64,000 nucleotides of DNA from Cohnella sp. SGD-V74 (GTDB taxonomy: Bacteria; Bacillota; Bacilli; Paenibacillales; Paenibacillaceae). The notes below the pieces were generated by a model, which was not told the DNA's origin, searched no databases, and was given only the letters and a program-made list of their open reading frames with translations. Numbering within the stretch: position 1 is the stretch's first letter; each line of letters opens with the position of its first letter. The DNA is taken from assembly GCF_003001675.1 (NCBI RefSeq), contig NZ_PVYW01000006.1, positions 124,001 through 188,000 of the forward strand, read 5' to 3'. Shown piece by piece: positions 1-64,000 of this stretch. The translations under genes were made by a program, and so were the position numbers.

Positions 1-2031
1 GAGAATGTCCTTGAGCAGCGCCAGCAGCTGGCGATGGAACTCCGCCAACGTCTCCGCCTCGTACAATCGCTTGGTCAAGCTGCCGAAGTTCACTCTCACC
101 GGCTCCACTTTGGCGCGGTTCAGCTCCTCGACCGTCGCTTTGATCGAATTCACCAGATTCATCGCCGAGAACATCGCGTTATTGTAGCTGAATCCGCTCA
201 GCTCCACGAATATTTTGGAGAGCGCCTCTTCTCCCTCGGCCGTATTGCCGCTCTTGATCGCTTCCGTCAGCTTCTTCTCCAGAGCGGCGGAATATCCCAG
301 CTGCCCGTTTTCTTCGTTGCCCCGTATTTTCTCGTTCGTCAGAATGCAGGACTTGCCGAACAGCATCCGGTAAGCGGTGCCGTTAAGCGCTTCGTAGTAT
401 TTTTCCGACAGTTCCCGGCAATCGTTCGCGGGGTCCCCGATGAACACGGATACGGACAGGTGAAAATACTCTTCTATATAATGCTGCGCCTGCTTCCACA
501 GCCCTTCCAGCTCCTCCGAAGGCCCGGCCGCGTTGACGATGAACGCGACGAAGTCGTTTTTCATGTCGACCGCTTCACACGGATAGGAACCGCCCAGCAG
601 CTCCGTCGAAATGTTCGTGATGCCGAACGCGCACAACGACTGATCGAACGGGCTGAGCTTCTGCCTGAACGCCTGATAATCGTCGATTTTGACGATGCAG
701 ACGACCATCGGTCGCCGGAAGTCGAGCGCAATGCGGTAAGCGTCGGCGGCTTGATCCCGTTCCTGTTCCGCCATGGACGTGCTGTCGATCAGCAGCTTGC
801 GCAAAAAGTACGATTTCATGACTTCCTGCTCCGAGCTCTTCCTTCGGTGATATTCGTTGATCAGGTCGATGGAGTGGCGGAACGCTTCGTTCAAGTAAGT
901 GAATTCGTCCTTCGGCTCGCCGATCCGGGACAATGGCTCCGCATGGCCGACCCGCTTGACCAGATCGCCGATCGGCCTGTAGATTCTGCGGGAGATGAGC
1001 ACGGCGATGACGATCGCGATTGTCAGGAACACGCATGTCGTAACGAGGAACGTCGTTTTGAGCGCGTCCACCTTCCGGAACACCTGGTCGAACTTCTGCG
1101 CTTTGATCAGCGTCCAGTTCATTTTCTCCACGTTCGCATAGGTGATCAAATACGTTTCCCCATCCAGCTCGGTCCGGAAATACCCGGTCGGCTCGTCCGA
1201 TTGCGCCGCGTCGCGATAGTCCAGATAGGACTGCCTCATCGCCGCCAGCAAAGGCCTCTGCTCCGGATCATGGCCGACGATGTCCGTCTCCTGATCGAGA
1301 ATAATGACCTCCTCCTGCTTGCTCTGATCGACCAAATTGACTTTGTCGATGTTCTGCAGCAGCCAATCGGTGCTCGCGTTGACGATCAAGGCGCCCATCG
1401 GCAAATTGTTGTCATCCTTGAAATCGTACATGAAGTAGCTGACCACGTTCTCCGAACCGCCCGCGCTGCCGCCCGCCTCGTATTCCATCTTGCGGGGGAT
1501 CGGCTTCAGGATCGGAATTTCCCGGCCGGAGTGCAGCAGCTTGTCGAAGTTCGCATCCTTGAACAGGAGTTCGCCCGTCGTCGTATAATACGTGTCGGAT
1601 TTCCGGTTGTAGAGGTAGATCGACCGGATGAACGGGTTCGAGTTGACGATCGAGGTTTGCAGGCTGTTGATCTCCTTCATCAGTTCGATGAAGTCGATCT
1701 CCTCGCTGTACATGATCGACCGGATTTCCGGATTGTAGTACAGCGAGATGACAGAATTCAGAATCATATCGTCCATGTAATCGATATTGTATTTGACCTG
1801 GAACAAAATTTTCTTGTTCGCTTGGTATTCGTTGTTCAGTATCGCTTGACCGGACATGTTGTACGCGATCAGGGCAAACGTGGACAGCGGAAGCAGCATC
1901 GCCACGATGATCCAGACGAGAATCGTATTCAGAAACTTGCGCCGTTTGTGTCGCTTGGAGGATTTCGATATCGGGATTCGCAAGAGGTTCACCTTCGTCC
2001 GTTCATGATCTTGTCGTTCTATCTTATCCAT
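1..2031 (-). CDS. Membrane-anchored AraC-type regulator, partial (C-terminus outside window)
   Basis: Reading from the ATG at 2031 down to the window edge gives 677 uninterrupted codons. A basic N-terminus is followed by a transmembrane segment at about residues 33-57, an extracellular Cache-like sensor region, a second transmembrane segment at about 353-375, then a HAMP-like stretch and the start of a cytoplasmic region. The layout matches the complete 782-residue protein at 51203-53551, whose C-terminus is an AraC-type helix-turn-helix; that domain here would lie left of the window. Such one-component regulators sense an extracellular ligand, or a binding protein, and activate nearby sugar genes. 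The start overlaps the end of the AraC gene at 2019-2879 by 13 bp, so the two are probably co-transcribed. The identity of the DNA-binding domain is inferred. Confidence 0.8.
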   Translation of the reverse strand, partial: MDKIERQDHERTKVNLLRIPISKSSKRHKRRKFLNTILVWIIVAMLLPLSTFALIAYNMSGQAILNNEYQANKKILFQVKYNIDYMDDMILNSVISLYYNPEIRSIMYSEEIDFIELMKEINSLQTSIVNSNPFIRSIYLYNRKSDTYYTTTGELLFKDANFDKLLHSGREIPILKPIPRKMEYEAGGSAGGSENVVSYFMYDFKDDNNLPMGALIVNASTDWLLQNIDKVNLVDQSKQEEVIILDQETDIVGHDPEQRPLLAAMRQSYLDYRDAAQSDEPTGYFRTELDGETYLITYANVEKMNWTLIKAQKFDQVFRKVDALKTTFLVTTCVFLTIAIVIAVLISRRIYRPIGDLVKRVGHAEPLSRIGEPKDEFTYLNEAFRHSIDLINEYHRRKSSEQEVMKSYFLRKLLIDSTSMAEQERDQAADAYRIALDFRRPMVVCIVKIDDYQAFRQKLSPFDQSLCAFGITNISTELLGGSYPCEAVDMKNDFVAFIVNAAGPSEELEGLWKQAQHYIEEYFHLSVSVFIGDPANDCRELSEKYYEALNGTAYRMLFGKSCILTNEKIRGNEENGQLGYSAALEKKLTEAIKSGNTAEGEEALSKIFVELSGFSYNNAMFSAMNLVNSIKATVEELNRAKVEPVRVNFGSLTKRLYEAETLAEFHRQLLALLKDIL

Positions 2032-2879
2032 TGTTCTCCGATTATCGCGCAACCGAACGAGTTCCGGTATTTCGTCGGCGTCATGCCGTGCATCTTGCGG
2101 AACAGCGTCACGAAATAGCCCGTTTGCTTGAACCCGGCTGCGAACGCGATTTCCTTGACGGACATCCGCGTCGCGACGAGCAGCCTCTTGGCCTCCGCCA
2201 TCCGCACCTCGTTCAAATAATGGACGGGCGTCCGTCCCATCGTTTCATGGAAGAGCCTATTATAATAGTAGGCGCTGTATCCCGCCAGCTCGGCCATTCT
2301 GGCGAGCGTCCAGTCTTCGGCGCATCTCTCCCGGATCTCGTCCGCCGACCTGCGTATCGCGTCCCGTCTTGCGGAAGAACCCGTATCCCTCAAGCTGCCG
2401 GCCTCCGCCGACAGATGAAGCAGCAGCTCGTAGAGCAGCGCGGAGATTCGGACTTCGTTCTTGCTCGAGAACGGCTCGCTCGCCCGGTACAGGCCGTCGG
2501 TCAATCGAACGATTTCGTCCAACTGTCCCAGCGCGAACGCCCATCCGTCCTTGCCGGCGAGACTCCTGATCCATTCGGTCTCGGGGCCGGCAGAGAAATG
2601 AACCCAACGCACGTCCCACGGATCGTCCGGATCGGTACGATACCGCTGCTCGCACAGCGGCGGGTACAGAAACCCGGCACCCGGCTTCAGCTCCAGCCAG
2701 TCGGCTCCGATCTTCACCCGCCCCTTGCCCGCGCACACGATATGCAGATTGTAGCCGCCGAAGCTTCCGGCCCCCCGATGTTCGCCGTGGCTCGGAAGCC
2801 GATCGTAGCGTCCGAGCATTTCGGGATAGAAAGCATAATAGCGCAGCCCCGGCGGAGGTATCACCAGATGCAGCCTCAC
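2019..2879 (-). CDS. AraC-family transcriptional regulator
   Basis: About 286 residues. The N-terminal half is cupin-like, of the type that binds a sugar effector. The C-terminal 100 residues carry the two helix-turn-helix motifs of the AraC/XylS family, including the conserved SVKEIAFAAGFKQTGYF stretch. The frame extends upstream to a TTG at 2909, but the GTG at 2879 is preceded by a strong AAGGGGGAG site and is the likelier start. The gene is divergent from the GH42 beta-galactosidase and overlaps the start of the membrane-anchored regulator downstream. It is the natural candidate for local control of the galactosidase; this is inferred from position. Confidence 0.85.
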   Translation of the reverse strand: MRLHLVIPPPGLRYYAFYPEMLGRYDRLPSHGEHRGAGSFGGYNLHIVCAGKGRVKIGADWLELKPGAGFLYPPLCEQRYRTDPDDPWDVRWVHFSAGPETEWIRSLAGKDGWAFALGQLDEIVRLTDGLYRASEPFSSKNEVRISALLYELLLHLSAEAGSLRDTGSSARRDAIRRSADEIRERCAEDWTLARMAELAGYSAYYYNRLFHETMGRTPVHYLNEVRMAEAKRLLVATRMSVKEIAFAAGFKQTGYFVTLFRKMHGMTPTKYRNSFGCAIIGEQWIR

Positions 2880-2970
2880 TCGCGGCTCCCCCTTCCTGCA
2901 TAATCGCAAGATAGTAAAATCAATGGCAAGATTGGAATCTTTCCATAATTATTTTACCGGATTAGAATGG

Positions 2971-2984
2971 TTAAAACGATTGCA
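2971..2984 (+). promoter_or_regulatory. Weak cre-like site upstream of the GH42 gene
   Basis: TTAAAACGATTGCA matches the short catabolite-responsive-element consensus TGNAANCGNTNNCA with one mismatch, and lies about 40 bp upstream of the chosen galactosidase start. It fits the longer cre consensus less well, so CcpA control is only a suggestion. Confidence 0.25.
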
Positions 2985-3020
2985 AAAAAAGCAAAATACT
3001 GTACTTATGGATGTGATCCC

Positions 3021-5099
3021 ATGAAAAAAGCCGTTGTGGAGCAGCGAATCGAGCTTGGCGTTTGCTATTATCCGGAGCATTGGCCGGAGACGATGTGGGA
3101 AGACGATTATCGGAGAATGAAGGAGCTGGGCCTGTCCGTCATCCGGGTCGCCGAGTTCGCTTGGTCGATCTTCGAGCCGGAGGAAGGAATGTTCTCGTTC
3201 GAGCTGTTCGATCGGGCGATCGATGGAGCGCACCGACACGGCCTGAAGGTGATTCTCGGCACGCCGACCGCCACTCCGCCGGCCTGGCTGACGGAGAAGT
3301 ATCCCGAGGTGCTGAACGCGACGAAGCACGGCGTCGTCTACCGGCACGGCCTGCGCCGGCACTACAATTACAACAGCCCGGTTTACCTCGAGCTGTGCGC
3401 CCGCATCACGAGGAAGATGGCCGAGCATTACGCGGCGCATCCGGCCGTCGTCGGCTGGCAGATCGACAACGAGCTCAATTGCGAGGTCAACGTGTTCTAT
3501 TCGGATGCCGACCATGCGGCTTTCCGGGAGTGGACCAAGCGCAAGTACGGCACGCTCGACGCGCTGAACCGCGCATGGGGAACCGTGTTCTGGAGCCAGA
3601 CGTACACGGACTGGAACCAGGTGTACTTGCCGCGGCCGACTCCCGGCGATTCGCCCAATCCGCATCAGGCGCTTGACGAGAAGCGGTTTATATCCGACAG
3701 CGCGATCTCGTTCGCGAAGGTCCAGGCCGATATTTTGCGCGAAGTCTGTCCCGGCCATTGGGTGACGACGAACGGCTTCTTCGGGCACCTGGATACTCAC
3801 CGCATGACCGACGAACTGCTCGACTTCATCTCGTACGATTCCTACCCGACGTTCGGCACGATCTATCCGGACGACGGGGACCGTCCGCTGCTTGACCGCA
3901 AATGGAGCCTTAACTTGAGCAACGTCCGGTCGATCTCGCCCAATTTCTGCGTGATGGAGCAGCAGTCCGGCGCGGGAGGCTGGGTGAACCGGATGGACAT
4001 TCCGATGCCCCGTCCCGGTCAGATGCGGCTATGGACGTACCAATCGATCGCCCACGGCGCCGACAGCGTGCTGTACTTCCGCTGGCGCACCGCGACGTTC
4101 GGCTCGGAAATCTATTGGCACGGCCTGAACGATTACCATAACCGGCCGAACCGCCGTCTGCGGGAAGCCGCGGCAATCGGGAACGAAGTGGCGAAAATCG
4201 GATCTCGTCTGGCGGGGAAAAAGGGGCGCGCGGAAGTCGCGATCTTGCACAATTACGACAACGGCTGGGACGGGGAGCTCGACATCTGGCACGGGCCTCT
4301 GACGGGGAAGAGCTTGCTGGAGTGGTTCAAGGCGCTGCAGTATCGGCATATTCCGTCCGACGTGCTCGAATTGACGGAGAAGACGACGCTTGCGGACCTG
4401 CAGCGTTACCGCATGCTCGTATACCCGCATGCCGCCGTCATGACCGACGCTCAGGCCGAGCTGTTCAAACAGTACGCGGCAGGCGGCGGGACGATTGTCT
4501 TCGGGGCGCGGACCGGATATAAGGACGAATTCGGCCACTGCCGGCTCGGCCAGCCTTTCCCGGGTCCGGTCGCCGACCTGGTCGGTGTGACGGTGGAGGA
4601 TTATACGATTATTAACGGCACGATTCCGGCTCCTTCTATTCAATGGAGCGATGCTGCGGGCGGAACGGAGACGGGCGGAACCGTCTATGCCGAGATGTTC
4701 AACGATGTTCTCGCCGCAGAGTCTCCGTCCGTCGAAGTCGTCGCCACCTACGCTTCCGACTATTACGCGGGCAAACCGGCCTTGACGCGCAACGCTTACG
4801 GCGCCGGGCAGGCTTGGTATTACGGTGCGGCGTTTTCCGAAGCCGTCGCCGCCGAGATTATTCGGCGCAGCGGCCTCCGTTCCCCTCTGGCGGACGTGTG
4901 CGAGCTGCCCGAACAGGTCGAAGTCGCGATTCGGGCCGGCGAAGGGAAAGCGTACGCCTTCCTGCTGAACTACGGCAGCGATGCGGCACAGCTGCGGTTC
5001 AAGCGTCCCGCGTCGGATCTGATTACCGGCAGCGTGCTCGATGGCAGCCACTTGCTCGAGCCTTACGGCGTAGCGATTCTCGAATTGGCGGACGAATAA
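3021..5099 (+). CDS. Beta-galactosidase, glycoside hydrolase family 42
   Basis: About 692 residues, the usual GH42 length. The N-terminal TIM barrel begins with LGVCYYPEHWPETMW. The acid/base glutamate lies in GWQIDNEL and the nucleophile in VMEQQSG (residues 169 and 331 counted from the upstream ATG at 2967). The trimerisation domain and a small C-terminal beta domain follow. There is no signal peptide, so it acts inside the cell on imported beta-galactosides. The ATG at 3021 is preferred because family members start close to the GVCYYPEHW motif; an in-frame ATG at 2967 would add 18 unusual residues. It is divergent from the AraC gene and convergent with the GH88 gene, with hairpin element E1 between them. 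Confidence 0.93.
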   Translation: MKKAVVEQRIELGVCYYPEHWPETMWEDDYRRMKELGLSVIRVAEFAWSIFEPEEGMFSFELFDRAIDGAHRHGLKVILGTPTATPPAWLTEKYPEVLNATKHGVVYRHGLRRHYNYNSPVYLELCARITRKMAEHYAAHPAVVGWQIDNELNCEVNVFYSDADHAAFREWTKRKYGTLDALNRAWGTVFWSQTYTDWNQVYLPRPTPGDSPNPHQALDEKRFISDSAISFAKVQADILREVCPGHWVTTNGFFGHLDTHRMTDELLDFISYDSYPTFGTIYPDDGDRPLLDRKWSLNLSNVRSISPNFCVMEQQSGAGGWVNRMDIPMPRPGQMRLWTYQSIAHGADSVLYFRWRTATFGSEIYWHGLNDYHNRPNRRLREAAAIGNEVAKIGSRLAGKKGRAEVAILHNYDNGWDGELDIWHGPLTGKSLLEWFKALQYRHIPSDVLELTEKTTLADLQRYRMLVYPHAAVMTDAQAELFKQYAAGGGTIVFGARTGYKDEFGHCRLGQPFPGPVADLVGVTVEDYTIINGTIPAPSIQWSDAAGGTETGGTVYAEMFNDVLAAESPSVEVVATYASDYYAGKPALTRNAYGAGQAWYYGAAFSEAVAAEIIRRSGLRSPLADVCELPEQVEVAIRAGEGKAYAFLLNYGSDAAQLRFKRPASDLITGSVLDGSHLLEPYGVAILELADE

Positions 5100-5151
5100 G
5101 GCGGTTGTTGCGGCAGTCGAAACTCTCGAGCCGCGCGCCCCGAACTTCGAA

Positions 5152-5368
5152 GGAGCTGTCCCATAAGTAGGGGCGTACAAGATTATCGATGAAAAAAGAA
5201 GGGCATCTATCTCCTGGAGACTGCCTCATACGATCCTGAAACCACCTTATCTCGGGTTTACCCATTCAAGTTTCAGGGTCGTATAGCATCGGAAGGAGAT
5301 AGATGCCCATTACCATTCACCTATCGATAATTGTTCGGTACGTCTCTTCTTACCTATGGGGCAGCCCC
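5152..5368 (+). repeat. Long covarying hairpin element, copy E1
   Basis: This 217-bp region folds almost end to end. The outer arms are GGAGCTGTCCCATAAG and CTATGGGGCAGCCCC, with wobble pairs. An ATTATCGAT/ATCGATAAT pair follows. The middle arms GGGCATCTATCTCC (5201-5214) and GGAGATAGATGCCC (5295-5308) are perfect, and the inner stem pairs CATACGATCCTGAAAC with GTTTCAGGGTCGTAT. The loop core contains CGGGTTTACCCATTC. Copies at 53554, 55724 and 59721 share this plan with different but still paired stems. Both the GH42 and GH88 genes run into it from opposite sides, so here it may serve as a shared transcript end. Confidence 0.85.
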
Positions 5369-5390
5369 ATTCGCATTTCAAGCGTCGGCA

Positions 5391-6533
5391 TTACTCCCAG
5401 AAGATCGTACCTTCGCCGCGAAGCCGCGCCAAGCCTTCGACGAAGAAGAAGTCTCCGTAGATGAGCGGAACTCCGATGTTTTTGCCTTCCGGGTAGTGGC
5501 TCGTTCCTTCGCCAATGAGTCCTTCCTCGTCCGCGCGGTCCCACGCCCCGTAATTCCGATACAGCGATTCGAGCATGCGAACGGCAGGCTCGCGGTAGAC
5601 GTGAGCTTCCAGAGAGCCGACCTGCTCGGCGAGCAGCAGCAAGCCGCTGGCCGCGATTGCGCCGGCGGACGAATCCCGATGCTTCTTCACGTCGGGCGGC
5701 AGACGGAAATCCCAGTGCGGCACATGGTCGTCCGGCAGATTGGACAGGAAGAAATGGGCGACCCGCTTGGAACCGTTCAAGTAAGCGGGATTGCCGGTAT
5801 GATGATAGGATAAGGCCAGCCCGTACAGCGCCCACGCCGTTCCCCGCGACCAGGCGGATTCGGCGGCGTAGCCTTGACCCCCTCTCGCCTGCACCCGCTG
5901 TCCGCTCGCCGGATCGAATTCGACGATATGATAGACGGAGCCGTCCGGACGGATGAAATGCTCCAGCACGGTGTCCATATGCGCTTCCGCGACGTGGCGG
6001 TAGCGCGGATCGCCGGTCTCCCGCGACGCCCAGTACAGCAGCGGCGCGTTCATGGCGCAGTCGATAATGGCCCAGCCTGCGTTGTCGTCTCCCTCGAACC
6101 ATGGGTTCCAGGCGCGAATATACCGTCCGCGCAAGTTAAACCGAGCGGCAAGATAATTGGCCGCCTTCAGCGCCCGTCTTCGCGAAGCTTCGTCCTGCCG
6201 GAGCTTATAGGAAGCGACGCTCGTCAGCGTCCACATGAAGCCGAGATCGTGATCAAGCCTGTCGTATCCGTCCAGCACCTCGTCCAGACGGACTTCGCAG
6301 CTTGCGGCCGTCTCTCTCAGCCTGTCGTCCCCGCTCTCTTCGTAGAGCTGCCACAGCATTCCCGGCCAAAACCCGGCCGTCCACCAATACGGCTCTTCCA
6401 GCGCGTACGCGCCGCCGACGCTTGCATGCGGAAATCCGTCCCCGATGCGGGCCAGATTGCGCAGCGTCTTCTCCTTGGCCTTGCTCCACGCTTCCTCGAC
6501 CCAGGCGGGCCGGTTCTTGCCCGTTGTCTCCAT
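5391..6533 (-). CDS. Unsaturated uronyl hydrolase, glycoside hydrolase family 88
   Basis: 380 residues, the normal GH88 size, with the (alpha/alpha)6-barrel signature. Both family aspartates are visible: D96 in DHDLGFM and D158 in AIIDCAMN, matching D88 and D149 of the Bacillus GL1 enzyme. GH88 enzymes release the 4,5-unsaturated uronic acid from the non-reducing end of oligosaccharides made by polysaccharide lyases. No signal peptide is seen, so the substrate is imported. A GGAGGATAAC site precedes the ATG. It lies 15 bp after the heparinase II/III-type gene, giving a lyase plus hydrolase pair, and is the last gene of the operon. The exact glycan (glycosaminoglycan-like, gellan, ulvan or another) cannot be read from the sequence. 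Confidence 0.92.
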   Translation of the reverse strand: METTGKNRPAWVEEAWSKAKEKTLRNLARIGDGFPHASVGGAYALEEPYWWTAGFWPGMLWQLYEESGDDRLRETAASCEVRLDEVLDGYDRLDHDLGFMWTLTSVASYKLRQDEASRRRALKAANYLAARFNLRGRYIRAWNPWFEGDDNAGWAIIDCAMNAPLLYWASRETGDPRYRHVAEAHMDTVLEHFIRPDGSVYHIVEFDPASGQRVQARGGQGYAAESAWSRGTAWALYGLALSYHHTGNPAYLNGSKRVAHFFLSNLPDDHVPHWDFRLPPDVKKHRDSSAGAIAASGLLLLAEQVGSLEAHVYREPAVRMLESLYRNYGAWDRADEEGLIGEGTSHYPEGKNIGVPLIYGDFFFVEGLARLRGEGTIFWE

Positions 6534-6548
6534 AGACGTTATCCTCCA

Positions 6549-8336
6549 TTAATTCCCGTTATCCAACTCGAAAACCAGCTCGATCCGATTCGTCGGTTCC
6601 GGTCGGCGCAGCTTCCACTCGATCGCATGCCATTCCCTCGGCTTCCCGAAATGATCGGAATAGACGCGCCGCTCGGCCGACGCCTCCAGCAAGCCGCTAT
6701 CGTAGCGAATCAGCGCGGTCAAGCCGCCATCCGTCAGACGCACCGTTCCCTCGGCCGCCAGATCGGGGGGAACGAAGGTAACGACCCGTTCCGCGAAGCC
6801 GAGCGGCTCGCCTTCGAACGATACCACGTCGGTCAACGTCAAGCGGCATTCGTCCGCCTTGCGCCACCTGAGCTCGCGAACGAGCGACGCCAGCCCGGTC
6901 ACCCGATAGGCCTGGCGCAAATCCAGTCGCAGCACGTCCTCTTGTTCGCCCGCAATCGCTTCCAAGACCACGGCCGCGCGCTCTCTCCCGGCCTCTTGTC
7001 CGCGGCCGCCCACGATCGGCACGGAATGCCCCTGCGTGCCGTTGCAATCGTAATCGTACCGGCCCGCGCCGAAATAAGCGGCCGTATACTCCCCGCTGCC
7101 CAAGTCGGCCGCGTAAGCCGTTCCGTCGACCATCCAGATGAACTGTCCGACGTCGTTGTGGTTGTGCGGCTCGTCGTTATGGCCGCCTTTGGCCGCGAAG
7201 CCGAAGCATCGTCCCGCTTCCGTCTCATAGCGGGACAGCAGCCACTGCGCGTCGGGAAAATAACGCGATGCCGGACGCAAGCTTCCGGACGCCGCCATTC
7301 CCGAATCTCTCCAGACCCAATCCCGGAGAACGGGCGCCCACCGGTGGCAGTGATCTTCCCCCAAGCCCGCTCCGTATCGCGCGTCGGGCGCCTCTACTTC
7401 AGGATAGAGCCGGGCCAAGTAATGCGTCAGTCCTGCGCGGAAAGGAATCGCCTGCAGCGAGTCGGAGAAGCTCGCGACGCGATCCCCGCACAAATAAGCC
7501 GCCTGCTGGAACAACGCAATGCTTCGGACCTTCGGCTTCGCGAACAGGTCGATCCGGCCCCCCGTGCGCTTGCTCAACAGATCGGCAAAACAGACGTAGT
7601 AGCCGAACCCGTAATTCCAATAGCCGAGCCCCTCCAGACAAGCCCCGTCTTCCCCGAAGCCTTCCAAATAACAGTCCAAGGCCGGCAGCGCCCTGGCCAG
7701 CACGGCCTCCAACGTCGCCGAATCGGTCATCCGCAGCAAAGCCGCCGAGCCGATCGACCCTGCGCATACGGCGGCCCAATTGTGCTTGGCCGTCTCCCAA
7801 TGATGGGGACCGTGCCGCAGCAGCGGCTCGATCAACCGCTCCGATACCGCGCGATCGATCGCCTCCGTCAGCTCCGGCGGAAGCCGATTGCCGAGCAGGC
7901 ACGCGATCTCGCTTAACGTAAACCCGGTCTCCGAGGAGAACAAGTCGATCGTCTTCGCGGCATCCGTCCCCTTCACATGAGCGGGCAGACACCAGGTTCG
8001 CTCTTCGAGTATAGCGCGCACCGTCTCCAGCAGCTTCCCGTAAAACCGCTCCTCGGCAGGCTCCAGCAAGCTCAGCAGCGCGAAGGCGTTCAGCCTTCTC
8101 CGCCGCTCGAAATACGCTCGCTCGTACTCCAGACGGGAGCCCGTTCGCTCGAAAATCGAGAACAGCTCCTCCGTCAGTTCCGGAAGCGGCTCTGCCGACA
8201 GCCGTTCCCCTTCCCCGCGAACCTCCGCGGCCAACTCCGCGAATTCCGGCGCCGTCGCAGCCCGCGCCCAGAACTCGGCGGCGCTCTCTCCCGCGGGATA
8301 GTAGAGTTCGTCCACGCTCCGCCCGATCCATTCCAC
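6549..8336 (-). CDS. Heparinase II/III-type polysaccharide lyase
   Basis: 595 residues. The N-terminal half is the alpha/alpha toroid of the family, with TAKHNWAAVC near 183-191 and the EGLGYWNYGFGYY segment at 235-247. The C-terminal beta-sandwich carries the hallmark GGHNDEPHNHNDVGQF at 384-399. Heparinase II/III-like enzymes (families PL12, PL15, PL17 and PL21) cleave uronic-acid glycans by beta-elimination. There is no signal peptide, so this is probably an intracellular oligosaccharide lyase that feeds the adjacent GH88 enzyme. The start is GTG at 8336 behind AGGGGGAAGG. It lies 27 bp after the response regulator gene, in the same operon. The PL family assignment is not certain. Confidence 0.88.
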   Translation of the reverse strand: MEWIGRSVDELYYPAGESAAEFWARAATAPEFAELAAEVRGEGERLSAEPLPELTEELFSIFERTGSRLEYERAYFERRRRLNAFALLSLLEPAEERFYGKLLETVRAILEERTWCLPAHVKGTDAAKTIDLFSSETGFTLSEIACLLGNRLPPELTEAIDRAVSERLIEPLLRHGPHHWETAKHNWAAVCAGSIGSAALLRMTDSATLEAVLARALPALDCYLEGFGEDGACLEGLGYWNYGFGYYVCFADLLSKRTGGRIDLFAKPKVRSIALFQQAAYLCGDRVASFSDSLQAIPFRAGLTHYLARLYPEVEAPDARYGAGLGEDHCHRWAPVLRDWVWRDSGMAASGSLRPASRYFPDAQWLLSRYETEAGRCFGFAAKGGHNDEPHNHNDVGQFIWMVDGTAYAADLGSGEYTAAYFGAGRYDYDCNGTQGHSVPIVGGRGQEAGRERAAVVLEAIAGEQEDVLRLDLRQAYRVTGLASLVRELRWRKADECRLTLTDVVSFEGEPLGFAERVVTFVPPDLAAEGTVRLTDGGLTALIRYDSGLLEASAERRVYSDHFGKPREWHAIEWKLRRPEPTNRIELVFELDNGN

Positions 8337-8363
8337 GATGACCTTCCCCCTTCGCCGAGCCGT

Positions 8364-9968
8364 CTATTTGCGATATTCCATAGGCGTTACGCTTGCATGC
8401 GACTTGAATGTTTTAATGAAATAGCTCTGATTGTCGTAGCCCAGCATCTCCGATATTTCCCCGACCGTATGGGACGTCTGGTCCAGCAGCTCCTTGGCCC
8501 GGTCCATCTTCATCCGCGTTACGTATTCGATGAACGTCTCGCCCGTCACCTTCTTGAACATCCGGCTGAAATAGCTGGCGTTCAGGTGCAGGCTGTCGGC
8601 CACCTCGTCCAGAGAGATGCGGCGATGAAGATTGAGGGATACGTATTTGCACGCCTCCTTCACCTCCGGCCGTTTGTTGATCGAGGCGGCCCGATCCCCT
8701 TCTTCCGAGGCGGCCAGTTGGCCGCTTAGCCATTCGCGAAGCTCGCGAACCGAATCGATCGCCGAGATTTCCTTGTGCAGCGTATCCGCGGAATAGCCCG
8801 ACCGGACGTATTGCAAGGTGCGCAGCTTCAGCTTTAAATCCAGCACCAGCTTCAGCGCCCAATCCTTCACCGCGGCAGGAGGATACCTGCCCCGGATAAT
8901 GCGCTCGATCCAGGCATCCGCCATCCGGCAAGCGTCGGAATGCCTTCCGTCGATCAACGCTTCTCTCAGCTCGGAATTGGCGGCGTCGTAATGGACGAAC
9001 AGATCCTCCTCGCTCAGTTCCTCCGTTCTCTGCTTCGCCACCGCGCCCGACTCCAGATAGAATCTTTGCTCCTCGTCCGTTACCAGCTCGTGCAAATTGC
9101 GCTTGAGCGCCTTCGTCGCTCCGCACTCCGTGCCGAGCACGAAGGCCATCCGGATTTTAAGAACCGACCCTATGGCCTTCTGGACGATCCGGCACAGCTC
9201 CGCCGCCCGGTCGTATGCGTTCGTTTTCAGGCTCGGCTTGTACGAGATCAGCAGCAGATGCTTTCTTTCGCTGTACGCGATATGCAGAGCACGGAGCTCC
9301 GGCTCGGCCAGCACCTCGGCAATGACGTTGGCGATGGCGAACCGGAGCGTCTGCTCCGAGGCGAAGCGCTGCTTCGCGCGGGTATAGTCCTCGACGTAGC
9401 CGATCGCGGGAAGGCACCACGTCTCCTCCGCGAACAGGCCGAAGCCGTTCGCCTCCGTCATCCACTCATCCGCCGACAGCAGCGGCTGGTGAATGAAGTT
9501 TTTGAACGCCTGCTCCTTGCGCAGCTCCCTGGCGTCGTTCGCCAACGCATGGAGCCGCAGCCGTTCCCCGCTCATCTGCCGGTCCGCGTCCAAATCCTCC
9601 TTGAAACGCTCCAGCATCGGTACGAGTTCGCCGGGCTGCAGCGTCTCCTTGAGCAAATATTCCTGCACGCTGAGTCTCATTGCCTGCTGAGCGTAAGCAA
9701 ACTCGTTATGACAGGACAGGATGACGATCCGGGCATCCGGCTTCCGTTCCTTGATCTTGGCGCACAGCTCCAGTCCGTTCATCTTGGGCATGCCGATGTC
9801 GGTAATGAGGATGTCCGGCATTTCCGACTGCGCATGATCCCAGGCGACCGCTCCATTCTCGAACGCTCCGATCAGGCGAAACCCCCGGGCTTCCCAATCG
9901 ATCGATTCCGACAGCAGCTCCAGAACGGGATAATCGTCGTCTACCAGCATGACGTTATACATGGCCAT
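8364..9968 (-). CDS. YesN-type response regulator with AraC output domain
   Basis: 534 residues. The N-terminal receiver domain has the acidic pair at D10-D12, the phosphorylated aspartate D57 in LITDIGMP, and a late lysine in YLLKE. A linker of about 300 residues follows, then a C-terminal AraC-type double helix-turn-helix (SLHLNASYFSRMFKKVTG and EISEMLGYDNQSYFIKTF). It receives phosphate from the kinase encoded just upstream, whose end it overlaps, and should activate the transporter and degradation operon. Two in-frame ATGs (9968 and 9962) follow a GAGAGG site; either could be used. Pairing and targets are inferred from gene order. Confidence 0.92.
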   Translation of the reverse strand: MAMYNVMLVDDDYPVLELLSESIDWEARGFRLIGAFENGAVAWDHAQSEMPDILITDIGMPKMNGLELCAKIKERKPDARIVILSCHNEFAYAQQAMRLSVQEYLLKETLQPGELVPMLERFKEDLDADRQMSGERLRLHALANDARELRKEQAFKNFIHQPLLSADEWMTEANGFGLFAEETWCLPAIGYVEDYTRAKQRFASEQTLRFAIANVIAEVLAEPELRALHIAYSERKHLLLISYKPSLKTNAYDRAAELCRIVQKAIGSVLKIRMAFVLGTECGATKALKRNLHELVTDEEQRFYLESGAVAKQRTEELSEEDLFVHYDAANSELREALIDGRHSDACRMADAWIERIIRGRYPPAAVKDWALKLVLDLKLKLRTLQYVRSGYSADTLHKEISAIDSVRELREWLSGQLAASEEGDRAASINKRPEVKEACKYVSLNLHRRISLDEVADSLHLNASYFSRMFKKVTGETFIEYVTRMKMDRAKELLDQTSHTVGEISEMLGYDNQSYFIKTFKSHASVTPMEYRK

Positions 9969-11793
9969 CCATCCTCTCGTAAGCGATCGTCACCCGGATC
10001 AACGTTCCGGCTTCCTTGCGGCTCTCCACCGCGATAGAGAAGCGGTCTCCGCACAGCATCGTCATTCTCTCGACCACGTTCGTCAAACCCATTCCCGAGA
10101 AAGCCGTTCCGGCTCCGATTCCCGCCTTGGCCGCCGCCTTGCCCTTCTGCGCCCCCTGGTCGTCCATTACCCGCTGCAGCTTGCCGTTCAGCGCGTCGAC
10201 GGCTTCCTCGTCCATGCCGACGCCGTCGTCCTCAACCGCGAGATGAAGCACGCGATCCCGCATCTCCGCGCCGATGCGAATGAGCCCCGCCTTCTGGTTG
10301 AAGCCGTGAATGAGCGCGTTCTCCACGATAGGCTGCAGGAAGAAGCGCGGCACCCGCACGAGCATCGCCTCGGAGGCGATGTCCAGCGACAGCTCGACCT
10401 TCTCCTTCTGACGCAAGTTCATCAGCTCCACGTAGTGGGTAAGCAGCTCAAGCTCCTCGTGCAGGCTGATCTCGTCCGCGTCGCTGTTGATCGTCATGCG
10501 CAGCAGCGTCGAGAGCGAGCCGATCATCTTCGCGCTGTCCGAATCTCCGCCGCGCATCACTTTCATGCGGATGGAATTCAGAACGTTAAACAAGAAATGG
10601 GGATGAATTTGCGCCTGCAGCATTTTCAGCTCCGCCTTGCGCTTGCGCGCCTGCGTATCGGATATTTCCGCGATCATCTCCTGAATCCGGTCCAGCATCT
10701 GATCGAACAGAAAGCCGAGCCGGCCGATCTCGTCCGTCCCCCTGACCCCCGATCTGACGCTCAGATTCCCTCTCTGCACGGTGGAGGTCGTTCGGCCAAG
10801 CTGCACGAGCGGCTTCGTGAAGGCGCGGAGCAGAATGAGCAGAATAAGCAGAAACACCGCGAGAGAAGAAATCTGCACGACGAACACCTGGTTGAAAATC
10901 GAGCTGATGTCGACGATCGCCTCGCTGTAGCGCTGCTTGGATACGAGCCGCCAATCGTTGAACGAGAACGGCTTCTCCGTGATCAAATATTTCTCGCCGT
11001 CTATCGTCCGGATCGAAGTGTGCAGGTTTCCCGCGGACTCCCCGACTTCCGTGAACGTCTGTCCGATCTGCGACCCGTCGCCGCCGGACAAGATCCGGCC
11101 GTTCTCGTCCAGCAGCATCATCTCCTGGTCAGAGCTAAGCTTCTCGAACAAACGTCTCACTTGGTTCTCCATAACGGTAATGACGACGTACCCGTAAATT
11201 CGCGAATCGTCCCGGCGCAGCGGGCGGGCGAGCGACAGCTGGTACGGGCTCTCCTCCGACATGTAGGCGAACATGACCGGACTGGCTCCGATCCAGTGGG
11301 AGATCGGCCACTTCAAGCCGTCCAGCCGCTCGAACCACGGTTCCTCCTTCAGCTGCAGAGGATTGTAGTCGCTCGTGGAGTAGTTGGTAAAGAAAGTGTC
11401 GTCGGTAAGCAGGACGGTAATGTAGCTTTTATCGCTGACGGTCAGACTGTCGAGCTGTTCGATAATTCTTTTCTGATCCGTAAAATTCAAATAAGCGTCG
11501 CGGCTCTCGGTGTTGCCCGAGACGACCAGCTTGAAATAGCTCGTCATGCTCGCGTTCGTCTGAATGTAGTTCGCCATGTTCAGCATGCTGGTCAGCAGAT
11601 TCGATACCGAGCTCTCCGCCAGCAGCAAGGAATCCTGGGCGTTGGACACCGCCTGACGCTGCACGGCGTCCTTCGTCAGGGAAGTGTAGATAAACTGCGT
11701 CAGCACCGCGGGAATCAAAATGCAAGCGATTGCGGCAATCATCAGCTTATGTCTTATCGACCGCAATCCGAACCCTTTGTTCATCCGCAGCAT
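9955..11793 (-). CDS. YesM-type sensor histidine kinase
   Basis: About 612 residues from the ATG at 11793, which follows GGGGGAG. The frame stays open further upstream, but only through hairpin and MITE sequence. The order is a transmembrane segment, a large extracellular Cache-like domain, a second transmembrane segment, HAMP, then a His_kinase (PF06580) domain with the phospho-accepting histidine in QIHPHFLFN (about residue 399). An ATPase domain follows with QPIVENALIHG, EDDGVGM and GMGLTNV. The kinase sits in the membrane and probably senses the glycan-derived sugar or the loaded binding protein made from the gene upstream. It overlaps the response regulator gene downstream. Confidence 0.92.
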   Translation of the reverse strand: MLRMNKGFGLRSIRHKLMIAAIACILIPAVLTQFIYTSLTKDAVQRQAVSNAQDSLLLAESSVSNLLTSMLNMANYIQTNASMTSYFKLVVSGNTESRDAYLNFTDQKRIIEQLDSLTVSDKSYITVLLTDDTFFTNYSTSDYNPLQLKEEPWFERLDGLKWPISHWIGASPVMFAYMSEESPYQLSLARPLRRDDSRIYGYVVITVMENQVRRLFEKLSSDQEMMLLDENGRILSGGDGSQIGQTFTEVGESAGNLHTSIRTIDGEKYLITEKPFSFNDWRLVSKQRYSEAIVDISSIFNQVFVVQISSLAVFLLILLILLRAFTKPLVQLGRTTSTVQRGNLSVRSGVRGTDEIGRLGFLFDQMLDRIQEMIAEISDTQARKRKAELKMLQAQIHPHFLFNVLNSIRMKVMRGGDSDSAKMIGSLSTLLRMTINSDADEISLHEELELLTHYVELMNLRQKEKVELSLDIASEAMLVRVPRFFLQPIVENALIHGFNQKAGLIRIGAEMRDRVLHLAVEDDGVGMDEEAVDALNGKLQRVMDDQGAQKGKAAAKAGIGAGTAFSGMGLTNVVERMTMLCGDRFSIAVESRKEAGTLIRVTIAYERMDGHV

Positions 11794-11831
11794 GCAAGCT
11801 CCCCCCCGTGTACGCAAGTTGCTTCTAGAAG

Positions 11832-12087
11832 CAAAAACGCCTGCGGCGTCCTTAGGGCGTGTCTTCAAACCCGCTCAGGGGCATCTATCACCGCCTTTTC
11901 GCCCCCTTCTTCGTCACTTTTGCTTGACGTACCTCCGGTACGCCTTCACAAAAGTTCCTTGCATGGAACGAAAATTCGGCAATATCTGCTGTCCTCGGAG
12001 TATGAAAACACGCCCTAGGACGGCGAACGCGTTTTTGTCGGAGACGATACAGACAATGATAAACGTGAAACTTATAAATTCTGTATC
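11832..12087 (-). repeat. AAAAACGCC hairpin element, copy H1, interrupted by a MITE
   Basis: Without the MITE, CAAAAACGC at 11832 and GCGTTTTTG ending at 12037 pair. The inner pair GGCGTCC/GGACG closes on a TA where the MITE is inserted. Next to it is a second stem, GATACAGA (12046-12053) with TCTGTATC (12080-12087). The same two-stem plan, with a different second stem, occurs at 28754. It lies between the binding-protein gene and the kinase gene of the operon. Confidence 0.65.
11853..12017 (-). mobile_element. MITE copy M1, 165 bp
   Basis: The element is bounded by TAGGGCGTGT and ACACGCCCTA and is nearly identical, in the opposite orientation, to the 165-bp copy at 36595-36759. A shortened copy is at 23640-23754. 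It encodes no transposase. The TA at each end is consistent with a TA target duplication. It sits at the loop of hairpin element H1, within the operon between the binding-protein and kinase genes, so it may affect transcription into the kinase gene. Confidence 0.8.
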
Positions 12088-12093
12088 GTTAAC

Positions 12094-12121
12094 AAAGGGG
12101 GACAGCGACTGGGCTGTCCCC
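12094..12121 (-). terminator. Intrinsic terminator or attenuator after the binding-protein gene
   Basis: On the minus strand GGGGACAGC pairs perfectly with GCTGTCCCC around a six-base loop, followed by only a short T run (TTTGTT). It lies about 20 bp after the binding-protein stop codon and before the kinase gene of the same operon, so it is more likely a partial terminator than a complete one. Confidence 0.6.
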
Positions 12122-12140
12122 GCAACATCAGTATAGCACG

Positions 12141-13562
12141 TTACTTTTTGTTCGCTTCGATAATTTGCTGCGCGCGCTCTTGGCTGTTCGTCACCGTCGC
12201 GTCGATATCCTGCTGTCCGAGGATGAGCTTCTCGTACTCCTCGTTAACGGCCTTGTAGACTTCGGCTTGATAAGAGGCGGCCGGGATCATCTCCGAAGCT
12301 TTGGACACCAGCAGCGTCTGGATCAGCGAGTTTTTGTCGACCAGTCCGGGATTCGCCGTGCCCGCCAAAATCGAATCGATGATCGGCGTCAACTGATCGT
12401 TGGACACCTTGCTCCAGGACGGCACGTTCTTCGCCTGCACCAGTTGGCCTTCCGTCGTGTACCAGCGCACGAACTTGTATGCCTCATCCTTGTTCTTGGA
12501 GATGGAAGACACCGCAGTGTAATCCGTCGTGACCGGAGCGTAGCCGATCGGGTCGCCCGCATTGTTTTTCGGGAACGGCGCGACCGCTACGTTAAACGTT
12601 AACGGCAAGCTCTCGGTGCCGCCGATCTCCGTATTCATCCAGCTTCCGATCGTCAGCATGCTGGCGGATTGATTAAAGAACTGATTCCGGTACGCCAGCT
12701 TCTGGGAGATGATGTCCGTGTAAGGTACGGAGGATTTGTCTTCCTGCTCCATCTTCACGCGCAGTTCCAGCGTCGCCCTGAAGTTCGGATCGTCCAGATT
12801 GGAGGAGCCGTCGGCTTTCAGGAAGTCGGAGTTGGTCGGTTGGTTCATCATCTTCAGCTTGAGGAACTCCATCCAGCCGCCGCCCTGCGGTCCGTGGAAA
12901 TACGTGCCGTAACGCTTCGAGTTGCCCTCGCCCTTCGTCAACTGCTTCGCGTAGCTCGCATAGTCGTCCCAGGTCCAATCGGTCGGCACGGCCAATCCCG
13001 CTTCGTCGAGATGATCCTTGTTCAGCAGCACGTACCACGGATTAAACTTGCCCGGCAGCGCATACACTTTGCCGTTCAGCGTCGTATCGACCTTGTATTC
13101 CTCCGATACTTTGTATCCCCCGTCGGCGGCGATGAAATCGTCCAGCGGCTCTGCCATGCCGAGCGACACCCTCTGCGCGTATCCGGCAGGATCGCTGAAC
13201 ATGAGCACGTCGATCTCCTCTTTGGAGGCGAACGCCAGATCCAGCTTCTTCATGGCCTCCTGCGTATCGCCCTTGTCGCTCAATACGACAACTTCGACTT
13301 TAGTGCCCGGATTCGCTTCCTCGTAAGCCTTCAACGTCTGAGACCAGTTGTACGTCGACTCGGGCCCGAACGTGTACAGCCGCAGCTTTACGTTTTTGGC
13401 CGGCTCGGACGCCGGCGCCGAAGCCGAGGCGGACGGAGCGGAAGCGCTCGGACTTGCGCTTGGGCTCGCCGTCTCGTTGTTCTTATTGCCGCCGCAGCCC
13501 GCAAGCAGTCCCGCAAGCATTACGCCTGTTGCCATGCCGTACAACCACTTCTGTTTTCTCAT
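12141..13562 (-). CDS. Sugar-binding lipoprotein of an ABC importer (family 1)
   Basis: 473 residues. A lipoprotein signal peptide ends in the lipobox LLAGC, followed by a Ser/Ala/Pro-rich linker of about 35 residues that tethers the domain to the membrane. The rest resembles extracellular solute-binding protein family 1 (MalE/UgpB type). It captures oligosaccharide outside the cell for the two permeases encoded just upstream. There is no ATPase gene nearby, so the system probably uses a shared MsmX-type ATPase, as is usual in these bacteria. A terminator-like hairpin, hairpin H1 and a MITE follow before the kinase gene. Confidence 0.92.
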   Translation of the reverse strand: MRKQKWLYGMATGVMLAGLLAGCGGNKNNETASPSASPSASAPSASASAPASEPAKNVKLRLYTFGPESTYNWSQTLKAYEEANPGTKVEVVVLSDKGDTQEAMKKLDLAFASKEEIDVLMFSDPAGYAQRVSLGMAEPLDDFIAADGGYKVSEEYKVDTTLNGKVYALPGKFNPWYVLLNKDHLDEAGLAVPTDWTWDDYASYAKQLTKGEGNSKRYGTYFHGPQGGGWMEFLKLKMMNQPTNSDFLKADGSSNLDDPNFRATLELRVKMEQEDKSSVPYTDIISQKLAYRNQFFNQSASMLTIGSWMNTEIGGTESLPLTFNVAVAPFPKNNAGDPIGYAPVTTDYTAVSSISKNKDEAYKFVRWYTTEGQLVQAKNVPSWSKVSNDQLTPIIDSILAGTANPGLVDKNSLIQTLLVSKASEMIPAASYQAEVYKAVNEEYEKLILGQQDIDATVTNSQERAQQIIEANKK

Positions 13563-13675
13563 CGTGACACCCTCCTATTGGATAAGTAATCTGGTGTTGA
13601 CAATCCACATTATAAAGGCGTCCTTCCGAACTCAAATGTAACTATATTTACCTATAATGTAATATTTTTGATCAG

Positions 13676-14515
13676 TTAGCCTTTTACTCCGCCCAGCGCG
13701 ATACCCTCGATGACGCTCTTCTGCCCAATGATAAAGACGATCAGAAGCGGCACGATGGCCGAAACGGCGCCCGCCATAATAAGCGAATAGAACTCGCCGC
13801 TCATGGACGTGAACTTCTGCATCGCCAGCGGAATCGTGTACAGGCCGTCCGTTCGCAGGAAGATCAGCGGGTTCTGGTAATCGTTCCACGTCCAGATAAA
13901 GCGCAGAATCGCATAGGTGGCCACCGCCGGCTTCACGAGCGGAAACGCGATCGACCAGAACGTCCGCAGATGGCCGGCCCCGTCGATCTTCGCCGACTCG
14001 ATATACTCCTGATTGACCCCCATGAAAAATTGCCGGAGCATAAACGTGCCGAGCACGCTGAAGCTGCTGAGCAGTATAAGGCCGAAGTGGCTGTCGAACA
14101 GGCCGATATTGCGGTACAGAATAAATTGCGGAACGAGAATCGCCTGGCTCGGAACCATATAGGTGGCCAGCACGATCAGGAACAGCCACTTGCCCGCTTT
14201 GAACCGCACCTTGGAGAAGCCGTAGGCCGCCAGGCTGGAGGTCGTGCAAGAGACGAGCACCGTAATGACGCTGACCTTGATCGAGTTCCAGTAATAGATA
14301 TAGAAAGGATATCGGCCGAACCACACTTCTTTGTAATTGGCGATCGCGTTCCACTGCTTCGGAATCCATTCGATCGGATAGACGAACACGTCTTTCTCCA
14401 GCTTGAAAGAAGTCGTCAGCATCCACAGGAACGGCAGCAGGAACAATAGGCTGACGGCGAACAGGACGGCGGTCGTAACGGCTTTGCGCCAGTCCAGCCG
14501 ATGCAAGGTTGCCAT
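13676..14515 (-). CDS. Sugar ABC transporter permease (MalG type)
   Basis: 279 residues with six predicted membrane helices. The EAA loop reads YIESAKIDGAGHLRTFW, the site that contacts the ATPase. The C-terminus ends in a short GGVKG tail typical of MalG/LacG permeases. It forms a heterodimeric channel with the permease encoded 17 bp upstream and takes sugar from the lipoprotein encoded downstream. The substrate is probably an oligosaccharide from a uronic-acid glycan, judged only from the lyase and GH88 genes in the operon. Confidence 0.92.
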   Translation of the reverse strand: MATLHRLDWRKAVTTAVLFAVSLLFLLPFLWMLTTSFKLEKDVFVYPIEWIPKQWNAIANYKEVWFGRYPFYIYYWNSIKVSVITVLVSCTTSSLAAYGFSKVRFKAGKWLFLIVLATYMVPSQAILVPQFILYRNIGLFDSHFGLILLSSFSVLGTFMLRQFFMGVNQEYIESAKIDGAGHLRTFWSIAFPLVKPAVATYAILRFIWTWNDYQNPLIFLRTDGLYTIPLAMQKFTSMSGEFYSLIMAGAVSAIVPLLIVFIIGQKSVIEGIALGGVKG

Positions 14516-14532
14516 GGCGTTTCATCTCCCAA

Positions 14533-15465
14533 TCAATAGTTGACCCATTTTTTCTGTGCGATCCACTGTCCTGCCGTAATCAGGAATACGAACAGGAACA
14601 GGACGACGGACACCGAAGAAGCGTACCCGATCTTCAGGTTGTTGAACGCTTGATCGTACAAATACCAGACCATCAGGCTCGTCGAACCGATCGGCCCGCC
14701 CTGCGTCATGACCGCGATAATATCGAACACTTTAAAGGAAGAAATAATGCCGGTGACGAGCAGGAAAAAGGACGTCGGGGACAGCAGCGGGAACGTAATC
14801 CGCGCGAACTTCACCAAGGCGCTCGCTCCGTCAATGTCCGCCGCCTCGTACAGATCCCGGGGAATCGACTGAAGACCGGCAATGTAAATAATCAGATTGA
14901 ACCCGATCGAAATCCATACCGTGATCATCATGATGGAGTACAGCGCGAACTTCGGATCGGCGATCCATTTCGGCGGATTGGCGATGCCGATCGCCTGCAG
15001 CATCTCGTTGATCGGACCGTACGAAGGATGGAACAGCACCTGCCAGACGACGGCGACCGCAACGATGTTGGAAATGTAGGGCATGAAGTAGGCGACTTTG
15101 AAAAAGCCCTTCCAGTAGACATACCGGTCGATCAGCACGGCCAGCACCATGGAAATCAGCATGTAGACGGGCACCGCGAGCAGAAACAAAAAGTTGTTGC
15201 GAATCGAGCGAATAAACGCCGGATCGTCCCACAGCTTGCGGAAGTTTTCGAATCCGATCCACTTGATGCCGTCCCAGCCCTGCACGAAATTCCAATCGGC
15301 CAGACTGAGCGCGAGCGCCGCCAGAATCGGCAGCAGGACGAGCACGGTCACTCCGATCAGCATCGGGCTCACGAACAGGAATCCGGCCAGCGTCTCTCCG
15401 GCGGATAGCGATAATCGGCGGCGGGCCGGCTTGACGGCTTCGGGAACCGCGGCGGGTTGAGTCAT
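14533..15465 (-). CDS. Sugar ABC transporter permease (MalF/UgpA type)
   Basis: About 310 residues with six predicted membrane helices and the EAA loop YEAADIDGASALVKF. It is the first gene of the minus-strand glycan operon. The frame can start at a GTG at 15474, but that codon lies inside the GAGGTG ribosome binding site of the ATG at 15465, which is preferred. About 45 bp upstream is a TATTAT (15508-15513) that could be a -10 box without a good -35, as expected for a promoter needing the AraC-type response regulator. Confidence 0.92.
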   Translation of the reverse strand: MTQPAAVPEAVKPARRRLSLSAGETLAGFLFVSPMLIGVTVLVLLPILAALALSLADWNFVQGWDGIKWIGFENFRKLWDDPAFIRSIRNNFLFLLAVPVYMLISMVLAVLIDRYVYWKGFFKVAYFMPYISNIVAVAVVWQVLFHPSYGPINEMLQAIGIANPPKWIADPKFALYSIMMITVWISIGFNLIIYIAGLQSIPRDLYEAADIDGASALVKFARITFPLLSPTSFFLLVTGIISSFKVFDIIAVMTQGGPIGSTSLMVWYLYDQAFNNLKIGYASSVSVVLFLFVFLITAGQWIAQKKWVNY

Positions 15466-15550
15466 GTTGAACACCTCGACTTTGAAAATCTGAATACATT
15501 AGAACCTATAATAGAGAAGTCTATCGGCTCGTCATCCTCTGTATGGTGTC

Positions 15551-15589
15551 ATTATATAAAAAAAATACCGTCATCCTTTGACGGTATTT
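15551..15589 (-). terminator. Rho-independent terminator of the HD-GYP gene
   Basis: AAATACCGTCA (15563-15573) pairs with TGACGGTATTT (15579-15589) around a five-base loop. On the minus strand the hairpin runs into eight consecutive T residues, a strong terminator about 30 bp after the HD-GYP stop codon. It also insulates the start of the glycan operon. Confidence 0.9.
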
Positions 15590-15620
15590 TGATCTCGTAC
15601 GCGATTTATTTGACTTTCTG

Positions 15621-16637
15621 TTATACCAATGCAATCTCCCGAATCTGGACGTTCCTCTCTTTGGCCAGGTCGATAAATTGCTCGCCCGCCTTCACGAGCG
15701 GAGATTCCATATTATGAGGGTTCAAATAGACGACTTCGGCGGCTCTGCCGTCCGTCAGAACGACGTGTCTGCCGAGCAACTTCTTCATCAGGTTGTCCAG
15801 GAAAAGCGATACGATCTGCGGATTCAGCTCCCCGAACTTTCCTTGCCGCATCTGGCTGACGATCTCGTGGAAAGGCGTCGCTTCGCGATAAGGTCGCTTG
15901 GAAGACATCGCATGGAAAATGTCAGCGACCGCCACGATCGCGCTGAACGGATCGATCCGGCTCTTGTCCAGACCGTGCGGATATCCCCGGCCGTCTTCTC
16001 GTTCATGATGCTGCAGCGCGACGAGCGCCACCCGAGGATGGAGTCCTTCGGCGTTCTTGAGCAGCTCGTACCCGTGCACGGTATGCTTCTTGACGATCTC
16101 GAACTCTTCGTCGGTAAGCGAGCCGGGCTTGTTCAGTATCGATTCCGGGACGTTGACTTTGCCGATATCGTGCAGCGTAGCCGCCAGAGAGAGGATGGCC
16201 AGCTCGTCCTCGCTCAAGTTCATCCAGCCGCCGATCAACGTCGCCAGGATGCCGACGCCGATATTATGCTCATACGTATAATCATCCTTAGCCTTGACGA
16301 TCTCGAACAGCTCGAACAAGTCCGAGTTGCCGGACAGATCGCGAATCGCCGGCAGAATTTCCCGGCGGATGTCCGCCAGCGGAATGCTCCCGGAGTCGGT
16401 TACGGAAGAGAACAGCTCTTTCGACCGGCTTACCGTCTGCTTAAGCACCTTGCGGCTGCGCGCCCCGTCCCCTTGCGACTCGGGAGGCTGATCGAGCGAG
16501 AGCGTAAATTCGTCGATCTTGTGGTTGTACAGAAGCTTGACGGAGTCGTAATTCAGCACCGTCTGGGCGGGGATAATCGTCACGCCATAATTGTTGATTA
16601 CGTCAGCTAGCACTCTTCGTCCGATTAGATGCTCCAT
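15621..16637 (-). CDS. HD-GYP domain protein, probable cyclic-di-GMP phosphodiesterase
   Basis: About 338 residues. An N-terminal segment of about 110 residues without a recognisable domain precedes a full HD-GYP domain. The metal-binding HDIGK, the HHE triad and the GYP signature (HHEREDGRGYPHG) are all intact, so hydrolysis of cyclic-di-GMP is expected. The ATG at 16637 follows GGGAGCG; an upstream ATG at 16658 has no convincing site. It is transcribed alone, with its own terminator, and is divergent from the metallophosphoesterase gene. No membrane segment or receiver domain is visible. Confidence 0.92.
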   Translation of the reverse strand: MEHLIGRRVLADVINNYGVTIIPAQTVLNYDSVKLLYNHKIDEFTLSLDQPPESQGDGARSRKVLKQTVSRSKELFSSVTDSGSIPLADIRREILPAIRDLSGNSDLFELFEIVKAKDDYTYEHNIGVGILATLIGGWMNLSEDELAILSLAATLHDIGKVNVPESILNKPGSLTDEEFEIVKKHTVHGYELLKNAEGLHPRVALVALQHHEREDGRGYPHGLDKSRIDPFSAIVAVADIFHAMSSKRPYREATPFHEIVSQMRQGKFGELNPQIVSLFLDNLMKKLLGRHVVLTDGRAAEVVYLNPHNMESPLVKAGEQFIDLAKERNVQIREIALV

Positions 16638-16777
16638 GTATACGCTCCCATATGACATTTCTTAGGATATATCATAACATAAAGCTCTCAAAAATTAAGA
16701 GAAAAAAATTAGACAATTGTTCATTTCCAGGGTGAATATGATAAAATTTTTGTTAATTCAACATGAAGGAGCTGCCT

Positions 16778-17878
16778 ATGTTTATCTTGATTGGATTATT
16801 GTTTCTGGCTCTGTATGGCGTTTCCGTCTTCTATATCGGCTGGAGCGGCTGGAAATGGATGAAGCCGATGGTCTCGGCCCGCTTCAAGTGGCTGTACGTC
16901 GTCGCTGTCGTCTTCCTCGCTTCGTCGTTCATTCTTGGCCGCTTCGTCGGCAGCGTTCCCGCCATAAGCATATTGGGCTCTTACTGGCTGGCCGCGTTCT
17001 CGCTGCTGCTTATGCTTCTTCCGATCGTCCATCTCTGCCTGTGGCTGTTCCGGCTGACAAGCCTGCCCCGGCATCGCGTGCAGAAGTGGGCCGGCTCGAT
17101 CACTTTGCTGATTCTCGCGTCACTGCTTTCCTACGGAACGCTTAACGCATACAGCCCGGTCGTCCGCAGCTACGAGATTCGCATCGACAAGCAAGCGGGC
17201 GATCTCCGGGAGCTGAACGTCGTCATGGCGGCGGACATGCACTTCGGCCTGCTCTCCGGCAAAGCGCACGCCAAGCGCATGGTGGAAGAGATCAACGCGC
17301 TGAAGCCCGATCTCGTGCTGTACCCGGGAGACATTATCGACGACAATCTCGACGTCTATCTCGACAAGGGCATCGGCGAGATCATCTCCGGCGTGCAGGC
17401 GACATACGGCGTATTCGCCTCGCTGGGCAACCACGACAAATACAAGGGCCGAATGGAAGAATTAATCTCCGCCCTCGAACAGAGCGGCATGGACATTCTG
17501 TACGACGAGACCGTATCCGTAGAAGGCGTGACGCTGATCGGCCGCAAGGACAAGACCGAGAGCGACCGCGCCGCGCTGGAGACGCTCATGGCCGATATTC
17601 CGCGCGACGGCCCGATCGTCCTGCTGGACCATCAACCTTACGGGTTGGATATCGCGGCGGACAACGGCGTCGACCTGATGGTATCCGGCCATACGCACCG
17701 CGGTCAGATCGCTCCGGCCCACCTGATCACCAAGGCGCTGTACGAGAACGATTGGGGCCATGTGCAGAAGGGAAGCTTCCATTCCATCGTCACGTCCGGC
17801 TACGGCTTCTGGGGGCCTCCGATCCGCTTGGGCAGCCGCTCGGAAATCGTGCAGATCACGATCGGCTTCTCCTCCTGA
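16778..17878 (+). CDS. Membrane-anchored metallophosphoesterase (YkuE/YaeI-like)
   Basis: 366 residues from the ATG after AAGGAG. Three or four hydrophobic segments fill residues 1-120. The calcineurin-like domain follows with all metal-ligand blocks: ADMHFG (D153, H155), YPGDIIDD (D185), LGNHD (217-220), and later HTHRGQ. Related proteins hydrolyse phosphodiester or lipid pyrophosphate bonds at the membrane; the substrate here is unknown. The last 23 bp overlap the end of the convergent AraC gene. AT-rich sequence upstream holds its promoter, but no clear consensus pair could be chosen. Confidence 0.88.
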   Translation: MFILIGLLFLALYGVSVFYIGWSGWKWMKPMVSARFKWLYVVAVVFLASSFILGRFVGSVPAISILGSYWLAAFSLLLMLLPIVHLCLWLFRLTSLPRHRVQKWAGSITLLILASLLSYGTLNAYSPVVRSYEIRIDKQAGDLRELNVVMAADMHFGLLSGKAHAKRMVEEINALKPDLVLYPGDIIDDNLDVYLDKGIGEIISGVQATYGVFASLGNHDKYKGRMEELISALEQSGMDILYDETVSVEGVTLIGRKDKTESDRAALETLMADIPRDGPIVLLDHQPYGLDIAADNGVDLMVSGHTHRGQIAPAHLITKALYENDWGHVQKGSFHSIVTSGYGFWGPPIRLGSRSEIVQITIGFSS

Positions 17879-18686
17879 ACTCCCCGGGGGTAACGCCTTC
17901 CGCCTTCAGAAAAATATTGTAGAACGACGGTTCGCTCTGATAGCCGATCAGCTCCGCGATCTGCTTGACGAGCAGATCCGTCGTTATCAAGTACCTCTTG
18001 GCCGCCTCCATCCGGCAGTAGATCAAGAAACGGATCGGACTGACCCCCGTCTCCGCCTTGAACAGATGAGCGAGGTGGTACTTGTTCAAGTATGTTTCCG
18101 CGGCCAGCGCATCCAGCGTGATCGGAGAAGCGTAGTTCTCCTCGATCATCCGCCTTGCTCTCTGCACGGCCTCCTTCACGGAAACGCGCGATCTCTCCCC
18201 CGCGTCGCCGTACAGCCGCAGCCTCGCCAGCCTGGCGAACAAAATGCCCAAATAGTGGTTGGCAATCGTCTCCGACTCCGGCTCGTTGCGGCGATACTCG
18301 GCGATGGCGTCCCTCATCAGCTTGCGAACGACGGGGAGGTGCTCCTGCAGCCGAACAATCGGAGACTCCCCCTCTTCGAAGAAAAAGCCCGGAGCCGCTC
18401 CCTTGATCCTCAGTCCCTCGAAGCCGATATATGCCGCCCGGAACGGATGTTTCGTCGACAGCTCCTTGTGCCACACGCCCCGCTGATAGAACAGCAGAGT
18501 ACCCGCTCCGGCCGTATAACCCCGCCCGTCGATTTCGAACTCTCCTTCCCCTTCCTCGATCAGCAATATTTCCGTCATTCGGTCGTGCTTATGCAGATCC
18601 AATTGGAATCTGTTCTGTTCGTCGTTATCGAACGTGCCGCAGCCGACGATCGACGGCTGGCCCTCTATCCTTGTCGTTCCGCTCAT
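17856..18686 (-). CDS. AraC-family regulator with cupin sensor domain
   Basis: 276 residues. An N-terminal cupin (HKHDRMTEILLIEEGEGEF, then a WHKE motif) probably binds a small sugar or acid. The C-terminal double helix-turn-helix reads AETYLNKYHLAHLFKAETG and IAELIGYQSEPSFYNIFL. It is divergent from the FG-GAP repeat gene and the broken oxidoreductase gene, its probable targets, with a 180-bp intergenic region between. Its 3' end overlaps the metallophosphoesterase gene by 23 bp, so the two transcripts are antisense at their ends. Confidence 0.88.
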   Translation of the reverse strand: MSGTTRIEGQPSIVGCGTFDNDEQNRFQLDLHKHDRMTEILLIEEGEGEFEIDGRGYTAGAGTLLFYQRGVWHKELSTKHPFRAAYIGFEGLRIKGAAPGFFFEEGESPIVRLQEHLPVVRKLMRDAIAEYRRNEPESETIANHYLGILFARLARLRLYGDAGERSRVSVKEAVQRARRMIEENYASPITLDALAAETYLNKYHLAHLFKAETGVSPIRFLIYCRMEAAKRYLITTDLLVKQIAELIGYQSEPSFYNIFLKAEGVTPGEFRRRSRS

Positions 18687-18866
18687 TCCGCCCCCCTAAT
18701 CGCAAGAATGAATAGTTTTCTTAACAACCCGCCTTATTGAAGCGAGCACCGGAATGGAATAATTTATTATCTGACGGCTGAGGCGCATCACTGACTTTAC
18801 AATAGAACGGCCTGCATAAGATTGCAAGATCGAATAGGTTCATTCCATCGCGAGGAGGCGTGTCGA

Positions 18867-19961
18867 TTGCTGCGATTCAAGAAAAGACTTCTGTCCGCCG
18901 AGAAGTTCGAGGCCTGTTCCGTGTTCGACGTGAACGGAGACGGCATAGCGGATATCGTCAGCGGGGGGTACTGGTACGAAGGACCGGACTTCGTCCGGAA
19001 ACACACGATCTGCGAAGTAGAGGCGCTCCATGGCTATCACGCCGACTTCTCCGACTATCCGATGGACGTCGACGGCGACGGCCGCCTCGATATCGTGACG
19101 GGCGACTGGTGGGGAGAAACGTTACGGTGGCGGCGAAATCCGGGCGAGACCGGCAAGCTCTGGGAGACGATCGACATCGACCGCTGCGGCAGCATCGAGA
19201 CGATCCGCTATCTCGACATCGACGGCTGCGGCGTTCCGGAAGTTTTCCCGAATACGCCCGGCTCGCCCCAGGCTTTCTACAAGCTGGTCAGGGACGCCGC
19301 CGGAAGGGGGACGGGGCTGTTCCGCAAATACGTCATCGGCGAGAAGGCGAGCGGACACGGAATGGGCTTCGCGGACATTAACGGCAACGGTCGCATGGAT
19401 GTCGTTCTGTTCGACGGCTGGCTGGAACAACCCGAAGATCCGTTCGCCGGGCCATGGACGTTCCATCCCGAGTTCGATCTGGGCTCCGCCAGCGTCCCGG
19501 TTCTCGGATACGACGTCAACGGCGACGGCCTGACCGATCTGATCGTCGGCCAAGCCCACGACTACGGCCTGTACTGGTTCGAGCAGCGTCTTGAAGCGAA
19601 CGGGGCCCGGACGTGGACGAAACATGCCATCGACTTCAGCGGCTCCCAGTTCCACGACCTGCAGCTCGTCGATCTCGACCTTGACGGCAAGCCGGAGCTC
19701 GTGACAGGCAAGCGTTACCGGGCGCACAACGACGGCGACCCCGGCGCGCATGATCCGATCGGAGTGTACTATTACAAAATCGAAGACGGCCGGTTCGAGA
19801 AGCACGTCATCGATTACGGCGAAGCCGGGGAAGCATCGGGCCTGGGCATCTATTTCTGGGTGCAGGACTTGTCGGGCAACGGATATCCGGACATTATCGC
19901 CCCGGGCAAAGACGGACTCTGCTATTTCGAAAATTTGGGACCCGCGGAAGGAGACGAATGA
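18867..19961 (+). CDS. FG-GAP/VCBS repeat protein, likely cytoplasmic
   Basis: About 364 residues forming a beta-propeller of FG-GAP/VCBS repeats. At least seven calcium-binding-loop-like blades are visible: DVNGDGIADIVSGG, DVDGDGRLDIVTG, DIDGCGVPEVF, DINGNGRMDVVL, DVNGDGLTDLIVG, DLDLDGKPELVTG and DLSGNGYPDIIAPG. The TTG at 18867 is chosen because GAGGAGG lies 8 bp before it; an ATG at 18822 has no such site. With this start there is no signal peptide, unusual for a propeller of this kind. It is followed after 4 bp by the oxidoreductase reading frame and is divergent from an AraC gene. The substrate is unknown; sugar-related binding or lyase-like function is possible. Confidence 0.75.
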   Translation: MLRFKKRLLSAEKFEACSVFDVNGDGIADIVSGGYWYEGPDFVRKHTICEVEALHGYHADFSDYPMDVDGDGRLDIVTGDWWGETLRWRRNPGETGKLWETIDIDRCGSIETIRYLDIDGCGVPEVFPNTPGSPQAFYKLVRDAAGRGTGLFRKYVIGEKASGHGMGFADINGNGRMDVVLFDGWLEQPEDPFAGPWTFHPEFDLGSASVPVLGYDVNGDGLTDLIVGQAHDYGLYWFEQRLEANGARTWTKHAIDFSGSQFHDLQLVDLDLDGKPELVTGKRYRAHNDGDPGAHDPIGVYYYKIEDGRFEKHVIDYGEAGEASGLGIYFWVQDLSGNGYPDIIAPGKDGLCYFENLGPAEGDE

Positions 19962-19965
19962 GCGA

Positions 19966-21030
19966 ATGACAAAGCTGAAAATCGGTTTCGTCGGCGCAGG
20001 CAATATGGGGCAGATGGCTCATCTCGCCAATTATGCGGCATTAAGAGAGCAATGCGAGGTGGTCGCGATCGCGGAGCCTCGCCCTCAATCGGCCAGGCTC
20101 GTCGCCTCCCGATACGGAATTTCCGAAGTATACAGCGACCATAGAGAGCTGCTCGCGCGCGCCAAGGTCGACGCTATCGTCGCGCCGCAGCAGTTCCGCA
20201 ACCATTATGTCGTCGTTCCGGACATTCTTCGCGCCGGCATTCCGGTATTGACCGAGAAGCCGCTCAGCCTGACCGTCGAGGCGGGCCGAGAGCTCGTTTA
20301 GATCGGGGAAGAGACAGGAACGCTGCATATGATCGGCTACCATAAGCGTTCCGATCCGGCCATGGAACGGGCGAAAACCGTCGCGGAGCAGTGGAAGAAG
20401 AGCGGCGATTACGGCAAGTTGCGCTATATCCGCATTACGATGCCTCCGGGGGATTGGACGGGAGGTATCGTATGGCCCCAGAACACGGACGAATCCTATC
20501 CTCCGCTCGTGCCCGAACCGGGACCGGCCGATTACGACGACAAGCAGACGGCCGAGCTGGAGGCGTTCGTCAACTACTATATCCATCAGGTGAACGCAAT
20601 CCGCTTCTTCCTCGGCGAGAATTACCGGCTGACATTCGGGGACCGGGCCGGCGTCCTGCTGGTCGGAGAGAGCGACAGCGGAGTGACGGTGTCGCTGGAG
20701 ATGGCTCCTTACGGCAATACGATCGATTGGGAAGAGAAGGTGCTCGTCTCCTTCGAGAAGGGCTATGTGAGCGTGGAGCTGCCCTCTCCGCTGGCTCAGC
20801 AGCAAGCCGGGAAGCTGACGATCTACAAGGACAACCCGGACATCGCTCCGCCGGAGATCGTGCAGCCGGTGCTGCCGAAAGTGTCGGCCATGCGCAACCA
20901 GGCCGTCAACTTCCTGGCCGCCGTACGGGGAGAACGCCCCGCTCCGTGCACGTCCAAGGAAGCGCTGGAGGATCTGATCTTCGCCCGTTCGTATATCGAT
21001 TACTTGTCCGATCGATATCCTGATCGATAG
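19966..21030 (+). pseudogene. Gfo/Idh/MocA oxidoreductase interrupted by an in-frame amber codon
   Basis: The frame starts after GGAAGGAG with KIGFVGAGNMGQ (Rossmann nucleotide-binding motif) and reaches the family EKPL motif (TEKPLSLTVEAGRELV). It then meets TAG at 20299-20301. The same frame continues with IGEETGTLHMIGYHKR and the complete C-terminal substrate domain to 21030. Without the stop the protein would be about 354 residues, a normal length, so a single base change explains the break. The C-terminal part alone would lack the cofactor domain. It is translationally linked to the FG-GAP gene upstream. A sequencing error or a suppressed stop cannot be excluded from the sequence. Confidence 0.85.
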
Positions 21031-21105
21031 AGGACAGGGCGCAGCCTGGACAGGAAATTGACGCGATACGCGCAACGAATCCCCCGGTGGGTCGGACAAG
21101 GTTCG

Positions 21106-22836
21106 TCAAATCGGTTGATCTTCCGGGGGAAAAATCCCTTCCAGCTTCAAACTGAGGCAAGGTACGGTCGGCGAGGTCAGCGTCTGCTCTTCCGTCAGCG
21201 TCGCCACTGCTGCGTACTTCCCGTCCATGAGGACGAACTGCTCTAAGAACCGGTGAACGGGATCGACCAGCCAATATTCGCGCACGCCGAATTTCTCGTA
21301 GCCGTTCTTTTTGATCGTCTTGTCCCGGCGTCCCGTACTTGCAGATAAAATCTCTACAACCAGATCGGGTGCGCCATAGATGTACCCGTCTCGGATAATG
21401 CCGCGATTCGCGTTGGATATATAAATCAAATCCGGTTGAAAAATGTTGTTCTCATCGAAATGAACGTCCAGCGGTGCCAGCAGCACTTCCCCGTCGGCCG
21501 CACAATCGTTCCGAAACGCGAAATGCAGTTCCCCCAACACTCTCTGATGCGCATATACCGGAGAAGACAGGAAATCATAACGCACTCCTCCGATAATTTC
21601 ATACCTTTCGTCAATCAGATAGTTTTCCGGAGTCTCCTTAACCTTCCCTTGCTTGTCCTTGGCTTCGCTTTCGTCGTTCCCCTCGTCCTCCCGCAAGATG
21701 TCTCCCAGATTTAAGTTCAGGCAAGGCACGGTCGGCGAGGTCAGCGTTTGCTCCTCCGTCAGCGTCGCCACCGCCGCATATTTCCCCTCCAGAAGAACAA
21801 ACTGCTCTATGAACCGGTGAACGGGATCGACCAGCCAATATTCGCGCACGCCGAATTTCTCGTAGCCGTTCTTTTTGATCGTCTTGTCCCGGCGTCCCGT
21901 GCTTGCAGATAAAATCTCTACAACCAGATCGGGTGCGCCGTAGATGTACCCGTCCCGGATAATGCCGCGATTCGTGTTGGCAATATAAATCAAGTCCGGC
22001 TGAAAAATGTTGTTCTCGTCGAAATGGACATCAAGAGGTGCGAACAGCACCTCTCCGTCCGCCGCACAGCCATTATGAAAAGCGAGATAGAGTTTCGCCA
22101 GTACCCGCTGATGCGCGTATATTGGAGACGACAAGAAATCATATCTTACCCCTTCAATAATTTCATACCTTTCGTCAATCAGATAGTTTTCCGGAGTCTC
22201 CTTGACTTTCCCCTGCTTGTCCTTGGCTTCGCTTTCGTCGTTCCCCTCGTCCTCCCGCAAGATGTCTCCCAGATTTAAGTGCAGGCAAGGCACGGTCGGC
22301 GAGGTCAGCGTCTGCTCTTCCGTCAGCGTCGCCACCGCTGCGTACTTCCCGTCCATGAGAACGAACTGCTCTACGAATCGGTGAACGGGATCGACCAGCC
22401 AATATTCGCGCACGCCGAATTTCTCGTAGCCGTTCTTCTTAATCGTCTTGTCCCGGCATCCCGTGCTTGCAGATAAAATCTCTACAACCAGATCGGGCGC
22501 GCCGTAGATATATCCGTCCCGCATAATGCCGCGATTCGCGTTGGCAATATAAATCAAATCCGGTTGAAAAATATTATCCTCATCGAAATGAACGTCCAGC
22601 GGTGCGAACAACACCTCTCCATCCTTCGCACAGTTTTGGTGAAAACCGAGAATCAAGTCTCTCAGCACTTGCTGATGAGCGTATGCCGGCGACGACAGAA
22701 AATCGTATCGCACCCCTTCGATAATTTCGTACCTTTCATCGATCAGGTCATTTTCCGGAGTCTCCTTAACCTTCCCTTGCCCTGCTATCTCCTGCTTGTC
22801 CCTATCTTCGCGTCCGTCGTTCCACTTGTCGGCCAT
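21106..22836 (-). CDS. Triple Uma2-domain protein (three tandem PD-(D/E)XK-like units)
   Basis: 576 residues made of three near-identical units beginning at about residues 21, 209 and 397, a period of 188 residues (564 bp). Each has the Uma2/DUF820 features: IFQPDLIYI, GAPDLVVEILSAST, a K-rich segment and GVREYWLVDPVHRF. Units are joined by an acidic linker (REDEGNDESEAKDKQ). Uma2 proteins are normally single-domain, about 190 residues, and have a restriction-endonuclease-like fold with unclear function. The high DNA identity of the units points to recent tandem duplication with fusion. The active-site-like residues remain in all three. A strong AAAGGAGGTC site precedes the ATG. It lies 46 bp downstream of a single-domain Uma2 gene. 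Confidence 0.9.
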   Translation of the reverse strand: MADKWNDGREDRDKQEIAGQGKVKETPENDLIDERYEIIEGVRYDFLSSPAYAHQQVLRDLILGFHQNCAKDGEVLFAPLDVHFDEDNIFQPDLIYIANANRGIMRDGYIYGAPDLVVEILSASTGCRDKTIKKNGYEKFGVREYWLVDPVHRFVEQFVLMDGKYAAVATLTEEQTLTSPTVPCLHLNLGDILREDEGNDESEAKDKQGKVKETPENYLIDERYEIIEGVRYDFLSSPIYAHQRVLAKLYLAFHNGCAADGEVLFAPLDVHFDENNIFQPDLIYIANTNRGIIRDGYIYGAPDLVVEILSASTGRRDKTIKKNGYEKFGVREYWLVDPVHRFIEQFVLLEGKYAAVATLTEEQTLTSPTVPCLNLNLGDILREDEGNDESEAKDKQGKVKETPENYLIDERYEIIGGVRYDFLSSPVYAHQRVLGELHFAFRNDCAADGEVLLAPLDVHFDENNIFQPDLIYISNANRGIIRDGYIYGAPDLVVEILSASTGRRDKTIKKNGYEKFGVREYWLVDPVHRFLEQFVLMDGKYAAVATLTEEQTLTSPTVPCLSLKLEGIFPPEDQPI

Positions 22837-22882
22837 CCCCTTGACCTCCTTTGAAGAAGTTGTTCAACAGTCCAATTGTCGA

Positions 22883-23443
22883 TCAACGATCAACCGGGAA
22901 CGAGACGCAAGTCAGCTTGTCCGACGCCACGCGCTCGTCGTTCTCGAACAGGTCTCGCAGCTCGTATCGCTGTTCGCCGGTCAGCTCGAACCGTTCCAGC
23001 GTCTGCACAGCCGGATCTACGATCCAATATTCGGGTACGCCGTGACTGGCATAGATGTGCAGCTTTCGCAGGCGGTCTCTCTTATGCGACCACGGAGAGA
23101 GCACCTCGACGACGAGATCGGGCGCCCCCTCCACTCCGCGCATCGTCACGATGTCGGGTCGGCTGCGATGGATCATAATCAAGTCCGGCTGAACGACATT
23201 CGTTCGACTCAGAATGACGTCCAGCGGAGCTATTAAAATAAAGTATTCCGAGGCGCAGCTCTGCACGAGAAGATGCAAGGACGAGCCGATGACCTGATGA
23301 ACGGTGGACGGTCCCGGAGACATCAGCTCCAACTCCCCATCAAGCACCTCGTAACGCTGTCCGTCGTCCGGCATTTCCGCATAAGCCTCGTAAGTTACCG
23401 GATGTTCCATGATCCGATCCTTATTCGTTTTTTTCCTCGCCAT
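22883..23443 (-). CDS. Uma2 family protein (single domain)
   Basis: About 186 residues from the ATG at 23443, which has GAGGAG 9 bp upstream. It shows the Uma2/DUF820 pattern: PDDGQRYEVLDGELELM, QPDLIMIHRSRPD, GAPDLVVEVLSPWS, and VPEYWIVDP. The fold is predicted to be PD-(D/E)XK nuclease-like; the cellular role is not established. It differs clearly from the three units in the adjacent gene, so it is a paralogue and not part of that recent amplification. A sigma-A-type promoter lies about 110 bp upstream, and the two Uma2 genes are probably co-transcribed. Confidence 0.88.
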   Translation of the reverse strand: MARKKTNKDRIMEHPVTYEAYAEMPDDGQRYEVLDGELELMSPGPSTVHQVIGSSLHLLVQSCASEYFILIAPLDVILSRTNVVQPDLIMIHRSRPDIVTMRGVEGAPDLVVEVLSPWSHKRDRLRKLHIYASHGVPEYWIVDPAVQTLERFELTGEQRYELRDLFENDERVASDKLTCVSFPVDR

Positions 23444-23554
23444 CGCCCCCATCTCCTCGCTCAAATTAAAACACCCCGACAAAGCAACACGTCCCGTGTC
23501 CGGCTTTGGCGAGGTGCTTCCTCGTTCCGTCATCTTATTTATCTTATATTTCCA

Positions 23555-23584
23555 ATTATGCCATTCCGATCAGAATCCTGTCAA
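23555..23584 (-). promoter_or_regulatory. Sigma-A promoter for the Uma2 genes
   Basis: On the minus strand TTGACA (23584-23579) and CATAAT (23560-23555) are separated by 18 bp. The transcript would start near 23548, giving a leader of about 105 nt before the single-domain Uma2 gene. Confidence 0.6.
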
Positions 23585-23639
23585 CGCTTGTCGGATTCGT
23601 TCCGCGCAGACGCCGCAAAGCCGCGAACGCCCTTCGTCC

Positions 23640-23754
23640 TAGGGCGAGTATGCATCCTCCGAGGATAGCAGATGTTGCCGAATTTTCGTTCCAAGCAAAG
23701 GTGACGAAGCAAGCGGTGAAAGATGCCCCTGAGCGGGTTTGCATACACGCCCTA
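23640..23754 (+). mobile_element. MITE copy M2, internally deleted (115 bp)
   Basis: The same ends as the other two copies (TAGGGCG and CACGCCCTA) and the same first 50 and last 60 bp, but about 50 bp from the centre are missing, including the block with ACCGGAGGTACGTC. It carries no gene. Confidence 0.8.
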
Positions 23755-23891
23755 GTAGAGCATTCCGGAAATAAAATGCGATTGCGCTCGAAGCCGATGC
23801 AATCTTACTTACGGTCAGGTTCTTCGCCAGGCGGATTCTAACCCGATACTGCCGTCCTGCAACCTCGCTGTACCTCTTTTTGTCGCTGTAT

Positions 23892-24600
23892 CCCGACTCA
23901 GCACGGTTACAGCGACTCTGTCTGCTCCTATCCAGCTCCAACCCGACTCAGCACGGTTACAGCGACTCTGCCTGCTCATTTCCAGCTCCAACCCGATTCA
24001 GCACGGTTACAGCGACTCTGCCTGCTCCTATCCAACTCCAACCCGACTCAGCACGGTTACAGCGACTCTGCCTGCTCCTATCCAGCTCCAACCCGACTCA
24101 GCACGGTTACAGCGACTCTGCCTGCTCATTTCCAGCTCCAACCCGACTCAGCACGGTTACAGCGACTCTGCCTGCTCATTTCCAGCTCCAACCCGACTCT
24201 GCACGGTTACAGCGACTCTGCCTGCTCCTATCCAGCTCCAACCCGACTCAGCACGGTTACAGCGACTCTGCCTGCTCCTATCCAGCTCCAACCCGACTCT
24301 GCACGGTTACAGCAACTCTGCCTGCTCCTATCCAGCTCCAACCCGACTCAGCACGGTTACAGCGACTCTGCCTGCTCCTATCCAGCTCCAACCCGACTCA
24401 GCACGGTTACAGCGACTCTGCCTGCTCCTATCCAGCTCCAACCCGACTCAGCACGGTTACAGCGACTCTGCCTGCTCCTATCCAGCTCCAACCCGACTCA
24501 GCACGGTTACAGCGACTCTGCCTGCTCCTATCCAGCTCCAACCCGACTCAGCACGGTTACAGCGACTCTGCCTGCTCCTATCCAGCTCCAATCCGACTCA
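23892..24600. repeat. Minisatellite of 14 units of exactly 50 bp
   Basis: The block GCACGGTTACAG recurs every 50 bp from 23901 to 24551 without a length change. Units differ at few places, mainly CTCCTATCC versus CTCATTTCC in the second half and CAGC versus CTGC before the ACGG. Because 50 is not a multiple of 3, the long open frame across it reads the unit in all three frames in turn and is not a gene. There are no unique spacers, so it is not a CRISPR array. Together with the MITE it fills the 1.2-kb gap between the Uma2 promoter and the DUF5107 gene end. Confidence 0.95.
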
Positions 24601-24620
24601 GCAAGACTGAGTCGGATTGG
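24588..24620. terminator. Perfect inverted repeat closing the minisatellite
   Basis: CCAATCCGACTCAG pairs with CTGAGTCGGATTGG around a five-base loop. The left arm is the edge of the last 50-bp unit and the right arm is its inverted copy. It lies 40 bp beyond the DUF5107 stop codon. There is no T run, so it may end or stabilise that transcript and is not a classical terminator. Confidence 0.45.
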
Positions 24621-24660
24621 ATTCTCAACGTCTTGGTTACGTTACTTCGGGAGCGCTCTA

Positions 24661-26700
24661 CTAGCCTCCGATCATGCGGAAATCGATCGGTCCCGGGGGC
24701 GGAAACTTCGCTTTCGCCTCAGCCAGAAGCGCTTCGGTCAGCTCCACTCCCCGCTCCTTCGCCAGCTTCAGCGCCTGATACTTGTACCACAGGTCGATGA
24801 TCAGCGTCTCTCCTTCGCGGATAACCGCGAACTCGGTCTCGAACAGCCGGCGCATATACTCGTCCTGACCCAGCTCCAGCGCCGCCGCCCCGACGACAAT
24901 CCGAATTCGGTCGCCCCCGGCCAGCTCGGCCGGCAGCGATTCGTACAGCCCCCACGCCCGCTCGAACTCCCCGCGCCGCACGAGCAGCTGCAAATACTCC
25001 TCGGCGAAGGCGCGATCCGGGAAGCTGCCCGACACGAGATAGGCTTGCTCGTAACAGGCAGCCGCCCGCTCCTCGTCCCCTTGGCGCACGGCCAAGCGGG
25101 CCAGATTCCGGTAAGCCCATGCGGAAGGGCGAAGACGAAGCGACGTCTCCCACGCTGCTTCCGCTTCCTTCTCCCGACCGATCTCCAGCAGCATGACGCC
25201 GTAATGCAAATAAGCGTTCCAGCTCCGGTTACGGCTAAGGCTATCCCCGCTGCTCAGACTGGCCTCCAGCAGTTCCCGCCATTCGTCCTGCACCATCCAC
25301 GACGCCGGCACGTCTTCCGTCGCCGTCTCCGGCAGCCTGCCCTCCCTCAGCAAAGCCAGCCAGGCGTACTGAGGCTCGCCGAGCGTATCGTCCGGGAACG
25401 CAAGCCCGCTCGGGATGGAGCGTTCCTCCCGCTCGGCCCTGCGCAACCGCTCCAGCGCGCCCCAGCCCGATCCGACGTGCAGCGGTTCGCCCGCCTCCGT
25501 TTCCGCATGCTCCCGCAGCCGCTCGTGAATGGCATACACCTGCTCCTCGCCCAGAAGCGCGTCCACCACTCTCTCCACGGCATCCCGCGCCTCGTTCCAG
25601 TCCGCCGCCTGCGCCGTCTCCGGGTCCACCCGATCCATGCCGATCAGCTGCGTGAAATCCCACACCGCATCCCCCGGCATCTTCAGCCCGTGCAATTGCG
25701 TCGGAGCGAAGCCGCCCTGCACTTCCACGTAGCCGCCCTCTCCAGGCTTCGCCAGAAAATCGCGCCAGCGTCTGCCGCCCGCATGATGGCCCCAGCAGAA
25801 CATCTTGCGGTAGCGCAGCCGAGCCGTGGAGCGCTCGTAGAACAGCCGGCCGTCCTCGTAGGCGACCGCTTCCCACGGAGAGCGGCATTCGGCCGGCGTC
25901 AGGAAGAAATATTCGCTGGAGAACGGAAATTCCATCGGGTAAGAAGCGTCCCCGCCCGGCAGCGACGGCAGAGCCGGCAGCTCGCCGACGCCGTGGCCGC
26001 TCAGCTCCGGGGAAATGTAGACCGCCTTCCCTGTCGCCGCGAACACCCTGCAGCGCTCCGTCTCCTCTACGGCGATGTTCGTCCACCAATACATCGGCAC
26101 GGGCCGCTCGTTGTCGTTGACGATGCGGGCATGGATTTGCAGCTCCTTCGCGCCCGGCGGCAGATGGCAGTCGATCTGCCAGAATACGTTCCGGCAGCGC
26201 TCGTACTCGTACATCCGCACGAACTCGTTGCCGTCGCGGTCCCGCAGCCTCGCTGCATGCACGGGCGAGCACGTCCCGAACGTATGGCCGATCTGGCCGA
26301 TGTTCCACTCGACGCCTCCCGAGAACCACGCGTTCAGAATCGCCAGATTGGCCGGCTGGAACACCGGGTTGCGGTACAAAATGTCCCGGCCTGTCCGGCG
26401 ATCCTTCAGCGCGTACAGCCGACCGCCGTACTCCGGCAGAAATACGGCCTGCAGCCGCTCGTTCTCCAGCACGATCGTCTTCAGCGCCAGCGGAGCCCGC
26501 TTCCGCGTATAGCGATCCTGCATCCGGTAAGGCAAATATCGCTCTCCGGTATCGTCGCCGAATCCTTCCCGAAGCTCGGGCGTAAAGCTGCCGTCCTCCG
26601 TCACCTCGCGGTGCGGATTGCGGCTCGCGAACATCGGCAGCGGGTTCTCGCCCTCCAGACGCGCTCCTTCCAGCTCGACAATCGACGTGTACACCTTCAT
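24661..26700 (-). CDS. DUF5107 domain protein with TPR-like C-terminus
   Basis: 679 residues. The N-terminal 360 residues are an aldose-epimerase/beta-sandwich-like domain of the DUF5107 type: LPEYGGRLYALKDRRTGRD, NPVFQPANLAILNAWFSGG, GVEWNIGQIGH, and MYWWTNIAVEETE. The C-terminal 280 residues are helical with tetratricopeptide-like repeats (SAWAYRNLARLAVRQGDEE). There is no signal peptide. DUF5107 proteins accompany sugar importers in this group; the reaction, if any, is not established, and a carbohydrate-binding or mutarotase-like role is possible. A GGAGGGGC site precedes the ATG. It is the last gene of the minus-strand transporter operon and is separated from the permease gene by hairpin E5. 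Confidence 0.85.
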   Translation of the reverse strand: MKVYTSIVELEGARLEGENPLPMFASRNPHREVTEDGSFTPELREGFGDDTGERYLPYRMQDRYTRKRAPLALKTIVLENERLQAVFLPEYGGRLYALKDRRTGRDILYRNPVFQPANLAILNAWFSGGVEWNIGQIGHTFGTCSPVHAARLRDRDGNEFVRMYEYERCRNVFWQIDCHLPPGAKELQIHARIVNDNERPVPMYWWTNIAVEETERCRVFAATGKAVYISPELSGHGVGELPALPSLPGGDASYPMEFPFSSEYFFLTPAECRSPWEAVAYEDGRLFYERSTARLRYRKMFCWGHHAGGRRWRDFLAKPGEGGYVEVQGGFAPTQLHGLKMPGDAVWDFTQLIGMDRVDPETAQAADWNEARDAVERVVDALLGEEQVYAIHERLREHAETEAGEPLHVGSGWGALERLRRAEREERSIPSGLAFPDDTLGEPQYAWLALLREGRLPETATEDVPASWMVQDEWRELLEASLSSGDSLSRNRSWNAYLHYGVMLLEIGREKEAEAAWETSLRLRPSAWAYRNLARLAVRQGDEERAAACYEQAYLVSGSFPDRAFAEEYLQLLVRRGEFERAWGLYESLPAELAGGDRIRIVVGAAALELGQDEYMRRLFETEFAVIREGETLIIDLWYKYQALKLAKERGVELTEALLAEAKAKFPPPGPIDFRMIGG

Positions 26701-26750
26701 CCTAACGGCCCCTCCTTTAACGATAGTTCTAAAAGTCCGATTTTGATCAC

Positions 26751-26962
26751 GAAGCGACTCTAGATTGAACCAAGAAATGAGAGGACCATTGCATTCCGAA
26801 AGGGATGGCTTTGCCGGCTTCAGACAGGTTGTTTTGAGTTGCTCTGATTCATAAGACCTTCATAGGTTTGCAACTCAAAGCCAAAACTCGCGGACAAAAC
26901 CATTTCCTTTCTCCATTCCATTGGGCCTATTCATCGAAGCGTCTTGGTTCAATATCGCTTCC
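26751..26962 (-). repeat. Long hairpin element E5 (possible relative of E1-E4)
   Basis: The 212-bp region folds end to end. GAAGCGA and ATTGAACCAAG on the left pair with CTTGGTTCAAT and TCGCTTC on the right. GAAAGGGATGG pairs with CCATTTCCTTTC by one wobble and a bulge, and TTGAGTTGC with GCAACTCAA. Size and nesting match E1-E4, and a TCGATGAAT block lies where they have ATCGATGAA, but the loop is only weakly similar. It fills the gap between the permease and DUF5107 genes of one operon. Confidence 0.6.
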
Positions 26963-26972
26963 GGCATCGCAT

Positions 26973-27803
26973 CTAACCCTTAACCGAGCCGATCGTAATG
27001 CCGGCGATAATTCTTTTGGACACGAACAGATAGACGATGAAGCTGGGCAGAAACACGACCATGCACGCCGCGAAAATGCCGCCGTAATTCCCCGTGTTGG
27101 AATAGCCGTAGACGATCGACTGGAGCGCCAGCGCGAGCGTCCGCGTGCCTTCGTCGTTGGCGAAGATGAGCGCGTAGAAATATTCGTTCCAGACGCCGAG
27201 GAAGTTGAAGATCGTCAGCGTAATAATGCCCGGCTGCGCGACCGGCAGAATGACCTTCACGAACGCCTTGATCGGGCCGCAGCCGTCGATCGCCGCCGAC
27301 TCCTCGAACTCCTTCGGAATCGACGAGAAAAATCCGGTCAGGAAAAACACGCCGAAAGGCACGTTCGTGCAAATATAGATCAGCACCAGCGTTGCAATCG
27401 AGCCAGTCAGCTTCAGCCCGACGAACAGGGAAAACAGCGGAATCGAGATCAGAATGCCCGGAATCGACATCGCGGACACGAACATCAGATTGAGAAAACC
27501 GGAGCCTCTGAACTTGACCCGTCCCAAAACGTAAGCGGCGGGAGCGGCGACCAGCACGATGCCGGCGCACGAGGCGACCGTATAGATGATGCTATTCAAG
27601 AAATAGCGGCCCATCTCCTGCTGTTTGAACAAATCGGTGTAATTGGACAGTTGAATGCCGCTTCCGAGCAGCGAATTGGTGAAAATGTCTCTCGTCGTGC
27701 TCAGCGACGCCAGGATGACCCAGCCGAACAGCACGATGGAGAACGCCAGCCAAGCCGCGAGCGGCACGTAGGCCGGCAGCAGCCGCAACCCTTTATTGCG
27801 CAA
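26973..27803 (-). CDS. Sugar ABC transporter permease (MalG/YurM type)
   Basis: 276 residues, six predicted membrane helices, EAA loop FEESAAIDGCGPIKAF and a GSVKG C-terminus. The start is TTG at 27803 with GCGAGGAGG 9 bp upstream. It partners the permease encoded 17 bp upstream in the same operon. The substrate is unknown; the linked DUF5107 protein suggests a carbohydrate. Confidence 0.9.
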   Translation of the reverse strand: MRNKGLRLLPAYVPLAAWLAFSIVLFGWVILASLSTTRDIFTNSLLGSGIQLSNYTDLFKQQEMGRYFLNSIIYTVASCAGIVLVAAPAAYVLGRVKFRGSGFLNLMFVSAMSIPGILISIPLFSLFVGLKLTGSIATLVLIYICTNVPFGVFFLTGFFSSIPKEFEESAAIDGCGPIKAFVKVILPVAQPGIITLTIFNFLGVWNEYFYALIFANDEGTRTLALALQSIVYGYSNTGNYGGIFAACMVVFLPSFIVYLFVSKRIIAGITIGSVKG

Positions 27804-27820
27804 TGGAATCGCCTCCTCGC

Positions 27821-28729
27821 TTAATATTCCAGCCGGTCTTTCGGGAACAATCGACCGATCAATACAGCGGCGAGGATCGTCGCGACCGTGATGAGGATGC
27901 CGACTCCCGCCCCCGCTCCGACGTTGAAGGAGTCCTCCAGATAGACGCTGCCGCCCTTGCCGAACACTTTCTGATACATGTAGTAGCCAGGAGTTACCGT
28001 ATTCGGATCATCCAGTCCGAACGTCGCCGACCAGACGAAGAAATTGAACGCCGTAATCGTCCACAGCACGAGCGTCGTCCGGAACACATCGCGCAGCAGC
28101 GGCATCGTAATCCGGAAAAACTTGGTCCAGACGCTCGCTCCGTCCAGCGTTGCCGCTTCGTAGTAATCGGTCGGAATTCTCCCGATGCCCGCGTTCAGGA
28201 TGAGCATGAAATAACCGATCGAACCGAAGCTGAAGGCGATGATCATCGAATAGTAAATATGCTCGTTATCGGTCCACTGAATGTCCGCCAGCGCCGTCAG
28301 TCCCAGCTTCTCGAACAGCGTCGTCAGCAGGCCGTAGCTGGAATTGAAGACGTAATGAAGCCAGACGACGGACAGAACGACCGCCGACACCGTGTTCGGC
28401 AGGAAGATCAGCGAGCGCCAGAACCCCTTTCCGCGGACATCCGAAGTCAGAATGACAGCGAACAGAAAAGCGAATGCGAAAATAAGCGCGCCCCCGATCG
28501 CCCATATGCCCAGAACGTTCTTCACCGAATCCAGGAAATAAGGGCTGCGGGACAGCGTCGCGTAATTGTCCCAGCCAATGAAGGTCCACTCCGCCACCTT
28601 GCTGGACAGCGAAGGAATATCGTAAAAGCTCATCGCGAACGTCCGCAGCGTCGGATACAGGAAAATGACGAGGTAGATCGTGACGGCCGGCCCCAAAAAC
28701 AGGGCGATGACCGATTTTTTCAGCTTCAT
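27821..28729 (-). CDS. Sugar ABC transporter permease (MalF type)
   Basis: 302 residues from the ATG at 28729, which follows GGGAGGTG. Six predicted helices, EAA loop YEAATLDGASVWTKF. The frame stays open for 20 codons upstream, but those lie in the hairpin region and have no ribosome binding site. It follows the binding-protein gene after a 226-bp gap filled by hairpin element H2. Confidence 0.9.
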   Translation of the reverse strand: MKLKKSVIALFLGPAVTIYLVIFLYPTLRTFAMSFYDIPSLSSKVAEWTFIGWDNYATLSRSPYFLDSVKNVLGIWAIGGALIFAFAFLFAVILTSDVRGKGFWRSLIFLPNTVSAVVLSVVWLHYVFNSSYGLLTTLFEKLGLTALADIQWTDNEHIYYSMIIAFSFGSIGYFMLILNAGIGRIPTDYYEAATLDGASVWTKFFRITMPLLRDVFRTTLVLWTITAFNFFVWSATFGLDDPNTVTPGYYMYQKVFGKGGSVYLEDSFNVGAGAGVGILITVATILAAVLIGRLFPKDRLEY

Positions 28730-28753
28730 GAGACACCTCCCGTTGAAAACTTG

Positions 28754-28873
28754 CCAAGCAAAAACGCCTTTGGCGTCCTCCAGACGCAAAATTGAGTTTT
28801 TGTCGGAGGTGTTTCAGAAAAGTATAGCGAATTTTATACTTTCTGAATCACCAAGCAAAAACGCCTTTGGCGT
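28754..28873 (-). repeat. AAAAACGCC hairpin element, copy H2, with a 23-bp direct repeat
   Basis: CAAAAAC near 28759 pairs with GTTTTTG (28796-28802), with GGCGTC/GACGC pairing inside. The second stem is TTCAGAAAAGTATA (28813-28826) with TATACTTTCTGAA (28835-28847). A 23-bp block beginning CCAAGCAAAAACGCC is present at 28754-28776 and again, identically, at 28851-28873. It is the uninterrupted counterpart of H1 and lies between a binding-protein gene and its permease gene. Confidence 0.7.
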
Positions 28874-28955
28874 GAATCACGCACATAACCGGCGAATAGC
28901 CGGGCGAAGCGGCTAACCCTTCCGCCGCGCCCGGCCCTTTCCCCTTACCGAGAGA

Positions 28956-30362
28956 TTAGCCTCCGTAGAACTTCTTCGCCGCCGCACTCATCTTGTCGAC
29001 GTATGCGTCCGGGCTCAGCTTGCCCGTCGCCAGCTCCATGAACACGGGGATAACCGTACCCGTAGAGAAGTCGCCGCCGTTATCGATGCCGTTGCCCCAA
29101 GGCATATTCACCTTGGCGTTGCCGAACGCAGTCGCGGCTTCCGCCAGCGGAGCCGGCCACTCGGTGTCGAGGGTAGCCGGGATGGCCAGCGCCTGATCCG
29201 ACATCGCTTGCTGCGCCTTCTTGCCGACCAAATATTTGACGAGCTCGAACGCCGCCGGAACGTTTTTGCTGTTTTTGTTCAACAACAGGCCTTGCGCGCC
29301 GAAGGTCAGCCCTTCCAGCCCGCCTTGGCCGTTGCCGTTCGGCACGATCGGGAATTGGAACGAGCCCCAGCGGAAATCCGGACCGGCTGTGGCGGCGACC
29401 TCGTTCGGCAGCCAGGTGCCGTTCAAGTACATGCCCGCCTGGCCGAGAGCGAGATCCTGCTGACCGGCCGGATACTTGTTGCCGGCGATTTTCTTCGACA
29501 GGTAGCCCTTCTCCCTCAACAGCTGCATGTCGTTCGCGAATTGCTGCACGATCTGGTCTTTCCACATCTCGCCGGTCTTGTCTTTCACCAGACTGTCCGT
29601 CCAGTCGCTGCCCATCGCGCTGCCGAAATAGCCGCCGATGAACAGATCGCGATAAGCGTCGTCGAACGTGATCGGATCTACGCCGATCTGTTTAAGCGCC
29701 TCGCACGCCGCCAGGAATTCCTCCCAGCTCGTCGGAGCCGCCGTAATGCCGGCCTTCTCGAACAGCGCCTTGTTATAAAAGAACAACACCGCGTAAGGCT
29801 GCTGCGGGATCGCGTAGTACCCCTCTTCCAGACCGGCCTCCGTCGACAGCGTCTTGACCCACTCGATGAGCGACGGAATGAGAGAATCCTTCACAGACTT
29901 GCCTTCGCTGCCGACTGACGGCTGCTGAAGCAGATCGTCCAGCTTCAGCACGTGATCCTTCAGGTTGGCCAACGCCGCGCCAGGGTCCTGCTCGAAAATG
30001 TCGATCTGCTGGCCGCTCTCCAACGCGGGCTTGATCAGCTTGTTGATGTCCCGGCCGTTGAACTTCAGTTCGACCTCGACGGCGGGATTGTTCGCCTTGA
30101 ATTCCGCGACCGCCTCCTCGATGACCTTCGCCTGCGGCTCCGTGTTGCTCCACATCGACCAGAACACGACTTTGCCCTCCAGTCCCGAAGCCGACGGGCT
30201 CTCTTCCGCGGAAGCGGATTCCGAAGCCGAAGCCGACGGCGAGGCGGACGGAGACGCGCTCGGCGACGCCGAAGGCGCTGCCGAATTGCCGCAGCCCGCC
30301 AGCAGCACAAGCGCCAAAATAAACGATAGCATTGCGAATATGCCTGTCTTTCCGTTGTTCAC
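28956..30362 (-). CDS. Sugar-binding lipoprotein of an ABC importer (family 1)
   Basis: 468 residues. A signal peptide with lipobox VLLAGC is followed by a Ser/Ala/Pro linker (SPSASPSASPSAS) and a family 1 solute-binding domain. It is the first gene of the operon with the two permeases and the DUF5107 protein. Its promoter region is shared with the divergent kinase operon and shows a TATAAT, a cre-like site over the expected transcript start, and a pair of direct repeats just upstream of the -35 position. Control by the divergent YesN-type regulator and by CcpA is inferred. Confidence 0.92.
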   Translation of the reverse strand: MNNGKTGIFAMLSFILALVLLAGCGNSAAPSASPSASPSASPSASASESASAEESPSASGLEGKVVFWSMWSNTEPQAKVIEEAVAEFKANNPAVEVELKFNGRDINKLIKPALESGQQIDIFEQDPGAALANLKDHVLKLDDLLQQPSVGSEGKSVKDSLIPSLIEWVKTLSTEAGLEEGYYAIPQQPYAVLFFYNKALFEKAGITAAPTSWEEFLAACEALKQIGVDPITFDDAYRDLFIGGYFGSAMGSDWTDSLVKDKTGEMWKDQIVQQFANDMQLLREKGYLSKKIAGNKYPAGQQDLALGQAGMYLNGTWLPNEVAATAGPDFRWGSFQFPIVPNGNGQGGLEGLTFGAQGLLLNKNSKNVPAAFELVKYLVGKKAQQAMSDQALAIPATLDTEWPAPLAEAATAFGNAKVNMPWGNGIDNGGDFSTGTVIPVFMELATGKLSPDAYVDKMSAAAKKFYGG

Positions 30363-30385
30363 GTTCGATTCCCCCTATGAATTGG

Positions 30386-30401
30386 TTGATGACGCTTACA
30401 A
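30386..30401 (-). promoter_or_regulatory. Probable cre site (CcpA) over the binding-protein promoter
   Basis: TTGATGACGCTTACAA matches the cre consensus WTGNNARCGNWWWCAW at all but one constrained position. It covers the transcript start expected from the minus-strand TATAAT at 30407-30412, where CcpA binding would repress. Confidence 0.5.
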
Positions 30402-30406
30402 TTGCG

Positions 30407-30412
30407 ATTATA
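30407..30412 (-). promoter_or_regulatory. -10 box of the binding-protein/permease operon
   Basis: A perfect TATAAT on the minus strand about 45 bp before the binding-protein start. No good -35 is found at 17 bp, as expected for a promoter that needs an activator bound next to it. Confidence 0.5.
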
Positions 30413-30445
30413 GAGCGAACGGACCGGGCAAAGTATGGCGCCGGA

Positions 30446-30529
30446 TTAGATTAAAATGGACCGCGATTAGCGGCTGCTCCCGGCAAACTATGTCTTCTCG
30501 TTAGATAAACATGGACTCCAGTTAGAACA
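30446..30529 (-). promoter_or_regulatory. Two direct repeats, candidate AraC-type operator
   Basis: The minus-strand pattern GTCCATnTTnATCTAA occurs twice, its outer TTAGAT ends starting at 30446 and 30501, so the two lie 55 bp (about five helical turns) apart in the same orientation. One copy abuts the -35 position of the binding-protein promoter and the other lies just upstream of the divergent kinase promoter, the arrangement expected for an AraC-type regulator acting on both. Confidence 0.5.
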
Positions 30530-30562
30530 GCGCTTCGCCCCGTCTCTATAAGAAATGGATCG

Positions 30563-30571
30563 TGATATAAT
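30563..30571 (+). promoter_or_regulatory. Extended -10 promoter of the kinase/regulator operon
   Basis: TGATATAAT is a perfect extended -10 box. The transcript would begin near 30578, downstream of the ATG at 30555, which therefore cannot be the kinase start and supports the GTG at 30603. Confidence 0.6.
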
Positions 30572-30602
30572 CGGAGTACATAGAGCGGAAAGCGGTGACA
30601 CC

Positions 30603-32423
30603 GTGGGCGTATTGAAAAAGCTGAAAATCAAAACGCAAATTATGATAGCGGTTGCATGCGTGCTCGCCGTCATGCTTCTGATCATCTACTCGCTGTACGA
30701 GCAGACGTCCCGGATCGTCATCCGCAACAACAGCCAATATACCGAAGACCTCGTCCGCAAGTTCAAGCTCGGCATGTCCCAGAAGGTCGACGAGGTCGGG
30801 CAGATCATGCTCAATCTCGGCTTCGATCCGTTCCTTCAGCAATATTTGACCCAGGTCAATCCGAGCTTGCTGTACGAGATGAGCAAGGAGTTGGACCGCA
30901 AGATCATCTCCTTGAAGGCCGGCCGGCAAGGCATCGAGGACATCGTCCTGATCGGCGCGCGGGGCACGAAATACAGCCTCAACGGCGGCATCGAATACGT
31001 TCGGGAACTGGAGTCGGAAATCTTAAGCAGCGACGGCGTCTACGTAAGCGGCCTGCGGAAATTCAGCTATAGCGGCACGCCGCAAAATACCCTGGTGTTC
31101 GCCCAAAATATACACTCCGACGGCACGAACGGAAGCGCGGACAAACGAATCGGTTACATTGCAGTTATCGCCAACGTGGAGACGATGTTTTTTGATTCCG
31201 ATACGCCGCAGTCCGAGCCCGGAGCCGGTTTCTATCTGATCGACCGGTACGGCCGGACGTTCCCGGAGACGAACGGCGACGATATTGCCCGCAACGTCGG
31301 GACGCTGGACCGCATGTCCGAGGAACAGCCCGCGATCAAGGACTCCATCGGAGGCATCAAGGGCTCGGTTCAGCTCCACCCGCTCGCCGCCATCGACTCC
31401 TCGCTTCTCAGCTTCATTCCGGAGGAGGCGCTGCTGGCCGAGCTGAACAAAGTGCGCACGCAGAGCGTCTTTATCGTCCTGTTCGCGCTCCTGCTGATGG
31501 CCCTGCCCTTCGCGATGATCATCAACAACATCGTCCATCCGATTCAAGTGCTCGTGAAGTTCATTAACAGCATGAAATCCGGAGGCGCGATCCGCGAGGC
31601 GAAGAACGATCTGAAGCTGGAAGGCAATCTGGAGATGAAGGTCGTGGCCGAGAAGCTGAACGGCATGCTGAACGAGCTGAACAGCCTGACCCACAAGCTC
31701 GTCGAGACGACGACCCATCTGCTGGAAGCCGAGATCGAGAAGGAGAAAGCCGCCTCCGCCTATTTGCGCAGCCAGATCAACCCCCACTTCCTGTACAACA
31801 CGTTGGAATCGATCAAGGGCGTGGCGCTGGAGCTCGGGGCGGACCGGGTCGTCGAGATGACGAAGGCGCTCGGCAAGCTGTTCCATTACAGCATCAAAGG
31901 GCCGGGCTGGGTGACGCTCGACCGCGAGCTGAACGCCGTTCAATCGTACGTCTTCCTGCAATCGATCCGTTTCGAGGACCGTTTTGAAGTGAGCTTCGAG
32001 TTTACCGAGGAGGCTTTGAAGGCGCCGGTGATGAAAATGATTTTGCAGCCGCTCGTCGAAAACGCCATCTTCCACGGGCTGGAGCCGAAGACGACGCCCG
32101 GCAAGCTGCTGCTCTCGGGCCGCGTGGACGACGGAGCCGTTCTCGTCCTCGGCGTCGTCGACGACGGCGTCGGCGTCGACGAGGAGATGCTGGCGGCGAT
32201 CCGCGGCCGGCTGGCGGCGCGGCCGTCGTCTCCGGACCGCGCCGGAGCTGAACCGTCCGTCCCGACGGAAGGGCTCGGCGTCCTGAACGTGCACAACCGG
32301 CTCAGATTGGCCTATGGCGAAGAAGGCGGCTTAACCTTCGACAGCGAAGCCGGGCGAGGAACCCGGATCTTCCTGCACATACCTTTGCATGCTGCGCAAC
32401 CGGGAGGAGATACGGATGTATAA
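30603..32423 (+). CDS. YesM-type sensor histidine kinase
   Basis: About 606 residues from GTG at 30603, chosen because an extended -10 box lies between it and the earlier in-frame ATG at 30555. It has a transmembrane segment soon after the start, an extracellular sensor region, a second segment near residues 275-300, a HAMP-like region, and the kinase motif SQINPHFLYNTLES. The phospho-accepting histidine is about 394 residues from this start. QPLVENAIFHG, DDGVGVD and GLGVLNVHNRL follow. It overlaps the response regulator gene by 8 bp. It probably senses the sugar imported by the divergent permeases, perhaps through the binding protein encoded third in its own operon. Confidence 0.9.
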   Translation: MGVLKKLKIKTQIMIAVACVLAVMLLIIYSLYEQTSRIVIRNNSQYTEDLVRKFKLGMSQKVDEVGQIMLNLGFDPFLQQYLTQVNPSLLYEMSKELDRKIISLKAGRQGIEDIVLIGARGTKYSLNGGIEYVRELESEILSSDGVYVSGLRKFSYSGTPQNTLVFAQNIHSDGTNGSADKRIGYIAVIANVETMFFDSDTPQSEPGAGFYLIDRYGRTFPETNGDDIARNVGTLDRMSEEQPAIKDSIGGIKGSVQLHPLAAIDSSLLSFIPEEALLAELNKVRTQSVFIVLFALLLMALPFAMIINNIVHPIQVLVKFINSMKSGGAIREAKNDLKLEGNLEMKVVAEKLNGMLNELNSLTHKLVETTTHLLEAEIEKEKAASAYLRSQINPHFLYNTLESIKGVALELGADRVVEMTKALGKLFHYSIKGPGWVTLDRELNAVQSYVFLQSIRFEDRFEVSFEFTEEALKAPVMKMILQPLVENAIFHGLEPKTTPGKLLLSGRVDDGAVLVLGVVDDGVGVDEEMLAAIRGRLAARPSSPDRAGAEPSVPTEGLGVLNVHNRLRLAYGEEGGLTFDSEAGRGTRIFLHIPLHAAQPGGDTDV

Positions 32424-33864
32424 AGCGCTTCTGGTCGATGACGAGAATCTCGTGCTCAAAAGCCTCGAAGCCGGAATCGATTGGCGCAAGTCGGGGTTTG
32501 CCGTCGCGGGCAGGGCGAATAACGGAGCCAAGGCGCTCCAGCTTGTTCGCGAGCTGAAGCCCCATATCGTGTTCACGGACATCCGCATGCCCGGCTTGTC
32601 CGGGCTGGAGCTGATCAAGCAGATCAAGGAGACGAACGCCGACATCCAGATCGTCGTCATCAGCGGCTACGCCGAGTTCGCATACGTGCAGAAGTCGCTG
32701 AGCTACGGCGTGCTGGGCTACTGCCTGAAGCCGTTCGACGACCACGAGATCGACGGCCTGCTCAAGACGGCGGCCAAGGCGATCGAGGACGTCCGGCAGA
32801 AGCGCGAGAACGAGCTGCTGGAGCTGATCGAAGAGCCGGCCGGAGAACAGGCCGACGCCGCGTTCGACCGGATTTTGCGGGCTCACGGCCTGGACGAGGA
32901 TTTGTTGTACGTCCTCGTCTCGCTGGGCAAAGGCCGGCTGAGCTTCCGGGAAGGCGCGAACGCCGTATCCATCCATCTGGGCGGCTCGCGAACCGGATAT
33001 TTCGTGCAATGCCCGAGCGCCGAGCTGCTGCGCGACCTGATTCGCGAGCCGATCTCCCCGGACATTCAGGGCGTCGGAGCCGCGCGCGCGGGGCGGAAGC
33101 TGTGCAGCGTCATTAAAGGGCTGGACGCGGCGACCGTAAACGCCTGGGACTTCTTCGTTCACGGACGGGATGCCGTCCATTTCCGCGAAGAAACGGACGG
33201 CGAGACGGAAGCCGACCGGCTGGTCCGGCAGCTCGAACGCAGCGCCGCCAAGAAGGATACCGCCGCTATGCGGCAGCTGCTCGGCGAGATGGCGCAGCCC
33301 GGCAACCAACGCGGTCTCACCATTGTACATGCGCTTATCGTCTACAACCTCGTCTACTTTCACGCCTCCTCCGATCTGTCGGCCGCGCCCGAGGAGGACT
33401 ACATTTTCAGCAGAGACCAGCTCTATCACTTGTACGGCACCTTCGACGCGATGATCGACAGCCTGCGGGAGGAGCTTCGCAGACCGGGCAGCGGGCTGGA
33501 CGGCCGCCCCGAGCGGAAGACGGAGCACGCCAACCTGAAGGAGATCGTTAAGCACCTTAACGAAAACTATCGGAGCGACATCTCCATCCAGAGCATCGCG
33601 AGAAGCTTCTATATGAATCCCAACTACTTGAGCCAGCTGTTCAAGCGGGAGCTGAACGTGACGTTCACCGAGTATTTGACCCAGGCGCGTCTGAGGCAGG
33701 CCCGCCTGCTGCTGGAGACGACGGCCCTCTCCATCGGGGAGATCGCGGAGAGCGTGGGGTTTCGGGACTACTTCTACTTCATCCGGACGTTCAAGAAGCA
33801 CGAGAAAATAACGCCCCGGCAGTACCGCCTGCAAGCCGGGACGATGCGGGAGGAGAAAGCATGA
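32416..33864 (+). CDS. YesN-type response regulator with AraC output domain
   Basis: 482 residues from the ATG after GGAGGAG; nine in-frame codons upstream are unlikely to be used. The receiver domain has DDE at 8-10, phospho-acceptor D55 in VFTDIRMPG and a lysine in YCLKPF. The C-terminal 100 residues are an AraC-type double helix-turn-helix (SFYMNPNYLSQLFKREL and IAESVGFRDYFYFIRTF). It overlaps the kinase gene at its start and the lipoprotein gene at its end (ATGA), so all three are translationally coupled. It probably binds the direct repeats at 30446-30529. Confidence 0.92.
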   Translation: MYKALLVDDENLVLKSLEAGIDWRKSGFAVAGRANNGAKALQLVRELKPHIVFTDIRMPGLSGLELIKQIKETNADIQIVVISGYAEFAYVQKSLSYGVLGYCLKPFDDHEIDGLLKTAAKAIEDVRQKRENELLELIEEPAGEQADAAFDRILRAHGLDEDLLYVLVSLGKGRLSFREGANAVSIHLGGSRTGYFVQCPSAELLRDLIREPISPDIQGVGAARAGRKLCSVIKGLDAATVNAWDFFVHGRDAVHFREETDGETEADRLVRQLERSAAKKDTAAMRQLLGEMAQPGNQRGLTIVHALIVYNLVYFHASSDLSAAPEEDYIFSRDQLYHLYGTFDAMIDSLREELRRPGSGLDGRPERKTEHANLKEIVKHLNENYRSDISIQSIARSFYMNPNYLSQLFKRELNVTFTEYLTQARLRQARLLLETTALSIGEIAESVGFRDYFYFIRTFKKHEKITPRQYRLQAGTMREEKA

Positions 33865-35450
33865 GCCGTTCGCGCCGCGCCGCCGCTTGGCTGCTTGTCT
33901 CCCTTCTCCTGGCCGCTTCGCTCTCCGGATGCTCCGGCCCGGCTTCGGACGGCAAGACTCCCTCTGCGGACTCCGAACCGATGGAGATTTCCGTCGCCTT
34001 CTGGGATCTCGCAGAGACCATGGCGCAGGACGATCCGGCTCTTAAGCTGCTCGAGCGGAAGCTGAACATTACGATCAAGCCGATTCCGATCAAAATCGAG
34101 AACTACGTGCAGCAGATTCAGATGTGGGCATCGAACGGCCAGCTTCCGGATATTTTCTCCGTGGACGCGGTGAACTCCCACTATTACAAAAGCTGGCGCG
34201 ACCGCGGCGTCATCAAGCCGATTCCGGACGACCTGTCCGCCTATCCGAACCTGCAAGCTTACTTGAGCCTGCCCGGAACCGACGACTTGAAGGACGACGG
34301 CAAACTGTACTTCATACCGCGGCAGACGTACGACAGCACCGACTACAACGTTCTGGACCGAATCGTGGCCTATCGGTGGGACCTCGCCCGGCAAGCCGGC
34401 ATTACTCGGGAGCCCGAGACGTGGGAGGAGTTCCGGGCGATGCTGAAGGCGATCATCGACCATGATCCGGAGAAGAAGGGCGTGCGGGGACTGACCTCCG
34501 TCGGCAATCTGCTGCTCGGCGGGCTGTTCTGGCTGTACAGCTCCCCCGCCGCCACCAGCGACGGCAGCGGCAGCGACTTCAAGTGGATCAAGGAGGACGA
34601 CCGCTACATTCCCGCCGTATTCTCCAAGTATTCCATCGAATCGCTGAAGCTGCTGCGGGACTTCTACTCGTCCGGCTTGATCGATCCCGATCTGCCCGTC
34701 ACGCGGGGAGAGATGGCCAGGGACAAGTTCGCCGAAGGCAAAGTGGCGGCGCTCATTCTGGCGGGCGGCGCGCAAAATTTGGACGTGAGCATCTACAAGG
34801 AGAGGTGGCTGAAGCTTCATCCCGAAGATACGTCCTTCTACGACAAGGTGAAGCTGCTTAAGCCGCTGCCGGCGCTGGACGGCAACCGGTACCATGCCGT
34901 GTTCAAGACGTTCTGGTCGGAGAGCTATATTTCCGCGAAGGTGGACGACCGGAAGATGGCCCGCATTCTGGAGCTGTTCGATTATATGAATACGGACGAG
35001 TTCAAGGAGATGCGGCGTTACGGCTTGGAAAACGAAGACTTCGTCAGGGAGAACGGCCGCATTCAGCCGCTCGATCCGGACGCCAGCGTCATGACGAAAT
35101 ATAAGGCTTTCTCCGCCTTCGCCAATCTGCTCGATTGGGACGGCATGTTCAAGCTGAATCCGGATTACGTCGGCATCACCCCGGAAGCCAAGGAAGCGCA
35201 GCGGGAGCTGGTCGACTACTCCATGCGCGAGACCCGCAAGCAGGCTTACGAGCCGCGGCTGACGCGGTTGTCCACTCCGGCCAAGGACGGCTTCACGATC
35301 TTCGACAGCGACGATATGATTCGCGTTATGATCAGCGATCTGCCCGTCGAAGCGGCATGGCAGTCCATTATCGACGGCTATAAAGAAAAAGGCCTCGACC
35401 GAATGGTCGAGGAAGTGAATGTCCGAGCCCGCGAGTTCGGCATCGAGTAA
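33861..35450 (+). CDS. Sugar-binding lipoprotein (LplA-like) in a kinase operon
   Basis: 529 residues. The signal peptide ends in lipobox SLSGC. The long family 1 binding domain resembles LplA-type proteins of 500-560 residues. Its start codon overlaps the stop codon of the response regulator gene (ATGA). No permease follows on this strand. The nearest permeases belong to the divergent operon, which has its own binding protein. It may deliver a different sugar to the same channel or act as a co-sensor for the kinase; both are inferences. Confidence 0.88.
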   Translation: MSRSRRAAAWLLVSLLLAASLSGCSGPASDGKTPSADSEPMEISVAFWDLAETMAQDDPALKLLERKLNITIKPIPIKIENYVQQIQMWASNGQLPDIFSVDAVNSHYYKSWRDRGVIKPIPDDLSAYPNLQAYLSLPGTDDLKDDGKLYFIPRQTYDSTDYNVLDRIVAYRWDLARQAGITREPETWEEFRAMLKAIIDHDPEKKGVRGLTSVGNLLLGGLFWLYSSPAATSDGSGSDFKWIKEDDRYIPAVFSKYSIESLKLLRDFYSSGLIDPDLPVTRGEMARDKFAEGKVAALILAGGAQNLDVSIYKERWLKLHPEDTSFYDKVKLLKPLPALDGNRYHAVFKTFWSESYISAKVDDRKMARILELFDYMNTDEFKEMRRYGLENEDFVRENGRIQPLDPDASVMTKYKAFSAFANLLDWDGMFKLNPDYVGITPEAKEAQRELVDYSMRETRKQAYEPRLTRLSTPAKDGFTIFDSDDMIRVMISDLPVEAAWQSIIDGYKEKGLDRMVEEVNVRAREFGIE

Positions 35451-35454
35451 GCTA

Positions 35455-36438
35455 TTATTTGGCGTACCGGTGGCTGCCGATCGTCGCGATCGTCTCCAGA
35501 CCGGACCAGAACGCCCCCTTGGTCACTCTCGGGTTATAGAAATAGACGGCGTCCTTCACGTTGTTCTTCCCGTTTAGCGCGTCTTTGGTTGCGCGCAGGA
35601 CAGTCGCGTTCGGCTTGCTCTTGTCGAGCAGGCCGTTGTGCGCGGGCGGAAACTGTTTGCCCGAGTAGATGACGTCGCGAATCGAATTGGGAAAGCGCGA
35701 ATCCGCCACGCGGTTAAGCACGACGTTCGCAACCGCCAGATGCGCCTCGTACGACTCGTAGCCGACTTCGACTTGCACCAGCTTGGCCAGCAGACGGTAA
35801 TCTTCCTCGGTGAACGGCTTCGCTTCGTTATCGAAAATCGAAGGCACGACGACCTGGAGCTTCGTTCCTGCCTCCACGGCCTCGGCTTTATCCAACCCGT
35901 TGCGCTTGAGCAGCACGGCCTTGCTGACGCCATGCGCCTCGGCGATTTCCTGCAATCCGTAATCTTCCGCTACGACCGCCGGTTCAACCGATTCGATCTC
36001 GGCCAGCAACGCTTCCGGGTCCCACTTGATCTTCGCGTGCAGCAGCTCGGCAACGTAGCGCACCGGAATATAGATTCGGCCGTCCAAGAAGAACGGCGCA
36101 GCGTCCATCACGTAGCGCGAATCGTTGAAGTAGACGACGGGCACGCCGTTGGTCAACACAATCTTGTCTTTGTATGCGGTATGGATCGTCACCGCTTCGT
36201 TCTCCGAATCCCATTCGGCTGTCGCGTTCAGCAATCCGGTCACGCTCGCGATCGGCAGGAACAGCCTGCCTCCGAGGATTTGCGCCGGTTCGGCCAATTT
36301 GACCGTCTTCCCGTCGACCTTGACCGTAATGTTGTCTTCGTCCGCAGCCGCCGCCGACGGCAATCCGATGCCAAGCAGGAGCAGAGCGGAGAGCGACAGG
36401 AGCAGGATCGCCCGAATTTGCTTGCTTCTATGGAGCAT
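35455..36438 (-). CDS. SleB-like cell-wall hydrolase with copper-amine-oxidase-like and LysM-like regions
   Basis: 327 residues from the ATG at 36438, which follows GGGAGG. A signal peptide is followed by a copper-amine-oxidase-like N-terminal (stalk) domain at about 30-150 (ITVKVDGKTVKLAEPAQI, GRLFLPIASVTGLL, FFLDGRIYIPVRYVAELL). A LysM-like segment at about 160-200 reads IAEAHGVSKAVLLKRNGL. The C-terminal SleB/hydrolase_2 domain shows LAKLVQVEVGYESYEAHLAV and FPNSIRDVIY. Members cut peptidoglycan and take part in spore germination or wall turnover. It is convergent with the lipoprotein gene, 4 bp apart, with no terminator between. Confidence 0.88.
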   Translation of the reverse strand: MLHRSKQIRAILLLSLSALLLLGIGLPSAAAADEDNITVKVDGKTVKLAEPAQILGGRLFLPIASVTGLLNATAEWDSENEAVTIHTAYKDKIVLTNGVPVVYFNDSRYVMDAAPFFLDGRIYIPVRYVAELLHAKIKWDPEALLAEIESVEPAVVAEDYGLQEIAEAHGVSKAVLLKRNGLDKAEAVEAGTKLQVVVPSIFDNEAKPFTEEDYRLLAKLVQVEVGYESYEAHLAVANVVLNRVADSRFPNSIRDVIYSGKQFPPAHNGLLDKSKPNATVLRATKDALNGKNNVKDAVYFYNPRVTKGAFWSGLETIATIGSHRYAK

Positions 36439-36594
36439 GAGAACCTCCCGAAGGTACAAAATGTATCGTTAGCGTTTTCTTGCTACTGTAAAAATATATC
36501 ACAACACCGGGGGCGCGCAGGATTAACTTTTTCACACAAATGGGGGTTTACGCGAAAAAAACTACGGCTGACCAATTGACTACAACTGGCTTGC

Positions 36595-36759
36595 TAGGGC
36601 GTGTATGCATACTCCGAGGATAGCAGATGTTGCCGAATTTTCGTTCCATGCAAGGAACTTTTGTGAAGGCGTACCGGAGGTACGTCAAGCAAAAGTGACG
36701 AAGCAGGGGGCGAAAAGGCGGTGATAGTTGCCTCTGAGCGGGTTTGCATACACGCCCTA
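36595..36759 (+). mobile_element. MITE copy M3, 165 bp
   Basis: Bounded by TAGGGCGTGTATGCA and TGCATACACGCCCTA, a perfect 15-bp terminal inverted repeat. It is nearly identical to M1 in reverse orientation and is the parent form of the shortened M2. It has no transposase. It lies in the 938-bp gene-free stretch between the SleB-like gene and the siderophore permeases. Confidence 0.85.
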
Positions 36760-36854
36760 GATCTCTCGGAGTAAATTCCTCCGTTTAGGCATCCGATTCG
36801 GTCGAAGAAGCTCATGCAAACGGTCTGCCAGAACGCTGAGCCCCGGCGTGTCCC

Positions 36855-37105
36855 ATTCGAGTCCTGTTAATCGATTCTCTAGAGCAACGCGCTCCTCCGG
36901 AGGCCCCTTCGAGCCCCGTTAATCGATTCTTTAGAACAACGCGCTCCTCCGGAACCCCATTCGAGTCCCGTTAATCGATTCTCTAGAACAACGCGCTCCT
37001 CCGGAGGCCCCTTCGAGCCCCGTTAATCGATTCTTTAGAACAACGCGCTCCTCCGGAGCCCCATTCGAGTCCTGTTAATCGATTCTCTAGAACACCGCGT
37101 CCCAC
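36855..37105. repeat. Five 52-bp tandem units in an alternating A-B pattern
   Basis: TTCGAG followed by GTTAATCGATTCT recurs at 36856, 36908, 36960, 37012 and 37064, exactly 52 bp apart. Units 1, 3 and 5 have ATTCGAGTCC and CTCTAGA; units 2 and 4 have CTTCGAGCCC and TTTAGA. The array therefore grew by copying a 104-bp pair. No gene is present. Confidence 0.9.
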
Positions 37106-37150
37106 CGTAGGCCCAACCAGCTCCGACGATTCTCCGCACAGAGGCGAAGC

Positions 37151-37202
37151 CTCGGAGCGAAGGCTCGGAGCGAAGGCTCGGAGCGAAGGCTCGGAGCGAA
37201 GG
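37151..37202. repeat. Four perfect 13-bp tandem repeats
   Basis: CTCGGAGCGAAGG is repeated four times in a row without change, between the 52-bp array and the terminator of the siderophore-permease operon. No gene is present. Confidence 0.9.
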
Positions 37203-37218
37203 CTCTCCTCAACGCGGC

Positions 37219-37255
37219 AAAAGAGAGGCGCGGGCTGCTTCGCCCGGCCCCTCTC
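37219..37255 (-). terminator. Terminator of the siderophore-permease operon
   Basis: On the minus strand GAGAGGGGCCGGGCG pairs with CCCGCGCCTCTC, with one internal mismatch region, and is followed by TTTT. It lies 120 bp beyond the stop codon of the second permease gene. Confidence 0.65.
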
Positions 37256-37376
37256 CCGTGGGGTTGCCCGCTTGTACGCTCAACTCAAGCAGTGGACCAA
37301 CTAACAAGCCATCGAACCGATCGGCCACGATGTCGATGCCGGTTCGAACGCCATCCTTTGCAACGAATACGGCACC

Positions 37377-38417
37377 TTACCCTTTGGAACGCACGAGCAG
37401 ATAGAGGAAGTACGGAGCGCCGATGACGGCGACGACGATGCCCGTCGGAATTTCCGACGGCTGGAACACCCATCTGCCCAGCGTGTCCGCCACGAGGACG
37501 AGCAGCGAGCCGGTCAACACGGTCGTCGGCAGCAGGATCTGGTACCTCTGCCCGACAAGCCGCTTGGCCAGATGGGGCGCGATCAGCCCGACGAAGCCGA
37601 TGCTTCCGCTGACCGCCACGCACGAGCCCGCCAAGCCGACAGCGGCCCCCAGCAGCAGCAGCTGTTCCCGGCTCACGGCCGCGCCCAGATTTTTCGCCAG
37701 CGAATCTCCCAAAGACAGCACGTTCACGGTCTGGGATTTCAGATAGACGTAAGGCAACAATATGCAGATGAAAGGAAGCAGCGCCCAGACGAACTTCCAA
37801 TCCTTGCCCCATATGCTGCCTGCCATCCAGGTAGCCACGAACTGGTATTGCTCCGGACTGATTCTTAGCGTAATCACGATCGTAGCGGCCGAGATGCCCG
37901 AATTGAGCGCGATGCCGTTCAGAATGAGCCGGTTCGACGACAATCCCCTGTGTCTGCGATACGACATGGTGAAGACGAGCAGAGCCGCCACTCCGCCTCC
38001 GACCCAAGCGAGCACCGGCAGCACGAAAGCGGAAGCTACCGTGATCGTCGGGAAGAAGGCGACGTACATCAGAATCATGAATCCGGCGCCGGAGTTGATG
38101 CCGATAATGCCCGCATCCGCCAAGGCGTTGCGCGAGATCGACTGAAGGACGCAGCCGGACAACGCGAGACCGGCGCCGATCAGAATGGAGATGACGATCC
38201 GGGGCAGCCGGAATTCGTACAGAATCAAGTTTTGCTGCGCCGTTCCTTCGCCGAACAGCGTTCTTACCAAATCCATAGGGGACAAGCGGATAAATCCGGT
38301 ATTCATACTGGCCATGAATGCCAGAATAATGGCAGCGGACAGAATAACGAGAACGATAATGTTGCGCTTGCGCTTGGCGAGCTCCTCGGGAGATTTCAAC
38401 CTTATGTATTCGCCCAT
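37377..38417 (-). CDS. FecCD-family siderophore ABC permease
   Basis: 346 residues with nine or ten hydrophobic helices. FecCD landmarks are EFRLPRIVISILIGAGLALSG, NALADAGIIGINSGAGF and GSIGFVGLIAPHLAKRLVG. It forms a heterodimer with the permease encoded 2 bp upstream and imports an iron-siderophore complex. No binding-protein or ATPase gene is next to the pair, so these are encoded elsewhere, as for other Firmicute siderophore systems that share one ATPase. AAAGGAGG precedes the ATG. Control by the Fur box upstream of the first permease gene is expected. Confidence 0.92.
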   Translation of the reverse strand: MGEYIRLKSPEELAKRKRNIIVLVILSAAIILAFMASMNTGFIRLSPMDLVRTLFGEGTAQQNLILYEFRLPRIVISILIGAGLALSGCVLQSISRNALADAGIIGINSGAGFMILMYVAFFPTITVASAFVLPVLAWVGGGVAALLVFTMSYRRHRGLSSNRLILNGIALNSGISAATIVITLRISPEQYQFVATWMAGSIWGKDWKFVWALLPFICILLPYVYLKSQTVNVLSLGDSLAKNLGAAVSREQLLLLGAAVGLAGSCVAVSGSIGFVGLIAPHLAKRLVGQRYQILLPTTVLTGSLLVLVADTLGRWVFQPSEIPTGIVVAVIGAPYFLYLLVRSKG

Positions 38418-38419
38418 CC

Positions 38420-39526
38420 CTACAGCTCCCTCCTTTCCTTATTCGCAAGATAGAGGAAGAAGGGCACCCCGATAAGCGCGATCAGCGCGCCGATCGGCGT
38501 CTCGAAGCCCGGACGCACCGTTCTCGCGGCCAAGTCGGCCAGCACGACGAGCACTGCCCCGAGCACGGCCGAAGTCGGTATGATCCACCGGTAATCCACG
38601 CCGACCAGCTTGCGCGCGAAGTGAGGCACGAGCAAGCCCACGAACGAGACCGCTCCGACGGCGGATACGGCCGAGCCCGCGAGCACGATGACGATAACCG
38701 TTCCCATGAACTTGGTAAAGCCCGAACGAAGGCCGAGCCCTTTCGCCACGTCTTCGCCGAGGCTGAGCAGCGTGATCGATCTCGACAAGGCGATCGCTCC
38801 GGCGATGGCCAACGCGATCCACGGAGCCATGACTTTCAAGTGAATCCATCTCGTTCCGGCTACGCCTCCGGCATACCAGAACGCCAGATCCTGACCGATC
38901 CGGAAATAGAGCGCTATGCCTTCGCTTAACGCGGTCAGCAGCGCGGACAACGCGGCGCCCGCGAGCACGAGACGAACCGGCGTCAGTCCGCCCTTGGCAA
39001 TCGATCCGAGCGCGAATACGAACATGGCGCTTAACGCCGCGCCGATAAAACAGACCAGAACGAGGTACGAATAAGACAGGCCCGGAAAAAAGGCAAAACA
39101 AACCGCGAGAGCGAAGCCCGCTCCCGAGTTTAATCCCAGCAGACCCGAATCGGCCAGCGGATTGCGCATCATCCCTTGCAGAATCGCGCCCGCTACCGCG
39201 AAGCTGCTGCCTACGAGCACGCATCCAAGCACCCTCGGCAAACGCAGCTCCTGAATGACCTGGTGATCGGTCAAGTCCGGATTGTATTGGAAAACAGCCA
39301 ACCATACCTCTACGAAACGGATATCTCTCGCTCCGAACGTCACCGACACGCCGATGCCCAAGATTAGCGCGACGATGCCGCCCAGAATGATCAGAATAGC
39401 GACATTCGGACGCGAATGAATTTGCTTGACCGCTTCGGCCGCGCTCGCCGGCCCGACGGATTCCAGCGCATCTGGAGCCGCGGACGACAGCCCGGGCTCT
39501 TTGGATTGTTTGCTTTTTACTGCCAC
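38420..39526 (-). CDS. FecCD-family siderophore ABC permease
   Basis: About 368 residues. The frame extends 29 codons upstream to 39613, but GTG at 39526 has GGGGAAG at the right distance and the longer N-terminus is atypical. It starts with a polar segment of about 50 residues, then the FecCD core: QELRLPRVLGCVLVGSSFAV, NPLADSGLLGLNSGAGF and GAVSFVGLLVPHFARKLVG. It is first in a two-gene operon with a Fur box about 70 bp upstream. Confidence 0.92.
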   Translation of the reverse strand: MAVKSKQSKEPGLSSAAPDALESVGPASAAEAVKQIHSRPNVAILIILGGIVALILGIGVSVTFGARDIRFVEVWLAVFQYNPDLTDHQVIQELRLPRVLGCVLVGSSFAVAGAILQGMMRNPLADSGLLGLNSGAGFALAVCFAFFPGLSYSYLVLVCFIGAALSAMFVFALGSIAKGGLTPVRLVLAGAALSALLTALSEGIALYFRIGQDLAFWYAGGVAGTRWIHLKVMAPWIALAIAGAIALSRSITLLSLGEDVAKGLGLRSGFTKFMGTVIVIVLAGSAVSAVGAVSFVGLLVPHFARKLVGVDYRWIIPTSAVLGAVLVVLADLAARTVRPGFETPIGALIALIGVPFFLYLANKERREL

Positions 39527-39592
39527 GTTAGGTCTTCCCCAGTCTAGTGAATTTTGCAGTAACTCGCATTCTGCAAGCCGACTCTTTATATT

Positions 39593-39626
39593 GATAAAGA
39601 TTATCATTATCATTTTTTGCTGTCAA
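39593..39626 (-). promoter_or_regulatory. Fur box and promoter of the siderophore permeases
   Basis: On the minus strand GATAATGATAATCTTTATC (39611-39593) matches the 19-bp Fur consensus GATAATGATAATCATTATC at 18 positions. TTGACA lies at 39626-39621 and a GATAAT 15 bp later is inside the box, so Fur would block RNA polymerase when iron is plentiful. The site also lies about 120 bp before the divergent CBS gene. Confidence 0.9.
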
Positions 39627-39728
39627 TGATTAATCCCCATTGCTCCCGGACGGGGGAGACCTCGGAGCCCAAATATGTTTTAATAGTACTGTAGCCCGAC
39701 AACGACCCGAGAAGGAGGAACGAACCCG

Positions 39729-40133
39729 ATGGAAATCCGATCGTTTTTGCTGCCCAAAGAAAAAGTCGCGTATTTAACGACCGCGGAGTCCATGAAGGAA
39801 GCGCTGGAGCTGCTGGAAGCTTCCCAGTACTCCGCCGTGCCCGTCATAGATACGAAAGGCAAATATATCGGCACCCTGTCCGAAGGAGATCTGCTCTGGA
39901 AGCTGAAATGCACGCCCGGACTGAACTTCGACAATATGGACGAGATTCCGGTCGCAGAGATCAAGAAACGGATCTACAACGAGTGCGTAGCGATAAACGC
40001 CCATATGGAAGACATGCTGACGCTGGCTGCCGACCAGAACTTCGTTCCCGTCGTCGACGACGCTCGCGTGTTCCTGGGACTGATCAGGCGCAAGGACATC
40101 ATCGAATATTACACGAGAAACATTACCGACTGA
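39729..40133 (+). CDS. CBS-domain protein, CbpB/DarB (YkuL)-like
   Basis: 134 residues made of two CBS motifs, the first at about 1-65 (ALELLEASQYSAVPVIDTKG, GTLSEGDLLW) and the second at about 75-130 (FVPVVDDARVFLGLIRRKDI). There is no other domain. The size and pattern resemble Bacillus YkuL (DarB), a cyclic-di-AMP-binding signalling protein; ligand binding here is inferred from the resemblance. AAGGAGG precedes the ATG. Its end overlaps the convergent aminoglycoside adenylyltransferase gene by 11 bp. Confidence 0.8.
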   Translation: MEIRSFLLPKEKVAYLTTAESMKEALELLEASQYSAVPVIDTKGKYIGTLSEGDLLWKLKCTPGLNFDNMDEIPVAEIKKRIYNECVAINAHMEDMLTLAADQNFVPVVDDARVFLGLIRRKDIIEYYTRNITD

Positions 40134-41007
40134 CGCCTCGGCCGTCCTCGGCCTCGTTCGCCCATGCCCTTACGCGCAATAAGTACGCCGTAACCCTTTC
40201 GTCCTCTTCCCGAGCATATTCGCAATTCAGTCTTCCCGCAACCTCCTCGGCGGTCGAGCGGAACAGCTCCGCCATGACGAACAGCGCCTCCCACGCCTCT
40301 TCGTATGCGCCGCCCGGGTAGGTCGCCGTCAGCTTCCGCCAGTCTTGCTCCGTCATGTACCTTTCCAAGTACTTTCCGCATTTGCCGATGCTGACCGAGA
40401 AGCCCGTCTCGAATCCGACGCGCCATTCGATCAGCTTCAGCAGCATCGGCCTCATGATCGAATTCAAGTGCTCCAGAGCAAACAAAATTTCCTTTCTCCA
40501 CAGCCCTTTGGCGACATACGTAGACACCATCCAAAATTCGTTGCAGCAGTCCGCGAAAAACTCCGCCGACGGGCGCTTGACCCAGTGATCCTCGTCGCTC
40601 GAAGGCGGAACGCCCGGGAATACGCCGTCCTTGTCGAGCAGCACCTGCATCAGCTTGTCTTCCTTGCGGTATTCCTCCGCCTCGTCCAGCGGAATCAGGG
40701 TAAGATCCGCCTTGTTGCCGTCCGTAAAAATCATTAAGTAGGAAAAGCGCTTCCCCAATTCGGAAGGAAACAGGGCCATGTCTTCCGGCGTCTGCAGGAT
40801 GATGCGCTCCCCGAACCGGTCGATCCAGGACGGATCGTCGATAAAGAGAGCCATGTCCGTGACGTGATAGCTGATGTCGTAGTCCTGGAAAACATCTCTG
40901 GGGGCGTTCGGATTCGTCCGCGAGCCCTCCAGCGTAACGGCGCGGATCTGCTCGTACTCGCGCGCGCAGTCCAAGAACATGGCCATCATTTCGCGTTCGC
41001 TTCTCAT
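40123..41007 (-). CDS. aadK: Aminoglycoside 6-adenylyltransferase (AadK-like)
   Basis: 294 residues, the AadK/ANT(6) length. The nucleotidyltransferase motif is present: LEGSRTNPNAPRDVF with G28-S29 and the metal-binding pair D42/D44 in QDYDISYHV. The C-terminal helical half (WRVGFETGFSVSIGKCGKYL) is typical of the family. Enzymes of this type adenylate streptomycin. Chromosomal copies are common in Bacillus-like bacteria and need not confer clinical-level resistance. GAGGGAAC precedes the ATG. It is followed upstream on the same strand by a GNAT gene. Confidence 0.88.
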   Translation of the reverse strand: MRSEREMMAMFLDCAREYEQIRAVTLEGSRTNPNAPRDVFQDYDISYHVTDMALFIDDPSWIDRFGERIILQTPEDMALFPSELGKRFSYLMIFTDGNKADLTLIPLDEAEEYRKEDKLMQVLLDKDGVFPGVPPSSDEDHWVKRPSAEFFADCCNEFWMVSTYVAKGLWRKEILFALEHLNSIMRPMLLKLIEWRVGFETGFSVSIGKCGKYLERYMTEQDWRKLTATYPGGAYEEAWEALFVMAELFRSTAEEVAGRLNCEYAREEDERVTAYLLRVRAWANEAEDGRGVSR

Positions 41008-41037
41008 GTTCCCTCGTCTCCCTCCCGTTTCCCCGGT

Positions 41038-41514
41038 CTACACCGCTCGCCCTTCCTGCTCCAACTCAAAGGTCATGAACGCGCTGTAAGGGTCCTCTGC
41101 GTAGTCGGCGAACGGCTCGCAGCAGCGAAAGCCGAAGCTCTCGTACAAGGTTCTGGCCGGTATGAACGAATCCATCGATCCCGTCTCCAGGCTTAACCGC
41201 CGATAGCCGCGATTTACGGCTTCGTCCACGATATGCTGAAGCATGCGCCTGGCGACGCCCTTCCTCAGATGGGCCGAAGCCGTACGCATCGATTTGATCT
41301 CTCCGTGCAGCGGGTCCAGTTCCTTCAGCGCCCCGCAGCCCATCAATTCGCCCTGATCCCATACGCTCCAGAACGTGACGTCGGGCCGTTTCAGCCCGGT
41401 CAGATCCAAGGCATGCACGCTTTCCGGCGGAGACCCTTCCGCCATCGACGCCAGATGCTGCCGAATGAGCTCCCGCACCTCGCCGCCCGTCAAGTCGTCC
41501 ACTCTGATTTCCAT
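41038..41514 (-). CDS. GNAT-family N-acetyltransferase
   Basis: 158 residues. The acetyl-CoA-binding region is clear: EIKSMRTASAHLRKGVARRM with the R/Q-x-x-G-x-A variant RKGVA, then LSLETGSMDSFIPARTLYESFGF. The closest kind is the YsnE/PhnO-like group that acts on small amines or peptides; the substrate is not known. GGGGAG precedes the ATG. It lies 30 bp before the adenylyltransferase gene and is probably co-transcribed with it. Confidence 0.85.
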   Translation of the reverse strand: MEIRVDDLTGGEVRELIRQHLASMAEGSPPESVHALDLTGLKRPDVTFWSVWDQGELMGCGALKELDPLHGEIKSMRTASAHLRKGVARRMLQHIVDEAVNRGYRRLSLETGSMDSFIPARTLYESFGFRCCEPFADYAEDPYSAFMTFELEQEGRAV

Positions 41515-41697
41515 CGTTACCGCTCCCCGCCGTCCAGGTCTCTTTTTAATTGTTATTCATTCTTCCACGATATCAAATCTGTTCCGCAACCGTCCACGGA
41601 AAAATGCGTTCTTACATTAGAATACATAAGCCAGACCGCTTCGCAAAAGAAATAGGGAAGACACAGCTCCAAGCCAGCGAAAAAAAGGAGGCCGTTC

Positions 41698-42480
41698 ATG
41701 CAAAAAGAGCAGTCCGCAGCCAATAAGACGGCATGGGAAACGAAAGCGTATCAAGCCTGGGTGGAGGCGCACGGAACGCCGGAAAATCTCGCGGAGGAAT
41801 TGAAGCGAACGCATCGGCATCTTCTACGTTACTGGTTGAAGTACATCGGCGAGCCGGCCGGCAAACGCGCGCTCAACCTTCTCGGCTCGAACGGCCGGAA
41901 GGCGGTCTCTCTTGCGCTGATGGGAGCGGACGTGACCGTCGTGGACATCTCGGAGGAGAATCGTCTGTACGCGATGCGGACAGCCGAGGCGGCGGGAGTG
42001 CGGATCGACTACATTTGCGCCGATGCGACGAATATTCCGGAAGAAGAGAAGCTGGGGCAATACGACATCGTGCTGATGGAGTTCGGCATTTTGCATTATT
42101 TTGCGGAGCTCGATCCGATCTTCTCGACGGTTCGCCGAAGATTGGCGCCCAAGGGACGGCTGCTTCTGACCGATTTCCACCCTTTTGCCCGCATATGGAA
42201 AAGTTGGCGAGAGGGCCAGACGCCCTCCGACTACTTCGATAAAAGGTTCCATGAAGGGGACGTGGCGTTCATTCAACTGCTGCCCGAAGAGGAACGCGGC
42301 GGCCTGGGCAAGGTGATGACGCGAGGCTGGACGGTCGGAGACATCGTCACGGCAGTCGGGAAAGCGGGCTTGTACGTCCGGGCTTTCGAGGAGTTCCCCT
42401 CTTCCGCTCCCGGCCTTCCGGAGTTTTACACCTTGGTCGCGGATCAAATCGAAGCGGAGCTGCCCCCGCTTCATCCGTGA
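41698..42480 (+). CDS. Class I SAM-dependent methyltransferase
   Basis: 260 residues. Motif I is ALNLLGSNGRKAVSLALMGA followed by the acidic VTVVDISEEN. Motif II/III is YDIVLMEFGILHYFAELDPI and the C-terminal part has RLAPKGRLLLTDFHPF. The target is unknown; the fold is that of small-molecule methyltransferases. A strong AAAGGAGG precedes the ATG. It is convergent with the SDR gene, 19 bp apart. Confidence 0.88.
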   Translation: MQKEQSAANKTAWETKAYQAWVEAHGTPENLAEELKRTHRHLLRYWLKYIGEPAGKRALNLLGSNGRKAVSLALMGADVTVVDISEENRLYAMRTAEAAGVRIDYICADATNIPEEEKLGQYDIVLMEFGILHYFAELDPIFSTVRRRLAPKGRLLLTDFHPFARIWKSWREGQTPSDYFDKRFHEGDVAFIQLLPEEERGGLGKVMTRGWTVGDIVTAVGKAGLYVRAFEEFPSSAPGLPEFYTLVADQIEAELPPLHP

Positions 42481-42499
42481 CCGACAAGCTTGGCAACTG

Positions 42500-43255
42500 T
42501 CAATAAGCCAGCAAACCGCCGTCAATGACCAGTTCGGTTCCCGTCACGTAGGACGATTCGTCGGACGCCAAGTACAGCACGCCGTACGCGACGTCCTCCG
42601 GACTGCCGAGCCGGTTGAGCGGGATGACAGACAGGTAGCGGTCCCTCTCCCGGTCGGCGGCAGCTTGAACAAGCGGCGTCTCGATCAGGCCGGGGTGTAC
42701 CGAATTGACGCGGATACGGTCGGGAGCCAGCTCGACGGCGGCGCCCTTCGAGAAGCTTCTCAGCGCGCCCTTGGCCGCCGAGTAGGCGCTCGACGGGCCT
42801 CCCAACGACTTGATGCCGGCGACGGAGGAGATGTTGACGATCGATCCTCCCCCGGCCCTGCGCAGTTCGGGAACCGCGTGCTTAACGCCGAGGAAAGCCC
42901 CCGTCAGGTTGACCGACAGAATGCGATCCCACGTCTCTTCCGCATCCAGGCCGGCCACCTCGGGAGAGCTCGCCGCGATCGCGGCGTTGTTGACAAGAAT
43001 ATGCAAAGCCCCGAACCGTTCGACCGATGCCGAGACGACCCGAATCCAGTCCTGCTCCGAGCTGACGTCGTGACGGAGCGCGATCGCCTCTCCGCCGCCG
43101 CGCCGTATGCGCTCCGCGACTTCCTCCGCCAGCTCATAGCGCATGTCCGTTACGACCGTCTTCGCGCCTTCCGCGGCGAACAGCTCCGCCTCGCGCGCGC
43201 CCATGCCTCGCGCCGCGCCAGTAATCAGCGCAACTTTCCCGTCAAGTCTGCCCAA
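42500..43255 (-). CDS. Short-chain dehydrogenase/reductase, catalytically complete
   Basis: 251 residues of the classical SDR family. The cofactor motif is TGAARGMG (12-19), NNAA is at 89-92, a serine in NISSVAG is at 143/144, and the catalytic Y158-x3-K162 is in SAYSAAKGAL. PG..T and GTELVIDGG are at the end, typical of FabG-like enzymes. It probably reduces or oxidises a small carbonyl or alcohol with NAD(P). The start is TTG at 43255 behind GGGAGAGGGAG. It overlaps by 14 bp the upstream SDR gene that has lost its catalytic residues, so the two products may work together. Confidence 0.9.
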   Translation of the reverse strand: MGRLDGKVALITGAARGMGAREAELFAAEGAKTVVTDMRYELAEEVAERIRRGGGEAIALRHDVSSEQDWIRVVSASVERFGALHILVNNAAIAASSPEVAGLDAEETWDRILSVNLTGAFLGVKHAVPELRRAGGGSIVNISSVAGIKSLGGPSSAYSAAKGALRSFSKGAAVELAPDRIRVNSVHPGLIETPLVQAAADRERDRYLSVIPLNRLGSPEDVAYGVLYLASDESSYVTGTELVIDGGLLAY

Positions 43256-44018
43256 GTGCTCCCTCTCCCGCCTGTCTTCTCGTAACGATATCCTTCCGAG
43301 ACCTCGCCGAGCTGCCGCCGTCGACGATCAGCTCGCTGCCGTTCACGTAGGCCGATTCGTCGGACGCCAGGTACAGCACCGCATGCGCCACGTCTCTAGC
43401 CGTGCCCCGCCTCCCGGCCGGAACATCCTTGTCGTAATCCGCGTACAGATTGCCCACGACGACCGCATTGACGCGAATGCCGTCCTTCGCATGCTCGATG
43501 GCCGCGCTCTTGGACAGAATCCGGATCGCTCCCTCCGACGCCGCGACCGAGCTGCCCGCCTGCGGAGAGACGGCGGACGACGACACAACGTTCACGACGG
43601 CCCCGCCTTCCCGGCGCAGCGCCGGCGCGGCCGATCGGATACCGAGATACGCGGACGACGTCCACGTTCGCAGCACCCGTTCCCAGGAAGCGAGCGTCTC
43701 GGTCTCCAGAGACCGCTCACGATCATGTTCCCGATATCCGCCCGCGACATAGACCAGAATATGAATGGAGGAGAACGCCTTTGCGGCTTCCTCTACCGCG
43801 CTCTTCCACGCGGACGAAGACGCGGCGTCATCCAGAGGGACGACGACCGCTTCCCCGCCGAAACCGCGGATCTCTTCGGCAAGCTCCGCCACCCCCGGCT
43901 GACCGTCGTGCGTCAGAGCCACCTTGGCTCCCTCCCAAGCGAACAAACTGGCGACGGCCGCTCCTTCCGGATGAGCCGCGCCGACGATTAGCGCCGTTTT
44001 GCCGGACAATCTCCCCAA
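43242..44018 (-). CDS. Degenerate SDR-family protein lacking the catalytic Tyr and Lys
   Basis: 258 residues that align end to end with the neighbouring SDR. The catalytic YxxxK is replaced by V158 and E162 (GSSVAASEGA), the NNAG motif reads YVAGG, and the middle glycine of TGxxxGxG is a proline (VGAAHPEG). The C-terminal GSELIVDGG is kept. The frame is intact, so the protein is probably made but not an active dehydrogenase; it could be a regulatory or heterodimer partner of the next gene's product. The start is TTG at 44018 behind GGAAGGAGG. It lies in the tail of the peptide ABC operon. Confidence 0.85.
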   Translation of the reverse strand: MGRLSGKTALIVGAAHPEGAAVASLFAWEGAKVALTHDGQPGVAELAEEIRGFGGEAVVVPLDDAASSSAWKSAVEEAAKAFSSIHILVYVAGGYREHDRERSLETETLASWERVLRTWTSSAYLGIRSAAPALRREGGAVVNVVSSSAVSPQAGSSVAASEGAIRILSKSAAIEHAKDGIRVNAVVVGNLYADYDKDVPAGRRGTARDVAHAVLYLASDESAYVNGSELIVDGGSSARSRKDIVTRRQAGEGALGQT

Positions 44019-44052
44019 GTCGTTCTCCTCCTTCCCGTCCCTGAGTCGGACC

Positions 44053-46062
44053 TTACAACGGATAGTGGCACGCCGCCCAATGCCCCGGGCGAATCTCGCC
44101 CAATTCGGGCTGCTCCTCCTTGCATCGGGAGGTCGCGGCGGGACAGCGGGTATGGAAGCGGCAGCCCGAAGGCGGATTCGCCGGAGAAGGAATCTCCCCG
44201 CCGAGCGAAGCGGATCCGCGTCTGCGCCCGGGATCGGGCCACGGGATGGACGCGATGAGCGCTCTCGTATACGGATGAGCGGGCCGAAGGAACAGCTCCT
44301 CGCTGTCCGCGATCTCGACCAGCTTGCCGAGGTACATCACCCCGATCCGATCCGAAATATGCCGTACGACATGAAGGCCGTGGGCGATGAACAGAAACGT
44401 GAGTCCCAGATTCGTCTTGAGCTCCTGCATCAGATTCACGATCTGCGCCTGGACCGATACGTCAAGCGCCGACACCGCCTCGTCCGCCAGGACGAAGGAA
44501 GGCCGAAGGGCGATCGCGCGGGCGATGCCGATTCGCTGCCGCTGCCCGCCCGAAAATTCGTGGGGGTATCGCTCGCTCCACTGGGGGTCCAGACCGACCT
44601 GCCGCAGAAGCTCGCCCACTCTTTCCCGTTTCTCCGCCGCGGTCATCGTCGTGTGAATGGAGAGCGGTTCGGCGATAATGTCGCCGACCTTCCATCGCGG
44701 ATTCATGGAACCGTACGGGTCCTGAAAGATCATCTGCATGTCCTTGCGCGATTCGCGAAGCTCCTTCTCTCCGAGCTCCCGCAAGCTGCTTCCCGCGAAG
44801 ATCACCTCTCCCGAAGTCGCCCGCTCCAGCTGCAGGATGAGCCGGCCCAGCGTCGACTTGCCGCTGCCCGATTCCCCGACGAGACCGAACGTCTCTCCTC
44901 TGCGAATATGGAAGCTGACGTCGTCCACCGCGCGAATGGCCGCGGAACGCCCGAACAGCGTCCCCTTCTTCAAAGGATAGTATTTGCGCAGCGACTTGAC
45001 CTCAATTAACGTATCCCCGGACTTGGCCGACTCGTTCGAATCGGCCCTCTCCCGCACTTCTACGGCCGCGGCGACCGGGCCTTCCGACTCCGCGAGAGAC
45101 TCTGCATGCCAGCATGCGACCCGGCGCCCGTTCACTTCGGCGAGCGGAGGATCATCTTGCGTGCACCGCGCCGTCGCGTACGGGCAGCGCGGATGGAAGC
45201 GGCAGCCCCCCGGAAGCTCGGCAAGATTGGGGATGCTTCCCTCGATGGCGTACAGCTTGGCCCCTCGCTCGCTGTCCAGCGTCGTCACGGAACGAAGCAG
45301 CCCCTGCGTGTACGGATGATGGGGCTTTTCGAACAGTTGCCGCGCCGTCGCTTCCTCCGCCACACGCCCCGCGTACATGACGACGATGCGGTCGGCCATC
45401 TCGGCGGCGATGCCCATGTCGTGCGTAATCAGCAGAATCGCCATGTTGAATTCGGCCTTAAGCTCCTGGAGCAGCTGCAGAATCTGCGCTTGAATCGTCA
45501 TGTCCAGCGCGGTCGTCGGCTCGTCGGCGATCAGCAGATCCGGTCCGCAGGCGAGCGCCATCGCGATCATCGCGCGCTGCAGCATGCCTCCGGACAGTTC
45601 GCCCGGATACTGCTTCATGCGCAGCTCCGGTTCGGGAATGCCGACTCTGCCAAGCAGATGAACGGCGCGCTCCCGCGCCTGAGCCTTGTTCCCCAGCTTA
45701 TGCGCGACAATGACCTCGACGATCTGGCTGCCGATCGTGAATACGGGATCGAAGGCCGCCATCGGCTCCTGGAACACCATCGCCATCTTCTTGCCCCGCA
45801 AGCCGCGCAGCTGCTTCTGAGGAGCTTGGGCGATGTCGATGCCGTCCAATTCGATCCGTCCGTCCGCGATGACCCCGTTCTCGTAGTCGATCAGGCGCAT
45901 AACCGATTTGGACGTAATCGTCTTGCCGCTGCCCGACTCGCCGACCAGGCATACCGTTTCGCCCGGACGGATGCCCAGCGACACGTCGGAGATCGCGGTC
46001 AGCCACCCGTTTGGAGTCGCGAATTTAACGGTCAGATTTCGAATATCGAGCAATTGCTTCAT
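44053..46062 (-). CDS. Fused oligopeptide ABC ATPase (DppD-DppF type)
   Basis: 669 residues with two complete ATPase units of the Dpp/Opp family. Unit 1 has Walker A GESGSGKT (41-48), signature [10 protein letters not shown] and Walker [13 protein letters not shown]. Unit 2 has a second GESGSGKS, signature [10 protein letters not shown] and [11 protein letters not shown]. Each ends with the cysteine-containing oligopeptide C-terminal motif ([11 protein letters not shown] and [11 protein letters not shown]). The two subunits are usually separate proteins; a fusion also occurs in GsiA-type systems. In unit 2 the switch region reads AHGLHVV, not the usual SHDL, but keeps the histidine. It energises the two permeases encoded upstream. 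Confidence 0.93.
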
Positions 46063-46074
46063 GCGGCGAGCCTC

Positions 46075-46971
46075 CTAGATTCGATTCTTCTTCGGATCGA
46101 GCCGATCCCGAAGCTTGTCGCCGAGCAGGTTGACCGACAGCACCAGCAGCGTAATCGCCAGTCCGGGGAACGTCGACATCCACCAGGCCACCGTCAAGTA
46201 GCCTCTTCCTTGCGAGAGCAGCGTCCCCCAGTCGGGAATTTCCTTAATGACGCCCAGACCGAGAAAGCTGAGCCCCGAGCCGACCAGAATGGAGGTGCCC
46301 AGACCGATCGTCGCCATGACGAGCAGCGGCGCCCAAGCGTTAGGCAGCACGTGACGGGCGAATATCCGCACGCGTCCGGCTCCGACGGATCGGGCGGCCG
46401 CGATGAACGGCCTGCCCTTGATGCTGATGATCTGACTGCGGAAGACGCGGGCATAGCCGGGAACCGCCGACAAGGCGACGGCCAGCACGATGTTGAACAG
46501 ACTCGGTCCCATCGCCGCCGCGACCGCCAGGGCGAACAGAATGCCGGGGATCGTCATCATAACCTCGATCAAACCCATGATGATCGTGTCGATGACGCCT
46601 CCCAGAAAACCTGCGATCGCTCCGATAGCCGCTCCGATCAGCCCTCCGACCAGCACGGAGGCGATGCCGATCAGCAGCGAGTCCCTCGTTCCGTGCACGA
46701 CGACGCTGAAGACGTCGCGGCCGTAATAATCGGTGCCGAACGGATGCGCGAGACTGGGCGACTGTATAATCGCGTCCACGTTCATCAGCGTCGGCGAATA
46801 CGGCGCGATCTGTCCGGGGAAGAGCGCGCACAGCACAATAAAAAAAATGACCAGCCCGGCTCCGTATACGAGCAAGGCGGAAAAGCGGATTCCCGATCGG
46901 ATGCGAACTCTCTCGCTTGCCGCCCGGCTCTCTCGCCAGGCGGGGGATTTGACCGCTACGGTATCTTCCAT
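46075..46971 (-). CDS. Oligopeptide ABC permease (DppC type)
   Basis: 298 residues, N-terminal helix then five more, with the OppC-type N-terminal extension and the EAA-like loop GYARVFRSQIISIKGRPFIAAA. HPFGTDYYGRDVFSVVVHG is the diagnostic DppC/OppC motif. It pairs with the DppB-type permease encoded upstream. GAGAGAGGAG precedes the ATG. Confidence 0.93.
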   Translation of the reverse strand: MEDTVAVKSPAWRESRAASERVRIRSGIRFSALLVYGAGLVIFFIVLCALFPGQIAPYSPTLMNVDAIIQSPSLAHPFGTDYYGRDVFSVVVHGTRDSLLIGIASVLVGGLIGAAIGAIAGFLGGVIDTIIMGLIEVMMTIPGILFALAVAAAMGPSLFNIVLAVALSAVPGYARVFRSQIISIKGRPFIAAARSVGAGRVRIFARHVLPNAWAPLLVMATIGLGTSILVGSGLSFLGLGVIKEIPDWGTLLSQGRGYLTVAWWMSTFPGLAITLLVLSVNLLGDKLRDRLDPKKNRI

Positions 46972-46989
46972 CCGGAACGCTCCTCTCTC

Positions 46990-47916
46990 TTATTGCAGCC
47001 TTCTGACCCGGGGATCGATCACGCGATAGGACAGATCCACGAGCAGGTTGATCAGGACGTACATGACCGCGGAGAAAAAGATCACTCCCTGAACGACGGG
47101 AATGTCCTTGGCCATCAGCGCATCCGAAATAATCCGGCCGATGCCCTGACGCGCGAATACCGTCTCGATAACGACGGTTCCGGCGAGCAGCTCCCCGCTG
47201 AGCACGCCGATCATCGTCAATGCGGGAATGAGCGCGTTGCGAAGGGCGTGCCTGTACATGACCAGCCGTTCGGACACGCCCTTCGCGCGCAGCGTGAGCA
47301 CGAACTGCTCGTTGATGACTTCCAGCATGCTGTTGCGCACGAGCCTGACGACGTATCCGGCTCCGACGATCCCGAGTCCGATGGCGGGGAGCACCAGCGT
47401 CTTCCAGCCGTCGGACCCCATCGCGGGAAACCAGCCGAGCGTAATCGAGAAGATCAGAATGAGCAGAATGCCCGACCAGAATGTCGGCATCGATATGCCG
47501 AACAAGCCGATCACCCTCGCCGCGCTGTCGATCCACCGGTCGCGGTGAATCGCTGACAGCACGCCCAGCCAGATGCCGACCATGGCTGCGAACAGACTGC
47601 TGGCCGCGGTCAGCGCGAGCGTCGCCGGAAGATGCTTGAGGATTTTCGGAAGAACCGGCTCGTCGTTCAGCAGCGACTTGCCGAAGTCTCCCCTTAGCAT
47701 GCTGCCGATATAGTCCGCGAACCGCGCGTAGAACGGGCGATCGAGGCCCAGTTCGGCGCGCAGGCTGGCAAGCGTCTCCTCGGACACGGTCGTCGGGTCG
47801 ACGATCGAACGAATCGGATCTCCGGGCAGCACGTAGACGATGGAGAATACGAGCACTAGAGAGCCGAAGATGACGAGCAGGGAGGTCAACAATCTTAATC
47901 CCGCCGTTCTGAGCAT
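46990..47916 (-). CDS. Oligopeptide ABC permease (DppB type)
   Basis: 308 residues with the DppB signature at both ends: LLVIFGSLVLVFSIVYVLPG near the N-terminus and the EAA region VRLVRNSMLEVINEQFVLTL. It forms the channel with the DppC-type protein. It follows the binding-protein gene after only 22 bp, with no hairpin between them, unlike the sugar systems in this window. Confidence 0.93.
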   Translation of the reverse strand: MLRTAGLRLLTSLLVIFGSLVLVFSIVYVLPGDPIRSIVDPTTVSEETLASLRAELGLDRPFYARFADYIGSMLRGDFGKSLLNDEPVLPKILKHLPATLALTAASSLFAAMVGIWLGVLSAIHRDRWIDSAARVIGLFGISMPTFWSGILLILIFSITLGWFPAMGSDGWKTLVLPAIGLGIVGAGYVVRLVRNSMLEVINEQFVLTLRAKGVSERLVMYRHALRNALIPALTMIGVLSGELLAGTVVIETVFARQGIGRIISDALMAKDIPVVQGVIFFSAVMYVLINLLVDLSYRVIDPRVRRLQ

Positions 47917-47938
47917 CCTCTATCTCCTCCCTCGCGCT

Positions 47939-49630
47939 TTATTTTCCAAGATACACGTCGTTGAACAGCGGATACGCCAAGCTGTCGAACTTCAACGCCT
48001 CGACCGTCTTCGAAGCGGCGACCGTATACGGGAAGACGTAGATCGGAATGATGACCGCGTCGCGGATAATGATCTGCTGGATCTGCTTGTAGATGTCCTC
48101 GCGCTTGGCCGGATCTTGTTCGACCAGTCCCGCATCGAGCAGCGCGTCCACTTCGGCGTTGGCGTAGCCGGGGAGGTTCTGGGAGGCTGCGATCGACTTG
48201 GCGCCGGAATGATAGAAGTTGCGCAGCGCCTCCGGGTCGGAGTTGACCTGGCTGTTGCCGTAAATGTCGTAATTACCCTGCTCGAAAATGACGGTGCGGA
48301 AATCCTGCGTAATCTCGACTTCGACGGCGATGCCGACTTGCTTGAGCTGCTGCTGGACGATGGCCGCGATGTCGTTCCTCTTCTCCCGGTTGGGCGAACC
48401 GTCCACGTACCGCAGCGTCAGCTTCTTGCCGTCCTTGGCGCGAATGCCGTCGTCGCCCTTCAGCCAGCCCAGCTCGTCGAACAGGGCGTTGGCTTTGTTC
48501 TGATCGAACTTGTTGGCGTTCTCCAGCGACGCGTCGTAGCCGAGCGTGCCGGGAGTGAGCGGAGACCAGGCTTGGTCGTACGTTCCCAAGTACAGCGTCT
48601 TGACGATCGACCCGACGTCGATCGCGGCCTGCAGCGCTTGGCGCAGCTTCGTATCGCCCCAAGGCTCTCTCTTCTGGTTGATGAACAGCGTGAAGGGCAA
48701 GCCCTGCGTATTGGATTTGAAAATTTGCAGCTTGGCGTCGTTGGCCAGCGAGGCGATATTTTGCGGCGGCACCGTCTCTCCGGCCAAAATCTGACCGCTC
48801 TGAACGCTGCCGATGCGGGTCGCTTCCTCGGGCACGATTTTGAATGCGATCTTGTCGAGGTAAGGCGCGCCCGTATTGTCCACGAGCGAGTCCGGCCCCC
48901 AGTTATAGTCGGGATTGCGCTCTACGACGATCTGCGAGTTTTCCTCCCAGCTGACGAACTTGAACGGGCCCGAGCCGACCGGATTTTTGGTCAACTGATC
49001 GCCGTACTTCTCGGCGGCCGTCGGAGAGACGATGCTGACGAGCGCCTGGCTGAGATTGCCGAGGAAAGCGCTGGACGGCGTCTTCAAATTCAGCTTCACC
49101 GTATATTCGTCGAGAACTTCGGCCGATTCGTACGGGTAGATGAGGGATTGCGAGTTGGCCGCCTTCGTCTCCGGGTTCAAAATCCGGTCGTAGTTGTATT
49201 TCACCGCCTCGGCGTTAAACGGAGTGCCGTCGTGGAACTTCACGTCCTGGCGCAGCTTGAACGTGTAGCTCTTGCCGTCCGGCGACGCTTCCCACTCGGT
49301 GGCGAGCCAGGGATGAATCGAGCCGTCCGGCGCTTGGGCGACAAGGCTGTCGTGAATCGTCCGGATGACGCGAACGGCTACCGCGTATCCGCTGCGATGA
49401 GGGTCGAGCTGGTCCGGCGAAGTGGCCAGCGCATAGCTCAATTCCCCTCCCTGAGGCGTATTGCCGCTTTCGGCCGATGGAGAGGCCGACGATACGGCGG
49501 CCGCCGGAGACGCGCCCCCTGCCGCGCTTGACTCCCCCGAAGACGGCTTCTGAGCGCAGCCGGCCAGCGCGATGGCGAAGATCAGCGCCAGGACGGGCAA
49601 CGAGCGAACGATTTTGCGTTTGTTGGACAT
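47939..49630 (-). CDS. Peptide-binding lipoprotein (family 5)
   Basis: 563 residues from the ATG at 49630 behind GGGAGAAG. The signal peptide ends with lipobox IALAGC, then a Ser/Ala-rich linker. The family 5 (DppA/OppA/NikA) core is clear: GGELSYALATSPDQLDPH, KSYTFKLRQDVKFHDGTPFN, and NREKRNDIAAIVQQQLKQVG. It feeds oligopeptides or a related small molecule such as a glutathione- or nickel-type ligand to the DppBC channel. First gene of a six-gene operon that ends with two SDR genes; the link between transport and the SDRs is not known. Confidence 0.92.
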   Translation of the reverse strand: MSNKRKIVRSLPVLALIFAIALAGCAQKPSSGESSAAGGASPAAAVSSASPSAESGNTPQGGELSYALATSPDQLDPHRSGYAVAVRVIRTIHDSLVAQAPDGSIHPWLATEWEASPDGKSYTFKLRQDVKFHDGTPFNAEAVKYNYDRILNPETKAANSQSLIYPYESAEVLDEYTVKLNLKTPSSAFLGNLSQALVSIVSPTAAEKYGDQLTKNPVGSGPFKFVSWEENSQIVVERNPDYNWGPDSLVDNTGAPYLDKIAFKIVPEEATRIGSVQSGQILAGETVPPQNIASLANDAKLQIFKSNTQGLPFTLFINQKREPWGDTKLRQALQAAIDVGSIVKTLYLGTYDQAWSPLTPGTLGYDASLENANKFDQNKANALFDELGWLKGDDGIRAKDGKKLTLRYVDGSPNREKRNDIAAIVQQQLKQVGIAVEVEITQDFRTVIFEQGNYDIYGNSQVNSDPEALRNFYHSGAKSIAASQNLPGYANAEVDALLDAGLVEQDPAKREDIYKQIQQIIIRDAVIIPIYVFPYTVAASKTVEALKFDSLAYPLFNDVYLGK

Positions 49631-49722
49631 TAGAATCACTTCTCCCTGTTTAGATATCGAGGCTTATACAGTTCGCAACCCCAATTTTCATTATTCTCAT
49701 TGGTTTACATGGTTTTGACTTG

Positions 49723-49779
49723 GAAATAATCTATCACCTTTGCTCCCGATTGGCAACGAAATGGATAATAGATTATTTC
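49723..49779. promoter_or_regulatory. Inverted repeats between the peptide operon and the MFS gene
   Basis: GAAATAATCTAT (49723-49734) and ATAGATTATTTC (49768-49779) form a perfect 12-bp inverted repeat. A smaller palindrome, ATGGATA with TATCCAT (49761-49786), overlaps its right arm. They lie in the AT-rich 300-bp divergent intergenic region (49631-49933) and could be operators for one or both genes. No convincing promoter pair was found. Confidence 0.4.
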
Positions 49780-49933
49780 TATCCATTCATAGCATTTTTT
49801 TAATATCCGCTCATTTCCCGAATCGCAAGCAGAAATTTGCTATCGCTTTATTGCATTTTTCTATTATTCAACGATCGGACCGTTCCCCTATGATGATCTA
49901 AAACGGAGGCCGCGAAACGGGGAGGAAAGCCTG

Positions 49934-51184
49934 TTGCAGCACTGGAAACGCAATCTGTACATCCTATGGCTCGGTCTGTTCATCAATCATATGGCTTATA
50001 CGCTCTCGGTTCCGTTCTTCCCGCTGTTCCTGCACCAGGACTTGGGACTCACCAGCGGATTGGAGGCGTGGGCGGGCGTCTCGATCTCGATCAGCTTCCT
50101 GATCAGCGGATTGTGCGCGCCCTTCTGGGGATCGCTGGCCGACAAATACGGCAGCAAACCGATGCTCGTTCGTTCCGGAGTCGGGTTGGCTGCGGCCCAT
50201 CTGGCCAATTATTTCGTATACGATCTGTTTACGTTCATTCTTGTGCGGATTTTCCAAGGGTTGATGGCCGGCTTCAGTCCCGCTTCGGTCACTTTGGTCG
50301 GCACCAATACGCCAGACAAGCACGTCGGCTACGCACTCGGGGTCATCTCCACGTCGACCGCCGCGGGAGGCATTATCGGTCCGCTTGCCGGCGGTATTCT
50401 GAGTCAATGGGTCGGACTGCGGGGTTGCTTCATCGCCTCGGGCGTCATTACGCTGATCTCGGCCGTCATCGTGCTCGGCGTCAAGGAAGTCCGCGAGAAG
50501 AGGAGCGGAGCCCGTCCGAGCGTGCTGCAGGACCTGAAGCGGGCCGCCGCGACTCCCCGGCTGCTTCGCATTTACGGGCTGATCTTGGTCGTGTCGGTCT
50601 CGGTCCTTGTGCTGGAGCCGCTGCTGACGATATTCGTCGTGCAGTTGGGAGCCGACGAGAGCAACGCCATGCTCAGTGCGGGAATCGTCTTCTCGGCGGT
50701 CGGTGTGGCGACGGTGTTAACGGGTTCGCGCTGGGGGCGGATCGGCGGAAAAATCGGCTATGGGAAAACGCTGATCATCGGACTGATCGGCGGCGGGCTC
50801 GGCAATCTGCTTCAGGCGGTTGTATCCCATCTGGCCGGCTTCGCCATGCTGCGCTTCGGCTACGGGCTGTTCTTCGCCGCCGTCTATCCCGCGCTGAACG
50901 CGCTGATCGTTCAGCACGCGGACGCCGACTTTCGCGGCAGAGCCGTCAGCCTGAGCCAGACCGCCAGTCAGCTCGGCATCGTCATCGGGCCGCTGCTCGG
51001 CGGCTTCCTCGGGGGATGGATCGGGATTCCGCTCGTTTTCCTTCTTACCGGCATCGCGCTGCTGGGTTCGGCGTGGTATGTCCAAGCCAGCGGCTTCGAC
51101 CGGCCGCAAATCGCCCGAGCCCGACAGGAGAACCGGGAGACCTTGTCGAACATTGTAAAAAACGATTCGTCCGGCCCATCCTGA
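49934..51184 (+). CDS. Major facilitator superfamily drug-type exporter
   Basis: 416 residues with twelve predicted helices. The MFS motif between helices 2 and 3 is GSLADKYGSKPMLVRSGVG, and GVISTSTAAGGIIGPLAGG marks helix 5, as in the 12-helix multidrug exporters. The substrate is unknown. The start is TTG at 49934 behind GGGGAGGAAAG. The next gene begins 18 bp after its stop codon, so it may share a transcript with the membrane AraC regulator. Confidence 0.9.
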   Translation: MQHWKRNLYILWLGLFINHMAYTLSVPFFPLFLHQDLGLTSGLEAWAGVSISISFLISGLCAPFWGSLADKYGSKPMLVRSGVGLAAAHLANYFVYDLFTFILVRIFQGLMAGFSPASVTLVGTNTPDKHVGYALGVISTSTAAGGIIGPLAGGILSQWVGLRGCFIASGVITLISAVIVLGVKEVREKRSGARPSVLQDLKRAAATPRLLRIYGLILVVSVSVLVLEPLLTIFVVQLGADESNAMLSAGIVFSAVGVATVLTGSRWGRIGGKIGYGKTLIIGLIGGGLGNLLQAVVSHLAGFAMLRFGYGLFFAAVYPALNALIVQHADADFRGRAVSLSQTASQLGIVIGPLLGGFLGGWIGIPLVFLLTGIALLGSAWYVQASGFDRPQIARARQENRETLSNIVKNDSSGPS

Positions 51185-51202
51185 AGGAGGATCAATTTTT
51201 AC

Positions 51203-53551
51203 ATGTGGAAGAGGTTCCTGCTCCGGAGAAGGAGCGTTATCCTGACCTGGCTGTTGTCCTATCTGGCCATCCTGTTCGTCCCTCTTCTCATCAGCAGCTT
51301 CGTCTATTCCCGATCCCAGGAGCTGCTCAAGAGCGAGATCCACCATGCGAACAACGTCCTGCTGCAGGAAGTCCGCGAAGTCATCGACAACCAGGTCGAC
51401 AGCGTAAAGCGGTTGACGACGGAGCTGATCTGGAACGTGCGGCTTCGGGCCTTTATGTACTCCAGCCTCTACTCGACCCCGGCAAGCCTGGACGGAGAGC
51501 TGTACAATCTGCATATCGCGGCGAAGGACTTGGCCATCTACCGAACCTTGTATCCTTCCATCCGAACGTATTACGTCTATTGGAAAAACATGGACCTTAT
51601 TTTCGAACCGGGCATCTACCGCGACCATAAGCTTGCTTACGAGACGATCCACGAGAACGACGCCATCTCCTACGAGATCTGGCTGAACCTGCTGCAGCGC
51701 AAAAACGCGGGAGGCTTCATCAAGCTGGCCAGCAAGGACGCCAAGCCCAGCACGCTGGCTTACATTCAATCCTTTCCCGGCGAACGGCTGGAGAGCTCTC
51801 CCGGCACGTCGGTCGTCCTCCTCGATACGACGAAATTAATGGAGACGATTCGCAACGTTCAAGCCTTCAGCGAAGGCCAGGTGCTCGTCCTGAATCCGGA
51901 AAAGCAAGTGCTGGTCTCGACGGACAGCACCCAGCAGCCGCTTTATCTGTCCAACATCGCCTTCGAAGGACAGAGCGGCTCCGCGTTCGAGGAATACAAG
52001 GGCGAGCCGTCGGAGTTCATGTACATCAAGTCGAGCAACTCGGAGCTGATCTACGCCACCGTCGTCCCGAGCACCCTGGTCTGGCAGAAAACCGACTCGC
52101 TGCGCAGCATCATGTATATCGGCATGCTGATCAGCATCGTCGGAGGCCTTATTTTGTCGGCCTTGTTCCTGCTGCGGAACTACAGCCCGATTCAGCGGCT
52201 GCTCCGTCTGCTCCAGACGGTCGAGAAAAAGGAAGCGGCTCCCGTCGGGGACGAGTTCCACCGGATTCAGCAAGCGATCTCGGATACGCTGGACGAGAAA
52301 GGCCGGATTTATTCGCGAATGAAGCAGCAGTCCTCCATGCTTCGTTCGAATATGCTGACCCGCATGCTGAAAGGACGAATGGACAACCGGCTCGCGCTCG
52401 ACGAGTCGCTGACCGCCTTCGACGTCCATTTTCGCTCGGAGAGGTTCGCCGTTATTCTGTTTTACGTCGACGACGAACGCTTCTTCGAGCATATCGACGC
52501 CGTATCGGTCCGGGACAAGACGCGCCTGCTCGAATTCATCGTCGCCAACGTCGTCGAGGATTTGGCCGGCGAGAAGCATCAGGGCTTCGCCTGCGAGATC
52601 GACGACAACATCGCGTGCCTGATCAATCTGACCGACGGTCCGCACGAAGGGCTGCGCGAGGATCTGCGGGAGATCGCCCTTCGGGCGTCCCGTTTTCTGG
52701 AGGAGAAATTCCGCATCGACACCCTCGTCTCCCTGAGCGGCATCAAGTCGTCCCGTCAGGAGATCGCCGAGGCTTATCGGGAAGCGGTGGACGCCATGGA
52801 ATACCGGATCGTCGTCGGCGACCAGGACGTGTCCGATTACGACGAACTGCGGCGGGAAGAAGCGCTCGCTCCCCCGTCCGACTACTACTACCCGATTCAA
52901 GTCGAGCAGCAGCTGATCAATCTGATCAAAGCCGGGGAAGCCGACGGAGCCGAGGAAATCGTGCGGGGCCTGCTGTCCCGAAGCCGGGAACGCGCCTCCC
53001 TGTCCGTGGAATGGGTCAAATGCCTGATGCACGATCTCGTCGGCACCCTCCTCAAGGCCGTCGGAGAGATCGGAGGCCCCGTGGACGGCTTGGCCGCCCG
53101 CATCGCGCAGCTCGTCAACTGCGAGTCGAGCCAGGAGATGGAAATCCAGCTCGCGGCGGCGGTCAGGGAGACTTGCGAATTCGCGCTGAGCAGGCAGAGG
53201 GAGAACACCAGCTCCTCCCGCAACCAGGCGATGATGGAGCGCAGCCAGGACATTCTGGCCTTCATCTCGGCCAATTACCGGGAAGCGAACCTGAACATCT
53301 CCATGATCGGAGAGCGCTTCGGAATGACGCCGACCTACTTGTCGAAGCTGTTCAAGGATCAGACCGGGCAAGGGCTGCTCGATACGATCAACCGCCTTCG
53401 CATCGAGGAGGCCAAGACGCTGCTGCGAGGCACCAAAGAGAGCATCAAATCGGTCTCGTCCCAAGTCGGCTTCCACGATATCAACACATTTATCCGCACG
53501 TTCAAGAAATACGAAGGCATTACCCCGGGACAATTTCAGAAGCTGGGTTAA
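51203..53551 (+). CDS. Membrane-anchored AraC-type regulator
   Basis: 782 residues. A transmembrane segment at about 12-34, an extracellular sensor region, a second segment at about 305-327 and a HAMP-like linker are followed by a long cytoplasmic region. The C-terminal AraC double helix-turn-helix reads GERFGMTPTYLSKLFKDQTG and SSQVGFHDINTFIRTFKKYEG. It is the complete counterpart of the truncated gene at 1-2031. AAGGAGG lies before the ATG. The likely target is the LplABC-type operon starting at 54059, in the same direction, separated by hairpin E2. Confidence 0.9.
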   Translation: MWKRFLLRRRSVILTWLLSYLAILFVPLLISSFVYSRSQELLKSEIHHANNVLLQEVREVIDNQVDSVKRLTTELIWNVRLRAFMYSSLYSTPASLDGELYNLHIAAKDLAIYRTLYPSIRTYYVYWKNMDLIFEPGIYRDHKLAYETIHENDAISYEIWLNLLQRKNAGGFIKLASKDAKPSTLAYIQSFPGERLESSPGTSVVLLDTTKLMETIRNVQAFSEGQVLVLNPEKQVLVSTDSTQQPLYLSNIAFEGQSGSAFEEYKGEPSEFMYIKSSNSELIYATVVPSTLVWQKTDSLRSIMYIGMLISIVGGLILSALFLLRNYSPIQRLLRLLQTVEKKEAAPVGDEFHRIQQAISDTLDEKGRIYSRMKQQSSMLRSNMLTRMLKGRMDNRLALDESLTAFDVHFRSERFAVILFYVDDERFFEHIDAVSVRDKTRLLEFIVANVVEDLAGEKHQGFACEIDDNIACLINLTDGPHEGLREDLREIALRASRFLEEKFRIDTLVSLSGIKSSRQEIAEAYREAVDAMEYRIVVGDQDVSDYDELRREEALAPPSDYYYPIQVEQQLINLIKAGEADGAEEIVRGLLSRSRERASLSVEWVKCLMHDLVGTLLKAVGEIGGPVDGLAARIAQLVNCESSQEMEIQLAAAVRETCEFALSRQRENTSSSRNQAMMERSQDILAFISANYREANLNISMIGERFGMTPTYLSKLFKDQTGQGLLDTINRLRIEEAKTLLRGTKESIKSVSSQVGFHDINTFIRTFKKYEGITPGQFQKLG

Positions 53552-53553
53552 GG

Positions 53554-53775
53554 AAGAGGCTGTCCCATAAGCCAACCAAGTTGCTGTGAAAGATAATCGA
53601 TGATAAAGGTGCAAGGGGTATGTACCTCCTTCCGATGCTATACGCTTCTGAAACCTGAATGGGTAAACCCGTGATAAGGTGGTTTCAGAAGCGTAGGAGG
53701 CATTCTCCAGGAGGTACATACCCCTTCTTTGTCTATCGATCAGCTCAAGCAACTCTGCTTATGGGACAGCCTCTT
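53554..53775 (-). repeat. Long covarying hairpin element, copy E2 (reverse orientation)
   Basis: 222 bp. The outer arms are GAGGCTGTCCCATAAG and CTTATGGGACAGCCTC, a perfect 16-bp pair. The middle arms are GGGGTATGTACCTCC (53615-53629) and GGAGGTACATACCCC (53710-53724). The inner stem pairs TACGCTTCTGAAACC with GGTTTCAGAAGCGTA. Its loop is the reverse complement of the E1 loop, so this copy is inverted. It begins 2 bp after the stop codon of the regulator gene. Confidence 0.85.
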
Positions 53776-54058
53776 TTGCGGTCGAAAAGGGCGATTTTCG
53801 GGAAATTGCCGATGCCGATTGCGATTTCGTCGATGCCGGAAGAGATTTGGACGATGCCGCTTGGCATGTTGACGATTCCCTCGGGGGAGCCTTTCGGAGC
53901 ATAATCGATAACGAGGCGCCTCACCGCTTTCAGGCATCGCGAAGCAGCCGCCCGGCGCGGATGCAGCGTTCGCGACAGGCCGCATATCGCATCATGCCTA
54001 TCGCATCCTAATGCATACCGATTAAGTTCAAGACGACGATACGGGAGGGTATACCAAG
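53776..54058. other. Gene-free region before the LplA gene
   Basis: It contains a run of GATGCCG-like near repeats (53805-53875) and AT-poor sequence, then a GGGAGGG ribosome binding site at the end. No consensus promoter, gene or hairpin was recognised; the promoter of the binding-protein gene must be here or upstream of E2. Confidence 0.5.
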
Positions 54059-55705
54059 ATGAAGTTCCAAACTTCGAGAACGTCCAAAGCCGCAGCGCTC
54101 ACGCTGACCGCGGCCATGCTGGTCTTCGCCGCAGCGGGCTGCTCCAGCGGCGGCAACGGCAAGGAAGCGGCATCGCCGTCCGCCTCCGCGCCCGCCGCAA
54201 GCTCCGGCGCTCCTTCGCAGGAAGGCGCGGAAATCTCCTATCCATTACAGACAGACAAGACGCTGACCTACTGGGCCGAGTACAACACGACCAAGTCGAC
54301 CATCGACGAGGTTCCCTTCTTCCAGGAGTGGCAGAAACGCACGGGCGTGCCGCTGAAGTTCATCAGTCCGCCGACGGGACAATCCAAGGATGCGCTCAAC
54401 ATCCTGCTGGCTTCCGGAGATTTGCCGGACATGATCGAGTTCGACTGGTTCAACTTCCCGGGCGGCCCCGAGAAGGCGATCGCCGACGGATACATCCTGC
54501 GGCTGAACGACGTCATCGACCAATACGCCCCGAACCTCAAGAAGTTTTTGCAGGAGCATCCCGATATCGACAAAATGCTGAAGACGGACAACGGCAGCTA
54601 CTACACGTTCCCGTTCCTGCGCGGAGATCCGATGCTGCAGGTGTACCAGGGACCGATCGTGCGCGGCGACTGGCTGAAGGAGCTGAACCTTCCGGTGCCC
54701 GAGACGATCGAAGAGTGGCATACGACGCTTCTGGCGTTCAAGGAAAAGAAAGGCGCGGTCAGCCCGCTGTCCTACATTTTCTCGGGAGAGTTTCTGAATA
54801 ACGGAGCGTTCATCGGCGCGTTCGATACGACCCGCGGCTGGTTCCAGGAGGACGGCCAGGTTCGCTTCGGTCCGATGCAGCCCGGCTACAAGGAGTTTCT
54901 GAGCACGTTCCGCCAGTGGTATACGGAAGGGCTGCTCGACAAGAACATCGCCAACGTGGACGGCAAGGCGCTGGACGCGAACATTACGTCCGGAGCGACC
55001 GGCGCAACCGTGGCGAATTCGGGCGGCGGTATCGGCAAATGGACTCCGCTGCTGCTCGAGAAGGAACCGGACTCCGAGCTCATCGCCGCGCCGTATCCGG
55101 TGCTCAACAAGGGCGACGCGCCTAAATTCGGCCAGAAGGACCCGCAGTTCTCGAACAACGGCAACGTCGCCATCACGTCGAGCTCCCAGAATGTTGAACT
55201 GGCCGCCCGTCTGCTGGATTACGGCTATGGCGAAGAAGGACATATGTACTTCAACTTCGGGCAGGAAGGCGTCAGCTACGAGATGAAGGACGGCGCTCCC
55301 GTCTATACGGACTTGCTGATGAACAACCCGGAGAAGCTGTCCCCGTCCCAAGCGATGTCCCTGTACATTCGCGCGAACTTCGCCGGGCCGTTCGTTCAGG
55401 ACAAACGGTACATTACGCAATATTTGGCGCTGCCGCAGCAGAAGCAGGCGCTCGAAGTATGGTCCAAGACCGACATCGACAAATACAAGGTGCCGCCGGT
55501 CACACCGACTCCGGAGGAAGCTTCCGAGCTGGCGCAAATCATGAACGACGTGAACACGCTCGTCGACGAGATGACGCTCAAGATCATTTTGGGCAACGAG
55601 CCGATCGACGCTTACGAGGGCTACCTGGACAAGCTGAAGTCGCTCAAGATCGACCGCGCCATCGAAATCCAGCAAACCGCGCTGGACCGGTACTACAATC
55701 GCTAA
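54059..55705 (+). CDS. LplA-type sugar-binding lipoprotein
   Basis: 548 residues, the LplA length. The signal peptide ends with lipobox AAAGC, followed by a Ser/Ala/Pro linker. The core shows QTDKTLTYWAEYNTTKS, PDMIEFDWFNFPGGPEKAI and GYGEEGHMYFNFGQEGVSYE, typical of binding proteins for complex oligosaccharides in Paenibacillaceae. It is followed by hairpin E3 and then two permease genes. The substrate is not known. Confidence 0.92.
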   Translation: MKFQTSRTSKAAALTLTAAMLVFAAAGCSSGGNGKEAASPSASAPAASSGAPSQEGAEISYPLQTDKTLTYWAEYNTTKSTIDEVPFFQEWQKRTGVPLKFISPPTGQSKDALNILLASGDLPDMIEFDWFNFPGGPEKAIADGYILRLNDVIDQYAPNLKKFLQEHPDIDKMLKTDNGSYYTFPFLRGDPMLQVYQGPIVRGDWLKELNLPVPETIEEWHTTLLAFKEKKGAVSPLSYIFSGEFLNNGAFIGAFDTTRGWFQEDGQVRFGPMQPGYKEFLSTFRQWYTEGLLDKNIANVDGKALDANITSGATGATVANSGGGIGKWTPLLLEKEPDSELIAAPYPVLNKGDAPKFGQKDPQFSNNGNVAITSSSQNVELAARLLDYGYGEEGHMYFNFGQEGVSYEMKDGAPVYTDLLMNNPEKLSPSQAMSLYIRANFAGPFVQDKRYITQYLALPQQKQALEVWSKTDIDKYKVPPVTPTPEEASELAQIMNDVNTLVDEMTLKIILGNEPIDAYEGYLDKLKSLKIDRAIEIQQTALDRYYNR

Positions 55706-55723
55706 AAACGGGTTCGCGAACGC

Positions 55724-55947
55724 GGTCTGTCTCATAAGTCGGGGCGACCAAAATGATCCATAAAAAGAATGGGGATATATCTCCTGTAGAGCGAAGCGCC
55801 TGCCTCATACGGTCATGAAATTACCCTGTTACGGGTTAATCCATTCCTAATTTCATGACCGTATCAGCAGCGTAAGGAGATATATCCCCATGGTAATACG
55901 TGGATCATTTTATAAGGTTGGCTCCCTAATAACTTATCGGACAGACC
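55724..55947 (+). repeat. Long covarying hairpin element, copy E3
   Basis: 224 bp. Outer arms GGTCTGTCTCATAAGT (55724-55739) and ACTTATCGGACAGACC (55932-55947); a further pair ATGATCCA/TGGATCAT; middle arms GGGGATATATCTCC (55771-55784) and GGAGATATATCCCC (55876-55889); inner stem CATACGGTCATGAAATTA with TAATTTCATGACCGTAT. The loop core CGGGTTAATCCATTC matches E1 and E4. A 10-12 base insertion follows the left middle arm. It lies between the binding-protein stop and the first permease gene. Confidence 0.88.
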
Positions 55948-55968
55948 CTTCGGCCAGGAAGGTGAAGC

Positions 55969-56889
55969 ATGGACAAAACGGCTTTCGGCAGAAGATTCGT
56001 CAGAGACTTCTTGACGAACAAATACCTGTACGCCATGATGATCCCCGTTATCGCGTACTATCTCATATTCCAATACACGCCGATGTACGGCGTGCTGATC
56101 GCCTTTAAGAATTACGTGCCGGCAAAAGGCATTCTGGGCAGTCCCTGGGTCGGACTCGACCATTTTCAGGCGTTTTTCGACAGTTACTATTTTCTGAGAG
56201 TGCTGAGCAATACGATAATCATCAGCGTGTACTCCCTTCTCTTCGAGTTCCCGGCTCCGATTATTCTGGCCCTGATGATCAACGAAGTACGCAGCCGACG
56301 GTACAAGAAATTCGTCCAGACCGTTACCTACATGCCTTATTTTATATCCATGATCGTCATCGCCGGCCTGATCCGCGACTTCACGGACAGCGGCGGCGTC
56401 ATCAATACGCTCTATTCGTATTTCGGCGGCGACGGCACCTCCATGCTGCAGCATGCCGGCTTGTTCCGCCCGATCTACATTCTGTCCGAGATCTGGCAGA
56501 AGATCGGCTGGGAATCGATCATTTACTTGGCGGCGCTCATGGGCATTGATCAGGATCAATACGAAGCGGCGCGCATCGACGGGGCCGGCAGACTGAAGCA
56601 GATCTGGTACGTCACCCTTCCCGGCATCCTGCCGACGATCGTCATTCTGTTCATTCTGCGCGTCGGCAACCTGCTCAACGTCGGCTTCGAGAAAATCATT
56701 TTGCTGTACAATCCGATCACGTACGAGACGGCCGACGTCATCTCTTCATTCGTCTATCGCAAAGGTCTGCTGGAGTTCAACTGGAGCTACAGCACCTCGG
56801 TCGGCGTGTTCAATTCCGTCATCAATCTGACGCTGCTCGTGCTGGCCAACTGGCTCAGCAGAAAAGTTACGAAAAACAGCTTGTGGTAA
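55969..56889 (+). CDS. LplB-type sugar ABC permease
   Basis: 306 residues with six predicted helices. MIPVIAYYLIFQYTPMYGVL is the LplB-type N-terminal helix and the EAA loop is YEAARIDGAGRLKQIWY. AGGAAGGTG precedes the ATG. It is separated from the binding-protein gene by hairpin E3 and is followed 30-40 bp later by the LplC-type permease gene. Confidence 0.92.
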   Translation: MDKTAFGRRFVRDFLTNKYLYAMMIPVIAYYLIFQYTPMYGVLIAFKNYVPAKGILGSPWVGLDHFQAFFDSYYFLRVLSNTIIISVYSLLFEFPAPIILALMINEVRSRRYKKFVQTVTYMPYFISMIVIAGLIRDFTDSGGVINTLYSYFGGDGTSMLQHAGLFRPIYILSEIWQKIGWESIIYLAALMGIDQDQYEAARIDGAGRLKQIWYVTLPGILPTIVILFILRVGNLLNVGFEKIILLYNPITYETADVISSFVYRKGLLEFNWSYSTSVGVFNSVINLTLLVLANWLSRKVTKNSLW

Positions 56890-56928
56890 GCAAGCAGCAC
56901 GCTTCATGTTCACCAGGAGGTGTCGGCC

Positions 56929-57804
56929 TTGAAGAACGGCCCGGCGGATCGGATCACGCTGCTTGCCATCAATCTGATGCTGCTCGCGTTGGTCATCGTC
57001 ACTTTGTATCCGATTTTGCACGTCATATTCGCTTCGTTCAGCAGCCCGGCCGAGATCGTCTCGCACCGGGGCCTGCTCTGGAAGCCGCTGGGCTTCAGCC
57101 TTGAAGCCTACAAGCTCGTCTTTGCCGATCCGCGCATCTATATCGGTTACCGGAACACGCTGTTTATCGTCGTTGTCGGCGTGGCGCTTAATCTGCTGAT
57201 GACGGCGCTCGGCGCTTATGTGCTCTCGCGCAAAAACGTCATGTGGAACAAGTTTTTCATGATTATGGTGACGTTCACCATGTTTTTCAGCGGCGGCCTT
57301 GTTCCCTTGTATTTGGTCGTCAAAGGCGTCGGTCTGACGAACACGCTGTGGTCGACGATTTTGCCGTTCGCCATCTCAACCTTTAATCTGATCGTGATGA
57401 GAACCTCCTTCCAATCCATCCCGGACAGTCTGGAGGAGTCGGCCAAGATCGACGGGGCGAATCATCTGGTCATTCTGTTTCGCATCGTTATTCCGCTGTC
57501 GCTGCCGGTGCTGGCCGTCATGGGGCTCTACTACGCGGTCGAGAAGTGGAACGGCTGGTTTTATGCCTCCATCTTCATTCAGCAGCAGGAGCTGTTCCCG
57601 CTGCAAATCTACCTTCGGGAAATTCTCATTCTGAGCTCGACGGACTCGCTCTCCTCGGGAGCGGCGGTCGGCGAGCAGTTCCAGATCGGAGCCACCATCA
57701 AGTACGCGACCATCATGGTCGCCACCGTTCCGATTCTGTGCGTCTACCCTTTCATTCAGCGCTTCTTCGTAAAAGGAGTCATGATCGGCGCGCTGAAGGG
57801 ATAA
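56929..57804 (+). CDS. LplC-type sugar ABC permease
   Basis: About 291 residues, six predicted helices, EAA loop LEESAKIDGANHLVILF and C-terminal GALKG. The frame allows a GTG at 56920, but that codon overlaps the AGGAGG ribosome binding site, so TTG at 56929 is the likely start. A terminator follows about 30 bp after the stop codon, ending the first LplABC operon. Confidence 0.9.
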   Translation: MKNGPADRITLLAINLMLLALVIVTLYPILHVIFASFSSPAEIVSHRGLLWKPLGFSLEAYKLVFADPRIYIGYRNTLFIVVVGVALNLLMTALGAYVLSRKNVMWNKFFMIMVTFTMFFSGGLVPLYLVVKGVGLTNTLWSTILPFAISTFNLIVMRTSFQSIPDSLEESAKIDGANHLVILFRIVIPLSLPVLAVMGLYYAVEKWNGWFYASIFIQQQELFPLQIYLREILILSSTDSLSSGAAVGEQFQIGATIKYATIMVATVPILCVYPFIQRFFVKGVMIGALKG

Positions 57805-57833
57805 CCAGAGTCATTTTCCCCAATAGCCAATAC

Positions 57834-57876
57834 AGAGGGCAGTTCCGTTGTCGAAGCGACTTCGGAGCCGCCCTCT
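57834..57876 (+). terminator. Terminator of the first LplABC operon
   Basis: AGAGGGC pairs with GCCCTCT at the outer end and TTCCG with CGGAG-like bases inside, followed by TCGTCTATTT. The T run is imperfect, but position after the last gene supports it. Confidence 0.6.
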
Positions 57877-57955
57877 TCGTCTATTTGCGCAAGCCGGTCA
57901 AAAGGTGTATACGAAAGGTAAAGACTAGTATATGGATGACCGTCGCCCCCGTTCC

Positions 57956-57961
57956 TATACT
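57956..57961 (+). promoter_or_regulatory. -10 box of the second LplABC operon
   Basis: TATACT with a poor TGGATG 17 bp upstream, about 65 bp before the binding-protein start. The weak -35 fits activation by the YesN-type regulator encoded at the end of the operon. Confidence 0.4.
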
Positions 57962-58029
57962 TGAATTAGGAAGCGAAGCTGCCTTGGCGCAGCGGGACTC
58001 ACCATCATCAGACACTGTGGAGGGGTAGT

Positions 58030-59706
58030 ATGAAGCTGGGCAGGAAATTCCTCTTGATCACGACCTTGATTGTCAGCGTGGCACTGGCCGCGTGCGGCAA
58101 CAATGCGAAGGAAACCGAGAAGTCGTCGCCGAGCGCATCGCCGTCGGCGTCAGCCGGCTCGAGCGCTTCGAGCGGCGCCGAGAGCGGCGAAGTGATCGAA
58201 GTATCGACGGTTTCCCAAAGCGATCCTTACCTGAAGTTCGACGAGGGCGAGAGCTGGGAAAAGAATTCGATATACGATGCTTATGAGAAAGATATCGGCG
58301 TCAAAATCACGAACAAATGGATCGCCGACGTCACTCAATTCAAAGAAAAAGTAAAAATTACGATTGCCTCTGACGATTTGCCGGATTTCCTGATGGTCAA
58401 CGCGACTCAGCTCAAGGAGCTGACCGAGGCCGACATGATTATGGATTTGACAGAATTGTATGAGCAATATGCTACGGATGAAACGAAAAAGTTTCTGACG
58501 ATGGACGGCGGCTTGCAGATGAAGACGGCCACGTTCGACGGCAAACTGATGGGTATTCCAAGCTCTTATAACCCGTATCAGTACCAAAACCTGTACGTCC
58601 GCACGGACTGGCTAAAGGAGCTGAACCTGCCCGAGCCGAAAACGATGGCCGACTTGGTGGCCGTCTCCGAAGCGTTCAAAGCGAAAAACCCGGGCGGCAA
58701 AAGCACGACCTACGGGCTTGCGGTCAGCAAAAATCCGTTCAGCATCGAAACCGGCGTAACCGGATTGCGCGCCTTCCTCAACGGCTATCATGCGTATGAG
58801 AATATCTGGATCGACGACGGCAACGGCGGACTAGTCAACAGCGATATTCAGCCGGAAGTCAAGCAAGCTCTCGCTGCGCTGCAGGATATGTTCAAGAAGG
58901 GCTTGATCGATCCGGAATTCGCCGTCAAGGACACGGAGAAAGCAGCCGAGCTGCTCTACGACGATGGCATCGGCATGGTGTTCGGCGCAACCTGGACTCC
59001 GGCTCAGCTCGTTAAGGGCGCGGTCAAAGACGGCAAAATCGTGCAAGAATGGGGCGTCTTCCCGATTCCTTCGGTGGACGGCAACCCGGCTCGTCCGCAG
59101 ATCGGTATCGGCGTAGACGAATACTACGTGATTTCCAAGAAAGCGAAGCATCCGGAAGGCGTCATCAAGCTGTTGAACCAATGGATCGTCGTCGACAACC
59201 ATCCGACCGAAGACCAGAAGGTTTACGGATACGGCAAGGATCGCGTCGAGAAAGGCAGCAATTACTGGCTGCTCAATCCGCTTCGCGTCGGCAAGCAGCT
59301 CGACAACAACGGAGAGATTCTTCCTAAAGCCATCGAAACCAAGGACGCGAGCATCCTGCAGACGCAAGACCAGAAAAATCGTTATGAGCGTGCGATGAAA
59401 TTTGTCGACGGCGATACGAGCATGTGGTGGGAATACTTGATTTCCGGTCCGAAAGGCGCCTTCTCTTACGGTCCGGAAATCCAGAAGAACAAGCAATACA
59501 TGCAGAACAAATTCTACGGCGCTCCGACGCCTACGATGGTCGACAGACAGGAAATTCTGACCAAGAAGCGCGACGAGGTGTACTTCAAGATTATGATGAA
59601 CCAAGTGTCCGTCGACGAATTCGACAAGTTCGTGGAAGAGTGGAAAAAGCTTGGCGGAGACGAGATTACGAAGGAAGTTAACGAGTGGTATAGCGCTAAT
59701 AAATAA
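58030..59706 (+). CDS. LplA-type sugar-binding lipoprotein
   Basis: 558 residues. The signal peptide ends with lipobox VALAAC, then a short Ser/Ala linker. The core resembles the protein at 54059 only distantly, so the two are old paralogues with probably different sugars. ITNKWIADVTQFKEKVKI and KAKNPGGKSTTYGLAVSK are typical family 1 stretches. TGGAGGGG precedes the ATG. Hairpin E4 and two permease genes follow, then a kinase and a response regulator, giving a complete sense-and-import operon. Confidence 0.92.
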   Translation: MKLGRKFLLITTLIVSVALAACGNNAKETEKSSPSASPSASAGSSASSGAESGEVIEVSTVSQSDPYLKFDEGESWEKNSIYDAYEKDIGVKITNKWIADVTQFKEKVKITIASDDLPDFLMVNATQLKELTEADMIMDLTELYEQYATDETKKFLTMDGGLQMKTATFDGKLMGIPSSYNPYQYQNLYVRTDWLKELNLPEPKTMADLVAVSEAFKAKNPGGKSTTYGLAVSKNPFSIETGVTGLRAFLNGYHAYENIWIDDGNGGLVNSDIQPEVKQALAALQDMFKKGLIDPEFAVKDTEKAAELLYDDGIGMVFGATWTPAQLVKGAVKDGKIVQEWGVFPIPSVDGNPARPQIGIGVDEYYVISKKAKHPEGVIKLLNQWIVVDNHPTEDQKVYGYGKDRVEKGSNYWLLNPLRVGKQLDNNGEILPKAIETKDASILQTQDQKNRYERAMKFVDGDTSMWWEYLISGPKGAFSYGPEIQKNKQYMQNKFYGAPTPTMVDRQEILTKKRDEVYFKIMMNQVSVDEFDKFVEEWKKLGGDEITKEVNEWYSANK

Positions 59707-59720
59707 CCCCGGACGCGTAC

Positions 59721-59932
59721 GGAAGAGCGTCTCGAAAGTAAAGCTGATCTAGATTATCGATAGGAAAAAGTGCGCATGTGTCTCCTGGAGAAGGCCTCAT
59801 ACGGTCCTGAAATAACCTTGCAACGGGTTAACCATTCCGGATTTCAGGAGCGTATAGACTCGGATGGAGATACATGCGCGTTTACTATTCAGATGTCGAG
59901 ATCTTTGAACCGCTTTCGGAACAGACCTTCCC
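59721..59932 (+). repeat. Long covarying hairpin element, copy E4
   Basis: 212 bp. The outer arms are worn: GGAAGAGCGTCTCGAAAG with CTTTCGGAACAGACCTTCC. The middle arms are GCGCATGTGTCTCC (59772-59785) and GGAGATACATGCGC (59866-59879), paired with one G-T. The inner stem pairs CATACGGTCCTGAAAT with ATTTCAGGAGCGTAT. The loop core is CGGGTTAACCATTC. It lies between the binding-protein gene and the first permease gene. Confidence 0.85.
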
Positions 59933-59972
59933 ATTGACGGCCCGGCTCCAGCTGAACATCGAGGTGAATGGC

Positions 59973-60878
59973 ATGAATGGACTAACGAGGATATGGAAGA
60001 GGGAATGGCCGCTGCATTTTATGCTGATTCCAGGCCTTTTCCTGGTACTGCTGTTCAGCTACGTCCCGATGGCGGGCATCATTATGGCTTTTCAGAAATA
60101 CGTGCCTAACAAAGGCTTGTTCGGTTCCCCTTTCATCGGCATGAAAAACTTCCAACTGCTGATCGATTACCCGGATATCGGGCGCATTTTCTTCAATACG
60201 ATGTTTATTGCAGTCATGAAAATAGCGGCCGGACTGTTCGTGCCGATTACGATAGCGATTCTTCTCAACGAGCTGCGTCGGGAATGGATCAAACGGACTT
60301 TCCAGACGCTCGTCTACTTGCCTCATTTTATGTCTTGGGTTTTGCTGAGCGGAATACTCGTCGATATCTTGTCCCCCTCCTCCGGCATTTTCAATCAGGT
60401 GCTCGGATGGTTCGGAGTCAAACCGATCTTCTTCCTGGGAAGCAACGACTGGTTCCCGTACGTCATGGTTGCTTCGGATGTATGGAAGGAGTTCGGCTTC
60501 GGCACGATCGTTTACTTAGCCGCGTTAACGAGCATTAACCCTTCTCTATACGAAGCGGCCGCCATGGACGGCGCCGGGCGGATCAAGCAGACGTTCTACG
60601 TCACGCTCCCCGGCATGATGCCGATTATCGTGCTGATGCTGACGCTCAACATCGGCAACGTGCTTAACGCCGGCTTTGAACAAATTTTTAACCTGTACAG
60701 CCCTCCCGTCTACGAAAGCGCGGACATCATCGACACCTTCGTCTACCGTATGGGCGTGCAACAAGCGCAGTTCGGCTTTGCTACAGCCGTAGGCCTGCTG
60801 AAATCGATCGTCTCGTTTCTGTTCGTGTCGCTGTCCTACGTCCTAGCCTACCGACTGGCGAATTACCGTATTTTCTAA
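59973..60878 (+). CDS. LplB-type sugar ABC permease
   Basis: About 301 residues from the ATG at 59973, which follows GAGGTG. The frame is open back to 59874, but that stretch is inside hairpin E4. N-terminal helix LIPGLFLVLLFSYVPMAGI, EAA loop YEAAAMDGAGRIKQTFY. It partners the LplC-type permease encoded 33 bp downstream. Confidence 0.92.
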   Translation: MNGLTRIWKREWPLHFMLIPGLFLVLLFSYVPMAGIIMAFQKYVPNKGLFGSPFIGMKNFQLLIDYPDIGRIFFNTMFIAVMKIAAGLFVPITIAILLNELRREWIKRTFQTLVYLPHFMSWVLLSGILVDILSPSSGIFNQVLGWFGVKPIFFLGSNDWFPYVMVASDVWKEFGFGTIVYLAALTSINPSLYEAAAMDGAGRIKQTFYVTLPGMMPIIVLMLTLNIGNVLNAGFEQIFNLYSPPVYESADIIDTFVYRMGVQQAQFGFATAVGLLKSIVSFLFVSLSYVLAYRLANYRIF

Positions 60879-60911
60879 TGATCCGCCCGCCGTTCAGAAG
60901 GGAGACTTACC

Positions 60912-61796
60912 ATGATTACTGACCGTTCGCTCGGCAGAAGAGTTTTTATTGCGGGAAACTTCACGTTCCTGTTTCTGATCTCCTTCCTCTGCCTGATGCC
61001 TATTATGCATATTCTGGCCATTTCGTTCAGCTCCGGAGCCGCGGCGGCGGCCGGCAAAGTGTCCCTGTGGCCGGTCGACTTCACGACCGCCGCTTACGAC
61101 AACGTGTTCGGCAAGCCGGAATACCTCCGCGCCTTCTGGGTATCGATCCAGCGCGTGCTGCTCGGAACTGCCCTAAGCATGGCGCTTATGATCGTCACCG
61201 CTTATCCGCTGTCCAAGGACCCCCGCCAGTTCCGGCTCAGAACGTTTTACGCATGGGTGTTCGTATTTACCATTTTGTTCAGCGGCGGACTGATTCCGAC
61301 CTATTTGACCGTCAAAAACCTCGGAATGATCGACACGCTATGGGCGCTCGTGCTGCCGACGGCGATCCCGGTGTTTAACGTCATCCTGCTGCTGAACTTC
61401 TATCGCAATCTGCCCAAGGAGCTGGAGGAGTCGTCGCGAATCGACGGGGCGGGACATTTTAAGACGCTGTGGAAAATTTACGTCCCCCTCTCTCTGCCGG
61501 CTCTGGCAACAACGGGACTGTTCACGGTCGTCGGGCATTGGAACAGCTGGTTTGACGGCATGCTATACATGAACCATACCGAGAATTACCCGCTGCAGAC
61601 GTTCCTTCAGACGGTCATCATCAAGATGGATTTCCGCTTTATCAAGGCGGAGCAAGCCGAGTTGATGGTCAAGCTGTCCGACCGCACAAGCCGAGCGGCG
61701 CAAATCTTCGTGGCGGCGTTCCCGATTCTGATCGTCTATCCGTTCCTGCAGCGCTTTTTCATTAAAGGCATTGTCATGGGAAGCGTAAAAGAATAA
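60912..61796 (+). CDS. LplC-type sugar ABC permease
   Basis: 294 residues, six predicted helices, EAA loop LEESSRIDGAGHFKTLW and C-terminal GSVKE. AAGGGAG precedes the ATG. The spacing of 48 bp to the kinase gene, without a terminator, suggests one transcript that includes the two-component system. Confidence 0.92.
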   Translation: MITDRSLGRRVFIAGNFTFLFLISFLCLMPIMHILAISFSSGAAAAAGKVSLWPVDFTTAAYDNVFGKPEYLRAFWVSIQRVLLGTALSMALMIVTAYPLSKDPRQFRLRTFYAWVFVFTILFSGGLIPTYLTVKNLGMIDTLWALVLPTAIPVFNVILLLNFYRNLPKELEESSRIDGAGHFKTLWKIYVPLSLPALATTGLFTVVGHWNSWFDGMLYMNHTENYPLQTFLQTVIIKMDFRFIKAEQAELMVKLSDRTSRAAQIFVAAFPILIVYPFLQRFFIKGIVMGSVKE

Positions 61797-61844
61797 GATC
61801 GGAGTTACTCACAACTTGGCGAAAACGAACCGGGAGCGCGAGCG

Positions 61845-63614
61845 ATGAAGAACCTATTCTTTCTGCACGAGTCGTCCATATTCAAGAAAATCATGGCTGC
61901 CTTCCTGGCGGCCTTGTTGCCTATGCTGGCGATTACCTGGATGATCAACGAGCGGGGCTCGGCCAACATCCGCAGCGAAATATCCGGTTCTGTGCTGAAC
62001 ACGACCCGGTTCTATATGGATTCTCTGGACAAGGAAGCGGACCGGATCAGCCGCTATCTGCCCAACTACGTCATGGATCAGGATTTAATGGAAGTCGCGG
62101 CGACAGGCAACGAGATGAGCTCTTACGAGCGTTCGAGCAAAATTCTCGACATCCAGCGCCGGCTGGAGCTGATGAAAAATTCCAGCCCGTATATCCGGGA
62201 GGCCAAAGCCTACATCCCCCTTATCGAGCGAACGGTTCTGAGCAACAATTACGAAACCCATCTGGACGAACGGGAATACGTATCGATGCAGAACGGGGCC
62301 AAAGCTTACGACGAAGCTTTTATTTACTGGAACGATCGCTATTTCATTACGATGCAGTATCCCGTCAGCACGTCCCGAAGTCCGCTGTACGTCGTGGGCG
62401 TCGAGCTGTCGGCTGCCAAGATCCGGGAGACGCTGACGCAGATCGGCGGCGCCCGGGGCGGACACAGCGTGCTGCTGAACTTGAAGCGCGGCTGGCGCAT
62501 CGACACGGGCATGGACCCGGAGCTGCTGGAGAGAGTGACGGCATTCGCGTCGGCCAAGCAGGAAGCGCTTTCCGAAGAAGGCTACGGAACGATCGTCCAC
62601 CGGGGCGAGCGTCTGCTCGCCGTCTACAAATACTCCAGCCTGTGGAACGCCTACTCGGTCACATGCATTCCGGAGGAAATGATCCTCGGCTCCTTGCAGA
62701 TGTACCGAACGCTGTTCTGGTGGGCTTGCGCCCTTGCGGTCGCCATCGTGCTGTTCTTCACTTATTTCCTGCTGCGCCTGATCTACCGGCCGCTGATGAA
62801 GCTGGTCCACTCCTTCCGCCGCGTTCAGCAGAACCGGCTGGAGCCGATCCCGATCAATCGCGGAGCCGACGAATTCGGTTATCTGTACCAGGCGTTCAAC
62901 GACACCGTGCGCTCCTTGAAGACGCTCATCGAGGAAAACTACGAGCAGCAGATCCGCAACCAGCGATCGGAGCTGAAGCGGCTGCAGTCGCAGATCAATC
63001 CTCATTTTCTGTACAACTGCTTCTTCGTGCTGTGCCGGCTGATCAAGTCCGACAAGCATAAGGAGAAAGCCTATCAATTTTGCCTGTACATCGGACAGTA
63101 CTTTCAGTTCATCACCCGCAACGACGAGGACGACATTCCGCTGGAGCAGGAGATGGAGCATTCCCGAACTTACGTCAAAATGCAGACGATCTGCTACGGC
63201 GACCGGATCGAGGTCGGGTTCGACGGGGAGGTCCCCCCTATTTACGTGCCGAGATTGATTTTGCAGCCGGTTATCGAGAATGCGTACAAGCATGCGCTCG
63301 GCAATATGCTTCATCCGGGGGAGCTATGGGTGCATACCGAGCGAATGGGCGACGAATTTACGATTTATGTAGAGGACAACGGCCAAAGCATCAAGGACGA
63401 GGAGATCGAGCTGCTGCGCAGGAAGCTGCGGCATTCCACGAGCCGGATCGAGGAGACGACCGGACTTCTGAACGTCCACCGCCGGATTCAGCTTCGCTAC
63501 GGAGAACCGTACGGCCTGTCCGTGGCGAGATCGGAGCTGGGCGGGCTGAAGGTCGGCATCAAATTATGCGCGAGCGACAGGGGGAACGAACATGTACAGA
63601 CTGCTGATCGTTGA
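61845..63614 (+). CDS. YesM-type sensor histidine kinase
   Basis: 589 residues. Transmembrane segment at about 14-34, extracellular Cache-like domain, second segment at about 288-312, HAMP, then His_kinase domain with H387 in SQINPHFLYN and an ATPase domain with QPVIENAYKHALG and VEDNGQSIKD. The usual DDGxG glycine block is shortened to EDNGQSI, and the G2 region reads TGLLNVHRRI, both seen in this subfamily. It overlaps the response regulator gene by 23 bp. Confidence 0.92.
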   Translation: MKNLFFLHESSIFKKIMAAFLAALLPMLAITWMINERGSANIRSEISGSVLNTTRFYMDSLDKEADRISRYLPNYVMDQDLMEVAATGNEMSSYERSSKILDIQRRLELMKNSSPYIREAKAYIPLIERTVLSNNYETHLDEREYVSMQNGAKAYDEAFIYWNDRYFITMQYPVSTSRSPLYVVGVELSAAKIRETLTQIGGARGGHSVLLNLKRGWRIDTGMDPELLERVTAFASAKQEALSEEGYGTIVHRGERLLAVYKYSSLWNAYSVTCIPEEMILGSLQMYRTLFWWACALAVAIVLFFTYFLLRLIYRPLMKLVHSFRRVQQNRLEPIPINRGADEFGYLYQAFNDTVRSLKTLIEENYEQQIRNQRSELKRLQSQINPHFLYNCFFVLCRLIKSDKHKEKAYQFCLYIGQYFQFITRNDEDDIPLEQEMEHSRTYVKMQTICYGDRIEVGFDGEVPPIYVPRLILQPVIENAYKHALGNMLHPGELWVHTERMGDEFTIYVEDNGQSIKDEEIELLRRKLRHSTSRIEETTGLLNVHRRIQLRYGEPYGLSVARSELGGLKVGIKLCASDRGNEHVQTADR

Positions 63615-64000
63615 CGACCTCCCCATTATCGTCGAGGGGCTTGTGGAGCTGTTCGAGCAGAACGGGCATTTGCCGCTGGAGACGGTGACGGCCTATTCGG
63701 GCGAGGAGGCGCTGGAGGTGCTGTCCTCCCGGCGCATCGATATCGTGCTGTCCGACATCAAGATGCCGGGCATCGAAGGCATCGAGCTGCTGCGGGAGAT
63801 CAAGTCGCAGTGGCCGGCCTGCAAGGTGATTTTCCTGACCGGGTACAACGACTTCGAATACGCCAAGAGCGCGCTCACCTACGGCGGCTTCGATTATATT
63901 CTGAAGGTCGAGAGCGACGACAAGATCGTACAGGCGGTGCAGCGGGCCGTCGCCAAAATCGAGGAGGAGCAGGACCAGGCGAACATGATCGTCCGGGCGC
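63592..64000 (+). CDS. YesN-type response regulator, partial (C-terminus outside window)
   Basis: 136 codons are visible: a full receiver domain with VDD at 7-9, phospho-acceptor D55 in VLSDIKMPG, a T/S position in LTGYNDFEYA and the conserved lysine in YILKVE. The AraC-type output domain expected for this family lies beyond the window. The ATG follows GGGGGAAC inside the end of the kinase gene. Confidence 0.88.
   Translation, partial: MYRLLIVDDLPIIVEGLVELFEQNGHLPLETVTAYSGEEALEVLSSRRIDIVLSDIKMPGIEGIELLREIKSQWPACKVIFLTGYNDFEYAKSALTYGGFDYILKVESDDKIVQAVQRAVAKIEEEQDQANMIVRA

Follow-up and report, generated by a model that had tools for sequence, protein, structure and literature searches.

What kind of element are the four intergenic hairpins (E1 to E4) of the window, the 64,000-nucleotide stretch of Cohnella DNA analysed here, and why do their arms stay paired? 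The first-pass annotation claimed four copies, and all four were found at their places, E2 on the minus strand. E1 (5152-5368, plus strand; subfamily B, row L029) lies between convergent ORFs with Pfam matches to Glyco_hydro_42 and Glyco_hydro_88. On the same strand, its left outer arm GGAGCTGTCCCATAAG (5152-5167) is an IS1182-type terminal repeat, its left middle arm GGGCATCTATCTCC (5201-5214) has its partner at 5295-5308, the loop core CGGGTTTACCCATTC occupies 5253-5267, and the right outer arm spans 5349-5368. E2 (53554-53775, minus strand; subfamily A, row L025) lies 2 bases past the stop of an AraC-type regulator ORF (51203-53551), and a T tract follows. E3 (55724-55948, plus strand; subfamily C) sits between two ORFs: one whose stop is at 55705 and which has no Pfam match, and, downstream, a BPD_transp_1 permease ORF (55969-56889). 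E4 (59721-59931, plus strand), a divergent copy, begins 14 bases past the stop (59706) of an SBP_bac_8 ORF, with a BPD_transp_1 permease ORF next. E3 and E4 are thus located between ORFs inside transporter gene rows, according to Pfam matches of the window ORFs. The folds are more stable than dinucleotide shuffles, with z-scores of -10.1 (E1), -9.9 (E3), -4.6 (E4) and, for E2, -12.9 on the plus strand and -14.1 on the minus strand. An Rfam search of the window gave 0 matches at the gathering score, and hence no known Rfam family.

The four copies belong to a large family. At least 104 places in the 8.2 Mb Cohnella genome, E1 to E4 among them, match the family covariance model (143 rows minus 39 opposite-strand readings; weakest row E 0.0099); this is a lower bound, because 150 of 1405 first-look candidates were scored. 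Alignment and context were read for 98 of the 104 places, including L126, the copy before the genome's own transposase, and the context count covers 97 own copies, L089 at a contig end being left out. From C. phaseoli, 40 high-scoring copies were read, of the 81 that were scored. The genome contains the loop core CGGGTTNANCCATTC 20 times and its reversed control pattern 0 times. The best pair of copies shares 96% identity and the median nearest same-genome relative 85% (120 aligned copies); the copies are therefore old, and current mobility is doubtful. Apically shortened copies, which keep the ends and have lost the core, also exist. No match to the family was found in the plasmid and phage collections searched. 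The loop 17-mer was found in 37 stretches of a named genome collection, 23 of them from C. phaseoli; the other 14, judged by eye, looked like chance matches with no hairpin and were discarded.

The placement of the copies is non-random, a feature that the first-pass annotation had missed. Among 137 copies from two genomes, the element lies at a median of 12 bp past a stop codon, and the stop-to-element distance is 30 bp or less in 146 of 177 cases. The 137 gene contexts comprise 80 tandem, 47 convergent, 3 divergent and 7 undecided cases; the 3 divergent cases, like single gene starts, are possibly wrong, because genes were called with a simple script based on codon usage. At tandem sites, 60 of 76 copies lie no more than 25 bp from the stop upstream of them, against 16.1 expected if positions were uniform in the gap. 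TTTT occurs within 14 nt on the downstream side of the transcript in 19 of 54 tandem copies and on the other side in 5 of 54 (counted over the 54 of 80 copies in which each end has at most 3 mismatches). The signature of an intrinsic terminator (a hairpin and a T tract just past a stop) therefore holds for the family as a whole, not for each copy. From these features we infer that family copies serve as transcription terminators. Several observations count against this role: TTTT follows only 19 of the 54 tandem copies, full termination would be odd at E3 and E4 inside gene rows, where 3 of 4 relatives' hairpins have no T tract, and a terminator would not require inner loops that are asymmetric and conserved.

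The ends of the element are those of an insertion sequence. With up to 1 mismatch, GGCTGTCCCATAAG has 114 matches, compared with 1 for the reversed control, and it matches IS1182-type ends; the resemblance to insertion-sequence ends noted at first pass is thus confirmed, and the mobile origin there called possible gains support. DUF772, which we take to be the mark of the IS1182 family, is found in other families too. DUF772 genes are bounded by family ends with 0-1 mismatches at L237 and 1-2 mismatches at L238. At 30 transposase loci of the family, the left repeat is present with up to 4 mismatches in 29, and all 29 fold as a hairpin; the right repeat lies at the usual distance in 27 loci and nearer in the truncated L283, and L296 and L312 are without it. 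In six Cohnella genomes (G000, G001, G015, G025, G033 and G035), the core hairpin lies antisense, 76-120 bp before the transposase match, another feature missed at first pass; the ends were checked in two of these genomes. The core is thus internal sequence common to the family and an autonomous element, and a strong core-model match occurs in only 1 of the 30 transposase loci. Across 37 genomes of the genus, 19 are model-positive and 16 transposase-positive; both occur in 10, where about 8 are expected, which shows no association. The genome's own transposase copy lies as pieces in different frames and is apparently frameshifted, and C. phaseoli has only a distant transposase match (1.5e-40); these results, like the lack of association, weigh against an IS1182-type source of the family.

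The same sites in relatives show what stands there when the element does not, a comparison absent from the first-pass annotation. At the E3 site, G016 lacks the element and has a short hairpin instead; at the E4 site, C. phaseoli has the element and G006, G018 and G028 are without it. Over five sites (E3, E4, L027, L116 and L120), 19 of 21 element-less stretches hold a hairpin with z < -3, a score inflated because the best value among several windows on either strand was taken, over 60 shuffles; 15 of the 19 hairpins are accompanied, as judged by eye, by a tract of T or A. The other two stretches, G015 at L027 and C. phaseoli at L116, lack a hairpin at this threshold. The L116 stretch of G015 is not cleanly orthologous, and the E2 stretch of G016, left out of the 21, is among the misses of a strict hairpin finder that allows no bulges (10 of 22 stretches positive). 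Ten own flanks adjoin the element at the five sites; 4 are under 21 bases, and the 6 that were folded have a lowest z of -2.7, so no second hairpin below -3 lies beside the element. A hairpin is therefore found at the empty site and is gone at the filled site, as in stem-loop replacement, the empty sites coming from other species. By eye, no target duplication is seen at E3 or E4, the relatives' flanks being too diverged for a formal comparison. Dispersed copies are present in one species and absent from another, as in a MITE.

Both termination and mobility of the family we infer from sequence features. Taken together, they make it likely that E1 to E4 are non-autonomous, MITE-like hairpins of the IS1182 type (about 215 bp) that replace intrinsic terminators and then terminate transcription themselves, with their pairing under selection. 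An IS1182-type transposase would join the hairpin ends of the element at the base of a terminator hairpin in the host genome, and that resident stem-loop would be lost as the element arrives, a mode of transposition published for IS1272. A and T tracts on the flanks could remain at the site, so that the outer arms and the host T tract would form a new intrinsic terminator, over-long and in many cases bidirectional. Once the element is in place, selection for termination would keep the arms paired, because the element would serve as the terminator, and compensated changes would accumulate; in gene rows, as at E3 and E4, selection may rather act to protect the upstream message or to end transcription only in part. 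The first-pass annotation posed a selected fold and a mobile origin as alternatives; both find support, and they are compatible.

Alternatively, an ordinary MITE may have inserted at random targets, been purged except after stops, and later been co-opted as a terminator, with no stem-loop replacement. Survival bias is general among repeats, and the element-less sites come from other species rather than from the insertion ancestor, which leaves room for this explanation. However, it does not account for the absence of a hairpin below z -3 beside the element when such a hairpin is present in 19 of 21 stretches from relatives, or for the A and T tracts seen by eye on both the element's flanks and the relatives' stretches at L027, L116 and L120, a likeness that E3 and E4 do not show. 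The same places have also been occupied repeatedly by different copies: two species carry different copies at L111/L201, L106/L051, L038/L183 (flank homology on one side only) and the L027 site. A further candidate, L101/L189, was discarded, as there was no alignment across the element. Purging of random insertions is thus an unlikely explanation.

The paired arm changes bear on what keeps the fold. In a 20-copy alignment, two-sided changes occur at 19 of 49 pairs; the shuffle mean is 8.5, 0 of 500 shuffles reach 19, and a control with slid partners gives 3-6 pairs. For the control of relatedness, 120 of 138 copies were aligned (18 being left out for odd length or an extra domain), and 46 disjoint sister pairs were taken from subfamilies A and B only (99 of the 120). 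These pairs contain 90 double changes that are Watson-Crick in both copies, compared with 16, 14, 8, 7 and 4 in slid controls; the paired arm changes exceed the relatedness control, and the earlier claim of selection on the fold is supported accordingly. That nearly every difference is matched was too strong a statement, since the same pairs also show one-sided changes (593) and double changes in which at least one copy departs from Watson-Crick pairing (89). Of the covariance-model check proposed at first pass, the many copies were found, as was covariation in 4 of 5 inner helices and in the outer arms; the apical 4-pair helix has no two-sided change among the 20 copies. In the outer arms (14 pairs), one or more compensated changes are found in 45 of 138 copies.

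A structured regulatory or catalytic RNA could produce the same covariation and conserved loops. It would act in a 3'UTR or between cistrons, its loops and core binding protein or acting in processing or mRNA stabilisation, and the likeness to insertion sequences would be incidental. The location of E3 and E4 between ORFs of transporter rows would suit such an RNA, as would the excess of G-U over A-C on the sense strand in the middle stem (52 vs 25) and inner stem (65 vs 42). The overall excess among one-sided changes is modest (316 vs 248), the outer arm has no clear asymmetry (146 vs 127), and unpaired columns are similarly skewed (252 for C>T and A>G, 144 for G>A and T>C); none of these counts is normalised, and the asymmetry was dropped as a discriminator between RNA and DNA as too weak and unnormalised. 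Insertion-sequence ends, dispersal, both orientations relative to genes and presence or absence between species all speak against an RNA of this kind, as do the apically shortened copies that have ends and no core, the relatives' short hairpins at identical positions, and the lack of an Rfam match within the window. We therefore regard it as quite unlikely.

Arm correction at the DNA level, in which template switching or arm-to-arm recombination during replication rather than selection matches the arms, is improbable. In its favour, single copies carry several compensated changes (up to 6 in the 14 outer pairs), and between L012 and L185 the outer arms have exchanged sides, left for right, with the core unswapped, a pattern suggestive of arm-to-arm recombination. 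However, the outer pairs also hold 357 one-sided and 36 uncompensated double cells, numbers inflated by a few badly anchored copies that were kept; the asymmetric inner loops persist throughout the 20 aligned copies; and the position at terminators would be left unexplained. REP/BIME sequences with RAYT are high-copy extragenic palindromes, found also between operon genes as the Cohnella family is, and moved by a Y1 transposase; a REP/RAYT-like origin is hardly credible for this genome and is largely refuted, since the sole Y1_Tnp match has an internal stop and the ends match the DUF772/IS1182 type instead.

Replacement of terminators by an IS1182-family element has a precedent. IS1272 carries DUF772. 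For this IS1182-family element, two papers (PMC5678879, PMC4923244) describe stem-loop-replacing transposition with terminators among the replaced stem-loops, one terminator hit by different insertions of TnSha1/IS1272, and, in their strains, 13 commonly existing copies of IS1272. The Cohnella element resembles IS1272/TnSha1 in family membership (DUF772 in Cohnella loci), in terminal repeats able to fold as stem-loops, in targeting hairpins including terminators with loss of the resident stem-loop, and in both orientations and repeat hits. IS1272 and TnSha1 are autonomous or composite, whereas the Cohnella element, at about 215 bp, is too short to hold a transposase gene; unlike them, it is a hairpin over its full length, occurs at no fewer than 104 places, and has arms that covary and a core that is conserved. 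Bacterial MITEs, according to one review (PMC10969869), tend towards AT-rich intergenic targets with target duplication and might form terminators. The Cohnella family is likewise short, non-autonomous and intergenic, with terminal inverted repeats of an insertion sequence and stable transcript folds, but it is placed at terminators, and changes at its two ends are coupled. The same source calls SPRITE of Streptococcus pneumoniae rho-independent-terminator-like; SPRITE and RUP belong to a different lineage. Among titles and abstract starts of the open literature, no non-autonomous IS1182-type terminator hairpin family was recognised.

The replacement of terminators by these hairpins, if true, joins two subjects: stem-loop-replacing transposition, described for elements of staphylococci, and palindromic repeats that are present in high copy and have no known use. 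Mobile DNA could then furnish terminators by the hundred with genes unbroken, the mechanism could be tested at about 100 sites, and orthologous Cohnella terminators would be a natural experiment on hairpin turnover and arm-by-arm co-evolution. A more far-reaching version is possible though doubtful: terminators would be sockets of IS1182-type elements throughout the genome, solo hairpins would end about 100 genes, and the core would be a transposase ligand or regulator that also steers solo copies. The core would then act as folded RNA or single-strand DNA and, in the parent element, would lie antisense in the interval from terminal repeat to transposase.

In another genus of Paenibacillaceae, a different IS1182-type leader hairpin (L303) is matched 2-46 times in each of 8 genomes. 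The 20 places of this type that were fetched lie 12 to 991 bp from stops, so the terminator rule is not shown in that genus; both terminal repeats were in reach only at L345.

The four intergenic hairpins in the window, E1 (5152..5368, plus strand), E2 (53554..53775, minus), E3 (55724..55948, plus) and E4 (59721..59931, plus), were all found where the first-pass annotation had placed them, and each was more stable than its shuffles, in line with the folding claimed there. They are members of a family of elements of about 215 bp. In their own genome (8.24 Mb, 59 contigs), the exact loop core occurs 20 times. A covariance model built on 20 copies gave 143 rows (E <= 1); setting aside 39 that read the same place on the opposite strand leaves 104 places, a lower bound because 150 of 1405 candidates were scored. 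The model also matched elsewhere: 19 of 37 Cohnella genomes, counting this one, contained matches, including 81 in the genome taken as C. phaseoli CECT 7287 (every candidate scored there), 32 in G001, 14 in G024 and 9 in G005. Under stricter filters, 27 of 295 Paenibacillaceae genomes in 5 of 19 genera were positive.

The arms of the hairpin covary. In the 20-copy alignment, 97.1% of cells were paired and 19 of 49 pairs, spread over four of the five helices, had changed on both sides; shuffling gave 8.5 on average, and sliding the partner gave 3-6. As a control for relatedness, copies of subfamilies A and B were grouped into 46 disjoint sister pairs, which held 179 double changes against 58.4 expected under independence of the sides. 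Of these, 90 were Watson-Crick in both copies, while partners slid by 1, 2, 3, 5 and 8 pairs gave 16, 14, 8, 7 and 4. The earlier claim that nearly every difference is matched on the opposite arm thus holds as an excess of compensated changes but not as a near-universal rule: the same sister pairs also hold 593 one-sided and 89 other double changes. Across 14 outer pairs in 138 copies, 80 cells were compensated, 36 held double changes without compensation and 357 had changed on one side only; 45 copies had at least one compensated outer pair, with a maximum of six in one copy. These counts indicate that the fold is under constraint, yet many changes are unmatched. Selection for transcription termination may be the source of the covariation.

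The outer arms of the element (consensus about AGGGGCTGTCCCATAAG / CTTATGGGACAGCCCCT) enclose an ATCGAT-type pair, followed inward by the middle arms, an internal loop that is asymmetric, the inner stem and, at the centre, the loop core; matched changes in the middle arms set subfamilies A-D apart. The core and asymmetric loops are conserved across copies, though the outer arms alone would suffice for termination. Of the 98 own copies that were read, 12 (L010, L127, L128 and L130-L138) have an additional hairpin domain, GGGGCCCCCGCAAAGTAATCGG...CACTTTGTGGGG or close to it, in their right inner arm. At the C. phaseoli site orthologous to L127 (L190), the copy lacks this domain and the apex differs by it. 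Some derivatives are shorter: the apex is gone and the ends remain, as expected for centre deletions in long palindromes. Loci L214-L216, L219, L222, L223, L226, L228 and L229 are apically shortened hairpins, about 50-140 bp long, which share the family's ends.

Gene contexts were assigned with a codon-usage gene finder for 137 copies (97 own, 40 from C. phaseoli): 80 were tandem, 47 convergent, 3 divergent and 7 undecided. The stop-to-element distance had a median of 12 bp (n=177) and was <=30 bp in 146 cases. At tandem sites, 60 of 76 copies lay <=25 bp from the upstream stop, against 16.1 expected under uniform placement in the gap. Among well-anchored tandem copies, TTTT occurred within 14 nt on the transcript's downstream side in 19 of 54 and on the upstream side in 5 of 54. 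The place and shape of the elements are therefore those of intrinsic terminators, with a modest T tract, and the elements may well terminate transcription. E1 separates two convergent ORFs, Glyco_hydro_42 and Glyco_hydro_88, and E2 lies 3' of an AraC-type regulator ORF. E3 and E4 stand within transporter rows, each before a BPD_transp_1 ORF; the ORF preceding E3 has no Pfam match, and that preceding E4 is SBP_bac_8. These two are more likely to be partial terminators, or hairpins that protect the message, than full terminators.

Relatives differ in whether they carry the element. At the E4 site, C. phaseoli has one (93% identity) and G006, G018 and G028 have none; the E3 site in G016 is also without it. 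Together with sites L027, L116 and L120 (five to seven relatives per site), 21 relatives' stretches without a long element were compared, and a hairpin with z below -3 was seen in 19; the two without one at this threshold were C. phaseoli at L116 and G015 at L027. A T or A tract was present by eye at 15 of the 19, the tract-less ones being G018 and G028 at E4, G016 at E3 and G015 at L116. No second hairpin was found beside the own element in 10 flanks (four under 21 bases, six without z below -3; lowest -2.7). This suggests that the element replaced a resident stem-loop. The L027 site is occupied in G017 by a short hairpin consisting of nothing but the terminal repeat, and in C. phaseoli by an interrupted copy lying the other way round. 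At L111/L201, L106/L051 and L038/L183, the own genome and C. phaseoli hold different subfamilies; a preferred target would produce such occupation by different copies. At another orthologous site, L012 (C7:261048-261204) and its C. phaseoli counterpart L185 have outer arms swapped left-right around a core of the same orientation, pointing to recombination between arms.

The family's terminal repeats also flank DUF772 transposase genes of IS1182 type in G001 (L237) and the own genome (L238), and the core hairpin occurs in reverse orientation between the left repeat and such a gene (L283; 91 bits, E 2e-20). In the own genome, the core at the transposase is matched by the model at C27:12048-12211, also in reverse; in G015, G025, G033 and G035, coordinates place the core hairpin, antisense, 117-120 bp ahead of the transposase match. 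The pair is present in at least six of 16 transposase-positive Cohnella genomes. Transposase relatives were found in 81 of 295 Paenibacillaceae genomes (E <= 1e-30). At 30 transposase loci, the left repeat was present within 4 mismatches in 29, folding as a short terminator-like hairpin in all 29, and a strong core match was absent from 29. The own transposase copy is apparently frameshifted, and the family is present in genomes with broken or distant copies; within Cohnella, transposase and family did not co-occur beyond chance (both in 10 genomes, about 8 expected). The shared ends suggest that an IS1182-type transposase moves the elements. According to two reports, IS1272, of the IS1182 family, takes the place of inverted repeats and duplicates no target sequence (PMC5678879), and TnSha1/IS1272 targets hairpins, several of them terminators, whose stem-loop sequence is lost bluntly, with insertion in either orientation and repeatedly at one terminator (PMC4923244). 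The family fits this stem-loop-replacing mode, but differs in being non-autonomous, high-copy and hairpin-shaped over its whole length; in the literature searched, seen partly as excerpts, we recognised no published non-autonomous IS1182-type hairpin family at terminators.

By eye, many IS1182-type loci (L283-L312) share a further hairpin (AAAGAAACC...GGTTTCTTT) directly ahead of the transposase start, a possible brake on expression. IS1182-type elements of another Paenibacillaceae genus (L301, L303, L307 and L308; G157, G201, G215 and G113) have a long leader hairpin of another kind, matched up to 46 times in a genome; at 20 such places read, terminal repeats were mostly absent and stop codons often distant. 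The single Y1_Tnp match in the own genome (L234, C18:106351-106578) has an internal stop. A different repeat of about 167 bp (L315:1173-1340, equal to C1:416672-416839; L332; L333) has at least 19 copies in C. phaseoli among the matches listed, at 91-98% identity, and looks far younger than the hairpin family.
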